The notes beneath the pieces are model-generated. The model worked only from the letters and a program-made list of their open reading frames with translations. It was not told where the DNA came from and ran no database searches. DNA of 64,000 nt from Flectonema sp. DT1601 (Eukaryota > Euglenozoa > Diplonemea > Diplonemida > Diplonemidae), in NCBI GenBank assembly GCA_964019425.1, contig OZ025822.1:620001-684000 (forward strand), in the 5' to 3' direction. Below, one piece after another: positions 1-64,000 of the stretch. The translations under genes and the position numbers were made by a program. Position 1 is the first letter of the stretch, and every line of letters starts with the position of its first letter.

Positions 1-825
1 AAAACAAGGAATCACTGATGAAGGGATGCACTTTGAACAACTAAACGGACATTCAAAAACTAACATCTCTCTTTCACTCTCAGTCATGTTCCCCCACCAT
101 TGATGTGTTACATTACAATGAGTTTCTGAAAACATTTCATTGCATTTTGTATTGTAATCAACACACTGCGTTCCAATAGGAGCACACTCTCTACAGGAGG
201 CAGGACAAATTTCTTTCAGATCATCTTCTTTTGACTGATTGCTTACTAAGAATCCACTTTTTGAACAAAAATTACCATTCCTAGACACAAAATCAGCGCA
301 AGATGAAACCGACTGATCAACAGACTGTATAACAAGACTGCTTGAAGTATCTTCACAAGGTGGTATACACAAAAGACAGCTTCTTATACAGGCCTGAACA
401 GTGAGGTCTGCCTTAAGTTGTGATAAGGTACCGAGAAATGGACCGCTGGTATCACAATTTCCTTCATTAGTGATTACCATATCAGAGCAAGACATTCCTG
501 ACTGTGATTGAGATTGTTGATTGTCGTCGGAGCAATTTTGTGTTGGAGAACAAAATTTACACGTCACCGGACAGAGTTCCATCAATGACGCGGCTTCAGC
601 AAGTGTTAGGATGTTGCCTTCAACAAAACCAGTGATGAGGGGTCCTGCCAGAGAACATGTTCCTCCATTTTTTTCGAACACATCTCTGCATCTCATAGTT
701 TTCATTGAAGCTGCAAAAATCGCATCGTCATCATCAACACAGCGAGATACAAATGTTCGAAGAGCTCCCTGTACTGTTCCGATCAGTATCAGCAACAACA
801 GTGACACCGATCTCCCTCTCACCAT
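1..825 (-). CDS. Secreted Cys-rich protein with ShK-like modules (partial, runs off the left edge)
   Basis: The minus strand is open from an ATG at 825 to the window edge (275 codons, no stop), so the gene continues beyond the window. Residues 1-20 are a clear signal peptide (MVRGRSVSLLLLILIGTVQG). The rest holds about four modules of roughly 55 residues, each starting with an acidic or Asp-containing segment and ending in a C-P-x-x-C-x-x-C type triplet (LCPVTCKFC, ICPASCRECA, ECPFSCSKC). This six-cysteine spacing resembles ShKT domains, which are disulfide-rich extracellular modules. Several N-x-S/T sites suggest glycosylation. The protein is probably secreted or an ectodomain of a surface protein; partners cannot be inferred. 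An AG acceptor at 846-847 lies 20 nt before the start. The RCC1-like gene two genes upstream also encodes a secreted protein. The ShKT assignment is by pattern only. Confidence 0.75.
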   Translation of the reverse strand, partial: MVRGRSVSLLLLILIGTVQGALRTFVSRCVDDDDAIFAASMKTMRCRDVFEKNGGTCSLAGPLITGFVEGNILTLAEAASLMELCPVTCKFCSPTQNCSDDNQQSQSQSGMSCSDMVITNEGNCDTSGPFLGTLSQLKADLTVQACIRSCLLCIPPCEDTSSSLVIQSVDQSVSSCADFVSRNGNFCSKSGFLVSNQSKEDDLKEICPASCRECAPIGTQCVDYNTKCNEMFSETHCNVTHQWWGNMTESEREMLVFECPFSCSKCIPSSVIPCF

Positions 826-845
826 ATTGAGTGTCGGGAGAGGGT

Positions 846-847
846 CT
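846..847 (-). promoter_or_regulatory. Putative (trans-)splice acceptor AG
   Basis: On the minus strand a T-rich tract (CTTATTGTTGTTAC) ends in AG 20 nt before the ATG at 825. Confidence 0.5.
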
Positions 848-1096
848 GTAACAACAATAAGATTACACCAACCAGTTAGAGCGATGAAGAATCACAATCT
901 ACTATAACCAACTAATTACTGTTGTAAAAAGAAAAAGTAAATCAGAAGTACTAACTACGTTACTAAAGCTTAATTCTAAGTACAAATTGGGGTTGTGTCG
1001 ACACAACAAAAACCACGCTTCAGTAATATAAATATATAAAACAATGCTACAAGAAGCGCTACTTACTACTACTAACTAAGGGTAATGTAATTATTA

Positions 1097-1765
1097 TTAT
1101 AAAGTACAAGCGAATGGAGGAGGTCTCAATGCTGGATATGACACTTCTACGTAACCCTTCTCAGCGAGGGGTGCGAACAGTTTGTTTGATGGAACTGGGC
1201 GAAGCCCCAAAGACCGACTTTGTTTGAAAGTAGTCCCTACTTCAGAACTATTGCTGGAAGAGGATGACTTTCTGGTCATTGGAATCGTTTTTAAAAAGTT
1301 GTTTGAAGGTCGTCTGGAAAATTCATTTACTTTAGAGCTTTGAGATGAACTATCCACAGAGGATGATTCCAAACTCTTTGCAGGAGTAATTATACCTGAA
1401 AAGCTGCTTATACGTGTGGGTATCACAATCTGAGAATTCTTCCTTTTGTTTTGTTTTGTCTTTTTACCTTTATTGCCGTTATTGCTACTGTCAGCACTCG
1501 CTGAACCTATTCTCGTACTTGTGATGTTTTTCATTGATTCGGCTGTGTTAGGTTCCTGACTTTGTGATACCAGAGTATTGTTTAAAACTGATTCTTCAAT
1601 TCTACTTTCAGTTTTAACTTCAGTAATGAACAGATCATCAACTGCGTTTCCAACCGATGGGGTTACAGCACCCGAAACAATACTACTGTTGGATCTTCTG
1701 GGAGGACTTATCTTTCTTCTCCTACCCCAGGAATACGGATCCGGGATAAGAACTTCTTTCTCCAT
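1097..1765 (-). CDS. Ser-rich, basic, disordered hypothetical protein (222 aa)
   Basis: The ORF starts with ATG at 1765 and sits in line with its neighbours, 16 nt after an AG acceptor (1782-1783). I recognise no domain. The protein is low in hydrophobic residues and rich in Ser, Asn, Lys and Arg. It has a Lys-rich stretch (GKKTKQNKRKNS, about residues 99-110) that could act as a nuclear signal, a poly-Ser run near residue 180, and several R-x-x-S or S/T-P sites that kinases could use. The composition suggests an intrinsically disordered regulatory or nucleic-acid-associated protein, but nothing in the sequence fixes a role. The correct acceptor spacing and a sensible ATG argue that it is a real gene. 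Confidence 0.6.
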   Translation of the reverse strand: MEKEVLIPDPYSWGRRRKISPPRRSNSSIVSGAVTPSVGNAVDDLFITEVKTESRIEESVLNNTLVSQSQEPNTAESMKNITSTRIGSASADSSNNGNKGKKTKQNKRKNSQIVIPTRISSFSGIITPAKSLESSSVDSSSQSSKVNEFSRRPSNNFLKTIPMTRKSSSSSNSSEVGTTFKQSRSLGLRPVPSNKLFAPLAEKGYVEVSYPALRPPPFACTL

Positions 1766-1781
1766 TTTATTTGTGTTTTAC

Positions 1782-1783
1782 CT
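1782..1783 (-). promoter_or_regulatory. Putative (trans-)splice acceptor AG
   Basis: A long T-rich stretch on the minus strand (about 1784-1830) ends in TTTTCTGATAG; the ATG follows 16 nt later. Confidence 0.55.
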
Positions 1784-1890
1784 ATCAGAAAATAAACATA
1801 AATAATAAATAAATAATAAATAAAAAAGAACCTTTTGTTTTCTATGAAAAGTGTAAAATGTGCTCGCTTTCACAGATAAATTGATTGCAT

Positions 1891-2985
1891 TTATTTGACT
1901 AAGAAAGAAGCAAATGGGGTGCAAAAAATTGAACGAACATCGGTCAGCTCTGTTGGTTTCGAAAATGTTAATTTTGAGCTCGGAGAAAGCTGATGAAAAG
2001 AATTACTTCCAAAACCAAAAACAGTTCCACAAGAGTTGAGGATTAGAGAATGTTTGTATCCAACACAATGTGAAGACGCAGATTCAACTTTGATATTATA
2101 TGCTGCCACTGTGAGAGAGTCTTCAGGTGATATTTGGTGCACCGAATTACTACCCCACCCGATGGCTGTATCACCCGATACAGTGATTTGATGATCTCCC
2201 AGAGCTGACAACGAAGAGACAGATGTCGTAATTGAAGTGATGTTTGAATCGAATATTTGAGAAATGACATCTCCAATCGGAGATATTAAAAATATTTCAT
2301 TCCAACCTGAGCTGACAGAAATATGTTTTTCTGAACTCACTATTGTTGGATAGCCGAATGTGTTCTCATTTATTGTTCCCCAAACCCAAGTGTGATCCCC
2401 ATCACCAGCAACAGTATGCCACCTTCCACAAGCAATGCTGATAGGTGATCCTTGTAGTACTACTGTGGTGTAATAAAAGTTAACTTGTGTCGTATCTGTT
2501 ACTCCTTGTTGATACTTAGTATTCAACCCAGAACAATGAATTGTACTATCCTTCAGCAATACACAACTATGTTCTTCACCACTACAGACACTCTGTGTTA
2601 GTGGGAGTGGGGATGGGTAGGGGCTGGTAGGTTGAAGCAATCGTTGGGTAATTCTTTCAAAAAAATAACTTTGTTTGATGCCAGGACCTAATCCAAGAGA
2701 AGGTCCAGACCCTGCAGCATACAATAAACCGTTTGAAAGAATGATGTTTGTATGAAACATCGATCCTGAGACGGCAACAACAGTGATATTCTCATTATTT
2801 GTCATCTCAACACGTTGCAATATTCTTACCTCCTTATCATGACCAACACCAAGTGAACCCTTCCAATTCCTACCCATTGCATACAACTCATTATTCTTAG
2901 ATGTTCCTAACGGACAGGCAGCTTGCGCCCAACAATGCAATGCAAGCACGAATAAAAGATTCGTGACTACAGTTTTCATAAGCAT
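1891..2985 (-). CDS. Secreted RCC1-like beta-propeller protein (364 aa)
   Basis: ATG at 2985, with a second in-frame ATG two codons later. Residues 1-22 form a signal peptide (hydrophobic LLFVLALHCWAQA), so the protein enters the secretory pathway. The mature part shows five to six degenerate RCC1 repeats, recognised by the recurring aromatic-x-x-G-x-N/G...LG pattern: YAMGRNWKGSLGVG, YAAGSGPSLGLG, a divergent VWGTINENTFG, GWGSNSVHQISP and FGFGSNSFHQLSP, plus GxxHS/C segments (SGEEHSCVL, GYKHSLIL). Canonical RCC1 is a nuclear Ran exchange factor; a signal peptide rules that role out here. Even cysteine spacing suggests disulfides. The start is supported by an AG acceptor 18 nt upstream. The ligand is unknown. 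The propeller assignment is firm, but repeat number is by eye. Confidence 0.8.
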   Translation of the reverse strand: MLMKTVVTNLLFVLALHCWAQAACPLGTSKNNELYAMGRNWKGSLGVGHDKEVRILQRVEMTNNENITVVAVSGSMFHTNIILSNGLLYAAGSGPSLGLGPGIKQSYFFERITQRLLQPTSPYPSPLPLTQSVCSGEEHSCVLLKDSTIHCSGLNTKYQQGVTDTTQVNFYYTTVVLQGSPISIACGRWHTVAGDGDHTWVWGTINENTFGYPTIVSSEKHISVSSGWNEIFLISPIGDVISQIFDSNITSITTSVSSLSALGDHQITVSGDTAIGWGSNSVHQISPEDSLTVAAYNIKVESASSHCVGYKHSLILNSCGTVFGFGSNSFHQLSPSSKLTFSKPTELTDVRSIFCTPFASFLVK

Positions 2986-3003
2986 GTCGTCATCTAATTT
3001 ATT

Positions 3004-3005
3004 CT
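3004..3005 (-). promoter_or_regulatory. Putative (trans-)splice acceptor AG
   Basis: Minus strand TTAGTTCTTTCAG, 18 nt before the ATG at 2985. Confidence 0.55.
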
Positions 3006-3109
3006 GAAAGAACTAAGCAACTTACACAACTCCAAATACAAAATTCCAACCTACCCATCGTGCCTTCGATAGTGTTATTTTATCTCAGTATACAAACACA
3101 TTTAACTGT

Positions 3110-3305
3110 ATTAATAATAATATTTATTTATTTTTTTATTTATTTACGAAGCCTAGGAAGCCAAAAGCCAGGAAAAGCTCACAGAGTAACAGTTATATCG
3201 CTACCAGTCAACCGTGAGACTCTCACAGACGATAAGAGACGTAGAATAACCTGGAACAAATGACTACCTAAACCCACCGTCCACGCGAGCAGACAGTGTT
3301 AGAGA
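3110..3305. repeat. Dispersed repeat, left array-flanking copy
   Basis: An A/T-rich lead-in, then GAAGCCTAG and a block of about 110 bp with CTACCAGTCAACCGTGAGAC, the GATAAGAGAC motif and the CCCACCGTCC motif. A close copy occurs at 46905-47055. A shorter part (the CAACnGTGAGACTCTC core) recurs inside the array at about 7435, 8185 and 43660. No coding sequence was seen. Confidence 0.75.
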
Positions 3306-3484
3306 CGGCTGATAGCTCCAATTTTCGTCAAAGAGAGGGAGAACACGCCACATTAGATCAGAATATAAGTGTATCGACTGTAGAAATAAAATATTTGAAT
3401 TAACGAGAGAGAACTCACAAATGGGTCTCCTAGGCTAAAAGGCTCTACAAAGTAAAAGAGGAACCGTAATGTGTAACGGGCAAG

Positions 3485-3549
3485 AGGGGAGTGAGGGCAG
3501 CAGTTTATCTGCTGGTGATGGTGATGGTTCAGGGACGCCAACATCGAAT
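3485..3549 (-). pseudogene. Truncated cyclase-gene 3' end joined to a hairpin repeat
   Basis: This stretch matches the last 12-15 codons and 3' flank of the intact cyclase genes, but with one base fewer in the GGTGATGGTGAgTGG segment, so the frame is broken. The match stops at CAACATCGAA, where the sequence changes to the TTAATCGTGACCCTGGG repeat. Only the gene terminus is left. Confidence 0.7.
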
Positions 3550-3707
3550 TAATCGTGACCCTGGGAAACCAAAACCAGGTATAATGTAATACGGCAGAGT
3601 ATAGGTTTCGCCTATATAGTCTAGTCAAGAAATAAATAACTTTTATAGAAAAACAAAAATGAACGCTTCTTTATAATTTTTTTTACAAAAAAAAAAAAAA
3701 TCTGAGT

Positions 3708-5468
3708 CTATCTGCTGGTGATGGTGAGTGGTTCAGGGACGCCAACATCGAAAAAATATCTCAATTTTTCAACCCGAATGCTGTCACTATTGTTCTGCTC
3801 ATCAACAACAATATCAGCGATGTTGGCTTCCCCACCGAGAAGCAGTGCAGTAGCGATCTTGTTAAAGTTGTCCCACTTCCCAACTCCACGAGACTCAAGT
3901 TCGTACATCCATTCTTCTGGATTACTGTTCTCAGTAGTTGGGATGACTTCGTACAGGACCAGAGTGATCCCATCATGAATAATAGTTTGATGAAATACAC
4001 AAATCTCAATCATCTCTTTCACATTTAAATACAATCCCTGTTCACATAACATCGGAACATTCATTTGACAACCTGCTCTTTCAACAACACCAACAAGGTG
4101 AGTCATCCTTCCAATAAAGCTGTATCTTCTGATGTTTTCACTCCCCAGATCCCCGCAGACAAGTTTTCCAGAGGCCATTCCAATATTAAGAGACAAGACT
4201 GAAGTTGTACCTTCTTGATAAGAAGATAAGATTGTGTCTGATGATCGGATGATGTTCTGACTGGCTTCCACGCTTGACATAGGATGGCTGCTGTGGTTTC
4301 TAGTTGCTCCAAAATTCGCATAAATTCTATCACCTAAGAACAAGTCAAGAGTTCCTCCGTGTTTCGTAATGATAGAACTACAGACAGAAACCATATCGTC
4401 AATAAGTGACTTGAATAGTTTCTGACTCTGTTCCAACACATCATAAGAATTCTTGATATTTATAATTATAATCGAAGCAGTTGTTACTACAAACTGTCTT
4501 CCAATCACAGGAACCTTTGCGTTCTCAGAGGCACGAGCCGATAAGGAGCTGCTGATACCCCTGCTTGCTTCACTGATATGCAAACTATGTACACTTTCGC
4601 GATCACCTTCAAGTTCACTTTCATTAGCAAAACATGATTGCGGTAAGTATGGTCGGTATGATTTTAAGTTAGCTAATATTCTTTCAAAAGAAGATTTCAA
4701 TTCTTCCGGAATCTCCGCCAACGCGAGTAATTCAGAAGCAAGTTCCAAATCAAATTTAGAAAGTGATGTGGCGATGTGATTAGCTGTATCAATGGAAGCT
4801 AGGATCCGTTTCTTTTCTTCCAAAACAGTGTATGCGAATCCCCTCGTACACATGAAATCAATTACCAAAACCATTAGCTGAGACCCTAACGTGGCCACAG
4901 CCTGGAATACGGTTCTGGCACAAGGAAGTGTCTCACAGTTGCAAATGTCTTGGCGACGTGATTCCTGACTGGCAACTCCCCACTCGAAGTTGTACATCCC
5001 AAATCGTGAAGTGCGTTCCACCGCATTTACAACCAACCAAAAACTACAAAAACAAACTACTGCTACGGATGTCGATGGCTTTGTTTCACAAACTAATAAA
5101 ATATCCGTCAGCAATACAAACAATGGCCAATGAGGGCTTCGTAATGTCAGCGACGCAACGAGGTCGGTCATCAAAAGAGGGACGCAGTGTGCGCAGCACA
5201 TGAGTTGCATAAAGGATTCAGTGGGTTGTAGCTTTAGCACACACAGGTAGAAGAATACAGCAATACACACAACAGATGAAAAACCAGTTGCTAGTCCCGC
5301 GAAAAAACCCTCAATTTTAACAATGCCCAACGTTGTCGGAAACAACACTATGGCTGCAATGATGTGAGAGCCCATCAAAACTCGCTTTCGTTTTATTTGT
5401 AAAGGAGTGTCGCCATCTTGTACGGCATAATGGATACAACGCTCGCAAATCTTCAAGAATGAATGCAT
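3708..5468 (-). CDS. Six-pass membrane protein with cyclase-like domain, copy 1 (586 aa)
   Basis: Downstream-most copy of the array. The first ATG (5468) gives MHSFLKICERC. It keeps the family architecture described under the copy at 8811-10574. Its membrane half is closest to copies 2 and 3: loop 1 reads TTLGIVKIEGFFAGLATG and the cysteine loop RRQDICNCETLPC. Unique points are the linker (ELEGDRESVHS, with fewer Ser-Glu dipeptides, then SLSARASEN) and TKHGGTLDLF where most copies have TKNKGTLDLF. The substituted active-site positions are the same as in its paralogues. Downstream the sequence goes straight into an A-rich run and a truncated gene end. The upstream block with TAAATAATGGATTAC is shared with the other copies. 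Confidence 0.85.
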   Translation of the reverse strand: MHSFLKICERCIHYAVQDGDTPLQIKRKRVLMGSHIIAAIVLFPTTLGIVKIEGFFAGLATGFSSVVCIAVFFYLCVLKLQPTESFMQLMCCAHCVPLLMTDLVASLTLRSPHWPLFVLLTDILLVCETKPSTSVAVVCFCSFWLVVNAVERTSRFGMYNFEWGVASQESRRQDICNCETLPCARTVFQAVATLGSQLMVLVIDFMCTRGFAYTVLEEKKRILASIDTANHIATSLSKFDLELASELLALAEIPEELKSSFERILANLKSYRPYLPQSCFANESELEGDRESVHSLHISEASRGISSSLSARASENAKVPVIGRQFVVTTASIIIINIKNSYDVLEQSQKLFKSLIDDMVSVCSSIITKHGGTLDLFLGDRIYANFGATRNHSSHPMSSVEASQNIIRSSDTILSSYQEGTTSVLSLNIGMASGKLVCGDLGSENIRRYSFIGRMTHLVGVVERAGCQMNVPMLCEQGLYLNVKEMIEICVFHQTIIHDGITLVLYEVIPTTENSNPEEWMYELESRGVGKWDNFNKIATALLLGGEANIADIVVDEQNNSDSIRVEKLRYFFDVGVPEPLTITSR

Positions 5469-5824
5469 TTGTGATCTGGTCACACCTGGAAAGGATTTAG
5501 CTTCATTTCAGAGTAGTAACTAAAATGCGTAAATAATGGATTACATTCGTACATAACAAAAATTATGTCAGTAAATGTATCTTGCCGAATATGGTAGTTC
5601 AGCGGGGTAAACTGATTGATTAGGTTTATACGAATATCTCTTGCATTGTATCAAAGCTCAATAACGAAATTAAAAAACTCATGATACAGTGACAAATAAT
5701 GTTAACAGGCTAACACTCTGCCAATGACGCACGTACTCCACATTAAAGTAAATGTGTCAAAATTATCTGTATACATGTTTCTTTTTCCATGTTGTCATTC
5801 AGCACGGAATTGATTTATTCAATT

Positions 5825-5935
5825 ACGAATTAATCGTGAGCCCTGGGAAACCAAAACCAGGTATAATGTAATACAGCGGAGTATAGGTTTCACCTATAGT
5901 CTAGTCAAGAAATAAATAACTTTTACCAAACTTGT
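5825..5935. repeat. Hairpin-bearing dispersed repeat
   Basis: Conserved block GAATTAATCGTGAGCCCTGG followed by an A-rich loop and CCAGG, which can fold as CCCTGG/CCAGGG around about 10 nt, then TATAATGTAATAC and ATAGGTTTCACCTATAGTC. Copies or partial copies are near 3549, 6826, 7888, 8653, 10930, 16035 and 37632. It is often found joined to cyclase gene ends. Confidence 0.7.
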
Positions 5936-5937
5936 AC

Positions 5938-6365
5938 CCCTTTAAAGGGGGCAAAATAAAGGGGAAATTAAAGGGCTTTTAATGCCCTTTAATTTCCGTA
6001 ATTCCAAAATAAAGGGGTGAAACTTTGACAATGTAAAAACAGTAACAACTTTAGATATTAAAGAAAACAAAATTAATATCAAGTACTTAACTGAAAAATA
6101 TTTGTAGTTGTTAATCAAAGAAAATTACCAAAATAAAGGGCTTTTAATCCAAATAAAGGGCTTTTAATCCAAATAAAGGGCTTTTAATCCAAATAAAGGG
6201 CTTTTAATCCAAATAAAGGGCTTTTAATCCAAATAAAGGGCTTTTAATCCAAATAAAGGGCTTTTAATCCAAATAAAGGCTTTTTTTCCTTTTTTTCCAA
6301 AATAAAGGGGAAATAAGCGGAATAAAGGGAGGTGGGAAAGCCCTTTATTTCCGCTTTATTTATTA
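5938..6365. repeat. Palindrome- and minisatellite-bearing element
   Basis: Starts with a CCCCTTTAAAGGGG palindrome and an inverted repeat (AAATTAAAGGGC / GCCCTTTAATTT around TTTTAAT). It continues through GGGGTGAAACTTTGACAATG and an A/T-rich core, and ends after a 20-bp minisatellite with an imperfect inverted repeat built from AAATAAGCGG and CCGCTTTATTT. A second copy of the GGGGTGAAACTTTG...core was split by the retroelement at 38503-43466. No ORF is present; it behaves like a non-autonomous mobile or satellite-type element. Confidence 0.65.
6131..6290. repeat. 20-bp minisatellite, about 8 units
   Basis: Seven perfect units of AAATAAAGGGCTTTTAATCC from 6131 to 6270, then one degenerate T-rich unit. 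Each unit contains a weak AAAGGGCTTTT near-palindrome. Confidence 0.95.
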
Positions 6366-6761
6366 AATCCCAAGGCACCCACCACGCTGCGTCATCCTAA
6401 GCCGGAAAGGAAAATTACTCGAAAGTCGGGACAGTTCGAACGTCAGCATAACAGCTTAACTACCCAACCATTACGTGCATCAGTCACAGTTAACCTGTAA
6501 CTTTCAACACGTAACAACCAGGATAATTCTCAATAAGGCTGCCGTCACCGTGAAGCTGCTACGAACATAACCCAACAAACTAGCAATTCCACAAATGATA
6601 ACACACCGAAAGGGGTTTGTGATTCCAGAAGAATTTCAACAAGATTGTAGTGACAGTGTAAATAAAATATTCGAATTAACGAGAGAGAACTCACAAATGG
6701 GTCTCCTAGGCTAAAAGGCTCTACAAAGTAAAAGAGTAACCGTAATGTGTAACGGGCAAGA

Positions 6762-6826
6762 GGGAGTGAGGGCAGCAGTCTATCTGCTGGTGATGGTGAT
6801 GGTTCAGGGACGCCAACATCGAATTA
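6762..6826 (-). pseudogene. Truncated cyclase-gene 3' end
   Basis: Same truncated terminus as at 3485-3549 (GCTGGTGATGGTGATGGTTC), ending at CAACATCGAA and followed by the hairpin repeat. Confidence 0.7.
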
Positions 6827-6949
6827 ATCGTGACCCTGGGAAACCAAAACCAGGTATAATGGAATACGGCAGAGTACAGATAGAATATGAGTTTATTATA
6901 AAAAAGTGCACTAAAATAAAATATAAAAAAGAAAAGTTATAAAAACACA

Positions 6950-7188
6950 TTGTTCTGCTGTTCCATAATACACTGTGGAATACGTAGTTTCAGGCCTTAA
7001 TCTTATACTACTTGGCAGAGTATAGATAGATAGTATCATTAATTTTAGAACAGAAAAGTGAGAATAAGAAAAGTAGAGATCAATAAAAGAAAAGTATTCA
7101 TTTCTAACATAGTATAGATAGATAGATAGATAGATAAGGAAGTCCAATACATTGCGTACTGTGCATCGCTGATACAGCAAATACTATA
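6950..7188. repeat. Rearranged LINE-tail repeat with (GATA)n
   Basis: Contains TAGTTTCAGGCCTTAATCTT and TAGTATCATTAATTTTAG pieces that are also in the retroelement terminus at 38503-38660 and at 48258-48420, but in swapped order. A GATA microsatellite (about 7113-7136) follows, then AAGGAAGTCCAATAC, which recurs at 62820. Confidence 0.7.
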
Positions 7189-7189
7189 G

Positions 7190-7211
7190 GACTAGACTAT
7201 ATAGTCTAGTC
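7190..7211. repeat. Perfect 22-bp palindrome
   Basis: Self-complementary over its full length, with centre CTATATAG and outer arms GACTAGA / TCTAGTC. It is created where the CTATAGTCTAGTC motif of the hairpin repeat meets its own inverse. Copied at 12295-12316 by the large duplication. Confidence 0.95.
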
Positions 7212-7824
7212 AAGAAATAAATAACTTTTATAGAAAAATAAAAATGAACTCTTCTTTATAATTTTTTTTAAAAATAAAAAAATATCTGGGATGCTTAACT
7301 TAGCCTTTTGAAGTAACTATTTAGGTTTCGAGAGTATACCTCTTACTTATTCTCTCATAATCAGTTATGGTATAGAAGTATGTCAGTCAACCATAAATAA
7401 AAATAAGAAATCAGGAAAAGCTCACGAGATCGCTACCAGCCAACTGTGAGACTCTCATTGATTTGTCGTATTACATATCAGTTGATGTCACAGGGCGGTT
7501 CACTGTATCGGATTGTGATGTACTTTTACGTTGTTCGATTTCCTGTTTGTGAAAGAACTAAGCAACTAGTACACAATTCCAAATACAAAATTCCAACCTA
7601 CTCATCGTGCCTTCGATAGTGTTCTTGTAATCTCAGCACACTAAACAGTATCAACAATAACACACCGAAAGGAGTTTGTGAATCCAGAAGAATTTCAACA
7701 AGATTGTAGTGACAGTGTAAATAAAATATTTGAATTAACGAGAGAGAACTCACAAATGGGTCTCCTAGGCTAAAAGGCTCTACAAAGTAAAAGAGGAACC
7801 GTAATGTGTAACGGGCAAGAGGGG

Positions 7825-7889
7825 AGTGAGGGCAGCAGTCAATCTGCTGGTGATGGTGATGGTTCAGGGACGCCAACATCGAATTAATC
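7825..7889 (-). pseudogene. Truncated cyclase-gene 3' end
   Basis: Third remnant of the gene terminus, inside the first 0.75-kb spacer unit; same breakpoint CAACATCGAA into TTAATCGTGACCC. Confidence 0.65.
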
Positions 7890-8588
7890 GTGACCCTGGG
7901 AAACCAAAACCAGGTATAATGGAATACGGCAGAGTATAGGTTTCACCTATAGTCTAGTCAAGAAATAAATAACTTTTATAGAAAAATAAAAATGAACGCT
8001 TCTTTATAATTTTTTTTAAAAATAAAAAAATATCTGGGATGCTTAACTTAGCCTTTTGAAGTAACTATTTAGGTTTCGAGAGTATACCTCTTACTTATTC
8101 TCTCATAATCAGTTATGGTATGGAAGTATGTCAGTCAACCATAAATAAAAATAAGAAATCAGGAAAAGCTCACTAGATCGCTACCAGCCAACTGTGAGAC
8201 TCTCACTGATTTGTCGTATTACATATCAGTTGATGTCACAGGGCGGTTCACTGTATCGGATTGTGATGTACTTTTACGTTGCTTGATTTCCTGTTTGTGA
8301 AAGAACTAAGCAACTAGTACACAATTCCAAATACAAAATTCCAACCTGCTCATCGTGCCTTCGACAGTGTTCTTGTAATCTCAGCACACTAAACAGTATC
8401 AACAATAACACACCGAAAGGAGTTTGTGAATCCAGAAGAATTTCAACAAGATTGTAGTGACAGTGTAAATAAAATATTTGAATTAACGAGAGAAATCAAG
8501 TTATAAACAAACCCCAAATAGGTCTCCGAGGCTACAAAGCTTCCGAACGACAGAAAGGGAAAGCGTAACACGTAACGGGCAACGGGCA

Positions 8589-8653
8589 AGAGGGAGTGAG
8601 GGCAGCAGTTTATCTGCTGGTGATGGTGATGGTTCAGGGACGCCAACATCGAA
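8589..8653 (-). pseudogene. Truncated cyclase-gene 3' end
   Basis: Fourth remnant, inside the second 0.75-kb spacer unit, about 160 bp from the end of the intact gene that follows. Confidence 0.65.
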
Positions 8654-8810
8654 TTAATCGTGACCCTGGGAAACCAAAACCAGGTATAATGGAATACGGC
8701 AGAGTATAGGTTTCACCTATAGTCTAGTCAAGAAATAAATAACTTTTATAGAAAAATAAAAATGAACGCTTATTTATAATTTTTTTTACAACAAAAAAAA
8801 AAATCTGAGT

Positions 8811-10574
8811 CTATCTGCTGGTGATGGTGAGTGGTTCAGGGACGCCAACATCGAAAAAATATCTCAATTTTTCAACCCGAATGCTGTCACTATTGTTCTG
8901 CTCATCAACAACAATATCAGCGATGTTGGCTTGCCTACCGAGAAGCAGTGCAGTAGCGATCTTGTTAAAGTTGTCCCACTTCCCAACTCCACGAGACTCA
9001 AGTTCGTACATCCATTCTTCTGGATTACTGTTCTCAGTAGTTGGGATGACTTCGTACAGGACCAGAGTGATCCCATCATGAATAATAGTTTGATGAAATA
9101 CACAAATCTCAATCATCTCTTTCACATTTAAATACAATCCCTGTTCACATAACATCGGAACATTCATTTGACAACCTGCTCTTTCAACAACACCAACAAG
9201 GTGAGTCATCCTTCCAATAAAGCTGTATCTTCTGATGTTTTCACTCCCCAGATCCCCGCAGACAAGATTTCCAGAGGCCATTCCAATATTAAGAGACAAG
9301 ACTGAAGTTGTACCTTCTTGATAAGAAGATAAGATTGTGTCTGATGATCGGATGATGTTCTGACTGGCTTCCACGCTTGACATAGGATGGCTGCTGTGGT
9401 TTCTAGTTGCTCCAAAATTCGCATAAATTCTATCACCCAAGAACAAGTCAAGAGTTCCCTTGTTTTTCGTAATGATAGAACTACAGACAGAAACCATATC
9501 GTCAATAAGTGACTTGAATAGTTTCTGACTCTGTTCCAACACATCATAAGAATTCTTGATATTTATAATTATAATCGAAGCAGTTGTTACTACAAACTGT
9601 CTTCCAATCACAGGAACCTTTGCATTCCCAGTGCTAAGAGCCGATATGGTGCTGCTGATACTCCTGCTTGCTTCACTGATATGTAAACTATGTGCACTTT
9701 CACTTTCACTTTCACGTTCACTTTCATTAGCAAAACATGATTGCGGTAAGTATGGTCGGTATGATTTTAAGTTAGCTAATATTCTTTCAAAAGAAGATTT
9801 CAATTCTTCCGGAATCTCCGCCAACGCGAGTAATTCAGAAGCAAGTTCCAAATCAAATTTAGAAAGTGATGTGGCGATGTGATTAGCTGTATCAATGGAA
9901 GCTAGGATCCGTTTCTTTTCTTCCAAAACAGTGTATGCGAATCCCCTCGTACACATGAAATCAATTACCAAAACCATTAGCTGAGACCCTAACGTGGCCA
10001 CAGCCTGGAATACGGTTCTGGCACAAGGAAGTGTCTCACAGTTGCAAATGTCTTGGCGACGTGATTCCTGACTGGCAACTCCCCACTCGAAGTTGTACAT
10101 CCCAAATCGTGAAGTGCGTTCCACCGCATTTACAACCAACCAAAAACTACAAAAACAAACTACTGCTACGGATGTCGATGGCTTTGTTTCACAAACTAAT
10201 AAAACATCCGTCAGCAATACAAACAATGGCCAATGAGGGCTTCGTAATGTCAGCGACGCAACGAGGTCGGTCATCAAAAGAGGGACGCAGTGTGCGCAGC
10301 ACATGAGTTGCATAAAGGATTCAGTGGGTTGTAGCTTTAACACACACAGGTAGAAGAATACAGCAATACACACAACAGATGAAAAACCAGTTGCTAGTCC
10401 CGCGAAAAAACCCTCAATTTTAGCAATGCCCAACGTTATCGGAAACGACACCATGGCTGCAATGATGTGAGAGCCCATCAAAACTCGTTTTCGTTTTATT
10501 TGTAAAGGAGTGTCGCCATCTTGTACGGCATAATTGATACAACGCTCACAAATCTTCAAGAAACGCTGCAACAT
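8811..10574 (-). CDS. Six-pass membrane protein with cyclase-like domain, copy 2 (587 aa, reference copy)
   Basis: Start chosen at the first ATG (10574), 17 nt after an AG acceptor; the longer ORF would need a GTG. Order of parts: short basic cytosolic N-terminus (DTPLQIKRKRVL); about six membrane segments between residues 33 and 209; a loop before the last one with cysteines (ICNCETLPC); a helical linker ending in NLKSYRPYLPQS (268-279), typical of protist cyclase-domain proteins; a Ser/Glu linker (283-317); and a class III cyclase-like domain (about 327-510). Matched to that fold, SIIIINI carries Asn338 at the first metal Asp, LFLGD keeps Asp381 but has Leu at the purine-binding Lys, and THLVGVVE has His and Val at the catalytic Asn and Arg. 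The protein is probably a plasma-membrane or flagellar receptor-like protein. Whether it makes cAMP or cGMP is doubtful. Confidence 0.9.
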   Translation of the reverse strand: MLQRFLKICERCINYAVQDGDTPLQIKRKRVLMGSHIIAAMVSFPITLGIAKIEGFFAGLATGFSSVVCIAVFFYLCVLKLQPTESFMQLMCCAHCVPLLMTDLVASLTLRSPHWPLFVLLTDVLLVCETKPSTSVAVVCFCSFWLVVNAVERTSRFGMYNFEWGVASQESRRQDICNCETLPCARTVFQAVATLGSQLMVLVIDFMCTRGFAYTVLEEKKRILASIDTANHIATSLSKFDLELASELLALAEIPEELKSSFERILANLKSYRPYLPQSCFANESERESESESAHSLHISEASRSISSTISALSTGNAKVPVIGRQFVVTTASIIIINIKNSYDVLEQSQKLFKSLIDDMVSVCSSIITKNKGTLDLFLGDRIYANFGATRNHSSHPMSSVEASQNIIRSSDTILSSYQEGTTSVLSLNIGMASGNLVCGDLGSENIRRYSFIGRMTHLVGVVERAGCQMNVPMLCEQGLYLNVKEMIEICVFHQTIIHDGITLVLYEVIPTTENSNPEEWMYELESRGVGKWDNFNKIATALLLGRQANIADIVVDEQNNSDSIRVEKLRYFFDVGVPEPLTITSR

Positions 10575-10591
10575 TTGTGATCTGGTCACAC

Positions 10592-10593
10592 CT
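10592..10593 (-). promoter_or_regulatory. Putative (trans-)splice acceptor AG of the cyclase genes
   Basis: Minus strand CTAAATCCTTTCCAG, then 17 nt to the ATG. The same CCTTTCCAG is present before all twelve copies; in copy 12 it is where similarity to the other upstream regions ends. Confidence 0.55.
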
Positions 10594-11235
10594 GGAAAGG
10601 ATTTAGCTTCATTTCAGAGTAGTAACTAAAATGCTAAATAATGGATTACATTCGTACATAACAAAAATTATGTCAGTAAATGTATCTTGCCGAATATGGT
10701 AGTTCAGCGGGGTAAACTGATTGATTAGGTTTATACGAATATCTCTTGCATTGTATCAAAGCTCAATAACGAAATTAAAAAACTCATGATACAGTGACAA
10801 ATAATGTTAACAGGCTAACACTCTGCCAATGACGCACGTACTCCACATTAAAGTAAATGTGTCAAAATTATCTGTATACATGTTTCTTTTTCCATGTTGT
10901 CATTCAGCACGGAATTGATTTATTCAATTACGAATTAATCGTGAGCCCTGGGAAACCAAAACCAGGTATAATGTAATACAGCGGAGTATAGGTTTCACCT
11001 ATAGTCTAGTCAAGAAATAAATAACTTTTACCAAACTTGTACCCCTTTAAAGGGGGCAAAATAAAGGGGAAATTAAAGGGCTTTTAATGCCCTTTAATTT
11101 CCGTAATTCCAAAATAAAGGGGTGAAACTTTGACAATGTAAAAACAGTAACAACTTTAGATATTAAAGAAAACAAAATTAATATCAAGTACTTAACTGAA
11201 AAATATTTGTAGTTGTTAATCAAAGAAAATTACCA

Positions 11236-11395
11236 AAATAAAGGGCTTTTAATCCAAATAAAGGGCTTTTAATCCAAATAAAGGGCTTTTAATCCAAATA
11301 AAGGGCTTTTAATCCAAATAAAGGGCTTTTAATCCAAATAAAGGGCTTTTAATCCAAATAAAGGGCTTTTAATCCAAATAAAGGCTTTTTTTCCT
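11236..11395. repeat. 20-bp minisatellite, second copy
   Basis: Same unit, unit count and degenerate last unit as at 6131-6290, shifted by 5,105 bp. Confidence 0.95.
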
Positions 11396-11866
11396 TTTTT
11401 TCCAAAATAAAGGGGAAATAAGCGGAATAAAGGGAGGTGGGAAAGCCCTTTATTTCCGCTTTATTTATTAAATCCCAAGGCACCCACCACGCTGCGTCAT
11501 CCTAAGCCGGAAAGGAAAATTACTCGAAAGTCGGGACAGTTCGAACGTCAGCATAACAGCTTAACTACCCAACCATTACGTGCATCAGTCACAGTTAACC
11601 TGTAACTTTCAACACGTAACAACCAGGATAATTCTCAATAAGGCTGCCGTCACCGTGAAGCTGCTACGAACATAACCCAACAAACTAGCAATTCCACAAA
11701 TGATAACACACCGAAAGGGGTTTGTGATTCCAGAAGAATTTCAACAAGATTGTAGTGACAGTGTAAATAAAATATTCGAATTAACGAGAGAGAACTCACA
11801 AATGGGTCTCCTAGGCTAAAAGGCTCTACAAAGTAAAAGAGTAACCGTAATGTGTAACGGGCAAGA

Positions 11867-11931
11867 GGGAGTGAGGGCAGCAGTCTATCTGCTGGTGATG
11901 GTGATGGTTCAGGGACGCCAACATCGAATTA
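11867..11931 (-). pseudogene. Truncated cyclase-gene 3' end (duplicate)
   Basis: Counterpart of 6762-6826 in the second duplication unit. Confidence 0.65.
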
Positions 11932-12294
11932 ATCGTGACCCTGGGAAACCAAAACCAGGTATAATGGAATACGGCAGAGTACAGATAGAATATGAGTTTA
12001 TTATAAAAAAGTGCACTAAAATAAAATATAAAAAAGAAAAGTTATAAAAACACATTGTTCTGCTGTTCCATAATACACTGTGGAATACGTAGTTTCAGGC
12101 CTTAATCTTATACTACTTGGCAGAGTATAGATAGATAGTATCATTAATTTTAGAACAGAAAAGTGAGAATAAGAAAAGTAGAGATCAATAAAAGAAAAGT
12201 ATTCATTTCTAACATAGTATAGATAGATAGATAGATAGATAAGGAAGTCCAATACATTGCGTACTGTGCATCGCTGATACAGCAAATACTATAG

Positions 12295-12316
12295 GACTAG
12301 ACTATATAGTCTAGTC
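12295..12316. repeat. Perfect 22-bp palindrome (duplicate)
   Basis: Counterpart of 7190-7211 in the second duplication unit. Confidence 0.95.
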
Positions 12317-12929
12317 AAGAAATAAATAACTTTTATAGAAAAATAAAAATGAACTCTTCTTTATAATTTTTTTTAAAAATAAAAAAATATCTGGGATGCT
12401 TAACTTAGCCTTTTGAAGTAACTATTTAGGTTTCGAGAGTATACCTCTTACTTATTCTCTCATAATCAGTTATGGTATAGAAGTATGTCAGTCAACCATA
12501 AATAAAAATAAGAAATCAGGAAAAGCTCACGAGATCGCTACCAGCCAACTGTGAGACTCTCATTGATTTGTCGTATTACATATCAGTTGATGTCACAGGG
12601 CGGTTCACTGTATCGGATTGTGATGTACTTTTACGTTGTTCGATTTCCTGTTTGTGAAAGAACTAAGCAACTAGTACACAATTCCAAATACAAAATTCCA
12701 ACCTACTCATCGTGCCTTCGATAGTGTTCTTGTAATCTCAGCACACTAAACAGTATCAACAATAACACACCGAAAGGAGTTTGTGAATCCAGAAGAATTT
12801 CAACAAGATTGTAGTGACAGTGTAAATAAAATATTTGAATTAACGAGAGAGAACTCACAAATGGGTCTCCTAGGCTAAAAGGCTCTACAAAGTAAAAGAG
12901 GAACCGTAATGTGTAACGGGCAAGAGGGG

Positions 12930-12994
12930 AGTGAGGGCAGCAGTCAATCTGCTGGTGATGGTGATGGTTCAGGGACGCCAACATCGAATTAATC
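12930..12994 (-). pseudogene. Truncated cyclase-gene 3' end (duplicate)
   Basis: Counterpart of 7825-7889 in the second duplication unit. Confidence 0.65.
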
Positions 12995-13693
12995 GTGACC
13001 CTGGGAAACCAAAACCAGGTATAATGGAATACGGCAGAGTATAGGTTTCACCTATAGTCTAGTCAAGAAATAAATAACTTTTATAGAAAAATAAAAATGA
13101 ACGCTTCTTTATAATTTTTTTTAAAAATAAAAAAATATCTGGGATGCTTAACTTAGCCTTTTGAAGTAACTATTTAGGTTTCGAGAGTATACCTCTTACT
13201 TATTCTCTCATAATCAGTTATGGTATGGAAGTATGTCAGTCAACCATAAATAAAAATAAGAAATCAGGAAAAGCTCACTAGATCGCTACCAGCCAACTGT
13301 GAGACTCTCACTGATTTGTCGTATTACATATCAGTTGATGTCACAGGGCGGTTCACTGTATCGGATTGTGATGTACTTTTACGTTGCTTGATTTCCTGTT
13401 TGTGAAAGAACTAAGCAACTAGTACACAATTCCAAATACAAAATTCCAACCTGCTCATCGTGCCTTCGACAGTGTTCTTGTAATCTCAGCACACTAAACA
13501 GTATCAACAATAACACACCGAAAGGAGTTTGTGAATCCAGAAGAATTTCAACAAGATTGTAGTGACAGTGTAAATAAAATATTTGAATTAACGAGAGAAA
13601 TCAAGTTATAAACAAACCCCAAATAGGTCTCCGAGGCTACAAAGCTTCCGAACGACAGAAAGGGAAAGCGTAACACGTAACGGGCAACGGGCA

Positions 13694-13758
13694 AGAGGGA
13701 GTGAGGGCAGCAGTTTATCTGCTGGTGATGGTGATGGTTCAGGGACGCCAACATCGAA
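13694..13758 (-). pseudogene. Truncated cyclase-gene 3' end (duplicate)
   Basis: Counterpart of 8589-8653 in the second duplication unit. Confidence 0.65.
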
Positions 13759-13915
13759 TTAATCGTGACCCTGGGAAACCAAAACCAGGTATAATGGAAT
13801 ACGGCAGAGTATAGGTTTCACCTATAGTCTAGTCAAGAAATAAATAACTTTTATAGAAAAATAAAAATGAACGCTTATTTATAATTTTTTTTACAACAAA
13901 AAAAAAAATCTGAGT

Positions 13916-15679
13916 CTATCTGCTGGTGATGGTGAGTGGTTCAGGGACGCCAACATCGAAAAAATATCTCAATTTTTCAACCCGAATGCTGTCACTATTG
14001 TTCTGCTCATCAACAACAATATCAGCGATGTTGGCTTGCCTACCGAGAAGCAGTGCAGTAGCGATCTTGTTAAAGTTGTCCCACTTCCCAACTCCACGAG
14101 ACTCAAGTTCGTACATCCATTCTTCTGGATTACTGTTCTCAGTAGTTGGGATGACTTCGTACAGGACCAGAGTGATCCCATCATGAATAATAGTTTGATG
14201 AAATACACAAATCTCAATCATCTCTTTCACATTTAAATACAATCCCTGTTCACATAACATCGGAACATTCATTTGACAACCTGCTCTTTCAACAACACCA
14301 ACAAGGTGAGTCATCCTTCCAATAAAGCTGTATCTTCTGATGTTTTCACTCCCCAGATCCCCGCAGACAAGATTTCCAGAGGCCATTCCAATATTAAGAG
14401 ACAAGACTGAAGTTGTACCTTCTTGATAAGAAGATAAGATTGTGTCTGATGATCGGATGATGTTCTGACTGGCTTCCACGCTTGACATAGGATGGCTGCT
14501 GTGGTTTCTAGTTGCTCCAAAATTCGCATAAATTCTATCACCCAAGAACAAGTCAAGAGTTCCCTTGTTTTTCGTAATGATAGAACTACAGACAGAAACC
14601 ATATCGTCAATAAGTGACTTGAATAGTTTCTGACTCTGTTCCAACACATCATAAGAATTCTTGATATTTATAATTATAATCGAAGCAGTTGTTACTACAA
14701 ACTGTCTTCCAATCACAGGAACCTTTGCATTCCCAGTGCTAAGAGCCGATATGGTGCTGCTGATACTCCTGCTTGCTTCACTGATATGTAAACTATGTGC
14801 ACTTTCACTTTCACTTTCACGTTCACTTTCATTAGCAAAACATGATTGCGGTAAGTATGGTCGGTATGATTTTAAGTTAGCTAATATTCTTTCAAAAGAA
14901 GATTTCAATTCTTCCGGAATCTCCGCCAACGCGAGTAATTCAGAAGCAAGTTCCAAATCAAATTTAGAAAGTGATGTGGCGATGTGATTAGCTGTATCAA
15001 TGGAAGCTAGGATCCGTTTCTTTTCTTCCAAAACAGTGTATGCGAATCCCCTCGTACACATGAAATCAATTACCAAAACCATTAGCTGAGACCCTAACGT
15101 GGCCACAGCCTGGAATACGGTTCTGGCACAAGGAAGTGTCTCACAGTTGCAAATGTCTTGGCGACGTGATTCCTGACTGGCAACTCCCCACTCGAAGTTG
15201 TACATCCCAAATCGTGAAGTGCGTTCCACCGCATTTACAACCAACCAAAAACTACAAAAACAAACTACTGCTACGGATGTCGATGGCTTTGTTTCACAAA
15301 CTAATAAAACATCCGTCAGCAATACAAACAATGGCCAATGAGGGCTTCGTAATGTCAGCGACGCAACGAGGTCGGTCATCAAAAGAGGGACGCAGTGTGC
15401 GCAGCACATGAGTTGCATAAAGGATTCAGTGGGTTGTAGCTTTAACACACACAGGTAGAAGAATACAGCAATACACACAACAGATGAAAAACCAGTTGCT
15501 AGTCCCGCGAAAAAACCCTCAATTTTAGCAATGCCCAACGTTATCGGAAACGACACCATGGCTGCAATGATGTGAGAGCCCATCAAAACTCGTTTTCGTT
15601 TTATTTGTAAAGGAGTGTCGCCATCTTGTACGGCATAATTGATACAACGCTCACAAATCTTCAAGAAACGCTGCAACAT
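13916..15679 (-). CDS. Six-pass membrane protein with cyclase-like domain, copy 3 (587 aa)
   Basis: The translation is the same as that of the copy at 8811-10574, residue for residue, and so are the antisense reading frames, so the DNA is the same or nearly so. It is the product of the 5,105-bp duplication. Either the duplication is very recent or the assembly repeated the block. Its upstream side is no longer part of the duplicated block beyond 16071; there it joins another spacer type that leads to copy 4. Confidence 0.88.
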   Translation of the reverse strand: MLQRFLKICERCINYAVQDGDTPLQIKRKRVLMGSHIIAAMVSFPITLGIAKIEGFFAGLATGFSSVVCIAVFFYLCVLKLQPTESFMQLMCCAHCVPLLMTDLVASLTLRSPHWPLFVLLTDVLLVCETKPSTSVAVVCFCSFWLVVNAVERTSRFGMYNFEWGVASQESRRQDICNCETLPCARTVFQAVATLGSQLMVLVIDFMCTRGFAYTVLEEKKRILASIDTANHIATSLSKFDLELASELLALAEIPEELKSSFERILANLKSYRPYLPQSCFANESERESESESAHSLHISEASRSISSTISALSTGNAKVPVIGRQFVVTTASIIIINIKNSYDVLEQSQKLFKSLIDDMVSVCSSIITKNKGTLDLFLGDRIYANFGATRNHSSHPMSSVEASQNIIRSSDTILSSYQEGTTSVLSLNIGMASGNLVCGDLGSENIRRYSFIGRMTHLVGVVERAGCQMNVPMLCEQGLYLNVKEMIEICVFHQTIIHDGITLVLYEVIPTTENSNPEEWMYELESRGVGKWDNFNKIATALLLGRQANIADIVVDEQNNSDSIRVEKLRYFFDVGVPEPLTITSR

Positions 15680-15739
15680 TTGTGATCTGGTCACACCTGG
15701 AAAGGATTTAGCTTCATTTCAGAGTAGTAACTAAAATGC

Positions 15740-16884
15740 TAAATAATGGATTACATTCGTACATAACAAAAATTATGTCAGTAAATGTATCTTGCCGAAT
15801 ATGGTAGTTCAGCGGGGTAAACTGATTGATTAGGTTTATACGAATATCTCTTGCATTGTATCAAAGCTCAATAACGAAATTAAAAAACTCATGATACAGT
15901 GACAAATAATGTTAACAGGCTAACACTCTGCCAATGACGCACGTACTCCACATTAAAGTAAATGTGTCAAAATTATCTGTATACATGTTTCTTTTTCCAT
16001 GTTGTCATTCAGCACGGAATTGATTTATTCAATTACGAATTAATCGTGAGCCCTGGGAAACCAAAACCAGGGCATAATGTAATACGGCAGAGTATAGGTT
16101 TCACCTATAGTCTAGTCAAGAAATAAATAACTTTTATAGAAAAATAAAAATGAACTCTTCTTTATAATTTTTTTTAAAAATAAAAAAATATCTGGGATGC
16201 TTAACTTAGCCTTTTGAAGTAACTATTTAGGTTTCGAGAGTATACCTCTTACTTATTCTCTCATAATCAGTTATGGTATAGAAGTATGTCAGTCAACCAT
16301 AAATAAAAATAAGAAATCAGGAAAAGCTCACGAGATCGCTACCAGCCAACTGTGAGACTCTCATTGAATTGTCGTATTACATATCAGTTGATGTCACAGG
16401 GCGGTTCACTGTATCGGATTGTGATGTACTTTTACGTTGCTTGATTTCCTGTTTGTGAAAGAACTAAGCAACTAGTACACAATTCCAAATACAAAATTCC
16501 AACCTACTCATCGTGCCTTCGATAGTGTTCTTGTAATCTCAGCACACTAAACAGTATTAACAATAACACACCGAAAGGAGTTTGTGAATCCAGAAGAATT
16601 TCAACAAGATTGTAGTGACAGTGTAAATAAAATATTTGAATTAACGACAGAGAACTCAAGTTATAAACAAACCCCAAATAGGTCTCCGAGGCTAAAAAAG
16701 TTTCCGAACGACAGAAAGGGAAACCGTAACGCGTAACGTCGGGCAACGGGCAAGAGGGGATTGAATGTTTGAATTTGTAAAATACGACTGTTTTGTATCA
16801 CGTTAACATAGCGATAGTTTAACATCTGTTAAGGATACAGTGACTATGGTGATGCTGCGGCAAGAGGGGAGTGAGGGCAGCAGT
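15740..16884. repeat. Spacer: partial third duplication unit plus shared repeat blocks
   Basis: 15740-16071 repeats 5530-5861. From 16072 the sequence follows the 0.75-kb spacer type (A/T-rich block, TGATTTCCTGTTTGTG, CACACCGAAAGGAG) up to about 16745. Next is a block with CATAGCGATAGTTTAACATC (about 16762-16860) that returns at 44062-44160. No gene is seen. Confidence 0.75.
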
Positions 16885-18660
16885 CTATCTGCTGGTGATG
16901 GTGAGTGGTTCAGGGACGCCAACATCGAAAAAAGATCTCAATCTTTCAACCCGAATGCTGTCACTATTGTTCTGCTTGTCAACAACAATATCAGCGATGT
17001 TGGCTTGCCTACCGAGAAGCAGTGCAGTAGCGATCTTGTTGAAGTTGTCCCACTTCCCAACTCCACGAGACTCAAGTTGGTACATCCATTCTTCTGGCTT
17101 ACTGCTCTTAGTAGTTGGGATGACTTCGTACAGGACCAGAGTGATCCCATCATGAATAATAGTTTGATGAAATACACAAATCTCAATCATCTCTTTCACA
17201 TTTGAATACAATCCCTGTTCACATAACATCGGAACATTCATTTGACAACCTGCTCTTTCAACAACACCAACAAGGTGAGTCATCCTTCCAATAAAGCTGT
17301 ATCTTCTGATGTTTTCACTCCCCAGATCCCCGCAGACAAGATTTCCAGAGGCCATTCCAATATTAAGAGACAAGACTGAAGTTGTACCTTCTTGATAAGA
17401 AGATAAGATTGTGTCTGATGATCGGATGATGTTCTGACTGGCTTCCACGCTTGACATAGGATGGCTGCTGTGGTTTCTAGTTGCTCCAAAATTCGCATAA
17501 ATTCTATCACCCAAGAACAAGTCAAGAGTTCCCTTGTTTTTCGTAATGATAGAACTACAGACAGAAACCATATCGTCAATAAGTGACTTGAATAGTTTCT
17601 GACTCCGTTGTAACACATCATAAGAATTCCTGATATTTATAATTATAATCGAAGCAGTTGTAACTACAAACTGTCTTCCAATCACAGGAACCTTTGCATT
17701 CCCAGTGCTAAGAGCCGATATGGTGCTGCTGATACCTCCTCCACTTGCTTCACTGATATGTAAACTATCTTCACTTTTACTACTTTCAATTTCAATTTCA
17801 CGTTCACCTTCATTAGCAAAACATGATTGCGGTAAGTATGGTCGGTATGATTTTAAGTTAGCTAATATTCTTTCAAAAGAAGATTTCAATTCTTCCGGAA
17901 TCTCCGCCAACGCGAGTAATTCAGAAGCAAGTTCCAAATCAAATTTAGAAAGTGATGTGGCGATGTGATTAGCTGTATCAATGGAAGCTAGGATCCGTTT
18001 CTTTTCTTCCAAAACAGTGTATGCGAATCCTCTCGTACACATGAAATCAAGTATTAAAACCACAAGCTGAGACCCTAACGTGGCCACAGCCTGGAATATG
18101 GTTCTGGCACAAGGAAGTGTGTCACAGTTGCAAATGCCTTGGCGACGTGTTTCTTGACTGGGAACTCCCCACTCGAAGTTGTACATCCCAAATCGAAAAA
18201 TGCGTTCCCCCGCATTTAATACCAACCAAACACTACAAAAACAAACTACTGCTACGGATGTCGATGGCTTTGTTTCACAAACTAATAAAATATCCGTCAG
18301 CAATACAAACAATGGCCAATGAGGGCTTCCCAATATCAGCGACGCAACGAGATCTATCATCAAAAGAGGGACGCAGTGTGCGCAGCATATGAGTTGAATA
18401 AAGAAATCAGTGGGTTGTAGCTTTAACACACACAGGTAGAAGAATACAACAACACACACAACAAATATCATACCTGTCGCTATTCCTGCGAAGTTTTTCT
18501 CAAAGTCAACAGCCCTTGCCGTTGCCGGAAACGACACCATGGCTGCTATAATATGAACGCCCATTAAAACTCGCTTTCGTTTTATTTGTAAAGGAGTGTC
18601 GCCATCTTGTACGGCATAATTGATACAACGCTCACAAATCTTCAAGAAACGCTGCAACAT
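16885..18660 (-). CDS. Six-pass membrane protein with cyclase-like domain, copy 4 (591 aa)
   Basis: ATG at 18660 (MLQRFLKICERC). Loop 1 differs strongly from copies 1-3 (TARAVDFEKNFAGIATGMIF), the region before the cysteine loop reads GERIFRFGMYNFEWGVPSQE, and the cysteine loop RRQGICNCDTLPC. The linker is of the EREIEIESSKSEDS type with an extra Gly-Gly (EASGGGISS). VLQRSQ replaces VLEQSQ at the start of the cyclase-like domain; this VLQRSQ form also appears in copies 6, 8, 9 and 11, which suggests block exchange between copies. The C-terminal 180 residues are otherwise almost unchanged from the other copies. Confidence 0.85.
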   Translation of the reverse strand: MLQRFLKICERCINYAVQDGDTPLQIKRKRVLMGVHIIAAMVSFPATARAVDFEKNFAGIATGMIFVVCVVVFFYLCVLKLQPTDFFIQLICCAHCVPLLMIDLVASLILGSPHWPLFVLLTDILLVCETKPSTSVAVVCFCSVWLVLNAGERIFRFGMYNFEWGVPSQETRRQGICNCDTLPCARTIFQAVATLGSQLVVLILDFMCTRGFAYTVLEEKKRILASIDTANHIATSLSKFDLELASELLALAEIPEELKSSFERILANLKSYRPYLPQSCFANEGEREIEIESSKSEDSLHISEASGGGISSTISALSTGNAKVPVIGRQFVVTTASIIIINIRNSYDVLQRSQKLFKSLIDDMVSVCSSIITKNKGTLDLFLGDRIYANFGATRNHSSHPMSSVEASQNIIRSSDTILSSYQEGTTSVLSLNIGMASGNLVCGDLGSENIRRYSFIGRMTHLVGVVERAGCQMNVPMLCEQGLYSNVKEMIEICVFHQTIIHDGITLVLYEVIPTTKSSKPEEWMYQLESRGVGKWDNFNKIATALLLGRQANIADIVVDKQNNSDSIRVERLRSFFDVGVPEPLTITSR

Positions 18661-20438
18661 TTGTGATCTGGTCACACCTGGAAAGGATTTAGCTTCATTT
18701 CAGAGTAGTAACTAAAATGCTAAACAATGGATTACATTCGTACATAACAAAAATAATGTCAGTAAATGTATCTTGCCGAATATGGTAGTTCAGGGTAACT
18801 TGAAACGGGCAGGAACAGTAATTGCGGTTCAGCTAATACCTGGTCGCCAAGTCTAAAGAAAACTAAAGTTGGAAATCCGTTGAAGTCATAATTGTTCTCG
18901 AAGCGTCCTTTTTATTGAGCAAGTATTTTGATACTTTGTTGTATCTCAATAACTCTTATTACAACCGCGATATCTGTCCTATCAATGTCTTACCATTATC
19001 CACAACGCTTAGACTTGTCTCTCTCTTCTCTTCATGTCGGGTTCTGCAGTGGTTGGCTTCCTGTTTATAGACAGCTTGTTTCAAATTTGCGTGAGAAGGC
19101 TTGTACAGGTATCTCCAGTTCAGATTCTTTTTTTTTGTTTTTATTTAATGCCATAAACGCATTATTTCTGTGCACATTTCATCACTCGCGGAGTAGAAAG
19201 TTTCCGATAATTACATTCCGTACACAAGGCCGATGACTGGCAAATCGAAATTATCACAAAAGTGTGACGTCCAAATCTAAAACAGCAGCAAAACTATGCT
19301 TTTCTGTTTTGGTTTAAAATAGTGTAGTTATTGACCTGTAGAAATTCGGGTGATTTTAAGTTTTCCAGGGGGATAATTTAATGGATGAGAAAGTGTGACT
19401 ACGACCGCAGTGGCACTCCTTTGAAAAGTAAAATTATTGAGCCTGTGAGTGTAATTATGTACAGGGCAATATGTGAAATGGAAGAATACGTTTCCACCCA
19501 GCGTACACGCATGCGGAAGCCCAGGTCTATTCAAAGCCCCAGCACGCGGGAAAAAGATGAAGAAAAGCAAAAGGTGCTCACACAGATGAAGTTTTTAACT
19601 ATGCGCGAAACAAGACAAAAGGGTGACGAGGTTTAGGAGATTTTTAATTCAAAGAGCATCTCTGGTTTATGAACCTGTCGTTACTTACTTGGCCAGGTTC
19701 CAGGGAACAAAGTGAATTGCGCAATGGTCGAGTCCTAATACATTAGCCACACAATGAGGAGAGGATCATGTTGCCAGTGGTATTCCTGTCCCTGCACTCC
19801 AACAGTACTTTGGCTAGGTAACAGAGCAGCTAAGTCAAAGACTAGAAATTGTAAAGACGGAGAAAGTGGTTGAACGGTGTAAGTATGGCAAAATAACTCC
19901 ACCAGAAACAGAGAATAATCGGAATAATTGAAGAGAGTTTCTACAGCTCATTATGTAATACCTACCTCTCTATTTGTAGTATCTCTCTTGATAATGGCTA
20001 CTTCTCGAACTTCAGCCGGGGCAGCTTTATGGCTTCAGCCTTTTCGGTGTGCATGGCTTTATGCCAACATGCAACTTCCTAACCTCTCTTTTTTTGCTTT
20101 TTGATTCTAGCATTTCCTGTTTGTGAAAGAACTAAGCAACTAATACACAATTCCAAATACAAAATTCCAACCTACTCATCGTGCCTTCGATAGTGTTCTG
20201 AATGTTAAGATGTTGTAATCTCAGTGTAGTTTATAAATGATAACACACCGAAAGGAGTTTGTGAATTCAGAAGAATTTCAACAAGATAGTAGTGACAGTG
20301 TAAATAAAATATTTGAATTAACGACAGAGAACTCAAGTTATAAACAAACCCCGGTCTCCGAGGCTAAAAAGGCTCCGAACGACAGAAAGGGAAAGCGTAA
20401 CGCGTAACGTCGGGCAAGAGGGGAGTGAGGGCAGCAGT
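18661..20438. other. 1.8-kb spacer between copies 4 and 5
   Basis: 18661-18800 is the shared cyclase upstream block. About 18800-20100 is not obviously shared with other spacers and has no convincing gene; an 80-codon plus-strand frame at 19385 and an overlapping minus-strand frame show no recognisable protein. 20100-20438 is the common 3' spacer (TTTCCTGTTTGTG, CACACCGAAAGGAG). Confidence 0.6.
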
Positions 20439-22208
20439 CTATCTGCTGGTGATGGTGAGTGGTTCAGGGACGCCAACATCGAAAAAAGATCTCAATATTT
20501 CAACCCGACCGTTGTCACTATTGTTCTGCTTGTCAACAACAATATCAGCGATGTTGGCTTCCCTACCGAGAAGCAGTGCAGTAGCGATCTTGTTAAAGTT
20601 GTCCCACTTCCCAACTCCACGAGACTCAAGTTCGTACATCCATTCTTCTGGATTACTGTTCTCAGTAGTTGGGATGACTTCGTACAGGACCAGAGTGATC
20701 CCATCATGAATAATAGTTTGATGAAATACACAAATCTCAATCATCTCTTTCACATTTGAATACAATCCCTGTTCACATAACATCGGAACATTCATTTGAC
20801 AACCTGCTCTTTCAACAACACCAACAAGGTGAGTCATCCTTCCAATAAAGCTGTATCTTCTGATGTTTTCACTCCCCAGATCCCCGCAGACAAGTTTTCC
20901 AGAGGCCATTCCAATATTAAGAAACAAGACTGAAGTTGTACCTTCTTGATAAGAAGATAAGATTGTGTCTGATGATCGGATAATGTTTTGACTGGCTTCC
21001 ACGCTTGACATAGGATGGCTGCTGTGGTTTCTAGTTGCTCCAAAATTCGCATAAATTCTATCACCCAAGAACAAGTCAAGAGTTCCCTTGTTTTTCGTAA
21101 TGATAGAACTACAGACAGAAACCATATCGTCAATAAGTGACTTGAATAGTCTCTGACTCTGTTCCAACACATCATAAGAATTCTTGATATTTATAATTAT
21201 AATCGAAGCAGTTGTTACTACAAACTGTCTTCCAATCACAGGAACCTTTGCATTCCCAGTGCTAAGAGCCGATAAGGAGCTGCTGATACCTCCACTTCCA
21301 CTTACTTCACTGATACGTAAACTGTGTTCACTTTCACTTTCACTTTCGCTTTCAATTTCATTAGCAAAACATGATTGCGGTAAGTATGGTCGGTATGATT
21401 TTAAGTTAGCTAATATTCTTTCAAAAGAAGATTTCAATTCTTCCGGAATCTCCGCCAACGCGAGTAATTCAGAAGCAAGTTCCAAATCAAATTTAGAAAG
21501 TGATGTGGCGATGTGATTAGCTGTATCAATGGAAGCTAGGATCCGTTTCTTTTCTTCCAAAACAGTGAATGCGAATCCTCTCGTACACATGAAATCAAGT
21601 ATTAAAACCAGCATCTGAGACCCTAACGAGGATAGAGCCTGGAAAAAGCTTCTGACACAAGGGAGTGCGTCACAGTTGCAAAGTAAATCCCGACGTGATT
21701 CCTGACTAGGAACTCCCCACTCCAAGTTGTACATCCCAAATCGAAAGGTTAATTCCACTGAACTTACTACCAACCAAACACTACAAAAACAAACTACTGC
21801 TACGGATGTCGATGGCTTTGTTTCACAAACTAATAAAATATCCGTCAGCAATACATAAATTGGCCAATGAGGGCTTCCCAATGTCATCGACGTAACGAGG
21901 TCGGTCATCAAAAGAGGGACGCAGTGTGCGCAGCACATGAGTTGAATAAAGAAATCAGTGGGTTGTAGCTTTAACACACACAGGTAGAAGAATATAACAA
22001 GACACACAAAAGATGAAAAACCAGTTGCTAGTCCCGCGAAATATCTCTCATAGGTATCAGCACTTGCCGTTGCCGGAAACAACACCATGGCTGCAATGAT
22101 GTGAGAGCCCATCAAAACTCGTTTTCGTTTTATTTGTAAAGGAGTGTCGCCATCTTGTACGGCATAATTGATACAACGCTCACAAATCTTCAAGAAACAC
22201 CGCAACAT
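20439..22208 (-). CDS. Six-pass membrane protein with cyclase-like domain, copy 5 (589 aa)
   Basis: ATG at 22208 (MLRCFLKICERC). Loop 1 reads TASADTYERYFAGLATG. The cysteine loop is RRDLLCNCDALPCVRSFFQA and the last membrane segment has SQMLVLILDF. The linker is the Ser-Glu repeat form (IESESESESEHSLRISEVSGSGG), coded by a CACTTT-type microsatellite. Single changes in the conserved part include SVLFLNIGM where others have SVLSLNIGM, and QRLFKS for QKLFKS. The upstream block is cut short: about 30 bp of the usual AATGTCAGTAAATGTATC part is missing at 22305. Confidence 0.85.
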   Translation of the reverse strand: MLRCFLKICERCINYAVQDGDTPLQIKRKRVLMGSHIIAAMVLFPATASADTYERYFAGLATGFSSFVCLVIFFYLCVLKLQPTDFFIQLMCCAHCVPLLMTDLVTSMTLGSPHWPIYVLLTDILLVCETKPSTSVAVVCFCSVWLVVSSVELTFRFGMYNLEWGVPSQESRRDLLCNCDALPCVRSFFQALSSLGSQMLVLILDFMCTRGFAFTVLEEKKRILASIDTANHIATSLSKFDLELASELLALAEIPEELKSSFERILANLKSYRPYLPQSCFANEIESESESESEHSLRISEVSGSGGISSSLSALSTGNAKVPVIGRQFVVTTASIIIINIKNSYDVLEQSQRLFKSLIDDMVSVCSSIITKNKGTLDLFLGDRIYANFGATRNHSSHPMSSVEASQNIIRSSDTILSSYQEGTTSVLFLNIGMASGKLVCGDLGSENIRRYSFIGRMTHLVGVVERAGCQMNVPMLCEQGLYSNVKEMIEICVFHQTIIHDGITLVLYEVIPTTENSNPEEWMYELESRGVGKWDNFNKIATALLLGREANIADIVVDKQNNSDNGRVEILRSFFDVGVPEPLTITSR

Positions 22209-23994
22209 TTGTGATCTGGTCACACCTGAAAAGGATTTAGCTTCATTTCAGAGTAGTAACTAAAATGCTAAATAATGGATTACATTCGTACATAACAAAA
22301 ATAATGTTGCCGAACATGGTATTTCGGGGGGTCACGACTTCAAGTAGAGCACTCCATGCCTTATATAGTTCGACACATCGGATGTTTTTGGTCTTCGGCT
22401 ATCGTAAACTTTTTGAATAAGTAGAGGGGGGCGCGCGCCTTTTACTAAGTTTGGTACCGCGTTTGGCGACAAAAATTCCGGCACCTGCCTGATCAATTCT
22501 GCCAACAGAAATTATATTTAAAAAAACCAAAATGGGAGTCCGGTTCGTCGAATTAGACCTCACCAGTTTTAAGATTCCGAAAATAAACCATTTTTCCATT
22601 CTCCCAGCTCCCTCAACAAGAGAAACCCAGAATATGAGACGCCGAGTTCGAAATAATGCGGTAATTCGCTTTCCACCACTGCTGCACCTGAGAGAGAAAA
22701 ACGAGAGGAAGGTATTAATTAAACAAGCTGAGATCATCACAAAGAAGTATTTATACTGTGAATGGGTGCAGATTACTTCTGCGTAGGGGTTGTGTCGAGT
22801 CTGTTTCGATTTGACGGGGCACCGACACCACCATCATGACGCGAGTTTGCGAGTTGAAGAATGAGCCCAACGATAGTTAAACCCTTTCTCTTGTCCCTTG
22901 TGAAACTTCCTCCCCAGATAGAATATCTGCTGGGTTTAGCTTCGCGTTGACCCAAGCAAGGGAATAAAAACACTGCAATAACAAACAAGTTAAGAGTGTG
23001 CGAGCGAACATACATATTTCTTTCTGAATGCCCCACATGCTGTGGAGTTATCTAAAGGTGAGCAGGCCAAGCTGAACCAATCACCTGTCTCCTAAACAAC
23101 AACACCTCTCCCAACCCTACAGGGAAGCATCAATAATAACCCCACCAGTTTTTCTGAACTTTCTGAACAGAATGAACAACTAACTGGGTACTTCAAAAGT
23201 GTCACTGTATTGAGTACAGTAAATCAGTTTCAATATTAGTTCTCAACGCAAGAACTGATAACATGTCCGGAGCTCGCCAGGACGGGCTAGCATTAATTTG
23301 CTTTTGTTTAACTAAGCTGTATCTCTTCTGGTGCGGCACGTTTAACACAATCATCTCTTGTATTTTTCTTCTTCAGTGTTTGATAAATCTAAAGGAAAGA
23401 GACGTCCAATTAACACAAAAATTTAAATGTCTAATAAAAAAGAATTGGCTATATCTTCAACTATACGGAAAATAATAATATAACAACTGCGATTTTTTGT
23501 TTGTCACGAAACAGTGAACCGACTTATAAAGCTAAAGGAGGTTTACGTGTGCTGCCAACATTCTTTTTTAGTTCTTACAATACTTGTTAAATGCTCATAC
23601 GGGTATCTCCAGTTCAGATTTGTTGCATTACGCGTCAGTTGATGTCACAGGGCGGTTCGCTGTATCGGATTGTGATGTACTTTTACGTTGTTTGATTTCC
23701 TGTTTTTGAAAGAACTAATACAAAATTTCAACACACTCAATCTCAGCACAATTTATAAATACAAACACAATAAACAGTACTAACAATAACACACCGAAAG
23801 GAGTTTGTGAATTCGGAAGAATTTCAACAAGATTGTAGTGACAGTGTAAATAAAATATTTGAATTAACGACAGAGAACTCAAGTTATAAACAAACCCCAA
23901 ATAGGTCTCCGAGGCTAAAAAAGGTTCCGAACGACAGAACAAAGTGGTCAAGGGAACCCGTAACGTCGGGCAAGAGGGGAGTGAGGGCAGCAGT
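22209..23994. other. 1.8-kb spacer between copies 5 and 6
   Basis: A shortened upstream block (to about 22330) is followed by about 1.3 kb with no convincing gene. Near 23262-23290 is GGAGCTCGCCAGGACGGGCT, which recurs at 38728-38752 next to the retroelement tail. From 23600 the common spacer blocks return (GATGTCACAGGGCGGTTC, CACACCGAAAGGAG). Confidence 0.6.
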
Positions 23995-25770
23995 CTATCT
24001 GCTGGTGATGGTGAGTGGTTCAGGGACGCCAACATCGAAAAAGGATCTCAATATTTCAACCCGACCGTTGTCACAATTGTTCTGCTTGTTAACAACAATA
24101 TCAGCGATGTTGGCTTGCCTACCAAGAAGCAGTGCAGTAGCGATCTTGTTGAAGTTGTCCCACTTCCCAACTCCACGAGACTCAAGTTGGTACATCCATT
24201 CTTCTGGTTTACTGCTCTTAGTAGTTGGGATGACTTCGTACAGGACCAGAGTGATCCCATCATGAATAATAGTTTGATGAAATACACAAATCTCAATCAT
24301 CTCTTTCACATTTAAATACAATCCCTGTTCACATAACATCGGAACATTCATTTGACAACCTGCTCTTTCAACAACACCAACAAGGTGAGTCATCCTTCCA
24401 ATAAAGCTGTATCTTCTGATGTTTTCACTCCCCAGATCCCCGCAGACAAGTTTTCCAGAGGCCATTCCAATATTAAGAGACAAGACTGAAGTTGTACCTT
24501 CTTGATAAGAAGATAAGATTGTGTCTGATGATCGGATGATGTTCTGACTGGCTTCCACGCTTGACATAGGATGGCTGCTGTGGTTTCTAGTTGCTCCAAA
24601 ATTCGCATAAATTCTATCACCCAAGAACAAGTCAAGAGTTCCCTTGTTTTTCGTAATGATAGAACTACAGACAGAAATCATATCGTCAATAAGTGACTTG
24701 AATAGTTTCTGACTCCGTTGTAACACATCATAAGAATTCCTGATATTTATAATTATAATCGAAGCAGTTGTTACTACAAACTGTCTTCCAATCACAGGAA
24801 CCTTTGCATTCCCAGTGCTAAGAACCGATATGGTGCTGCTGATACTCCTGCTTGCTTCACTGATATGTAAACTATCTTCACTTTTACTACTTTCAATTTC
24901 AATTTCACGTTCACCTTCATTAGCAAAACATGATTGCGGTAAGTATGGTCGGTATGATTTTAAGTTAGCTAATATTCTTTCAAAAGAAGATTTCAATTCT
25001 TCCGGAATCTCCGCCAACGCGAGCAATTCAGAAGCAAGTTCCAAATCAAATTTAGAAAGTGATGTGGCGATGTGATTAGCTGTATCAATGGAAGCTAGGA
25101 TCCGTTTCTTTTCTTCCAAAACAGTGTATGCGAATCCTCTCGTACACATGAAATCAATTACCAAAACCAGCATCTGAGACCCTAACGTAGTTACAGCGTA
25201 GAATATAGTTGTGCCACAAGGAAGTGTCTCACAGTTGCAAAGTAAATCCCGACGTGTTTCTTGACTAGGAACTCCCCACTCCAAGTTGTACATCCCAAAT
25301 CGAAAGGTTAATTCCACTGAACTTACTACCAACCAAACACTACAAACACAAACTACTGCTACGGATGTCGATGGCTTTGTTTCACAAACTAATAAAACAT
25401 CCGTCAGCAATACATAAATTGGCCAACGAGGGCTTCGTAATGTCAGCGACGTAACGAGATCTATCATCAAAATAGGAATGCAATGTGCGCAGCACATGAG
25501 TTGAATAAAGAAATCAGTGGGTTGTAGCTTAAACACACACAGGTAGAAGAATACAACAAGACACACAAAAGATGAAAAACCATTTCCTAGTCCCGTGAAA
25601 TGTTTCTCATAGTCGTCAACAGCACTTGCCGCTGACGGAAACAATAACATGGCTGCTATGATGTGAGAACCCATCAAAACTCGTTTTCGTTTTATTTGTA
25701 AAGGAGTGTCGCCATCTTGTACGGCATAATTGATACAACGCTCACAAATCTTCAAGAAACACTGCAACAT
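23995..25770 (-). CDS. Six-pass membrane protein with cyclase-like domain, copy 6 (591 aa)
   Basis: ATG at 25770 (MLQCFLKICERC). Loop 1 is SAASAVDDYEKHFTGLGNG, nearly the same as copy 7, and the cysteine loop is RRDLLCNCETLPCGTTIFYA. The membrane half therefore pairs with copy 7 while the start of the catalytic-like domain (VLQRSQ) pairs with copies 4, 8, 9 and 11, a mosaic pattern. LIDDMISV is found only here (others LIDDMVSV), and the C-terminal tail has VNKQNNCDNG. First member of the tight 2.17-kb repeat series (copies 6-10). Confidence 0.85.
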   Translation of the reverse strand: MLQCFLKICERCINYAVQDGDTPLQIKRKRVLMGSHIIAAMLLFPSAASAVDDYEKHFTGLGNGFSSFVCLVVFFYLCVFKLQPTDFFIQLMCCAHCIPILMIDLVTSLTLRSPRWPIYVLLTDVLLVCETKPSTSVAVVCVCSVWLVVSSVELTFRFGMYNLEWGVPSQETRRDLLCNCETLPCGTTIFYAVTTLGSQMLVLVIDFMCTRGFAYTVLEEKKRILASIDTANHIATSLSKFDLELASELLALAEIPEELKSSFERILANLKSYRPYLPQSCFANEGEREIEIESSKSEDSLHISEASRSISSTISVLSTGNAKVPVIGRQFVVTTASIIIINIRNSYDVLQRSQKLFKSLIDDMISVCSSIITKNKGTLDLFLGDRIYANFGATRNHSSHPMSSVEASQNIIRSSDTILSSYQEGTTSVLSLNIGMASGKLVCGDLGSENIRRYSFIGRMTHLVGVVERAGCQMNVPMLCEQGLYLNVKEMIEICVFHQTIIHDGITLVLYEVIPTTKSSKPEEWMYQLESRGVGKWDNFNKIATALLLGRQANIADIVVNKQNNCDNGRVEILRSFFDVGVPEPLTITSR

Positions 25771-26171
25771 TTGTGATCTGGTCACACCTGGAAAGGATTT
25801 AGCTTCATTTCAGAGTAGTAACTAAAATGCGTAAATAATGGATTACATTCGTACATAACAAAAATAATGTCAGTAAATGTATCTTGCCGAATATGGTAGT
25901 TCAGCGGGGTAACTTGATACTATGAATGTTAGGATGTTGTAATCTCAGTGTAGTTTATAAATGATAACACACCGAAAGGAGTTTGTGAATTCGGAAGAAT
26001 TTCAACAAGATTGTAGTGACAGTGTAAATAAAATATTTGAATTAACGAGAGAGAACAAAAGTTATAAACAAACCCCAAATAGGTCCCCGAGGCTAAAAAA
26101 GGTTCCGAACGACAGAACAAAGTGGACAAGGGAACGCGTAACGTCGGTCAAGAGGGAGTGAGGGCAGCAGT
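25771..26171. repeat. Short conserved intergenic spacer (about 0.4 kb)
   Basis: Typical spacer of the tight series; near-copies lie at 27948-28343, 30120-30515 and 32289-32669. Gene-proximal part: TAAATAATGGATTACATTCG and AATATGGTAGTTCAGCGGGG. Then TAATCTCAGTGTAGTTTATA and a plus-strand frame beginning ATGATAACACACCGAAAGG. It must hold both the 3' end signals of the upstream gene and the acceptor of the downstream gene. Confidence 0.75.
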
Positions 26172-27947
26172 CTATCTGCTGGTGATGGTGAGTGGTTCAG
26201 GGACGCCAACATCGAAAAAGGATCTCAATCTTTCAACCCGAATGCTGTCACTATTGTTCTGCTCGTCAACAACAATATCAGCGATGTTGGCTTGCCTACC
26301 GAGAAGCAGTGCAGTAGCGATCTTGTTGAAGTTGTCCCACTTCCCAACTCCACGAGACTCAAGTTCGTACATCCATTCTTCTGGTTTACTGCTCTCAGTA
26401 GTTGGGATGACTTCGTACAGGACCAGAGTGATCCCATCATGAATAATAGTTTGATGAAATACACAAATCTCAATCATCTCTTTCACATTTAAATACAATC
26501 CCTGTTCACATAACATCGGAACATTCATTTGACAACCTGCTCTTTCAACAACACCAACAAGGTGAGTCATCCTTCCAATAAAGCTGTATCTTCTGATGTT
26601 TTCACTCCCCAGATCCCCGCAGACAAGTTTTCCAGAGGCCATTCCAATATTAAGAGACAAGACTGAAGTTGTACCTTCTTGATAAGAAGATAAGATTGTG
26701 TCTGATGATCGGATGATGTTCTGACTGGCTTCCACGCTTGACATAGGATGGCTGCTGTGGTTTCTAGTTGCTCCAAAATTCGCATAAATTCTATCACCCA
26801 AGAACAAGTCAAGAGTTCCCTTGTTTTTCGTAATGATAGAACTACAGACAGAAACCATATCGTCAATAAGTGACTTGAATAGTTTCTGACTCTGTTCCAA
26901 CACATCATAAGAATTCCTGATATTTATAATTATAATCGAAGCAGTTGTTACTACAAACTGTCTTCCAATCACAGGAACCTTTGCATTCCCAGTGCTAAGA
27001 GCCGATATGGTGCTGCTGATACCCCTGCTTGCTTCACTGATATGTAAACTATCTTCACTTTTACTACTTTCAATTTCAATTTCACGTTCACCTTCATTAG
27101 CAAAACATGATTGCGGTAAGTATGGTCGGTATGATTTTAAGTTAGCTAATATTCTTTCAAAAGAAGATTTCAATTCTTCCGGAATCTCCGCCAACGCGAG
27201 TAATTCAGAAGCAAGTTCCAAATCAAATTTAGAAAGTGATGTGGCGATGTGATTAGCTGTATCAATGGAAGCTAGGATCCGTTTCTTTTCTTCCAAAACA
27301 GTGAATGCGAATCCCCTCGTACACATGAAATCAATTACCAAAACCATTAGCTGAGACCCTAACGTAGTTGCAGCGTAGAATACAGTTGTGCCACAAGGAA
27401 GTGTCTCACAGTTGCAAAGTAAATCCCGACGTGTTTCTTGACTAGGAACTCCCCACTCCAAGTTGTACATCCCAAATCGAAAGGTTAATTCCACTGAACT
27501 TACTACCAACCAAACACTACAAAAACAAACTACTGCTACGGATGTCGCTGGCTTTGTTTCACAAACTAATAAAACATCCGTCAGCAATACATAAATTGGC
27601 CAACGAGGGCTTCGTAATGTCAGCGACGTAACGAGGTCTATCATCAAAATAGGAATGCAATGTGCGCAGCACATGAGTTGAATAAAGAAATCAGTGGGTT
27701 GTAGCTTAAACACACACAGGTAGAAGAATACAACAAGACACACAAAAGATGAAAAACCATTTGCTAGTCCCGTGAAATGTTTCTCATAGTCGTCAACAGC
27801 ACTTGCCGCTGACGGAAACAATAACATGGCTGCTATGATGTGAGAACCCATCAAAACTCGTTTTCGTTTTATTTGTAAAGGAGTGTCGCCATCTTGTACG
27901 GCATAATTGATACAACGCTCACAAATCTTCAAGAAACACTGCAACAT
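26172..27947 (-). CDS. Six-pass membrane protein with cyclase-like domain, copy 7 (591 aa)
   Basis: ATG at 27947. The membrane half is almost the same as copy 6 (SAASAVDDYEKHFTGLANG) with small changes: KPATS for KPSTS, and GTTVFYAATTLGSQLM in the last loop and segment. The domain start has VLEQSQ as in copies 1-3, 5, 10 and 12. The last residues before the cyclase linker read GFAFTV, as in copies 5 and 9 (others GFAYTV). Linker EREIEIESSKSEDS. Confidence 0.85.
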   Translation of the reverse strand: MLQCFLKICERCINYAVQDGDTPLQIKRKRVLMGSHIIAAMLLFPSAASAVDDYEKHFTGLANGFSSFVCLVVFFYLCVFKLQPTDFFIQLMCCAHCIPILMIDLVTSLTLRSPRWPIYVLLTDVLLVCETKPATSVAVVCFCSVWLVVSSVELTFRFGMYNLEWGVPSQETRRDLLCNCETLPCGTTVFYAATTLGSQLMVLVIDFMCTRGFAFTVLEEKKRILASIDTANHIATSLSKFDLELASELLALAEIPEELKSSFERILANLKSYRPYLPQSCFANEGEREIEIESSKSEDSLHISEASRGISSTISALSTGNAKVPVIGRQFVVTTASIIIINIRNSYDVLEQSQKLFKSLIDDMVSVCSSIITKNKGTLDLFLGDRIYANFGATRNHSSHPMSSVEASQNIIRSSDTILSSYQEGTTSVLSLNIGMASGKLVCGDLGSENIRRYSFIGRMTHLVGVVERAGCQMNVPMLCEQGLYLNVKEMIEICVFHQTIIHDGITLVLYEVIPTTESSKPEEWMYELESRGVGKWDNFNKIATALLLGRQANIADIVVDEQNNSDSIRVERLRSFFDVGVPEPLTITSR

Positions 27948-28343
27948 TTGTGATCTGGTCACACCTGGAAAGGATTTAGCTTAATTTCAGAGTAGTAACT
28001 AAAATGCTAAATAATGGATTACATTCGTACATAACAAAAATAATGTCAGTAAATGTATCTTGCCGAATATGGTAGTTCAGCGGGGTAACTTGATACTATG
28101 AATGTTAAGATGTTGTAATCTCAGTGTAGTTTATAAATGATAACACACCGAAAGGAGTTTGTGAATTCGGAAGAATTTCAACAAGATAGTAGTGACAGTG
28201 TAAATAATATATTTGAATTAACGAGAGAGAACAAAAGTTATAAACAAACCCCAAATAGGTCCCCGAGGCTAAAAAAGGTTCCGAACGACAGAACAAAGTG
28301 GTCAAGGGAACCCGCAACGTCGGGCAAGAGGCCAGGCAGCAGT

Positions 28344-30119
28344 CTATCTGCTGGTGATGGTGAGTCGTTCAGGGACGCCAACATCGAAAAAGGATCTCAA
28401 TATTTCAACCCGACCGTTGTCACTATTGTTCTGCTTGTCAACAACAATATCAGCGATGTTGGCTTCCCTACCAAGAAGCAGTGCAGTAGCGATCTTGTTG
28501 AAGTTGTCCCACTTCCCAACTCCACGAGACTCAAGTTGGTACATCCATTCTTCTGGATTACTGTTCTCAGTAGTTGGGATGACTTCGTACAGGACCAGAG
28601 TGATCCCATCATGAATAATAGTTTGATGAAATACACAAATCTCAATCATCTCTTTCACATTTGAATACAATCCCTGTTCACATAACATCGGAACATTCAT
28701 TTGACAACCTGCTCTTTCAACAACACCAACAAGGTGAGTCATCCTTCCAATAAAGCTGTATCTTCTGATGTTTTCACTCCCCAGATCCCCGCAGACAAGT
28801 TTTCCAGAGGCCATTCCAATATTAAGAGACAAGACTGAAGTTGTACCTTCTTGATAAGAAGATAAGATTGTGTCTGATGATCGGATGATGTTCTGACTGG
28901 CTTCCACGCTTGACATAGGATGGCTGCTGTGGTTTCTAGTTGCTCCAAAATTCGCATAAATTCTATCACCCAAGAACAAGTCAAGAGTTCCCTTGTTTTT
29001 CGTAATGATAGAACTACAGACAGAAACCATATCGTCAATAAGTGACTTGAATAGTTTCTGACTCCGTTGCAACACATCATAAGAATTCCTGATATTTATA
29101 ATTATAATCGAAGCAGTTGTTACTACAAACTGTCTTCCAATCACAGGAACCTTTGCATTCCCAGTGCTAAGAGCCGATATGGTGCTGCTGATACCTCCTC
29201 CACTTGCTTCACTGATATGTAAACTATCTTCACTTTTACTACTTTCACTTTCACTTTCAAGTTCACCTTCATTAGCAAAACATGATTGCGGTAAGTATGG
29301 TCGGTATGATTTTAAGTTAGCTAATATTCTTTCAAAAGAAGATTTCAATTCTTCCGGAATCTCCGCCAACGCGAGTAATTCAGAAGCAAGTTCCAAATCA
29401 AATTTAGAAAGTGATGTGGCGATGTGATTAGCTGTATCAATGGAAGCTAGGATCCGTTTCTTTTCTTCCAAAACAGTGTATGCGAATCCTCTCGTACACA
29501 TGAATTCAATTACCAAAACCAGCATCTGAGACCCTAACGTAGTTGCAGCGTAGAATATAGTTGTGCCACAAGGAAGTGTCTCACAGTTGCAAAGTAAATC
29601 CCGACGCGTTTCTTGACTAGGAACTCCCCACTCCAAGTTGTACATCCCAAATCGTGAAGCGCGTTCCACCGCATTTAATACCAACCAAACACTACAAAAA
29701 CAAACTACTGCTACGGATGTCGATGGCGTTGTTTCACAAACTAATAAAATATCCGTCAGTAATACATAAATTGGCCAATGAGGGCTTCCCAATGTCATCG
29801 ACGTAACGAGGTCAGTCATCAAAAGAGGGACGCAGTGTGCGCAGCACATGAGTTGAATAAAGAAATCAGTGGGTTGTAGCTTTAACACACACAGGTAGAA
29901 GAATACAACAAGACACACAAAAGATGAAAAACCATTTCCTAGTCCCGTGAAATGTTTCTCATAGTCAACGGCACTTGCTGCTAACGGAAACAGCAACATG
30001 GCTGCAATGATGTGAGAGCCCATCAAAACTCGTTTTCGTTTTATTTGTAGGGGAGTGTCGCCATCTTGTACGGCATAATTGATACAACGCTCACAAATCT
30101 TCAAGAAACGCTGCAACAT
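28344..30119 (-). CDS. Six-pass membrane protein with cyclase-like domain, copy 8 (591 aa)
   Basis: ATG at 30119. Loop 1 is LAASAVDYEKHFTGLGNG, one residue shorter than in copies 6 and 7. Distinct changes: CETTPSTS (shared with copy 12), VIEFMCT for VIDFMCT, linker GELESESESSKSEDS with Gly-Gly, and a C-terminus PERLTITSR where all others have PEPLTITSR. The 3' flank has a small deletion (AAGAGGCCAGGCAGCAG for the usual AGGGGAGTGAGGGCAGCAG). Confidence 0.85.
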   Translation of the reverse strand: MLQRFLKICERCINYAVQDGDTPLQIKRKRVLMGSHIIAAMLLFPLAASAVDYEKHFTGLGNGFSSFVCLVVFFYLCVLKLQPTDFFIQLMCCAHCVPLLMTDLVTSMTLGSPHWPIYVLLTDILLVCETTPSTSVAVVCFCSVWLVLNAVERASRFGMYNLEWGVPSQETRRDLLCNCETLPCGTTIFYAATTLGSQMLVLVIEFMCTRGFAYTVLEEKKRILASIDTANHIATSLSKFDLELASELLALAEIPEELKSSFERILANLKSYRPYLPQSCFANEGELESESESSKSEDSLHISEASGGGISSTISALSTGNAKVPVIGRQFVVTTASIIIINIRNSYDVLQRSQKLFKSLIDDMVSVCSSIITKNKGTLDLFLGDRIYANFGATRNHSSHPMSSVEASQNIIRSSDTILSSYQEGTTSVLSLNIGMASGKLVCGDLGSENIRRYSFIGRMTHLVGVVERAGCQMNVPMLCEQGLYSNVKEMIEICVFHQTIIHDGITLVLYEVIPTTENSNPEEWMYQLESRGVGKWDNFNKIATALLLGREANIADIVVDKQNNSDNGRVEILRSFFDVGVPERLTITSR

Positions 30120-30515
30120 TTGTGATCTGGTCACACCTGGAAAGGATTTAGCTTAATTTCAGAGTAGTAACTAAAATGCTAAATAATGGATTACATTCGT
30201 ACATAACAAAAATAATGTCAGTAAATGTATCTAGCCGAATATGGTAGTTCAGCGGGGTAACTTGATACTATGAATGTTAAGATGTTGTAATCTCAGTGTA
30301 GTTTATAAATGATAACACACCGAAAGGAGTTTGTGAATTCAGAAGAATTTCAACAAGATAGTAGTGACAGTGTAAATAAAATATTTGAATTAACGAGAGA
30401 GAACTCAAGTTATAAACAAACCCCAAATAGGTCTCCGAGGCTAAAAAGGCTCCGAACGACAGAAAGGGAAACCGTAACGCGTAACGTCGGGCAAGAAGGG
30501 AGTGAGGGCAGCAGT

Positions 30516-32288
30516 CTATCTGCTGGTGATGGTGAGTGGTTCAGGGACGCCAACATCGAAAAAAGATCTCAATATTTCAACCCGACCGTTGTCACTATTG
30601 TCCTGCTTGTCAACAACAATATCAGCGATGTTGGCTTCCCTACCGAGAAGCAGTGCAGTAGCGATCTTGTTAAAGTTGTCCCACTTCCCAACTCCACGAG
30701 ACTCAAGTTCGTACATCCATTCTTCTGGATTACTGTTCTCAGTAGTTGGGATGACTTCGTACAGGACCAGAGTGATCCCATCATGAATAATAGTTTGATG
30801 AAATACACAAATCTCAATCATCTCTTTCACATTTAAATACAATCCCTGTTCACATAACATCGGAACATTCATTTGACAACCTGCTCTTTCAACAACACCA
30901 ACAAGGTGAGTCATCCTTCCAATAAAGCTGTATCTTCTGATGCGTTCACTCCCCAGATCCCCGCAGACAAGTTTTCCAGAGGCCATTCCAATATTAAGAG
31001 ACAAGACTGAAGTTGTACCTTCTTGATAAGAAGATAAGATTGTGTCTGATGATCGGATGATGTTCTGACTGGCTTCCACGCTTGACATAGGATGGCTGCT
31101 GTGGTTTCTAGTTGCTCCAAAATTCGCATAAATTCTATCACCCAAGAACAAGTCAAGAGTTCCCTTGTTTTTCGTAATGATAGAACTACAGACAGAAACC
31201 ATATCGTCAATAAGTGACTTGAATAGTTTCTGACTCCGTTGCAACACATCATAAGAATTCCTGATATTTATAATTATAATCGAAGCAGTTGTTACTACAA
31301 ACTGTCTTCCAATCACAGGAACCTTTGCATTCCCAGTGCTAAGGGCCGATATGGTGCTGCTGATACCCCTGCTTGCTTCACTGATATGTAAACTATCTTC
31401 ACTTTTACTACTTTCACTTTCACTTTCACGTTCACTTTCATTAGCAAAACATGATTGCGGTAAGTATGGTCGGTATGATTTTAAGTTAGCTAATATTCTT
31501 TCAAAAGAAGATTTCAATTCTTCCGGAATCTCCGCCAACGCGAGTAATTCAGAAGCAAGTTCCAAATCAAATTTAGAAAGTGATGTGGCGATGTGATTAG
31601 CTGTATCAATGGAAGCTAGGATCCGTTTCTTTTCTTCCAAAACAGTGAATGCGAATCCCCTCGTACACATGAAATCAATTACCAAAACCATTAGCTGAGA
31701 CCCTAACGTAATTACAGAGTAGAATACAGTTGTGCCACAAGGAAGTGTCTCACAGTTGCAAAGTATATCCCAACGTGTTTCCTGACTAGGAACTCCCCAC
31801 TCCAAGCTGTACATCCCAAATCGAAAAATGCGTTCCCCTGCATTTAATACCAACCAAAAACTGCAAAAACAAACTACTGCTACGGATGTCGATGGCTTTG
31901 TTTCACAAACTAATAAAATATCCGTCAGCAATACATAAATTGGCCAACGAGGGTTTTCCAATGTCGTCGACGCAACGAGGTCGGTCATCAAAAGAGGGAC
32001 GCAGTGTGCGCAGCACATGAGTTGAATAAAGAAATCAGTGGGTTGTAGCTTTAACACACACAGGTAGAAGAATATAACAAGACACACAACAAATGAAAAA
32101 CCAGTTGCTAGTCCCTTGATATGTTTCTCATAGTCAACAGCACTTGCCGCTGACGGAAACAACACTATGGCTGCAATGATGTGAGAGCCCATCAAAACTC
32201 GTTTTCGTTTTATTTGTAAAGGTGTGTCGCCATCTTGTACGGCATAATTAATACAACACTCGAAAATCTTCAAGAAACGCTGCAACAT
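30516..32288 (-). CDS. Six-pass membrane protein with cyclase-like domain, copy 9 (590 aa)
   Basis: ATG at 32288. The N-terminus reads LKIFECCINYAVQ, a form shared with copies 11 and 12 (others LKICERC). Loop 1 is SAASAVDYEKHIKGLATG, and the cysteine loop RWDILCNCETLPCGTTVFYS. In the cyclase-like domain GSERIRRYSFIG replaces GSENIRRYSFIG. The tail has VDKQDNSDNG. Linker ERESESESSKSEDS. Confidence 0.85.
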   Translation of the reverse strand: MLQRFLKIFECCINYAVQDGDTPLQIKRKRVLMGSHIIAAIVLFPSAASAVDYEKHIKGLATGFSFVVCLVIFFYLCVLKLQPTDFFIQLMCCAHCVPLLMTDLVASTTLENPRWPIYVLLTDILLVCETKPSTSVAVVCFCSFWLVLNAGERIFRFGMYSLEWGVPSQETRWDILCNCETLPCGTTVFYSVITLGSQLMVLVIDFMCTRGFAFTVLEEKKRILASIDTANHIATSLSKFDLELASELLALAEIPEELKSSFERILANLKSYRPYLPQSCFANESERESESESSKSEDSLHISEASRGISSTISALSTGNAKVPVIGRQFVVTTASIIIINIRNSYDVLQRSQKLFKSLIDDMVSVCSSIITKNKGTLDLFLGDRIYANFGATRNHSSHPMSSVEASQNIIRSSDTILSSYQEGTTSVLSLNIGMASGKLVCGDLGSERIRRYSFIGRMTHLVGVVERAGCQMNVPMLCEQGLYLNVKEMIEICVFHQTIIHDGITLVLYEVIPTTENSNPEEWMYELESRGVGKWDNFNKIATALLLGREANIADIVVDKQDNSDNGRVEILRSFFDVGVPEPLTITSR

Positions 32289-32669
32289 TTGTGATCTGGT
32301 CACACCTGGAAAGGATTTAGCTTAATTTCAGAGTAGTAACTAAAATGCTAAATAATGGATTACATTCGTACATAACAAAAATAATGTCAGTAAATGTATC
32401 TTGCCGAATATGGTAGTTCAGCGGGGTAACTTGATACTATGAATGTTAAGATGTTGTAATCTCAGTGTAGTTTATAAATGATAACACACCGAAAGGAGTT
32501 TGTGAATTCGGAAGAATTTCAACAAGATAGTAGTGACAGTGTAAATAATATATTTGAATTAACGACAGAGAACTCAAGTTATAAACAAACCCCGGTCTCC
32601 GAGGCTAAAAAGGCTCCGAACGACAGAAAGGGAAAGCGTAAAGGGCAAGAGGGGAGTGAGGGCAGCAGT

Positions 32670-34442
32670 CTATCTGCTGGTGATGGTGAGTGGTTCAGGG
32701 ACGCCAACATCGAAAAAAGATCTCAATATTTCAACCCGACCGTTGTCACTATTGTTCTGCTTGTCAACAACAATATCAGCGATGTTGGCTTCCCTACCGA
32801 AAAGCAGTGCAGTAGCGATCTTGTTGAAGTTGTCCCACTTCCCAACTCCACGAGACTCAAGTTGGTACATCCATTCTTCTGGTTTACTGTTCTCAGTAGT
32901 TGGGATGACTTCGTACAGGACCAGAGTGATCCCATCATGAATAATAGTTTGATGAAATACACAAATCTCAATCATCTCTTTCACATTTAAATACAATCCC
33001 TGTTCACATAACATCGGAACATTCATTTGACAACCTGCTCTTTCAACAATACCAACAAGGTGAGTCATCCTTCCAATAAAGCTGTATCTTCTGATGTTTT
33101 CACTCCCCAGATCCCCGCAGACAAGTTTTCCAGAGGCCATTCCAATATTAAGAGACAAGACTGAAGTTGTACCTTCTTGATAAGAAGATAAGATTGTGTC
33201 TGATGATCGGATGATGTTCTGACTGGCTTCCACGCTTGACATAGGATGGCTGCTGTGGTTTCTAGTTGCTCCAAAATTCGCATAAATTCTATCACCCAAG
33301 AACAAGTCAAGAGTTCCCTTGTTTTTCGTAATGATAGAACTACAGACAGAAACCATATCGTCAATAAGTGACTTGAATAGTTTCTGACTCTGTTCCAACA
33401 CATCATAAGAATTCCTGATATTTATAATTATAATCGAAGCAGTTGTTACTACAAACTGTCTTCCAATCACAGGAACCTTTGCATTCCCAGTGCTAAGAAC
33501 CGATATGGTGCTGCTGATACTCCTGCTTGCTTCACTGATATGTAAACTATCTTCACTTTTACTACTTTCAATTTCAATTTCACGTTCACCTTCATTAGCA
33601 AAACATGATTGCGGTAAGTATGGTCGGTATGATTTTAAGTTAGCTAATATTCTTTCAAAAGAAGATTTCAATTCTTCCGGAATCTCCGCCAACGCGAGTA
33701 ATTCAGAAGCAAGTTCCAAATCAAATTTAGAAAGTGATGTGGCGATGTGATTAGCTGTATCAATGGAAGCTAGGATCCGTTTCTTTTCTTCTAAAACAGT
33801 GTATGCGAATCCCCTCGTACACATGAAATCAAGTATTAAAACCATCAGTTGAGACAATAACGAAGTTACAGAGTAGAGCACAGTTGCGCCACAAGGAAGT
33901 GTCTCACAGTTGCAAAGTAAATCCCGACGTGATTCCTGACTGGGAACTCCCCACTCCAAGCTGTACATCCCAAATCGTGAAGCGCGTTCCACCGCATTTA
34001 ATACCAACCAAACACAACAAAAACAAACTACTGCTACGGATGTCGATGGCTTTGTCTCACAAACTAATAAAATATCCGTCAGTAATACAACAATTGGCCA
34101 ACGAGGGCTTCCCAATGTCAGCGACGTAACGAGGTCGGTTATTAAAAGAGGAATGCAGTGTGCGCAGCATATGAGTTGAATAAAGGATTCAGTGGGTTGT
34201 AGCTTTAACACACACAGGTAGAAGAATACAGCAATACACACAACAAATGAAAAACCAGCACCTATCCCCGTGAAATGTTTCTCATAGGTACCAGCACTTG
34301 CCGTTGACGGAAACAACACTATGGCTGCCATGATGTGAGAGCCTATCAAAACTCGTTTTCGTTTTATTTGTAAGGGAGTGTCGCCATCTTGTACGGCATA
34401 ATTGATACAACGCTCACTAATCTTCAAGAAACGCTGCAACAT
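32670..34442 (-). CDS. Six-pass membrane protein with cyclase-like domain, copy 10 (590 aa)
   Basis: The family start (ATG at 34442, MLQRFLKISERC) is used here. A 2-nt deletion just before it (GGTCACCTGG in place of GGTCACACCTGG on the plus strand) opens the frame upstream to about 34529, but that extension runs through the acceptor region and is probably not translated. Loop 1 is STASAGTYEKHFTGIGAG, and the cysteine loop RRDLLCNCETLPCGATVLYS, followed by TSLLSQ. LVGIVERAG replaces LVGVVERAG. Confidence 0.85.
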   Translation of the reverse strand: MLQRFLKISERCINYAVQDGDTPLQIKRKRVLIGSHIMAAIVLFPSTASAGTYEKHFTGIGAGFSFVVCIAVFFYLCVLKLQPTESFIQLICCAHCIPLLITDLVTSLTLGSPRWPIVVLLTDILLVCETKPSTSVAVVCFCCVWLVLNAVERASRFGMYSLEWGVPSQESRRDLLCNCETLPCGATVLYSVTSLLSQLMVLILDFMCTRGFAYTVLEEKKRILASIDTANHIATSLSKFDLELASELLALAEIPEELKSSFERILANLKSYRPYLPQSCFANEGEREIEIESSKSEDSLHISEASRSISSTISVLSTGNAKVPVIGRQFVVTTASIIIINIRNSYDVLEQSQKLFKSLIDDMVSVCSSIITKNKGTLDLFLGDRIYANFGATRNHSSHPMSSVEASQNIIRSSDTILSSYQEGTTSVLSLNIGMASGKLVCGDLGSENIRRYSFIGRMTHLVGIVERAGCQMNVPMLCEQGLYLNVKEMIEICVFHQTIIHDGITLVLYEVIPTTENSKPEEWMYQLESRGVGKWDNFNKIATALLFGREANIADIVVDKQNNSDNGRVEILRSFFDVGVPEPLTITSR

Positions 34443-35409
34443 TTGTGATCTGGTCACCTGGAAAGGATTTAGCTTCATTTCAGAGTAGTAATGAAAAACT
34501 AAACAATGAATTACATTCGTACATAACAAAAATAATGTCAGTAAATGTATCTTGCCGAATATAGTAGTTCAGCGGGGTAACTTGATACTATGTTTAAATA
34601 TAAAGCAAGTTGAAACTGCCTAATACGAATATGGGGTTCGGCCAAACCTGGTTGCAATGAAAAGAGACCAACAGTTGGTTCCGAATATGGGGATTCGGGG
34701 GCCACGTACTATAGCCCCATGCCATGTAGCCCGTTACAGCTTAAAACTAGGATTTCTTCACACGGCGGGGGGTTAACTGTTCGAGTTTGTACGTAAAATA
34801 CAAATGTATTGTATCATAAACAACATAACGATAATTTAACATTAGTTTTAGATACAGTGACTAGGTGTGATGCTTAACTTAGCCTTTTAAAGTAACTATT
34901 TAGGTTTCGAGAGTAATCCATATACCTCTTACCTCTATTCTCTCATCATCAGTTATGGTATAGAAGTAGTCAATCAGCTATTGTGACTGAAGCATCTTAG
35001 CAAGACTAGGATGTAGTTACTTTGTTATAATGTTTATAAAAAGAAACATTATTCTAATCGTATCGGATTGTGATGTACTTTTACGTTGTTTGCTTTCCTG
35101 TTTGTGAAAGAACTAAGCAACTAATACACAATTCCAAATACAAAATTCCAACCTACTCATCGTGCTTTCGATAGTGTTCTGAATGTTAAGATGTTGTAAT
35201 CTCAGTGTAGTTTATAAATGATAACACACCGAAAGGAGTTTGTGAATTCAGAAGAATTTCAACAAGATAGTAGTGACAGTGTAAATAATATATTTGAATT
35301 AACGACAGAGAACTCAAGTTATAAACAAACCCCGGTCTCCGAGGCTAAAAAGGCTCCGAACGACAGAAAGGGAAAGCGTAAAGGGCAAGAGGGGAGTGAG
35401 GGCAGCAGT
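34443..35409. repeat. Spacer between copies 10 and 11 with dispersed repeats
   Basis: Contains the cyclase upstream block, then a block with GAATATGGGGTTCGGCC and GGGGGCCACGTACTATAGCC (about 34620-34730) repeated at 37370-37480. Next is a block with CATAACGATAATTTAACATT (about 34770-34910) repeated at 44163-44298 and 49245-49385, then the common 3' spacer. No gene is seen. Confidence 0.75.
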
Positions 35410-37185
35410 CTATCTGCTGGTGATGGTGAGTGGTTCAGGGACGCCAACATCGAAAAAAGATCTCAATCTTTCAACCCGACCGTTGTCACTATTGTTCTGC
35501 TTGTCAACAACAATATCAGCGATGTTGGCTTGCCTACCAAGAAGCAGTGCAGTAGCGATCTTGTTAAAGTTGTCCCACTTCCCAACTCCACGAGACTCAA
35601 GTTGGTACATCCATTCTTCTGGTTTACTGCTCTCAGTAGTTGGGATGACTTCGTACAGGACCAGAGTGATCCCATCATGAATAATAGTTTGATGAAATAC
35701 ACAAATCTCAATCATCTCTTTCACATTTAAATACAATCCCTGTTCACATAACATCGGAACATTCATTTGACAACCTGCTCTTTCAACAACACCAACAAGG
35801 TGAGTCATCCTTCCAATAAAGCTGTATCTTCTGATGTTTTCACTCCCCAGATCCCCGCAGACAAGTTTTCCAGAGGCCATTCCAATATTAAGAGACAAGA
35901 CTGAAGTTGTACCTTCTTGATAAGAAGATAAGATTGTGTCTGATGATCGGATGATGTTCTGACTGGCTTCCACGCTTGACATAGGATGGCTGCTGTGGTT
36001 TCTAGTTGCTCCAAAATTCGCATAAATTCTATCACCCAAGAACAAGTCAAGAGTTCCCTTGTTTTTCGTAATGATAGAACTACAGACAGAAACCATATCG
36101 TCAATAAGTGACTTGAATAGTTTCTGACTCCGTTGCAACACATCATAAGAATTCCTGATATTTATAATTATAATCGAAGCAGTTGTTACTACAAACTGTC
36201 TTCCAATCACAGGAACCTTTGCATTCCCAGTGCTAAGAGCCGATATGGTGCTGCTGATACCTCCTCCACTTGCTTCACTGATATGTAAACTATCTTCACT
36301 TTTACTACTTTCAATTTCAATTTCACGTTCACTTTCATTAGCAAAACATGATTGAGGTAAGTATGGTCGGTATGATTTTAAGTTAGCTAATATTCTTTCA
36401 AAAGAAGATTTCAATTCTTCCGGAATCTCCGCCAACGCGAGTAATTCAGAAGCAAGTTCCAAATCAAATTTAGAAAGTGATGTGGCGATGTGATTAGCTG
36501 TATCAATGGAAGCTAGGATCCGTTTCTTTTCTTCTAAAACAGTGTATGCGAATCCCCTCGTACACATGAAATCAATTACCAAAACCATTAGCTGAGACCC
36601 TAACGAAGTTACAGAGTAGAGCACAGTTGTGCCACAAGGAAGTGTCTCACAGTTGCAAAGTAAATCCCGACGTGTTTCTTGACTAGGAACTCCCCACTCG
36701 AAGTTGTACATCCCAAATCGAAAAATGCGTTCCCCTGCATTTAATACCAACCAAAAACAACAAAAACAAACTACTGCTACGGATGTCGATGGCTTTGTCT
36801 CACAAACTAATAAAACATCCGTCAGTAATACAACAATTGGCCAACGAGGGCTTCCCAATGTCAGCGACGTAACGAGGTCGGTTATTAAAAGAGGAATGCA
36901 ATGTGCGCAGCATATGAGTTGAATAAAGAAATCAGTGGGTTGTAGCTTTAACACACACAGGTAGAAGAATATAAGAACACACACAACAGATGAAAAACCA
37001 TTTGCTAATGCCGCGAAATGTTTCTCATAGGTACCAACCCTTGCCGTTGACGGAAACAACACTATGGCTGCAATGATGTGAGAGCCCATCAAAACTCGTT
37101 TTCGTTTTATTTGTAAAGGAGTGTCGCCATCTTGTACGGCATAATTAATACAACACTCGAAAATCTTCAAGAAACGCTGCAACAT
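35410..37185 (-). CDS. Six-pass membrane protein with cyclase-like domain, copy 11 (591 aa)
   Basis: ATG at 37185 (MLQRFLKIFECC). Loop 1 is STARVGTYEKHFAALANG; membrane segment 2 has SSVVCVLIFFYL. The region before the cysteine loop matches copy 4 (GERIFRFGMYNFEWGVPSQE), while the loop itself (RRDLLCNCETLPCGTTVLYS) matches copy 10, again a mosaic. Linker EREIEIESSKSEDS with Gly-Gly; VLQRSQ form of the domain start. Its upstream flank carries the TAAATAATGG block and then the GAATATGGGGTTCGG repeat. Confidence 0.85.
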   Translation of the reverse strand: MLQRFLKIFECCINYAVQDGDTPLQIKRKRVLMGSHIIAAIVLFPSTARVGTYEKHFAALANGFSSVVCVLIFFYLCVLKLQPTDFFIQLICCAHCIPLLITDLVTSLTLGSPRWPIVVLLTDVLLVCETKPSTSVAVVCFCCFWLVLNAGERIFRFGMYNFEWGVPSQETRRDLLCNCETLPCGTTVLYSVTSLGSQLMVLVIDFMCTRGFAYTVLEEKKRILASIDTANHIATSLSKFDLELASELLALAEIPEELKSSFERILANLKSYRPYLPQSCFANESEREIEIESSKSEDSLHISEASGGGISSTISALSTGNAKVPVIGRQFVVTTASIIIINIRNSYDVLQRSQKLFKSLIDDMVSVCSSIITKNKGTLDLFLGDRIYANFGATRNHSSHPMSSVEASQNIIRSSDTILSSYQEGTTSVLSLNIGMASGKLVCGDLGSENIRRYSFIGRMTHLVGVVERAGCQMNVPMLCEQGLYLNVKEMIEICVFHQTIIHDGITLVLYEVIPTTESSKPEEWMYQLESRGVGKWDNFNKIATALLLGRQANIADIVVDKQNNSDNGRVERLRSFFDVGVPEPLTITSR

Positions 37186-38502
37186 TTGTGATCTGGTCAC
37201 ACCTGGAAAGGATTTAGCTTCATTTCAGAGTAGTAACTAAAATGCGTAAATAATGGATTACATTCGTACATAACAAAAATAATGTCAGTAAATGTATCTA
37301 GCCGAATATGGTAGTTCAGCGGGGTAACTTGATACTATGATTAAATATAAAGCAAGTTGAAACTGCCTAATACGAATATGGGGTTCGGCCAAACCTGGTT
37401 GCAATGAAAAGAGACCAACAGTTGGTTCCGAATATGGGGATTCGGGGGCCACGTACTATAGCCCCATGCCATGTAGCCCGTAAAGGTAATGTAGGTAATG
37501 TTAGTGTAGGTATACACTCTGCGATTGACGTAAATACTTTACGTTATAATAAATGGCTCTAACTTAGCTGCATACACATCTCTTTTTCCGTGTTGTCATT
37601 CAGTGCAGTACGGAATCGAGTTATTCAATTTTGAATTAATTGTGAGCCCTGGGAAACCAAAACCAGGGTATAATGTAATACGGCAGAGTGTAGGTTTCAC
37701 CCACAAATTACCTGCTTAAAATCAACAATTCCTTGAATAAAATATGTTAGTAAAAATTGCTAATTCGTAGCACACTACTAGCGGAGCACTCACCTTAAAT
37801 AAATTACGGTAGCGTTATCCAGAATTCAGTTAGAAAACCTGAGGGGGGTGCATAATCTAACAAATTACGTTGGGGTGATGGCATCAACGGGTTTTGGGTT
37901 AAGACATTTAATTGGCAAAGTCCAGAGTGGGGAATGTATTCAAAAAGAAAACAATCATCCGTGTCTCTCTGTGTTCTATACGCGAACATGTTAGAGTTCT
38001 CACAGAAATGACCTTCATGGTTAAGAGTTACCTCAGTATTTTCTACCTGTAGTTTATGTAACAGGAATGTACTTTCTTTCAATAAAGAAAACAAAACGAC
38101 GTTAAACGTACTGATTCCTATACGCTATGTTCCTACATTCTTAGTAATTTTCCACACTGCTAACAAACACATTCTTGCTTCTTGTGTTCATAGTCTTGGT
38201 AAACCTCTTAACAATAAAGGACATTGGGTGACAATTTGACAATTTTCGGTATGTAGAAGAGCTCGCTATGTAACTCGTCAGTGGCTGGACATCGAGAGAC
38301 AAGACTGTGTGTGTATTTTTAAAGGACATGCAGGGTTCACTTTGTCATATCATATTTCTGAGCCCTACCTTTTCCCCATTGGCTCTTTTTTCAAAAAAGA
38401 GTCAAAAAAAACAGTCCGTAATGGGTTAATAATTAAAAAGTCTTGAAAACTAAACTACAGCCAACGAACACCAGGGATGGGGTGAAACTTTGACAATGTA
38501 AA
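37186..38502. other. Intergenic DNA between copy 11 and the retroelement
   Basis: Holds the upstream block of copy 11, the GAATATGGGG repeat (37370-37480) and a hairpin-repeat copy (about 37632-37700). About 0.8 kb follows with short frames but no convincing gene. It ends with GGGGTGAAACTTTGACAATG at 38478, the left half of a split palindrome-type element. Confidence 0.6.
38498..38502. repeat. Left target-site duplication GTAAA
   Basis: GTAAA ends the left flank (…ACAATGTAAA). The same five bases begin the right flank at 43467-43471. The uninterrupted sequence ACAATGTAAAAACAGTAAC is present at about 6028-6046. Confidence 0.75.
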
Positions 38503-38770
38503 GTTAGTATCATTAATTTTAGAACAGAAAAGTGAGAATAAGAAAAATAGAGATCAATAAAAGAAAAGTATTCATTTCTGCAGTTTCCTAACATCAAAGG
38601 GTAATAGAAATATGTAGTTTCAGGCCTTAATCTTATACTACTTGTCCCTTTTTAGGCCTTCATCAGTAAGTTCTAAGGGACTTCATTCTATGTTGAAGTT
38701 GCTATCGTTCAAAGATAAAAATCCATCGGAGCTCGCCAGGATAGGGCTAGCAATGTTTATTTGCTTTTGC

Positions 38771-39985
38771 TCAATTTGAATTTTTGACGTCTGGTCGTTT
38801 CACTATTACAGTCGAGTTAATGGATGAGTCGTCATCCAATTTCCGTTTTACTTTATCTTCGCATATCATCAAAGGTCCTATATTCGCAGGTGTCATCGTA
38901 ACATCCATATCAGTCTGAGCTTTTAATGGTATCATATGGAAACTATACTCTGTAGTTCGGTACATCTTGTCAAAATGATCGAAAGGGAGTCTTAAATCTT
39001 TTGTGCCTTTAAGAATGTCTCGGATGATCATGGACTCAAATGAGACTAGCGCAACAATAAAGTGAGTCATCCTTGTTTTCGCTTTATGTAGAATAAGTGC
39101 TGCGGCTGCTTCAGGATAATCGAAATCTGCTGGGTTAACGAAGTACTCGATTCTCCTGTTGAATTTAGTCATGCAAGCCATGTTAAGTACTTGTAGCGAG
39201 AACCAACCATCTGGTGATGGTTTATGCTCTGAGTTGTTCGGTTCTACTTTAAGAGATTCTTCATAAAATCGCTGTTGGTAGTTTTGCAGAAAACTGAAGT
39301 TAATTCTATCGATATATAAATGATCTGCAATGAAGTTGAGCGCTGCCCATCCGCATTCTCCACCGAGAAGCCCTTCTCCTGATGTTTGATGTAGGGATGG
39401 TGGAAATCGTTTATCCAAGGAATGGCTTGTAGAGCCTGTGTGGTTAATTGTATCCTTTTCGATGCTTAATGGGACTTTGTGACTAAACTTCTCAAAAGTA
39501 AGGTTGATACGTCGACGCATTGCAGCTGCTGTATTACCATCATCAATGTGAGAGCTAATGAAGCGGAGGCATGCTGCTCTGATATTGTCAGATTTATAGC
39601 CCCGGTTGAGTAATCTATAAGTTACCGCTTCAAGTTCCTGTAAAAAATCTGCCTGGTTGTTGCAGATTTTTAAAGCTCGTAAGATCATGGTGGTAAAGAT
39701 ACCTGAACCCATTGATTCTTGAGCTGCGGAATGCTGATGAGTAAACCTTGTTGGCGTAATATGCCAACCCCTGGCTTTGTCGTTAACACTTAAACGAATC
39801 CATCGTTTATTTGTGTTAGTGATCTCTATTCGGATACGAATTCCTATATAAGAGACATCATCGATATTATTCGAAGTATCAGTGTAATCCATTGAATATA
39901 GACTTGCTGGTGGAGGGTCGCAACTCCAGGTGAGGAAGTCGTCGATGTATCTACACGAGTGGTCATGTTGCCGTGAGTTTGAACC
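38771..39985 (-). pseudogene. RT C-terminal fragment (RYIDD type) fused to a Josephin-like cysteine protease domain
   Basis: An ORF with an internal ATG at 39892 (373 codons) is open further upstream to about 39985, where a stop in the TTAG tract ends it. The upstream part reads CRYIDDFLTW, an RT catalytic YxDD motif of the Penelope/DIRS-like type. It is followed by a typical RT thumb signature (HQHSAAQESMGSG, LLNRGYKSDNIR). About residues 175-330 from the ATG look like a Josephin or papain-like fold: GGECGWAALNFI (possible catalytic Cys), DGWFSLQVL, TRMTHFIVALVSF (possible His) and IIRDILKG (possible Asp), ending EYSFHMIPL. The palm upstream of YIDD is absent, so this is a remnant. The protease call is by pattern and needs a profile search. 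Confidence 0.55.
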
Positions 39986-39987
39986 GT

Positions 39988-40010
39988 GAGTTAGTTAGTT
40001 AGTTAGTTAT
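39988..40010. repeat. (TTAG)n microsatellite
   Basis: Five TTAG-like units (GAGTTAGTTAGTTAGTTAGT). It marks the upstream limit of the RYIDD fragment. Confidence 0.9.
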
Positions 40011-40177
40011 TTAATCCAACGTTACTGTATATTATGAGTGCTAGGTAACTCACAGTAACAGAGGACCCAATCCGTAGCCATATCCGAAGATTTCGCATGG
40101 ATTGTTGAAGTAGCATCGACTGAAGATTAATAAATACCAATCTCCAGCTTTCCGCCTCGCCTAGCTTATTAAACTAT

Positions 40178-40300
40178 CGAACTAAAATAAAAAAAAAAAT
40201 AAAAATAATAAAAAAAATAAAAATAATAAAAAAAATAAAATAAAATAAAATAAAATAAAATAAAAAAAAAAATTAATAATAAATAAATAAAAATCATCAA
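40178..40300. repeat. A/T-rich microsatellite, (AAAAT)n-like
   Basis: Runs of AAAAATAATA and AAAATAAAAT separate the RNase H region from the second RT fragment. Confidence 0.9.
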
Positions 40301-40369
40301 AATTAAAACGGGATAGAACAATTACACTGATAATATACTAAAGCACTCGTAGAGCATTAACAATTAACG

Positions 40370-43300
40370 CTAGGTTGGCAGCAGCCACTTATTTGAATCG
40401 AACCACACTGGATCGATCCGAGTAAATTTAGAAGACCTAATCTTCTCCAGGAATGAATTAAAATGTTGGTTTTTGTTTTTATCCGAATTCAAGAAACAGT
40501 ATAACTCCAAGTCCCACAAATGGTCGTAGACTTTTTCGATTTCATTTGCGTTATAAACTTCTGAGATCAGTTTTCTGACTTCCTCCTTACACTTCGAATC
40601 AAGTGTGGTAACAGTGGAATGAACGGACAAATATTTGACAAGGCGTTGTCGAGGGACCGCTCGACGTAACGGGAAGCTTTCGTGTAGGCTCCGGAGGTCA
40701 TTCAAGAGCGATATGAGAGCCAACTGGTTTTCAGTAGCAAAAAACTTGTGTAGATGTTGACCCACATCCTCATCTTGATCATTAAATACTATCTGTGGGA
40801 AGTGAATTTGAACAAACATCTTAGTCTCCGGACATTTCGATAGTAAATGGTGAGTATCTGTATCTCTTTTATTACAGAAGAGACAGTTTGATAATCCCTT
40901 TCTTGGTTGCTTCACAAGCGGATGGTGTCCAGTCCTAAGGCGGGCGATTTGCATTTCTCCCTCACGGTTAAGATCCGGGTGGAAGCGTTGAGCACCTCTG
41001 CCCATTGTCGATAAAGAGTGCACATGTGATGTACTGCGCTGCTCGTACCAGTTTCTTCGGATTTTATTATTCACTGAACATTGGGTCATCCTGTAGTCAA
41101 ACTTGACCACTGTTAAGGGAATAGCAGAAGCCGCTGCTTTGTTGGCGAGAGAATCGGCCATTTCATTTCCGATGATCCCACAGTGTGAGGGGACAAATTG
41201 TAGGGTGATCGGACGCTGGAGCAGCGATATTCTCCTAAATAATTCGGCATTAGTCGCTGAATGTTGCTTCAGATGTCCACGCTCAAGACTTCGAAGTGCT
41301 GACTGACTATCCGTGATTATATTAATCCTCCCACTTGGCAGGCAAGACGAATACTTTTCAATCAAATTCACTGCTGATAACAGAGCCTGTTGCTCGGCAT
41401 TATAAATCATCAGAGATGGGTCGTAACGATGTATTTCTTTGATGCATCTGTTTCCAAAGATTAAAACTGCTGCATTACCACAATGGTAGTTACTTTCTTT
41501 ATCTTGGAAGTAGGATGCATCTGTATACAGCGAGGCCACTGACATTGGGAGGGTCTTAATTTTTCCAAGTGCAGCTAACAAATTCTTGCATGGGTCCATG
41601 GACTTACGGAAATCTGCCCAGGAATTGATAATAACATCCGGGGGTGGTCCCCAAGGAGTCTGGTGATGCGGTAGGCAGAGCATTGATCTTTCATTAGGGG
41701 TCACATAAGTCTTGGCATGGGGTTCTGCGTAGAGTTTCCACGAGCTAGACTTTTCAGGGTGAACCAACGACCGAGTCGGGCAATCGTCTGGGAGCCTCAG
41801 GAAACGTTCGTAGGATAAAGCCAGGACTTTAGCCACGTGTAGTTTGAACGGGGGAATACTAGATTCTACCGATAATGCAGTTGAGGAGGTCGATTTGGAG
41901 CATCCCGTCAGTCTTAGTTGAAGTGAACGAAGTGTATTCTCAATAAGTTTCAAAGAATTCTGCTTGATATAGGGTGCATAAGAAGCTAGTCCGTAATAGG
42001 CCCTAGAGAGGATCAGCCCATAGATTGTTTGTCGGAGAATTTCCGTTTTGATTTTAAAAGATGAAACTATCGAAATCAAGCCGATTCCCCGCTTTAGGGT
42101 ATTTGATAGGTGAGCTAGCTGCGATGTAAAAGATAAATCATCATCGATAATTATACCTAGATACCGCGACTGCGACACACGCCTTAGAGGGATAGCAGCC
42201 TTTAGAACGAAAGAACCCTTTGGCGTCCTTTGTGAAAGTTGAGAGCGGGTCTCAAGGTAATTACCATTAATTGCAAGTGGGTATACCGGTCCTGTTTTGA
42301 AATTGAGCAGAGCTGCGGCACCATCATCCTGATGAAGTCGGCAGAGCCACGGGGAAGGTCGATATCGTCCACCGTAGAGGGAAAATAAAGTCTTGGAAGT
42401 CTACAAATACTTCTGTCTGAGAAACGTCCTCCGAATGCCAAAAATTCAGTCTTGTTCAGAGAGAGGGACATTGCTGAATCAGCGAGCCAGTTCTCCACTT
42501 GTCCTATGGCATTGTTCGCCTTAGTTTCTAAATCACTAACCGAAGAGCCACTAACAAACACTGTCAAGTCATCCACGTATAACAGCTTTAAATCGGCTGT
42601 GATGGCATCCGGTAGGGAGTTCACGTACACACGGAATAAGAGCGGTCCTAGAATACTGCCTTGTGGGACCCCCTTTTTGCAAGAAATCGGGCCTGTACGG
42701 TTATGGCCGTGGAGAAGATGCGCTACTCGGTCCGAGAGGAAATTACCAATCCACCTTACATAAGGGACAGGGATGAGTGTTGTAAGCCTACTCATTAGAA
42801 TATGGTGATCCACATTATCAAACGCACCCGAGATATCGAAGAAAATCATCGTTGCACATTTCTCATAATTGTTTTTAACTTCAGCTGCAGCTTCGATCAT
42901 AACGGCTATATTTTCCTCCGCTGACCTACCAGGAACAAACCCAGATTGTTTAGGGTCTAGTTTAGAAATCAGCAGATGTTCTAATCTAAAATGGACAAGG
43001 GATTCAATGAATTTAGCAACTACTGAGGTCAATGAGATAGGACGATAGGAGGCGGCATCAGTCGGGTCCTTTTTGCTACCTTTTAGAATAGGGAGAACAT
43101 GTGCTACTTTCAAACATTTCGGGAAGGTTCCTCTCTGGAAAGACCAGTTTGCAATACGTAGGAGAACTTCCTTAGCCATATCTCCAAAATGATAAATCAT
43201 GTTGTTACTTATAGAATCCGGACCGGAGCCGTCAGACTTTTTCAAAGAATTAAAAACTGCTTGGGCCTCTGCCATTGTAAAAGGAGAGCAACTGGGTTCT

Positions 43301-43466
43301 GAAAAATCCACCTTTGAAGTATGCGGAATAAGCAAGGGACGATTGTCAGAAGAATCAGGGGAAAAGCGACGTTTGAGCGCTCCGACGTTCACCTGCGGGG
43401 TCTCAATAACCGTTGACTCTCCTTTCAGTTCTCGTAATTTCTTATAAGTCCAGCTAATAATAGCTA
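40370..43466 (-). pseudogene. LINE reverse transcriptase / RNase H, 5'-truncated and frameshifted
   Basis: The RT part (frame open 43466 to 42202) has YRPISLTSVVAKFIE, DISGAFDNVDH, PQGSILGPLLF and the catalytic YVDDLTVFV. The frame changes by one base near 42325-42345: after PRGSADFI the matching RT connection sequence continues in another frame (DDGAAALLNFKTGP…), which joins directly to the ORF 42178-40370. That ORF carries RNase H with its acidic set (YTDAS, NAEQQAL, ITDSQSAL, NEMADSLA) and a Cys/His cluster (CLFCNKRDTDTHHLLSKC). This RT-RNase H order fits the I/ingi-type LINEs. No AP-endonuclease domain is present because the element is cut at 43466. Not functional as it stands. Confidence 0.8.
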
Positions 43467-43471
43467 GTAAA
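43467..43471. repeat. Right target-site duplication GTAAA
   Basis: Begins the right flank GTAAAAACAGTAACAACTTT, which continues as in the uninterrupted element at about 6032. Confidence 0.75.
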
Positions 43472-44328
43472 AACAGTAACAACTTTTATGCATTAAAAAA
43501 CAAAATTAATATCAAGTATTTGACTGAAAAAAATGTTTGTAGTTATTAATCAAAGAGAAATTACGCTTAGAAAAAAGAAAATACTCGCATATGCGAGGGG
43601 ACTTGAATAAATAAATCAGGGATAACACGCAACAACCTAAATATGAGTCATTGTAACCAGCCAACGGTGAGACTCTCAGTTGATGTCACAGGGCGGTTCA
43701 TTGTATCGGATTGTGATGTACTTTTACGTTGTTTGATTTCCTGTTTGTGAAAGAACTAAGCAACTAATACACAATTCCAAATACAAAATTCCAACCTACT
43801 CATCGTGCCTTCGATAGTGTTCTGAATGTTAAGATGTTGTAATCTCAGTGTAGTTTATAAATGATAACACACCGAAAGGAGTTTGTGAATTCGGAAGAAT
43901 TTCAACAAGATAGTAGTGACAGTGTAAATAAAATATTTGAATTAACGACAGAGAACTCAAGTTATAAACAAACCCCAAATAGGTCTCCGAGGCTAAAAAG
44001 GTTCTGAACGACAGAAAGGGAAACCGTAACGCGTAACGTCGGGCAACGGGCAAGAGGGGATTGAATGTTTGAATTTGTAAAATACAACTGTTTTAGATCG
44101 CGTTAACATAGCGATAGTTTAACATCTGTTAAGGATACAGTGACTATGGTGATGCTGCGGCAAGGGGGGATAACTATTTGATTTTGTACGTAAAATACAA
44201 ATGTATTGTATCATAACAACATAACGATAATTTAACATTAGTTCTGAGATACAGTGACTAGGTGTGATGCTTAACTTAGCCTTTTAAAGTAACTATTAGG
44301 GCGGCAAGGGGGGAGTGAGGGCAGCAGT
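43472..44328. repeat. Right half of the split element plus spacer repeats
   Basis: 43472-43570 continues the element interrupted at 38502 (CAAAATTAATATCAAGTA). Common 3' spacer blocks follow to about 44050. Then come two related blocks, CATAGCGATAGTTTAACATC (44062-44160, as at 16762) and CATAACGATAATTTAACATT (44163-44298). No gene is seen. Confidence 0.75.
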
Positions 44329-46101
44329 CTATCTGCTGGTGATGGTGAGTGGTTCAGGGACGCCAACATCGAAAAAGGATCTCAATATTTCAACCCGACC
44401 GTTGTCACTATTGTTCTGCTTGTCAACAATATCAGCGATGTTGGCTTCCCTACCGAGAAGCAGTGCAGTAGCGATCTTGTTGAAGTTGTCCCACTTCCCA
44501 ACTCCACGAGACTCAAGTTCGTACATCCATTCTTCTGGATTACTGTTCTCAGTAGTTGGGATGACTTCGTACAGGACCAGAGTGATCCCATCATGAATAA
44601 TAGTTTGATGAAATACACAAATCTCAATCATCTCTTTCACATTTAAATACAATCCCTGTTCACATAACATCGGAACATTCATTTGACAACCTGCTCTTTC
44701 AACAACACCAACAAGGTGAGTCATCCTTCCAATAAAGCTGTATCTTCTGATGTTTTCACTCCCCAGATCCCCGCAGACAAGTTTTCCAGAGGCCATTCCA
44801 ATATTAAGAGACAAGACTGAAGTTGTACCTTCTTGATAAGAAGATAAGATTGTGTCTGATGATCGGATGATGTTCTGACTGGCTTCCACGCTTGACATAG
44901 GATGGCTGCTGTGGTTTCTAGTTGCTCCAAAATTCGCATAAATTCTATCACCCAAGAACAAGTCAAGAGTTCCCTTGTTTTTCGTAATGATAGAACTACA
45001 GACAGAAACCATATCGTCAATAAGTGACTTGAATAGTTTCTGACTCTGTTCCAACACATCATAAGAATTCTTGATATTTATAATTATAATCGAAGCAGTT
45101 GTTACTACAAACTGTCTTCCAATTACAGGAACCTTTGCGTTCTCAGTGCTAAGAGCCGATAAGGAGCTGCTGATACCTCCACTTCCACTTGCTTCACTGA
45201 TACGTAAACTATGTGCACTTTCACTTTCACTTTCGCTTTCACTTTCATTAGCAAAACATGATTGCGGTAAGTATGGTCGGTATGATTTTAAGTTAGCTAA
45301 TATTCTTTCAAAAGAAGATTTCAATTCTTCCGGAATCTCCGCCAACGCGAGTAATTCAGAAGCAAGTTCCAAATCAAATTTAGAAAGTGATGTGGCGATG
45401 TGATTAGCTGTATCAATGGAAGCTAGGATCCGTTTCTTTTCTTCTAAAACAGTGTATGCGAATCCCCTCGTACACATGAAATCAATTACCAAAACCATTA
45501 GCTGAGACCCTAACGTAGTTGCAGCGTAGAATATAGTTGTGCCACAAGGAAGTGTCTCACAGTTGCAAAGTAAATCCCGACGTGATTCCTGACTGGAAAC
45601 TCCCCACTCCAAGTTGTACATCCCAAATCGTAAAGTGCGTTCCACCGCATTTAATACCAACCAAACACAACAAAAACAAACTACTGCTACGGATGTCGAT
45701 GGCGTTGTTTCACAAACTAATAAAATATCCGTCAGCAATACATAAATTGGCCAATGAGGGCTTCCTAACGTCAGCGACACAACGAGGTCGGTCATCAAAA
45801 GAGGGACGCAGTGTGCGCAGCACATGAGTTGAATAAAGAAATCAGTGGGTTGTAGCTTTAACACACACAGGTAGAAGAATATAACAAGACTCACAACAGA
45901 TGAACAACCAGTTGCTATTCCCGAGAAATGTTTCTCATGATTACTATTAAGTGACGATATCGTTGCCGGAAACAATAACATGGCCGTTATGATGTGAGAG
46001 CCTATCAAAACTCGTTTTCGTTTTATTTGTAGGGGAGTGTCGCCATCTTGTACGGCATAATTGATACAACACTCGAAAATCTTCAGGAAACACTTCAACA
46101 T
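44329..46101 (-). CDS. Six-pass membrane protein with cyclase-like domain, copy 12 (590 aa)
   Basis: Upstream-most copy of the array and separated from the rest by the retroelement. ATG at 46101 (MLKCFLKIFECC). Loop 1 is the longest and most divergent (TISSLNSNHEKHFSGIATG), and membrane segment 2 has CSSVVSLVIFF. The cysteine loop is RRDLLCNCETLPCGTTIFYA. Linker is the Ser-Glu form (ESESESESAHSLRISEASGSGG). One residue is lost near the C-terminus (ADIVDKQNN for ADIVVDKQNN). Upstream of the acceptor CTTTTCCAG the sequence no longer matches the other copies, so it marks the array edge and may carry its own leader region. Confidence 0.85.
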   Translation of the reverse strand: MLKCFLKIFECCINYAVQDGDTPLQIKRKRVLIGSHIITAMLLFPATISSLNSNHEKHFSGIATGCSSVVSLVIFFYLCVLKLQPTDFFIQLMCCAHCVPLLMTDLVVSLTLGSPHWPIYVLLTDILLVCETTPSTSVAVVCFCCVWLVLNAVERTLRFGMYNLEWGVSSQESRRDLLCNCETLPCGTTIFYAATTLGSQLMVLVIDFMCTRGFAYTVLEEKKRILASIDTANHIATSLSKFDLELASELLALAEIPEELKSSFERILANLKSYRPYLPQSCFANESESESESESAHSLRISEASGSGGISSSLSALSTENAKVPVIGRQFVVTTASIIIINIKNSYDVLEQSQKLFKSLIDDMVSVCSSIITKNKGTLDLFLGDRIYANFGATRNHSSHPMSSVEASQNIIRSSDTILSSYQEGTTSVLSLNIGMASGKLVCGDLGSENIRRYSFIGRMTHLVGVVERAGCQMNVPMLCEQGLYLNVKEMIEICVFHQTIIHDGITLVLYEVIPTTENSNPEEWMYELESRGVGKWDNFNKIATALLLGREANIADIVDKQNNSDNGRVEILRSFFDVGVPEPLTITSR

Positions 46102-47387
46102 TTGTGATCTGGTCACACCTGGAAAAGAACATTAAACAGACTGAAACAAAATAAATATTCCAGCAAACAGATGACCAACAGAAAATAACTAAACTGTGAG
46201 TAATAAGAAGCTGCGTAATTTGGACAATTAGTCTCAAAAGAAAAAGACTAACTAAACAGAAGGTACTTGTTTCCAACACACAGTTTTCACTGAGGTCGAT
46301 GGTTTGTTTTGTGTAACCAGAACTGTGTAAGCTTTGGTTCGCACTCAATTGGTTTTATTAGTTTAAAAAATACAGAACTGATGACTACGAGGGGTTCGGC
46401 TAACCCACACCAGTAAGGACCCAATCGCGAAGATTGTAATTTTATAGCTTCGGCTGGAAGTGATCGACTTCCAGCTCCTACCTTGCCCAGAGGCTAACAG
46501 GTTGAAAACAACTAAAGAAAAAAAAAAAGGGGAGTGGGAGAAGGTGAAATAATAAAAAATCTTTTTTATTCCATCTACAGCATCTTTCTTTATAATACGA
46601 ATTCACCCAGTTGTCCAAAGCATTATAATTGTACTGTGGGATTACCGAAAATTTATAAAAGTACCACAACAATTGAATAACGCAGTCATATCACCCCAGC
46701 AAGAAATGAAAATAAAAGAATCAGTCAGTTTAAGGTCATAACTGCCCCGGACGTGAAATGTTAGCCGAGGGAGGGGAGATTTTTTCACAAAAAAACAAAA
46801 TAAAATAATCAAATCTTATCGAATAAAAAAAGCTTGGTTTGTATTTTTTTTTTTTGTTATTTAGAATATGTGTGAGTTTACTTACAAAGATGGTACAATA
46901 AATCAAAAAATTATTTTATTTATTTACGAAGCCTAGAGCTCGCTAGACTGCTACCAGTCAACCGTGAGACTCTCACAGACGATAAGAGACCTAGAATAAC
47001 CTGGAACAAATGACTAATTAAACCCACCGTCCGAACGAACAGACGGTGTAAGAGACAAATATAAAAATTAAAAAAAAATGAAAATGAAAAAAAATAAGCT
47101 ACAAAAACACAAATTGCTCTGCTATTCTGCACAACACCGGTGGCAGATACGCAGTTTCAGGAACCTTAATCTCATCGAGGTCCAGTTACGAAAACTCTCA
47201 AAGAAAAGTATTTGACGTGTTTAATAAAAACTTTTTTTTTTTTTTTTTCAAAATACTATAATAAACCATAACTGCGTGATCTTGCCCAAAAAACAGATCA
47301 GCTAATGAACACATTAATTGCCTTGAAAAAATAAGAGAAGAAGCTATAAGATATACCTTAAACAAATTTAAAAAGAAAACATAGCAA

Positions 47388-47421
<34 letters not shown>

Positions 47422-48257
47422 CCCTCTTTTGTCCCTTAGGTTTATAGCTGTTTTCCCGTGACTTCAGTCGAAGAGAATAATTTTTGAGCCTTAACAAAAC
47501 AAAAAAAGGGGGAAAGAGAAGAAAAAAAAAACATAGCTAATAAAGAACATTAACCATCAAAAGGTGAGGACATTGTTATAGTACGAAGACCGTCTTCATA
47601 CATCACTCAGCGGTTGCGCATCTCTTTCGCTAAACTTTCAACAACCGCAAGGTGATAGAGGTAAACTGTTTGCTTAACAATTCAATTTCTTTCCCTTTCA
47701 TCCAAATAAAAAATCGCAAAAAAAAAAAAAAAAAAAAAAAAAAAGTAGATGAAACAAAGCAAGACACTTTTGTTTTTCACTTGAGGAGCAGAAAGTAAAT
47801 TGAAACTTTTCCCCCTTCCGTCCCCTCCGGGGGAAGCCCACAAACCTTATTTAACCAATCAGTATCAACAGACCACTGAGTACCGTAAATTGAACCTAAC
47901 CCCAACTCAATCTAACCCCATGAATGAATTATATCTTATTACTTTCAGCACAAAGCATACATCAAGGGATCTGCGGCCAAAATGTTTCCATCCTGTCCAG
48001 ATCACGAAATTATTTATTTGAGATTTCATACACACTGAAAAGAAAAATAAAAATAAAAATAAAAATAAAAAAAAGCTGCTCCCCAAAACAGCCAGCGACA
48101 GCAACAGTTTGCCATAATAAAATAAATAAACGCTGGAGGCCACGTAAATATAGGGACTGTACTGCAGGTTTGAACTACAAAAACATATGTTTATATAAAA
48201 TAAAAAAAGATAATAATAGAGAAACCATTCAGATTAGCCTTATATTTCGTTGAAAAA
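46102..48257. other. Intergenic region right of the array
   Basis: Unique upstream sequence of copy 12 (to about 46370) is followed by a block with GGGGTTCGGCTAACCCACAC and AGGACCCAATCGCGAAG (46390-46440), similar to 40055-40100. Next are A/T-rich DNA with long A runs (47391-47419, 47718-47744), the flanking repeat (46905-47055) and (AAAAT)n. Frames here are low-complexity; I see no gene. Confidence 0.6.
46905..47170. repeat. Dispersed repeat, right array-flanking copy
   Basis: Close copy of 3110-3305 in the same orientation (TTTACGAAGCCTAG, CTACCAGTCAACCGTGAGAC, CCTGGAACAAATGACTA). It is followed by TTGCTCTGCTATTC...CGCAGTTTCAGG, related to about 6952-6990. Confidence 0.75.
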
Positions 48258-48263
48258 GTTAGT
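48231..48263. repeat. Left 33-bp direct repeat (target-site duplication)
   Basis: AGATTAGCCTTATATTTCGT followed by TGAAAAAGTTAGT; the same 33 bases lie at 48421-48453. The last six bases may belong to the element end (GTTAGT), giving 27 bp as the lower limit. Confidence 0.85.
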
Positions 48264-48420
48264 ATCATTAATTTTAGAACAGAAAAGTGAGAATAAGAAA
48301 AGTAGAGATTAGTAAAAGAAAAGTATTCGTTTCTGCAGTTTCCTAACATCAAAAGGGTAATAGAATATGTAGTTTCAGGAGCATTAATCTTATACTACTT
48401 GTCCCTTTTTAGGCCTTAAA
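48264..48420 (-). mobile_element. 157-bp insertion of the retroelement 3' end
   Basis: Matches the terminal about 155 bp of the element at 38503-38657 (ATCATTAATTTTAGAACAG, TTCTGCAGTTTCCTAACATC, GTCCCTTTTTAGGCCTT). It is flanked by 33-bp direct repeats. It fits a severely 5'-truncated LINE insertion in minus orientation, or a SINE sharing the LINE tail. Confidence 0.8.
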
Positions 48421-48453
48421 AGATTAGCCTTATATTTCGTTGAAAAAGTTAGT
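48421..48453. repeat. Right 33-bp direct repeat (target-site duplication)
   Basis: Second copy of the 33-base sequence at 48231-48263, directly after the 157-bp insertion. Confidence 0.85.
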
Positions 48454-48792
48454 TAGTTTGTAAAAACGCAGACAGAATCCTGTCGCACGGGGAAAATAAA
48501 TCATGACCATAAGAAATAACGGCTTTCTATCTGAATAGTTTCTTCTCCAACTACGTCGGTATATAAAAATAAATAAATAAATAAATAAAAATAAAAATAG
48601 AATGTGAATTGCGATAAAAAACCACCTTAGCAAGCAGTAGGTGATGCCAATACTCTGCCAACAAAAACACTTTTTTTTCTCTTTTTTTTTTTTGACGTAT
48701 CCATCTATTAAAATAAATACGATTGGGGGAGAAGGGTTATCAGGGTAGTCTTGAAATCTATCAAAAAAACCACCTGAATAGAAATACAACAA

Positions 48793-48992
48793 NNNNNNNN
48801 NNNNNNNNNNNNNNNNNNNNNNNNNNNNNNNNNNNNNNNNNNNNNNNNNNNNNNNNNNNNNNNNNNNNNNNNNNNNNNNNNNNNNNNNNNNNNNNNNNNN
48901 NNNNNNNNNNNNNNNNNNNNNNNNNNNNNNNNNNNNNNNNNNNNNNNNNNNNNNNNNNNNNNNNNNNNNNNNNNNNNNNNNNNNNNNNNNNN
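48793..48992. other. Assembly gap (200 N)
   Basis: A run of exactly 200 N, probably a scaffolding placeholder, between A/T homopolymer-rich flanks. Reading frames that cross it are meaningless. Confidence 0.98.
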
Positions 48993-49168
48993 ACGGCCTG
49001 ATGCAAGAGAAGAGACCTCCCCTTGTCTTTTCCATGCACATCCACCAGAACACCATCATTAGAAATTGCCCAAGATTGAGACCCCGACAGGTGAGTTTTA
49101 TTTTTCTCAACTTTTTATTAACTTTTTTTTTTTTTTTTTTTTTTTTCATTTACCTTTTTTGATGGGTA

Positions 49169-49402
49169 GAGACATGAGGCAGGGTAAGGCAGGGTGAGGC
49201 AGGGTGAGGCAGGGTATATATTGAAAATGCATCATCAAACTCGGAGGGGGATGTATGTTCGATTTTTGTAAAAATTACAACTGTGTTGTATCATAAACAA
49301 CATAACGATAATTTAACATTAGTTTTAGATACAGTGACTAAGGGTGTTGCGCAACTCAGAATAATAAAGTAACTATAGGTTTTGAGACATGAGGCAGGGT
49401 AA
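49169..49402. repeat. Repeat insertion bounded by 19-bp direct repeats
   Basis: GAGACATGAGGCAGGGTAA occurs at 49169-49187 and 49384-49402. Between them are further GGCAGGGTGA units (to 49217) and a copy of the CATAACGATAATTTAACATT block (49245-49383) also found at 34770 and 44163. Confidence 0.75.
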
Positions 49403-50121
49403 ATTGATACCGTATTGTCAATCTCAGAAGGGGAATTTAATACGATACGAAAAGATCTATCTGGGAAGAATATTGCAGGTCTTTGCACAAAAATTAAAAA
49501 AAAAAAAAAAAAACAATAAAAGTATTGTCGCCATGAACAAGCATTCGCCTGATTTCTTTGGTAGGAAGGTAACTTCGATACTACACTACTTGAAACTCTC
49601 CTAAACCTAATAAAAAAGGGATTGATCACTCTCAGGTAATTGTATCAGAAGTTAACAAATGTATAAAGAATTTAGTAATTTTATGAGGCAGTTGACTAAA
49701 GGGAGAAGCAGGGGAAGTGAAAGAAAAAATAACTGTGTCTGCAGATGATAGTGGCGTCCGTAATTTAAAAAAAAAAAAGCAATAATCTATTGCGGTTGCG
49801 AATGTAACACGTACAAAGTTCAGTGAGAGACCTGTCCACGCAAGAAAACAGGAAACCCCTCCATTGCAGTGCTGGCATGCAAAATCGCTCGTCTACAAAA
49901 CTGCTAAAGAACAGTAGCTGGTTCATCCCTCAGGAAAAACTGAAATGAATCGTGCACTGAAACTGAAACATAGGCAAGCGGTGCTGGAAAAAAAAAAAAA
50001 AAAAGAGGGGGAAAAAAAACGTCTTTGATGACTCTTTACAGTAGAACAGGACCAGAACAGGAGAAGAAGAAGAAACAAAAAACGAGGAAAAAAAAAAAAA
50101 AAACTGATCTTCTGTATTACC
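49403..50121. other. Intergenic DNA, no gene seen
   Basis: A/T-rich with several poly-A runs (49495-49513, 49988-50002, 50089-50103). It should contain the 3' UTR of the phosphatase gene that ends at 50122. Confidence 0.6.
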
Positions 50122-51089
50122 TTACTTTACAAAGGGAGAAACAAACCCCGAAAACTGTCTCTTCAAACCGCTGTAGGCATTGTGAACATTTGGGGAAGTT
50201 GATAGCATGTCAATAATTGTTTCAACGTCAGGAGGCTGTTGGGCATCTAAAACATCGAGAGAGACGCCTGTTAAATATTTATCTTTAAAAGTATTCCATT
50301 CATCAGGCAACAACCCACAAGATGCTAAATTATCCTTTATCAAACTAGTTGATGGGAAGAATAACAATTGAATAGCTCGAGCTGTCACCAACCGAGGGGA
50401 CCCTTCAAGAGTACAGCCCAAGTCTTCTTCGATGAGAAGCTCAACGTCCAGTTCTCCCGTATCTGCTTTAGTGATCTCACAGTCTAATAGGGTGAATATA
50501 AATGATTTGGTAATTCTGACAACTGGTCTTGCTAACTTTACTTGTAGTATAGCTCTTCGTACACTCCATCCTCTGTGAAATAAAAGATACGCAACGACAA
50601 AGGATGCTGATCGACTCATTCCCATCTCACAATGAACAAATACTACTTCTCCTGTGTTCAGTGAATTTGAAATAAACTGAGCAGTTTTTACTAAGTGAGG
50701 AGAGATGTCAACCCCTTGTAAATCATTAATTTGAACAGTTTCGTATGCGAAAGACATCGGGAATGTTGGTTTATGTGTTGTCGCATTAACAATGCGTTTT
50801 ACTCCCAACTCTGTCAACTTCGCCTTGTCATTCGCCATGGCTAAGTTTCCTATGTATAGTAGGGGTACAACGCAGTCAGCTTGAGGAATCCTCGACTCTC
50901 GTAGTAGTTCAGCTGTGTTCGGTAAAACGGATCCTCCGCTGTGGTTTTTGTTGGTTTTTATGTTTGTCGCAGTTGATATAAAAATAGCAACCGTATACTA
51001 ATAATATTCACATACAACATTGCATTAGTTTTCGTGTCCTCTGACACGCCTTGCCGATCGGTCTCCCCCGAACTGACACCGCATCCCAT
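50122..51089 (-). CDS. Dual-specificity protein phosphatase, probable N-myristoylated first exon and one intron
   Basis: The ORF from ATG 50838 (238 codons) has the DSP catalytic signature HCEMGMSRSAS (Cys70, Arg76) and a general-acid Asp39 (NDLQGVDI). However, conserved DSP sequence continues in frame upstream of that ATG (RIPQADCVVPLLYIGNLA) to a stop near 50955 without any ATG. Further upstream an ATG at 51089 follows a T-rich tract and AG (51101-51102) by 11 nt and encodes MGCGVSSGE, a classic N-myristoylation plus palmitoylation start. A GTATGT donor at 51015 joined to an AG at 50891-50892 keeps the frame and gives a 280-residue protein; a 60-nt intron (GTATAC donor, AG at 50939-50940) is the alternative. 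It would dephosphorylate phospho-Tyr/Ser/Thr substrates at a membrane. The C-terminal 110 residues have no recognised domain. Confidence 0.75.
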
Positions 51090-51100
51090 ATTATAGAACT

Positions 51101-51102
51101 CT
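51101..51102 (-). promoter_or_regulatory. Putative (trans-)splice acceptor AG
   Basis: Minus strand CTTTTTTTATTTTTAG, 11 nt before the ATG at 51089; this supports the longer phosphatase gene model. Confidence 0.6.
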
Positions 51103-51416
51103 AAAAATAAAAAAAGTTTTGCCAGCTATTAACTCAGCCTTCAACATACGTACGACCCACTGGCAGCATCAATAAAAAAAAATAAAAAAGAATTTTAAAA
51201 AATAATTCTAGAGAGAAAATAATCAAACAGAGAACATCTGTGGTTACTAATACTCCCAACAAGAATGGCAATAAAAAAAATAATATAAAATAAGTAAATA
51301 AGAGAGAGAGCATCATTTGAACAATAATAATAATAATAAAATACAAAAACATATAGTTTTTTTAGTCTGTTTGTGTAAACAAACAAACCAGTCCTAACCA
51401 TAACGCCTCACGTTCC

Positions 51417-52619
51417 TTAAGTTAATAATGGAAAGCAACTCAATAATTCAATTTCTTCATTTGTTAAAACAGCTTGTTGTGTTTTATTAGATTCATCTTT
51501 CTTTAAAGCATCAGCCGTGTGTTGAATAACTTGATTTGGTACAACAAGATGAGAAGGAACAAGTGGAGATCCTATTGACGCTGTGTACGGTGACGATCCA
51601 ACGATTGGTTGAATGTGTCTTGAAAGACTTAAAGCTGGAGGTGAGAATGGACTTCTCACGGATAATGTATTCGCAGCTATGTCACTAACTGTTTTTGTAG
51701 CTGAATACGAGTTGAAAATAAGAGGATGTTTCTTTACATGTTCTTCTTCAGGATCCCAATCACCGAACCTCTCCGCCCCAGGTGTGAAGTATCCACGTGG
51801 TGCAGCTGCAGCATGAACAGCATTACCCCTCTCTCTTTGAGTGAGTCGTTCCTTTCGTTTCGCTGTTAAGTTTTTACGAGCTGACGATATTCTCCAATTA
51901 TTTTGAATTCTCACAGCGGCGTCGTAGTATTTTCTTCGATCTTTTCTTTCTTGAACTATCGCTAATTGCTGTCTTGTTGCCAACAGGGATGGCGCATCAA
52001 TCCCAAGAGCTGAAATCTGAATTCCGATACACCTTTTAAAAAGTAACTCACTCTTCTGAAAGTCACCCATTTTGATATACAACGATGCCAAGTTACGTAA
52101 AGGATCGATCAACTCCTCTGTGACTCTCCCAACCTGGCTTTCGGTTACGGATATCACTTGTCGGAATAATTGTTCACTTTTGCTCCATTTTTCTTTTTGA
52201 AGTCCCGATTTTGTTTTTTGAACAGACCCTTGTAGGTAATATAAAAAAGCTGTTTCCCTCAACACCTTTCTATAAGTCAGTTGAATACCGAATTCATTAG
52301 GTGACTCTTGAAGCCATTGTTTTGCTTCTTCGAATGCCGCAATGTAGAAGGGTTCTGCTTTACTGAATTGGTGTTGTCGCATCCACATGTCTGCAGCTTC
52401 TGCGTTAATTGACATCATGTCATAACAGCACTGAATTCCAGTACCACTTTCTCTCTCTACGGCAATTGACCTTCTCTTTAGCTGAAGACACTGTTTATAA
52501 AAGTGTTCTGCTTCTTCATACTTCCCCAATCCAGATCTAGTTTTAGCCTGTTGTAGTAATTTTGATATTTCTTTTGCCTTCTTCTCTCCAGGGAGTGTTT
52601 TTGATCTGAACAATTTCAT
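51417..52619 (-). CDS. TPR-like protein with IQ motif (400 aa)
   Basis: ATG at 52619. Residues 15-220 are helical with tetratricopeptide-type pairs: SGLGKYEEAEHFYKQCLQL (29-47), QHQFSKAEPFYIAAFEEA (82-99), KWSKSEQLFRQVISV (144-158) and MGDFQKSELLFKRCIGI (184-200), as in kinesin-light-chain-like TPR proteins. An IQ motif (AAVRIQNNWRISSARKN, about 234-250) could bind calmodulin or a related EF-hand protein. The C-terminal 140 residues are mostly disordered and Ser/Pro-rich, ending in a short acidic/hydrophobic stretch (NEEIELLSCFPLL). The likely role is a cytosolic scaffold, possibly cytoskeletal; the partner is unknown. An AG acceptor lies at 52666-52667, but a run of plus-strand T (A on the coding strand) lies between it and the ATG. 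Confidence 0.75.
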   Translation of the reverse strand: MKLFRSKTLPGEKKAKEISKLLQQAKTRSGLGKYEEAEHFYKQCLQLKRRSIAVERESGTGIQCCYDMMSINAEAADMWMRQHQFSKAEPFYIAAFEEAKQWLQESPNEFGIQLTYRKVLRETAFLYYLQGSVQKTKSGLQKEKWSKSEQLFRQVISVTESQVGRVTEELIDPLRNLASLYIKMGDFQKSELLFKRCIGIQISALGIDAPSLLATRQQLAIVQERKDRRKYYDAAVRIQNNWRISSARKNLTAKRKERLTQRERGNAVHAAAAPRGYFTPGAERFGDWDPEEEHVKKHPLIFNSYSATKTVSDIAANTLSVRSPFSPPALSLSRHIQPIVGSSPYTASIGSPLVPSHLVVPNQVIQHTADALKKDESNKTQQAVLTNEEIELLSCFPLLT

Positions 52620-53372
52620 ATTTCTTTTTTTTTTTTTTTTTTTTTTTCTCTCTCCTCCTTCCCGTCTTTTAAAGATAAATTAAAAAGGATAATTCCCAAC
52701 TTTAATTAATATCATCGCACAGACATCAAATAGTAACTTCGTAGCCTGACGGGATATAATTTTCTCTCATCACAAAATTTTAGTACCGTTATAATTAGAG
52801 GGTTTCACATTTAATTTCGACACATTGCACTTCTCCTAAAAAAACATAAAGAGATTCAGTATGTTATTTCGTCATGTTAGTTAAATCATATTTTTTGAGG
52901 TCTGGTCAATAGTAAAAAAAAAATTTTTAAAAATAAAAATAAAAATAATAAAATGATGAGGACAAGTGCATCGAAGAGGAAAGTTGTTATTAGGGCTGTT
53001 TTCCTCCTTCCACTGACAACATCGACTTGTACAAAAAAAAAAAAAAAATAACGTCGTCTAACTAATTTAAAAACAGTTTCGTCATCCGAACGTATTAAAT
53101 GAAGGTTTGTATTTTATATTTCTTTTTTTTTTATATTCTTTTTAAGAATTAAAAATCTATCATTCTTGTGAGGGTTTTTTTTTTTTTTCTTTTCTAAAAG
53201 TCTACTAAAAATATCTAATTTGTTGGTTTTTTTTTATTCTATAAAAGGGGAAATCTCATTCACTGAAAGTAATAACCTTCAATGGGCTGATCTATAATAA
53301 AAAATGCTTGCAATACTACTTGGAGGGTTTTTTAAACTTTTTTTTTTTTTTTTTCCCATCCTTACTTTTTTT
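52620..53372. other. Intergenic, homopolymer-rich
   Basis: Contains T runs (52625-52647, 53176-53188, 53340-53354) and an A run (53033-53048). It should hold the 3' UTR of the condensin gene and the acceptor of the TPR gene. No other gene seen. Confidence 0.6.
52666..52667 (-). promoter_or_regulatory. Putative (trans-)splice acceptor AG
   Basis: Minus strand TTTTTAATTTATCTTTAAAAG; 46 nt before the ATG at 52619, the longest leader among these genes. Confidence 0.4.
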
Positions 53373-56300
53373 TTAAGAAGCAGGGACTTCATTTTCCTTA
53401 CAGTCACCGACATCGTCACTAGAACGTGTTTTTCTTTTTTTTACAACGGGTGTTACATTTGGTGTGTTCAGCCTGCCTGGGGTTAGGCTATTTCTTAGAG
53501 GCGTCTTACTTCCCCTGGACATCATCCCGGGTGACTTTCCGGGTGTTGAAGGAGCGGGAGGTAGCGTGTTAGTTTTAATCAACTGCCCCAACGTCCTCTT
53601 ACCTCCTCGAGCTCGTCTTGTTTCTTCGAGTGTAGTTAATATATCCTTCTTGAGAAGAGGGTCAGAGACGAAATCATCGATATCTCTCTCATACTCTTGC
53701 ATGACGTACGCAGCGTAATGAACCAAATCCCTCTGAAGAGGTGAACGCAACTGTCGTAAACGAGAACTAACTCCAACAAGAATAGGACACACGACAGACT
53801 TGACACGTTGTTTGATCGCAGCAATCCAAAGAGCTTTTTTAAGTGCGGATTGTTCTTCTTCGTCTTCAGCTTGGATAGGATCCATCGAATCAGATTGAGG
53901 TTGGGTTGAAATTGATTTCTGTTTTGAAGACTCAAGAGATCTGCCGGCTAAATGCATTTCATGGCTCAACAACACCTGAACGACGTCTTTAAATACCGCA
54001 ACCCCTTCACAACATCCAATATTAAGCTGGACACCACCATGACCTTCCGATGAACACATTTCTAAAATCTCATGTAATTGCTCATGTACTCTCAAAATGT
54101 CTTTTTCTGTTCCAATTTGACTACAACAAAACCTTATCAACTGAATTCTCGTAAACCGATGTTGGTCTCCACACAATCGATTTATCTGTACAACGTGTTT
54201 ATTATATTTTTGATGAAATGGATAATTATTCAACACAAAAGGTAACTCTTTAACATTATTCACTATAAGATAAGGATCCTTTGGAAGCATAATCTTAAGT
54301 AACGAATAACGAGCAAGCGAAGCAACACTATCAATTGGGTCAGCAATAAGTGTGAGAATCTCATACATCAGGAATGGCCTAGGCTTTAAAAAAGACTCTC
54401 CAAGAAGTTGAGTGATGAGTGTCGCTGCTGTCAGTCTGACCCGAACATCAATATCAGAAAGAAGCGCTGCTAAGTTTGGTAAATACTTATCAACAGTACC
54501 TGGATATTTCACACTTAGATCTGCTAATCCATTTAAACAGGTCGTTCTGATGCTCATTTCAGAGTGGTCGAGTCCCTTTAAGAGTAAAGGAACTCCCTTT
54601 TTGCATTTAACCTTCGATATAATACACATTTTTACTTGACACAGATAGGCATGTCTGACAACTTGTTCAGGTATGTCAAGTTGAGGGTTAGAAGATGAAC
54701 AGATAGCGCAAATCATTTGATGCAATTGATCACTGCAGTTGTCTACTGATCTGGTTGCACTTCCTGATGATGATTCAGCCTTTGAGGTTACGAGTAAGAA
54801 AGATCCCATGACGCATAGAGCTGTTGGTAATTCTGAGAGTGTCACACCAGACAAACCAGCTTTTTGAGCCGCAGTTGGTATCGGTTTCACACACGAGTCA
54901 GTTAGTAAGTTGTAAAGTAACGCGAAAACTAATTCAGAAAACATAATTGTAATCCTTGTTGTTACTGAGGTGTTGTTTATCATTTCAACATAACATCTGA
55001 CTGAAGCGTCTACGAGGTTGGGATGGCATCGCAGACTGAGAAGCAAAGATTCGATCGTTTGAACAATTTCTCTTCTATCCTTACCAAGAGCTTCATTCTT
55101 CTTTTCTTTTTCAGAATTCGTAACTCTCGGAAGAAGAGAACAAACATGTTGTAAGACAGTGTGATCATTTATATCTGAACTTCCAAAATTTCCCTTCAAA
55201 GTAAAGAAACTCTTGTATACAACAGCCGTGTTGATTTTATGTTTAAACTTTCCAGCAACAACAGATAAGATTGACCAAGCTTCTTTACATGAGGGTTTTT
55301 CTTCAATTCGACGTACTAATGATTTTACGATTTTGCTGTCAATGTCACCATCCTCGAGGAGTTTGCAGCACATCTTTCCAAGAGAGCTGAGATGTGCGTC
55401 AGTGAGTGCTCCAGTCAAAGCCCAAACATCATCTGGTGTCAGATCACCATCAGCAGTGGCTAAAGGTGTGAGAATTAGTACCTGAACACTTTGAAGCATT
55501 GTCTTTGTAACAAATTCCTCTGTTTCGTAGCAGAAATTCTGAAGAATTCCTCCCATCATATTCGATCGAACACTTATATCAGTAATGTGTACAATCATAC
55601 TCCAGGCGCATAGAACGGCTTGCCTTCTAACGAGAACAGAAGGCTCTAATTTAATATCCATGAGCTCAGTGACAGTGGTCATGACTGGTCCAGCTTCTAC
55701 AACCATGTGTTCAAAGAATTGTAGCAACAGATCAATGGCTGCTTTTCTAACCAAAGCCTTCTCTTCTCTAGTACGAGCGACAACTGATGCAACCAACAAA
55801 TCCATTTCAGTAGCTGGAATGGCAGCAAGACCAGGACTACACGAAATATTACTTCCAACTGGAGTGATTACTTCTTCAGCAACTGGTGACACTTGCTGTG
55901 CAGGAGGTGCAACCGACGAGTCAACAGCCGTGCTCTTAATGTGCGTCAGATAAGCTGAGACTGCTCCTCTTATAATGCTGTCAGCAGCACCAATGACTTG
56001 CATTACTTTTGATAAATTAGTTAAAGCCTTCGATCTGACGATTGCAGCAGTGTCATTTACGGCTGTGAAAAGTATTTTAATAACCGCTTGAGCCTGTGAG
56101 TCTGAAAGACCTTTAAAAGTTTCGTCGTTTTTGAGAATTCCATAAGCAATTTCAACAGCGAATAATCTGTGGTATACCAAGGATGATATCGATAATTGTT
56201 GTGTCAGGTAGTTGTGAACTTCTACGAGGTGTTCATCAGTCACACACGTAATAAGAATCACACCAGCCTTACACGCTGCCACCATAGGATCATTTCTTGG

Positions 56301-57434
56301 TCTGCGTTCACCCGTACACATAAATAACTTTATCAACCTAACTAGAAATACATTTTCAATATTTGATGTAGTTATCAAACAGAGTGCTGCCTTTTGAAGA
56401 AGTACAGCATCCGGGACTCGAACTTGACTGGTATATATACAACTTAGGTGCAACGCTTCCAGCAGTTGGGGTAAAACTATTTCCTGCGAAGTAACAGTTT
56501 TAGCAACTGGTTCGACATCATCTGCTGTGTCATCGTGATCATAAACTTCATATGAGAAATTACGAAGCATCGCTTCTTTTAGAACAGCGTAGCACGAGTC
56601 AATTAATGGTGATGGTGATTTTACGAGTCCTTTTCTTTTTAGAGGGCCGGACAGTTCTTTTCCTGGGAGTTGAGCCATCGTCTCTAAGATGGAAACTACT
56701 AAGTCGGCATCAAATATTGAAATCAATACCTCAGATTCAAACTCTTTCACTGTAAGTAACATTGTCTCATAGGCTTCTTTCCAGTCTGCTGCTACCACGT
56801 CGTCGTCACCCGGAACTTTAGTTCTTTTCCTGCGAGGTTTTTGACTTGGGTTTACGTGTTGCATCTGTGACGCCGGATAGTCTGGCGTTAGTTGAATTGA
56901 ATTCTGTGTTCCCCCAACACTCTCTTGTGTTAATACCTGAACTGCAGTAGTTGCAGTACCCTGACTGACAGTCGTAACAATTTGAGTCAGCAACGATAAT
57001 ATTTTTCTGATAAAAAATGAGTTCAGGATAAGTGCCGAGTTAGTTCCAAACACCTGTAACATTGCTAAGTAACATCTAGCAGAGGCAAATGCGATAGAAC
57101 GAGGTCCGTGTAGAAGTCCATATAAGTATGTAGCTAAGTGAATAGTCATGTCGTGATCTTGGAGTTGATTTCTTTCAGAAGTAGATGTCAGTCTAGATAA
57201 AGACTCGTATAGATTCTGTAAGGAAGACGTATCAAATATGACGTCACTTTGTCCATCCAGTGCAGCTGCTAGGATGTGCATTCGGTCGCTCTGAAGAGAT
57301 AGATCTGCTCCTCCTTTAAATGACATCACAACTCCTCCAAACTCTGGTCCCTGATCAGTTAGTTCATTTAAAAATTGAAAAGCGAATTCACTATTTTCAT
57401 CACCTTCTTCTTGAACATCTCGCCTCCTCGGCAT
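53373..57434 (-). CDS. NCAPD3: Condensin II subunit D3 (1353 aa)
   Basis: ATG at 57434, 25 nt after AG (57460-57461). A long HEAT-repeat protein. The diagnostic region is near the centre and C-terminal third: LLKGLDHSEMSIRTTCLNGL, then DLSVKYPGTVDKYLPNLAAL, VRLTAATLITQLL and DSVASLARYSLLKIMLPKDP, then FVLNNYPFHQKYNKH, which matches the conserved D3 HEAT block in order and spacing. A basic patch (RRKRTK, 201-206) may be a nuclear signal. The last about 77 residues are disordered, with five S/T-P sites (STPGK, KTPLR, LTPGR, NTPNV, VTPVV), a basic cluster (KKRKTRS) and a KEN tripeptide near the end, consistent with CDK phosphorylation and APC/C control. It would load condensin II on chromosomes in mitosis. 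No introns. D3 rather than D2 is my reading of the FNNY-like region. Confidence 0.8.
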   Translation of the reverse strand: MPRRRDVQEEGDENSEFAFQFLNELTDQGPEFGGVVMSFKGGADLSLQSDRMHILAAALDGQSDVIFDTSSLQNLYESLSRLTSTSERNQLQDHDMTIHLATYLYGLLHGPRSIAFASARCYLAMLQVFGTNSALILNSFFIRKILSLLTQIVTTVSQGTATTAVQVLTQESVGGTQNSIQLTPDYPASQMQHVNPSQKPRRKRTKVPGDDDVVAADWKEAYETMLLTVKEFESEVLISIFDADLVVSILETMAQLPGKELSGPLKRKGLVKSPSPLIDSCYAVLKEAMLRNFSYEVYDHDDTADDVEPVAKTVTSQEIVLPQLLEALHLSCIYTSQVRVPDAVLLQKAALCLITTSNIENVFLVRLIKLFMCTGERRPRNDPMVAACKAGVILITCVTDEHLVEVHNYLTQQLSISSLVYHRLFAVEIAYGILKNDETFKGLSDSQAQAVIKILFTAVNDTAAIVRSKALTNLSKVMQVIGAADSIIRGAVSAYLTHIKSTAVDSSVAPPAQQVSPVAEEVITPVGSNISCSPGLAAIPATEMDLLVASVVARTREEKALVRKAAIDLLLQFFEHMVVEAGPVMTTVTELMDIKLEPSVLVRRQAVLCAWSMIVHITDISVRSNMMGGILQNFCYETEEFVTKTMLQSVQVLILTPLATADGDLTPDDVWALTGALTDAHLSSLGKMCCKLLEDGDIDSKIVKSLVRRIEEKPSCKEAWSILSVVAGKFKHKINTAVVYKSFFTLKGNFGSSDINDHTVLQHVCSLLPRVTNSEKEKKNEALGKDRREIVQTIESLLLSLRCHPNLVDASVRCYVEMINNTSVTTRITIMFSELVFALLYNLLTDSCVKPIPTAAQKAGLSGVTLSELPTALCVMGSFLLVTSKAESSSGSATRSVDNCSDQLHQMICAICSSSNPQLDIPEQVVRHAYLCQVKMCIISKVKCKKGVPLLLKGLDHSEMSIRTTCLNGLADLSVKYPGTVDKYLPNLAALLSDIDVRVRLTAATLITQLLGESFLKPRPFLMYEILTLIADPIDSVASLARYSLLKIMLPKDPYLIVNNVKELPFVLNNYPFHQKYNKHVVQINRLCGDQHRFTRIQLIRFCCSQIGTEKDILRVHEQLHEILEMCSSEGHGGVQLNIGCCEGVAVFKDVVQVLLSHEMHLAGRSLESSKQKSISTQPQSDSMDPIQAEDEEEQSALKKALWIAAIKQRVKSVVCPILVGVSSRLRQLRSPLQRDLVHYAAYVMQEYERDIDDFVSDPLLKKDILTTLEETRRARGGKRTLGQLIKTNTLPPAPSTPGKSPGMMSRGSKTPLRNSLTPGRLNTPNVTPVVKKRKTRSSDDVGDCKENEVPAS

Positions 57435-57459
57435 TTGTTACTTTGTATCACTTACTTTA

Positions 57460-57461
57460 CT
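57460..57461 (-). promoter_or_regulatory. Putative (trans-)splice acceptor AG
   Basis: Minus strand TTTTTTTTTCCTGTACAG, an almost ideal acceptor, 25 nt before the condensin ATG. Confidence 0.65.
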
Positions 57462-57613
57462 GTACAGGAAAAAAAAAAGATTATATTGTTTTCTTCAAAA
57501 ATACACAAAAAAAAAAAAAAAAAAAAAAAAAAGCGAAGGCAAGCAATAACAGTATTCCGTTAGTAAAGTAAATCAATCAGGTTGTCTTCAATGAGGTTAA
57601 ATATTTATAATTC

Positions 57614-58057
57614 TCATCCAATACGAAGAACTTTTGGAGCAGTTCTTTCAGGAACACAAAACTCTTCTCCAGCTTCAGCTTTGTTTAAGATGTCAACAGT
57701 CGCATTATTTTTCTTTCTAATCGCTAATTGTTTTGGTATCTCACCCCACTGATTAAGAACACTCATCATGTTCGGATATTTTTTTAGAATGTGAACCAAA
57801 ACCTTCGGTGATCCATTGCAAGCTGCCCAGTGGAGGAGTGTCATTCCACTTGCATCCATCCAGGTGGGTATTAAATTATCATCCCCAACTGAAGCATGTA
57901 ATACTGTTAAGTTAACTAAGTCATCTCGTAGGACACATTGAAGTGCTATTTCTTTTATCTGATCGGTTTCGTCTTCTGACTCTGACTCAGACTCTTCTTC
58001 TTCTTGAGCGGCGTCTTCCATATCGACGTCGGCATTCTCGGGTTCTAAAGTAGCCAT
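57614..58057 (-). CDS. Small acidic ankyrin-repeat protein (147 aa)
   Basis: ATG at 58057. Residues 8-34 are very acidic (ENADVDMEDAAQEEEESESESEDE) and likely disordered. Residues about 35-125 form two to three ankyrin repeats: VLRDDLVNLTVLHASVGDDN is a degenerate first one, then SGMTLLHWAACNGSPKVLVHILKK with the canonical TLLHWAA core, and WGEIPKQLAIRKKNNATVDILNKA. The short C-terminus (CVPERTAPKVLRIG) has no known motif. Such small ankyrin proteins act as protein-binding adaptors, for example in proteasome or transcription complexes; the partner is not evident here. It lies between condensin D3 and BiP and is probably part of the same transcription unit. Confidence 0.8.
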   Translation of the reverse strand: MATLEPENADVDMEDAAQEEEESESESEDETDQIKEIALQCVLRDDLVNLTVLHASVGDDNLIPTWMDASGMTLLHWAACNGSPKVLVHILKKYPNMMSVLNQWGEIPKQLAIRKKNNATVDILNKAEAGEEFCVPERTAPKVLRIG

Positions 58058-58708
58058 CTGATGGAACTTCTTGAAGAGAAAGGGGAAATAATTTTAAAAA
58101 AAAAGAAATTTCAATTATTTTATTTAAAAAAGAACAGATCTTTTTAAATGATTTTTTTTTTTTTTTTTTTTTTTTGTTTCGTGATATAGCAACACAAAAC
58201 TACCACCGCGTGAAAAGAGAGTTCGATACGCCCGCAAGCAATCAAACAGAGTTAGGTTTTCTTTAAACACGGGGAGAGAGAGAGAGAGGGAGGGAGGAAG
58301 AGTGAGAAGACGACAACAAAGTCGTCTGATCCCATCCTAAAGTTTACATTTAAGTTTGAAAAAAGACAAAATGGGAGTAGTGAAGTCAGATCACAGTCTG
58401 TCACAGGTTCACATGAACTTATCTTACTGAGAACATTCAACACGTCATAACAAATACTAAACTACGGGATTACTCATCACTCCACTCATTGAAATAAACG
58501 AAACAGTGATCCTGTAAAGACCATTCGCTTTCAAAGGATAGTTAAGAAGAAAAGGAACAAAAAAAAAAAAAAAAACATCAGTAGTTTGGTTTGAAGAATA
58601 GTACGATGTGGAGCTACAATTTATAAAATAATTTCGCGACGTCAAAATAACATAACAACAGCACGGGTTGTGCTTTGGATAAAAATAAAAACAACAACCA
58701 GATATGAA
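58058..58708. other. Intergenic region between the ankyrin gene and BiP
   Basis: Contains poly-T (58150-58175), a purine (GA) run near 58270-58300 and an A run (58559-58575). It should hold the BiP 3' UTR. No gene seen. Confidence 0.6.
58070..58071 (-). promoter_or_regulatory. Putative (trans-)splice acceptor AG
   Basis: Minus strand TTTCCCCTTTCTCTTCAAG, 12 nt before the ankyrin-protein ATG. Confidence 0.55.
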
Positions 58709-60691
58709 CTATAATTCATCACCTGGATAATCACGTTGCTGATCATAAACAGAAGAGATGATTGGATGCGTTACCTGTTCGAACTCTCTGAGCTGCTCCT
58801 CGACTTCCGACAGATTCGAATTTTGGTGCTCGTCGAGCCAGGCAATCGCACGCGCGACTGCCTTGCGCAGAGCCATCTGATCATTCTCGTCGTTGATCGC
58901 ATTCGCGAGGTTCCCCTCATCGTCGTTCAGCTGCTGCTTCAGAGAGTAGGCCGCTGCTTCCAGTTTCTGTCGAACCTCGCTCACCTCTCGCACGGTGCGG
59001 TCGGCCTCTTCGAACTGCTTCGCGTCCCGCACCTTTTCTTCGATCTCAGCGTCCGTCAGGCCGCCCATCGAATTTTGAATTGAAATCTCCTTCCTCGTGT
59101 TCCCAACCTTTTCCTCGGCAGACACCTGCAGCAACCCATCCTCATCCACCTCGAATGTCACCGCAACCTGAGGAACGCCCCTGGCGGCTGGAGGGATTCC
59201 GTTCAGTTCGAACCGCCCCAGCAGTCGGTTGTCCTGAGTCAACGCCCGTTCGCCTTGGAAAACCTGAATCCCAACCGAAGCCTGGTTGTCGACATTCGTC
59301 GTGAAGCTTTGCGTCTTCTTCGTCGGAATCATCTCCCCCCGTCCGATTACCTTCGTCATGATCCCTCCCACCGTTTCGATCCCGACAGACAGCGGCAGGG
59401 TCTCAACAACCAAGGCATTGACATCTTCTCCACTCAGTACCGCCGCTTGCACAGCCGCACCGTACGCAACCGACTCGTCGGGGTTGATTCCTGAGTGCAG
59501 CTTCTTTCCATCAAAGAACTTGCTCAGCAGCCCCTGAACCTTCGGAATCCTCGTGGATCCGCCAACCAGCACCACTTCCGCAATGTCCTCCTTACCCAAT
59601 CCCGCATCCTTCAACACGCGTTCCACAGGGTTCAGAGTTTTTTTGAAAAGATCAGCGTTCAGCTCTTCGAATTTAGACCTCGTCAGCTTCTCCGAGAAGT
59701 CCATTCCGTCAACCACTCCCTCGACCTCCACCCGAGCCTCGTGTTGAGTCGAAAGCTGTCTCTTTGCTGATTCACATCCGCGGCGCAGCTTCGCTAATGC
59801 CGCTTTGTTCGTCGACAAGTCAGTTCCGTACTTCTTGCGAAACATCCTAACGAAGTGGTCAACCATTCGATTGTCGAAGTCTTCACCTCCCAGATGAGTG
59901 TCACCCGCTGTCGAAAGCACTTCAAAAAATCCATCGTCTACTTCCAACAACGACACGTCGAAAGTACCCCCCCCGAGGTCGAACACTAACACCCGCTGTC
60001 CCTCTCGCTCCTTCATTCCGTAAGCAATCGCCGCTGACGTCGGCTCGTTCAGGATTCGGATGCTCTTGAAGCCTGCAATCCGCCCAGCGTCTCGGGTTGC
60101 CTGCCGCTGCGTGTCATCGAAGTATGCCGGCACTGTGATCACTGCATTTTCAATCAAATCTTTTCCGAGGTACTCTTCTGCCTGTCGCTTTAGTTTCGAT
60201 AAAACCATCGAAGAGATCTCTTCTGGTGAGAATGTTGTTTTGCTGTCCTGATACTCCACGCTGATAGATGCTGCACCATGCTTCCCAGACGTCACGTTGT
60301 ACGATAGTAGTCGCCTGTCATCCTGCACCGTCCGGTCGTTGAACTGTCGCCCAATGAGACGCTTCGCCGAGTAAATTGTGTTCAGAGGATTCTGTCCAGA
60401 CTGCATCTTCGCCCCGTCTCCAATCAGTCGTTCAGAATCCATGAAAGCCACCACAGACGGTGTGATTCGGTTCCCCATTTCATTCGGGATGATTTCCACT
60501 CCGCCGTTCCTCCAAACCCCGACCACCGAGTACGTCGTCCCCAGGTCGATCCCAATTGCGGGTCCTTTCATTTCCATCGCTGCAGCGCCACCACCGAAAG
60601 CTGCAAACAGAACCAAAAAACACATTAGCGCTTTCATCAGGCTGCTTGCAGAGCTTCTATGAGATCTTCGACACGTTCTTCTTGAGGACAT
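58709..60691 (-). CDS. BiP: ER-resident Hsp70 chaperone BiP/GRP78 (660 aa)
   Basis: First ATG at 60691; an alternative in-frame ATG at 60637 begins right at the hydrophobic signal ([20 protein letters not shown]). Hsp70 signatures are in order: [61 protein letters not shown], and a substrate-binding domain and helical lid. The C-terminus is GDEL, a KDEL-type retrieval signal. [10 protein letters not shown] and [15 protein letters not shown] resemble kinetoplastid BiP more than animal or fungal forms. It folds secretory proteins in the ER by ATP-driven cycles; the nearby secreted proteins would be clients. Coding GC content is clearly higher than that of the neighbours (CGC, GCC, CTC codons), as expected of a highly expressed gene. 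A GTAAGT at about 60765 upstream of the start could be chance. Confidence 0.95.
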
Positions 60692-62578
60692 AATCTTTTG
60701 AAAAGTTTTGTTGTTGTTGTTACTCAACAAGAAATCTGATTTTCGTAAATTAAATTAAATACTGGTACTTACAAACCAAAAAGAACGATAAGGTATTCCC
60801 AGCAAGGTTCTTCACGTCAAAACATCATTTATGGATCTGCAATGAAACGAGAACGATTTTTAAGGGGAAAAAAATAGGGAGAAAAAAAACTTAGCAAAAT
60901 CGCTGCACCAACTATCAAATCAATGGTAATAATTTTTTTTTTTAAAACTTTTAAAAAAAAACAAAAAAAAAAACTACAAGAAAAATTTCGTAAAAAAAAA
61001 AAAAAATGGGGGGGGGTAACGAGGGACATACATGTTAGTGCATTAAAAAAAAGTAGTAAAATTTAAAAGCAGAGGGAGGGAGGGCGGGAGGGAACGAAAG
61101 GAGACACAACCAAAGTCAACAACCACAGCCCTGCAAATAAAATGCTGCCGCAACAAAATATTACAAGCAGAGTGCTAACTTTCTCATTGCAAAAAAAAAA
61201 AAAAAGAGAAAGAAAAGATCTGTTCTGTTTTCCTAACAAAAGCTAATCTGCAAAAGTAATGGATAGAAAGAACGAAGAAAAAAAAACTATAAATAAGAAA
61301 AAGCAACGTAAAGCCCTAAGAGTTCAACTTTGTCAAGATTGGCGTTTACGATTTTGCAGTTTAGTTTTTTTTTTTTTTTTTAACAATCTGTATGGTTGTT
61401 GGGGCTATCAAAGTCATCCATACAGACCCACCGCACAAGACAATGGCAAGCGACGTGGACGAAAAAGAATTATGGAACAAAAAAAAAAGAAGAAAAAAAA
61501 ATGGGGATATAGTCGCAAAAAAAAGGATGCTCTTGTAGAGAGCGAAAATCTATTTTTTTTTTTATTTATTTTTTTTTCTTGTTATCAAAGTATTGCCATC
61601 CTCCATCTCAGAATTAGTTGTTCGAAGGGTTTCGAGTAGCCTAAAGAAGAATACAAAGTTAGTCGGTACTAACTTAGCTTAATTCCACTACTGTTTTCAA
61701 ACAACAACAAAAGGGTTAGCAATGTGTTTGTACTTATAACAAGATTGATCACAGAAATGTATTTTCTATTCTGCGATATATAAGCCATCAATAATATGGT
61801 ACAGGTACTGGTTCAATGCGTCAGTGAGAATGCCGTCTTACTTTTTTTTTTTTTTTTTTTTTTTCCAACCCACAACTTGACTCAGAAACATTGATAGAAA
61901 AAGAGAATGGGAAATTCCCATTAATATTTTCATTGGTGAAACACCCTTCAAAGTTCCTTTCGACAAAAAAAAAAAAAAAAAAACGTGGAAAGTAATAATA
62001 ATTAATTTACAAAATGTTTTATGTTACACAGGGTAATTAAACAAACCGACAGTTGGGTACTTAGTTGGGATAACTCACAGCAACTGATACTTTACAAGAA
62101 AACAACGGTGCTGTGTGAAAACTACTATCGAAAAAAAAAGAAAGGGTATTCTGACCAGTGGAACTTAGTAGTTTGTTTGTTTGTCTGTTCTTTTTCCCTC
62201 TCATTTCAGGTTTTATACATGAAACTAATGGAGGAATGTTATTTTTTAAAATTAAATTTTTAAAGAAAAGGGGGAAAAACTTTGGGGAGCGGGAAAAAAA
62301 AAAAGACTTTTATTTTCATTTATTCAAAGTAAACTAATGGCTGGGGTGTTGCAATGCAACGCAATGCAGTGTTGTGTCTGAAGAGTTTTTTTTTTTTTTT
62401 TTTTTTTTAAAATCATGACCTACTAAAGCCATTTTAAAAAAAAGCGAAAAAAAAGAAAGGAAAAAAAAAAACTTGTGTAAACAACAAGTAGCACTATTAT
62501 TTTTTTTTTTTTTTTCCCCAACTGACAACATAATCGTCCCAGCAAAGTGACTAATACAAAAACCAAGTTGCAAGGAGC
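60692..62578. other. 1.9-kb intergenic region, homopolymer-rich
   Basis: Between BiP and the small gene. It contains many A and T runs of 12-22 nt (for example 60992-61006, 61364-61381, 61841-61864, 62386-62408), which on the coding strand supply pyrimidine tracts for BiP and 3' UTR of the small gene. A plus-strand frame at 61259-61639 is Lys/Phe homopolymer-like and not a convincing gene. Confidence 0.6.
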
Positions 62579-62758
62579 CTATTCTGCTGAAGCAAGTGCA
62601 CGAGGGCTCATAGACGCCCTTGGGCTTCCTACCCTACGAGATCTAGGACTGTGTACAGGGCTTGCGCATTCAGCAGCAGCGTCATCCCATTCAAAGGCTG
62701 TCTCGTAGATCGCTTGAACAGCGAATACAACCATGCTAGCTAATTCATTCTCAAACAT
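62579..62758 (-). CDS. Small hypothetical protein with S-P motifs (59 aa)
   Basis: ATG at 62758 (MFENELASMVVF); the longer frame to 62785 needs a TTG. I do not recognise the protein. The first half is helical (ASMVVFAVQAIYETAFEWDDAA) and the second half is basic with repeated S-P-R motifs (SPVHSPRSRRVGSPRASMSPR), which look like proline-directed kinase sites. A strong acceptor (TTTTTCTCGTTTCAG) lies 33 nt upstream, and the frame is co-directional with its neighbours. That is the main reason to treat it as a gene in spite of its size. Confidence 0.5.
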   Translation of the reverse strand: MFENELASMVVFAVQAIYETAFEWDDAAAECASPVHSPRSRRVGSPRASMSPRALASAE

Positions 62759-62791
62759 GTTGTTAAGGGAAAGTGTAGTATGCAAAAGTTA

Positions 62792-62793
62792 CT
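62792..62793 (-). promoter_or_regulatory. Putative (trans-)splice acceptor AG
   Basis: Minus strand ATTTTTCTCGTTTCAG, 33 nt before the ATG at 62758. Confidence 0.55.
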
Positions 62794-62807
62794 GAAACGA
62801 GAAAAAT

Positions 62808-62870
62808 AGATAGATCGATAAGGAAGTCCAATACAGTGTGTACTAAGCATCACTGACACAGCAAACTAAG
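62808..62870. repeat. Fragment of the (GATA)n dispersed repeat
   Basis: AGATAGATCGATAAGGAAGTC and the following GTGTACTAAGCATC...GACACAGCAAA match 7120-7180 with a few changes. This is the copy farthest from the array. Confidence 0.65.
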
Positions 62871-64000
62871 GAGAGCCTCGGATTAACTCCAATAGAGCTA
62901 CGAGGAAACATCAACGTAATTAGACTCAAATCTTATTTAGGATTGTTATGGATAGCTTCAGCTGTATGTCATTGTCAGTTTTCTACCTTGTCCGATTTGT
63001 GTCAGCATTCTGTATAAATAAAAATGATATTAAAATTGCTCACCAGTACCAAATCAAAATAATTTTTAAAAAAAAAAAACCACCCCACTCAGTTACGACC
63101 ACAGGAGTTAATGGCCCTGCTAACAAGCTCCATCTGAGAGGCTTACCTATCTCTATATTATCAAGCCCATAATGGGACAGGTAATTGGAGGCTCGTACTG
63201 CTGACTTTGTTTATGCGCAAGCAAAAAAAAAAAAAAAAAAAAGAGATTGCTTGGAATAATAGTTTTGAGTGTTGCAAAAAAAGGAAGGGGGGAAAAGGGC
63301 AAACACCTGCTGTGCTTTCGCACGCAGGCGAGCCTAACCTCTTTGTATCGCTTCTTTTAATGTAAGGAAAGGGGAAAAGAGAATGGAGGAAAAAGTTTTT
63401 AATATCTCAAGTTCTAATTAAAAAAGATTGTTTTTATTCTTTCTTTGGCACAACAAAGGTGGGAATTGGAAGAGACTCGTCTCATACACTAGGCTCGGAT
63501 TAAAATTGAGGGGTTTTTTTTTTTTTTTTTTGTCTTCTTTTTTTTTCCAATAAAGCGAAACCCTAAATCGAGAATCACTTATTATCACTAAGTGTGTGTC
63601 AAGTTTTTTTTTGTTTTTTTTTCCCTCCTTGTTTTCTTCATTTCTCTTCTTTTCTTTTTGTTTTGTTTTTTACTTCCGCCAAAGACGTACATCACACGAT
63701 TATGATGTCTGTCAACAGGTACGGTCTGGATAAGACTGCGGAGAAGGGGGTGGACAGAACAGAACAAGTCACCGCAGTCTTATCTACTATGGTTTATGGT
63801 TTCTTTTTTTCTCATTGTACAAAACAATATACCCTAACGACACAAAGAAATTATCTGGTCCATCTCTCCCCCCCTCCCACAGGTAACAGTCTCCTGTTTT
63901 ATTTTACATCATCAGAAATGACTACCAGTATGACTATAGGACTACTATGTGGTTTCATACGATCACAAGTAGAGCTAAAATCCAAATGGAGAAGAGTTAA
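62871..64000. other. Right-edge intergenic region
   Basis: No gene seen on either strand. It contains poly-A and poly-T runs (63221-63242, 63514-63531), a pyrimidine-rich stretch (63595-63670) and an inverted repeat at 63729-63784. It probably holds the 3' UTR of a gene beyond the window. Confidence 0.55.
63729..63784. repeat. Inverted repeat, 13-bp perfect stem
   Basis: GATAAGACTGCGG (63729-63741) is the exact reverse complement of CCGCAGTCTTATC (63772-63784), separated by 30 nt. It could form an RNA hairpin on either strand. Confidence 0.85.

Follow-up and report, generated by a model that had tools for sequence, protein, structure and literature searches.

What are twelve near-copies of one membrane protein gene doing side by side in a diplonemid, when one half of the protein hardly varies and the other half does? 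We asked this for a window of 64,000 nucleotides from Flectonema sp. DT1601, in which the earlier note had described twelve co-directional paralogues with an almost unchanged C-terminal half. The description proved right: positions 3708-46101 carry 12 genes in the same direction on the minus strand, coding for 586-591 aa from the ATG, and their cytosolic halves are near-identical (Table 1). None of the frames has an internal stop (0/12), which rules out pseudogenes for the array. Defective family copies were seen elsewhere in the genome: one (C30:347656) has an in-frame TGA, another, on C64, is truncated, and a third, on C36, is without its N terminus.

All 12 copies have CAG upstream of the ATG, followed in 11/12 by GTGTGACCAGATCACAA and then the ATG; in copy 10 the leader before the ATG is two bases shorter than in the other 11. 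The CAG may act as a trans-splice acceptor. The end of copy 12 at 46101, the figure of the earlier note, fits this common CAG-leader-ATG layout, and the GTG starts in the open reading frame list are not likely to be the true ones. Rfam gave no RNA families in the window and ARAGORN found no tRNA genes; a spliced leader was seen in the host genome, as would suit a diplonemid.

Table 1. Positions of the array copies in the window and of the parts of copy 12
Feature	Positions	Strand	Basis or remark
Copy 1	3708..5468	-	586 aa from ATG; open reading frame
Copy 2	8811..10574	-	open reading frame
Copy 3	13916..15679	-	coding sequence as in copy 2
Copy 4	16885..18660	-	open reading frame
Copy 5	20439..22208	-	open reading frame
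Copy 6	23995..25770	-	open reading frame
Copy 7	26172..27947	-	open reading frame
Copy 8	28344..30119	-	open reading frame
Copy 9	30516..32288	-	open reading frame
Copy 10	32670..34442	-	open reading frame
Copy 11	35410..37185	-	open reading frame
Copy 12 (modelled copy, 590 aa, protein P0001)	44329..46101	-	frame and AlphaFold2 model
Copy 12, leader, 17 nt, CAG to ATG	46102..46118	-	same in 11/12 copies
Copy 12, variable six-helix membrane domain, codons 1-212	45466..46101	-	AlphaFold2 helices; array dS 0.142
Copy 12, constant cytosolic helix region to YRPYLPQSC, codons 213-282	45256..45465	-	dS 0.017; model
Copy 12, variable Ser/Glu linker, codons 283-330	45112..45255	-	pLDDT <50 at 283-325; dS 0.114
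Copy 12, constant class III cyclase-fold domain without most catalytic residues, codons 331-522	44536..45111	-	fold and residue checks
Copy 12, C-terminal tail with EWMY motif and stop	44329..44535	-	

As judged from sequences and structural models, each protein begins with a six-transmembrane (6TM) domain; a long helix in the cytosol comes next, then a linker, and then a class III cyclase fold without most of its catalytic residues. AlphaFold2 (mean pLDDT 81.6 and 87.5) placed six TM helices that run into a cytosolic transducing helix and predicted no large ectodomain. The N terminus is basic; if it lies in the cytosol, both loop 1 and the CNC loop would face outwards. Some residues of the membrane domain are invariant across 52 aligned homologues, and the membrane domain alone gave no Foldseek match at E <= 0.001. 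The Ser/Glu linker contains a 6-bp repeat in 5 copies (TRF). The proteins may be surface receptors.

The same genome encodes receptor cyclases of ∼750 aa with the order 6TM-helix-C1-C2, and by hhalign (local mode, with shuffled controls) these are like the window family both in the membrane domain with its helix (probability 100, E 1.8e-58) and in the second cyclase-like domain (probability 96). They also show the drop in silent divergence at TM6. In contrast to the window family, which is without C1, they keep a canonical C1 (KTIGD with Lys and Asp, and N-x-A-x-R, in 19/19 including P0072), and the metal-A pattern FTDL/FTDI was matched in 16/19 of the catalytic cyclases. By profile, the window protein matches a 6TM-helix-C1-C2 cyclase minus its catalytic C1; we rejected the idea that its C half is a relic of C1 (hhalign probability 0.5).

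How is divergence spread along the genes? Copies 2 and 3 have identical coding sequences, and we counted window divergence, and ran the mosaic tests and trees, over the 11 distinct copies, keeping copy 3 in the gene alignment and in the between-array helix comparison. Divergence was far from even: dS was 0.142 in the six-helix membrane half (codons 1-212) and 0.018 in the cytosolic half (codons 213-282 and 331-594), a ratio of 7.9 that was matched in 0/5000 codon permutations. In the Ser/Glu linker (283-330) it rose again (dS 0.114). As the C half is constant at silent sites too, it reflects homogenisation, apparently by the gene conversion that the earlier note had proposed, and not protein constraint alone; the pattern recurs in two other pseudocyclase and five catalytic-cyclase arrays. 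Among copies 4-11 a stretch of the spacer downstream is likewise little diverged (0.03-0.06), so the closeness exceeds the coding C half. The assembly could add to the apparent homogenisation. Within the array the DNA of the helix and the cyclase-like domain is homogenised, divergence falling where TM6 ends, and the membrane domains diverge and recombine.

The earlier note had described the differences as clustered in loop 1, the CNC loop and the linker. The loops and the linker are indeed variable, but the differences are not confined to them: the membrane helices vary nearly as much as the external loops (dN 0.123 versus 0.134), so that the whole membrane domain is involved. Support for positive selection is limited to TM2 (dN/dS 2.43, 1.18-8.56) and to codons 41-69 (1.58, bootstrap 1.04-2.64), a segment picked post hoc from the profile. 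Mosaic copies had been proposed as well, and recombination in the membrane half was significant by a PHI-type test (0/1000 permutations as low as observed), with a shared run at p <= 0.01, uncorrected, in 17/55 copy pairs. Neither the linker (p 1.0) nor the C half of array C43 (p 0.056) gave a significant result in this test. Over codons 73-144 the nearest relative of copy 11 is copy 10, in line with the earlier note, whereas its likeness to copy 4 further on is visible by eye in the alignment.

Is this pattern peculiar to the window? The genome contains at least 81 family members. Alignments A1 and A2 comprised 30 and 52 of 75 hits, and A3 a window fragment with 42 of these, chosen for spread. 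At the DNA level we tested three pseudocyclase and five catalytic-cyclase arrays, all within the cyclase superfamily (11/12 copies of the C64 array, leaving out the truncated one and beginning one copy at its second ATG; C36 copy 13, which has no N terminus, was left out of the divergence, helix, mosaic and tree counts and kept in one earlier comparison). The two further pseudocyclase arrays showed the same silent pattern, the ratios across the three being 7.9, 8.8 and 11.4. In the five catalytic arrays the median silent difference was 0.67 in the membrane domain versus 0.00 in the following helix, and the lower silent divergence of the inner part was more pronounced in most catalytic pairs; array C6, with a silent difference of 0.17-0.28 in the membrane domain, and the pair C1b-C1c, with 0.10, showed a weaker effect than the other catalytic pairs. 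The drop fell on the TM6 border in 8/8 arrays tested and at TM6 in every profile made. Between loci, silent sites were near saturation in all regions.

We consider it probable that diplonemid six-TM pseudocyclase receptors are encoded in several tandem arrays, one of them in the window, in which the inner halves are homogenised, the sensors diversify and the pseudocyclase serves as a signalling module. The membrane domain would be the sensor, and the TM6 helix would relay its state to the pseudocyclase domain. The latter would dimerise and signal instead of acting as an enzyme, its targets being catalytic cyclases or pseudocyclase-kinase proteins. Conversion would keep the inner halves of the array members interchangeable as partners while their sensors diversify.

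Alternatively, the array could supply a dose of membrane proteins that are not receptors (e.g. structural or transport proteins), with a membrane half that drifts near-neutrally and homogenisation as a by-product of tandem repetition. The dN/dS of the membrane helices (0.82, 0.57-1.18) is compatible with such relaxed drift, no large ectodomain is predicted, and concerted evolution was called pervasive in the tandem arrays of Trypanosoma brucei in the part of that study cited here (PMC1855330). However, 12/12 frames are intact, membrane residues are invariant over the 52 aligned homologues, regulated cyclases likewise combine a 6TM domain with a transducing helix, and the silent drop lies on the TM6 border in 8/8 arrays. 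We regard this explanation as unlikely.

Slightly less likely still is that new N halves were imported from other arrays or elsewhere and joined to the resident engine. The constant position of the drop at TM6 would suit such joining, and in 7/11 catalytic pairs the sensors are 0.66-0.82 apart at silent sites, which is close to the distance between sensors of different loci (median 0.78). However, the sensor halves formed one clade per array in 5/5 catalytic and 3/3 pseudocyclase arrays in trees of 16 and 38 genes, albeit with weak support in C46 (0.06) and C36 (0.73). Since same-array sensors form one clade, they seem to have diverged in place, and we set import aside as the main route.

Could the proteins still have enzyme activity, either by themselves or in heterodimers whose active partner provides the missing residues? 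An active class III cyclase has two metal-binding Asp, a substrate Lys and a transition-state Asn and Arg. The earlier note had called the proteins cyclase-like, which is borne out for the fold, that of a full class III catalytic domain, but not for the active site. In a 51-row alignment the metal-A position had Asp in 0/51 rows (Asn in 50 and Ser in 1), the substrate Lys and the transition-state Asn were each found in 0/51 and the Arg in 1/51, whereas the metal-B Asp was present in 50/51. The inner-half cyclase thus seems to have lost most of its catalytic residues, and of the two halves that make up a class III active site it offers neither in full; as the metal-B Asp is kept, the domain may still bind nucleotides. 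We consider enzymatic activity improbable. Least credible of all are plain tandem duplicates whose C half is held by purifying selection on the protein without any gene conversion: the helix protein is conserved between arrays too (mean identity 64-83%) and the lower dN/dS of the C half in C36 (0.37 versus 0.64 in the N half) means that protein constraint contributes there, but silent sites that are quiet inside arrays and near saturation between them, with a dN/dS of ∼0.8 in both halves of C43, rule it out as the sole cause.

The preferred reading of pseudocyclase receptors with converted inner halves can be compared with known systems. Trypanosome receptor-type adenylate cyclases are likewise euglenozoan multigene membrane receptors, often in tandem; their ectodomain is large, they cross the membrane with one TM helix, and their cyclase domain is active. 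The window proteins differ in all three respects, with six predicted helices, no large ectodomain and lost catalytic residues. With class III cyclases that have 6TM anchors (mammalian mACs, Rv1625c) they share the anchor, the transducing helix and the cyclase fold; in contrast to these, they have lost most catalytic residues, combine one 6TM unit with one degenerate domain and are encoded in tandem arrays with diversified anchors. Clustered vertebrate protocadherins are unrelated proteins, but they too are tandem receptors with a membrane-near part homogenised by conversion and diverged outer parts. Their alpha and gamma clusters share constant exons through splicing, whereas in 12/12 window genes a single open frame includes the gene's own C half. 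In the sections of the protocadherin study cited, the per-domain dS high/low ratios are 38 to >1000 in fugu and zebrafish and 1.6-7.9 in coelacanth, elephant shark and anole, and by that yardstick a ratio of 7.9 is termed limited conversion (PMC2764143). Euglena gracilis also has a large lineage-specific expansion of class III nucleotidyl cyclases, with BLUF, HAMP and Cache architectures; the cited passages of that source say nothing of C-terminal domains that are degenerate or of homogenised half genes (PMC6366073). The Diplonema papillatum genome paper does not use the word "cyclase" in its main text, and the open-licence literature searched contained no earlier mention of "pseudocyclase", nor was anything on this subject among the further matches listed; an earlier description may exist elsewhere.

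Finally, what might the pseudocyclases signal to? By homology there is a link to kinases, as the family profile matches a pseudocyclase-kinase protein at probability 93, versus 42 for the catalytic C2 profile. A more speculative version, which we regard as rather unlikely, is that pseudocyclases have replaced enzymes as the shared output of a eukaryotic receptor repertoire. The sensors of an array would diversify while conversion keeps the helix and pseudocyclase halves identical, so that each member could partner every other one as well as pseudocyclase-MAP3K proteins, giving array-specific combinatorial sensor complexes that would signal by kinase and not by cAMP. Animal receptor guanylate cyclases combine a pseudokinase with an active cyclase, and kinase-signalling pseudocyclases, if true, would be their mirror image.

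The function of the TM regions of membrane adenylate cyclases is described as unknown in the part of one source cited here (PMC9433096); a receptor function of cyclase anchors is proposed in a passage of another (PMC9552081), and a 6TM quorum sensor placed on Rv1625c is stated in a third to confer ligand control (PMC4821796). To this question evolution adds an independent line, as 8/8 arrays tested have a diverged anchor and a near-constant adjoining engine, and the one gives way to the other where anchor and helix meet. Nature thus offers dozens of anchor variants attached to engines that are nearly the same, which makes the receptor idea directly testable by swaps. Diplonemids are counted among the most abundant microeukaryotes of the sea, and described as little known, in the excerpt cited (PMC10161547). 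In the one studied here, cyclase receptors that are apparently non-catalytic make up a large family, for which coupling to MAP3K-like kinases is possible.

The earlier note had described twelve co-directional paralogues, and the minus strand of the window indeed carries 12 long open frames that are mutual paralogues with no internal stops (0/12), encoding proteins of 586–591 residues counted from the ATG. The coding sequences of copies 2 and 3 are identical, and divergence was measured on the 11 distinct copies. Silent divergence was 0.142 in the membrane half (codons 1–212) versus 0.018 in the helix and cyclase-fold C half (codons 213–282 and 331–594), a ratio of 7.9 that was matched in 0 of 5000 codon permutations, and it was again high in the Ser/Glu linker (0.114, codons 283–330). 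The note's claim of a near-constant C-terminal half and a variable linker thus holds at silent sites, and divergence, which it had proposed to follow along the genes, is uneven.

We asked whether stronger selection on the protein could account for the constancy. Within the array, dN/dS in the C half (0.79, linker excluded) was near that of codons 1–215 (0.77), and stronger protein selection therefore does not explain it. In the membrane half, dN/dS was 0.82 in the membrane helices, 0.93 in the external loops and 0.39 in the cytosolic parts, which are under more constraint. Values above one were seen in TM2 (2.43, bootstrap 1.18–8.56) and in codons 41–69 (1.58, bootstrap 1.04–2.64, a window chosen post hoc from the sliding profile), each uncorrected for the 21 regions compared.

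The flanks delimit the homogenised block. The first ∼100 bases upstream are moderately diverged (0.08–0.12), groups of copies differ widely farther upstream (0.44–0.57), and the downstream sequence of copies 1–3 and 12 is unlike that of copies 4–11, indicating that the block is smaller than the whole repeat unit. Part of the downstream spacer is close among copies 4–11 (0.03–0.06), where the block may extend beyond the stop codon.

The proposal that the copies are mosaics shaped by gene conversion gained support from a PHI-type test, in which permuted data matched the observed signal 0, 3 and 7 times in 1000 for the membrane halves in the arrays on contigs C43 (the present one), C36 and C64, respectively, and from 17 of 55 pairs with a shared run at p ≤ 0.01 (uncorrected). 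The C halves gave a weaker signal (p = 0.056, 0.015 and 0.049, same order) and the linker no recombination signal in this test (p = 1.0). Spacers 1–2 and 2–3 are 99.97% identical across 3342 bp with no substitutions, but the coding sequences of copies 1 and 2 are separated by 38 clustered substitutions. Copy 12 and the remote 13th copy share some of these and many copies share others, while about half match none of the copies compared; patchy import would be the simplest reading. Copies 2 and 3 remain identical beyond the coding sequence, for 3281 bp in one flank and 392 bp in the other, which points either to a duplication in the very recent past or to an artefact of the assembly. A 20-bp tandem repeat lies inside the spacers of copies 1–3.

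A search of the genome assembly (89.5 Mb, 92 contigs) found at least 81 family members: 13 on C43, 17 on C36, 12 on C64, 14 on C30, 11 on C15, four on C24, three each on C61 and C53, and one each on C74, C18, C9 and C84. The C36 and C64 arrays (16 and 11 copies taken) differ in sequence from the C43 array, and their dS was 0.303 versus 0.034 and 0.327 versus 0.029 (membrane versus C half). In C36, dN/dS was lower in the C half (0.37 versus 0.64). Between the three arrays, median silent differences were 0.57–0.89, lowest in the linker.

Catalytic relatives showed the same pattern. At least 150 of 216 genome candidates exceeded the PF00211 cut-off (150 scored, all passing). Eighteen proteins from ten loci, together with P0072 from a protein search, have six membrane segments, the helix, a YRPYLP-type motif, a canonical cyclase domain (C1), a degenerate domain (C2) and a tail. 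Within five tandem groups (13 genes, 11 pairs), membrane domains had a median identity of 48% and a silent difference of 0.67 (0.10–0.82, the low values coming from three C6 pairs and C1b–C1c), and median silent differences were 0.00 in the helix (maximum 0.12) and 0.03 in C1 (maximum 0.16). Between loci, medians were 0.75–0.78 for every part (109 pairs, three single genes among them). In the seven pairs profiled, nucleotide divergence fell from 0.40–0.73 in the block 20–11 codons upstream of the TM6 anchor to 0.00 in the block 10–19 codons downstream; one pair shares 579 identical bases starting at codon +2. In trees, sensor halves cluster by array (support 0.73 for C36, only 0.06 for C46), a grouping that speaks for conversion of the engine, the inner cytosolic part, rather than import of sensors. 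EukProt TRINITY_DN3065 isoforms, probably from another species, are supportive only, as Trinity can create chimaeras: P0079 versus P0081/P0082 gave 35% identity in the membrane domain, 100% in the helix and 81–92% in C1, whereas other isoform pairs were mixed (helix 90–100%, a short C2 overlap only 21%).

A CAG precedes every array gene, with an identical 17 bases from CAG to ATG in 11 of 12 copies and 15 bases in copy 10; given the spliced-leader biology of the host, it would be a trans-splice acceptor. A 20-base euglenozoan spliced-leader pattern, allowing ≤1 mismatch, occurred 727 times in the genome (reversed control, 0), in part in tandem repeats of ∼610–623 bp. The exon is ACCAACGATTCTAAAGCTACAGTTTCTGTACTTTATTG, which we take to be the diplonemid spliced leader. 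Both repeat stretches examined also contain 5S rRNA genes. A repeat that combines SL RNA, 5S rRNA and U2 genes is described for Diplonema papillatum (PMC10161547). The host is therefore most likely a diplonemid. All 19 frames of ≥250 aa in the window lie on the minus strand, as expected of polycistronic clusters.

Features of the array, its surroundings and related loci
Feature	Location	Strand
Copies 1–3, in 5.1-kb repeat units	window 3708-15679	minus
Antisense frames (170–175 aa) across 3' ends of copies 8–11, probably a by-product of conserved coding sequence	window 28137-35730	plus
LINE-like element (reverse transcriptase and RNase H frames) between copies 11 and 12	window 40370-43482	minus
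Dual-specificity phosphatase	window 50122-50838	minus
1353-aa open frame	window 53373-57434	minus
RCC1-repeat protein and TPR protein	window	minus
HSP70 ending GDEL (by eye only)	window	minus
13th copy (L030), ∼535 kb from array; membrane half nearest copy 5, C half nearly identical to array C halves	C43:86441-88207	
Catalytic two-domain 6TM cyclase (L036), ∼14.5 kb from array	C43:606750-609188	same as array
Equal-score family members, opposite orientation, ∼7 kb apart, likely an inverted duplication	C15:692988-694673; C15:701471-703156	
Membrane–pseudocyclase–kinase protein P0091	C11:948827-951793	

Half-gene homogenisation recurs in all eight arrays examined, with uneven strength. Evolution of this kind has been described for protocadherin clusters; there, a ratio of high to low divergence similar to 7.9 was termed limited conversion (PMC2764143). 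Concerted evolution is described as common in trypanosome tandem arrays (PMC1855330). The literature searched held no match linking such homogenisation to a cyclase membrane anchor with a dead output domain.

The array pseudocyclases lack most catalytic residues and are kin to the C2 domain of the catalytic relatives. P0091 joins the family membrane domain and helix, a degenerate cyclase domain and a kinase domain (nearest among solved chains, MAP3K5) in one protein. Its degenerate domain matched the family C half with probability 93 (E = 3.1e-7), versus 42 for the catalytic C2, 0.4 for C1 and ≤0.5 for shuffled controls. By our reading, twenty frames including P0091 match both its pseudocyclase stretch and its kinase; its membrane region is also matched in four, and four have stops in at least one matching row. 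Such gene fusions are a hint of a possible role for the degenerate domain in signalling through kinases, and the pseudocyclases may act as receptors that dimerise and have kinase or cyclase partners.
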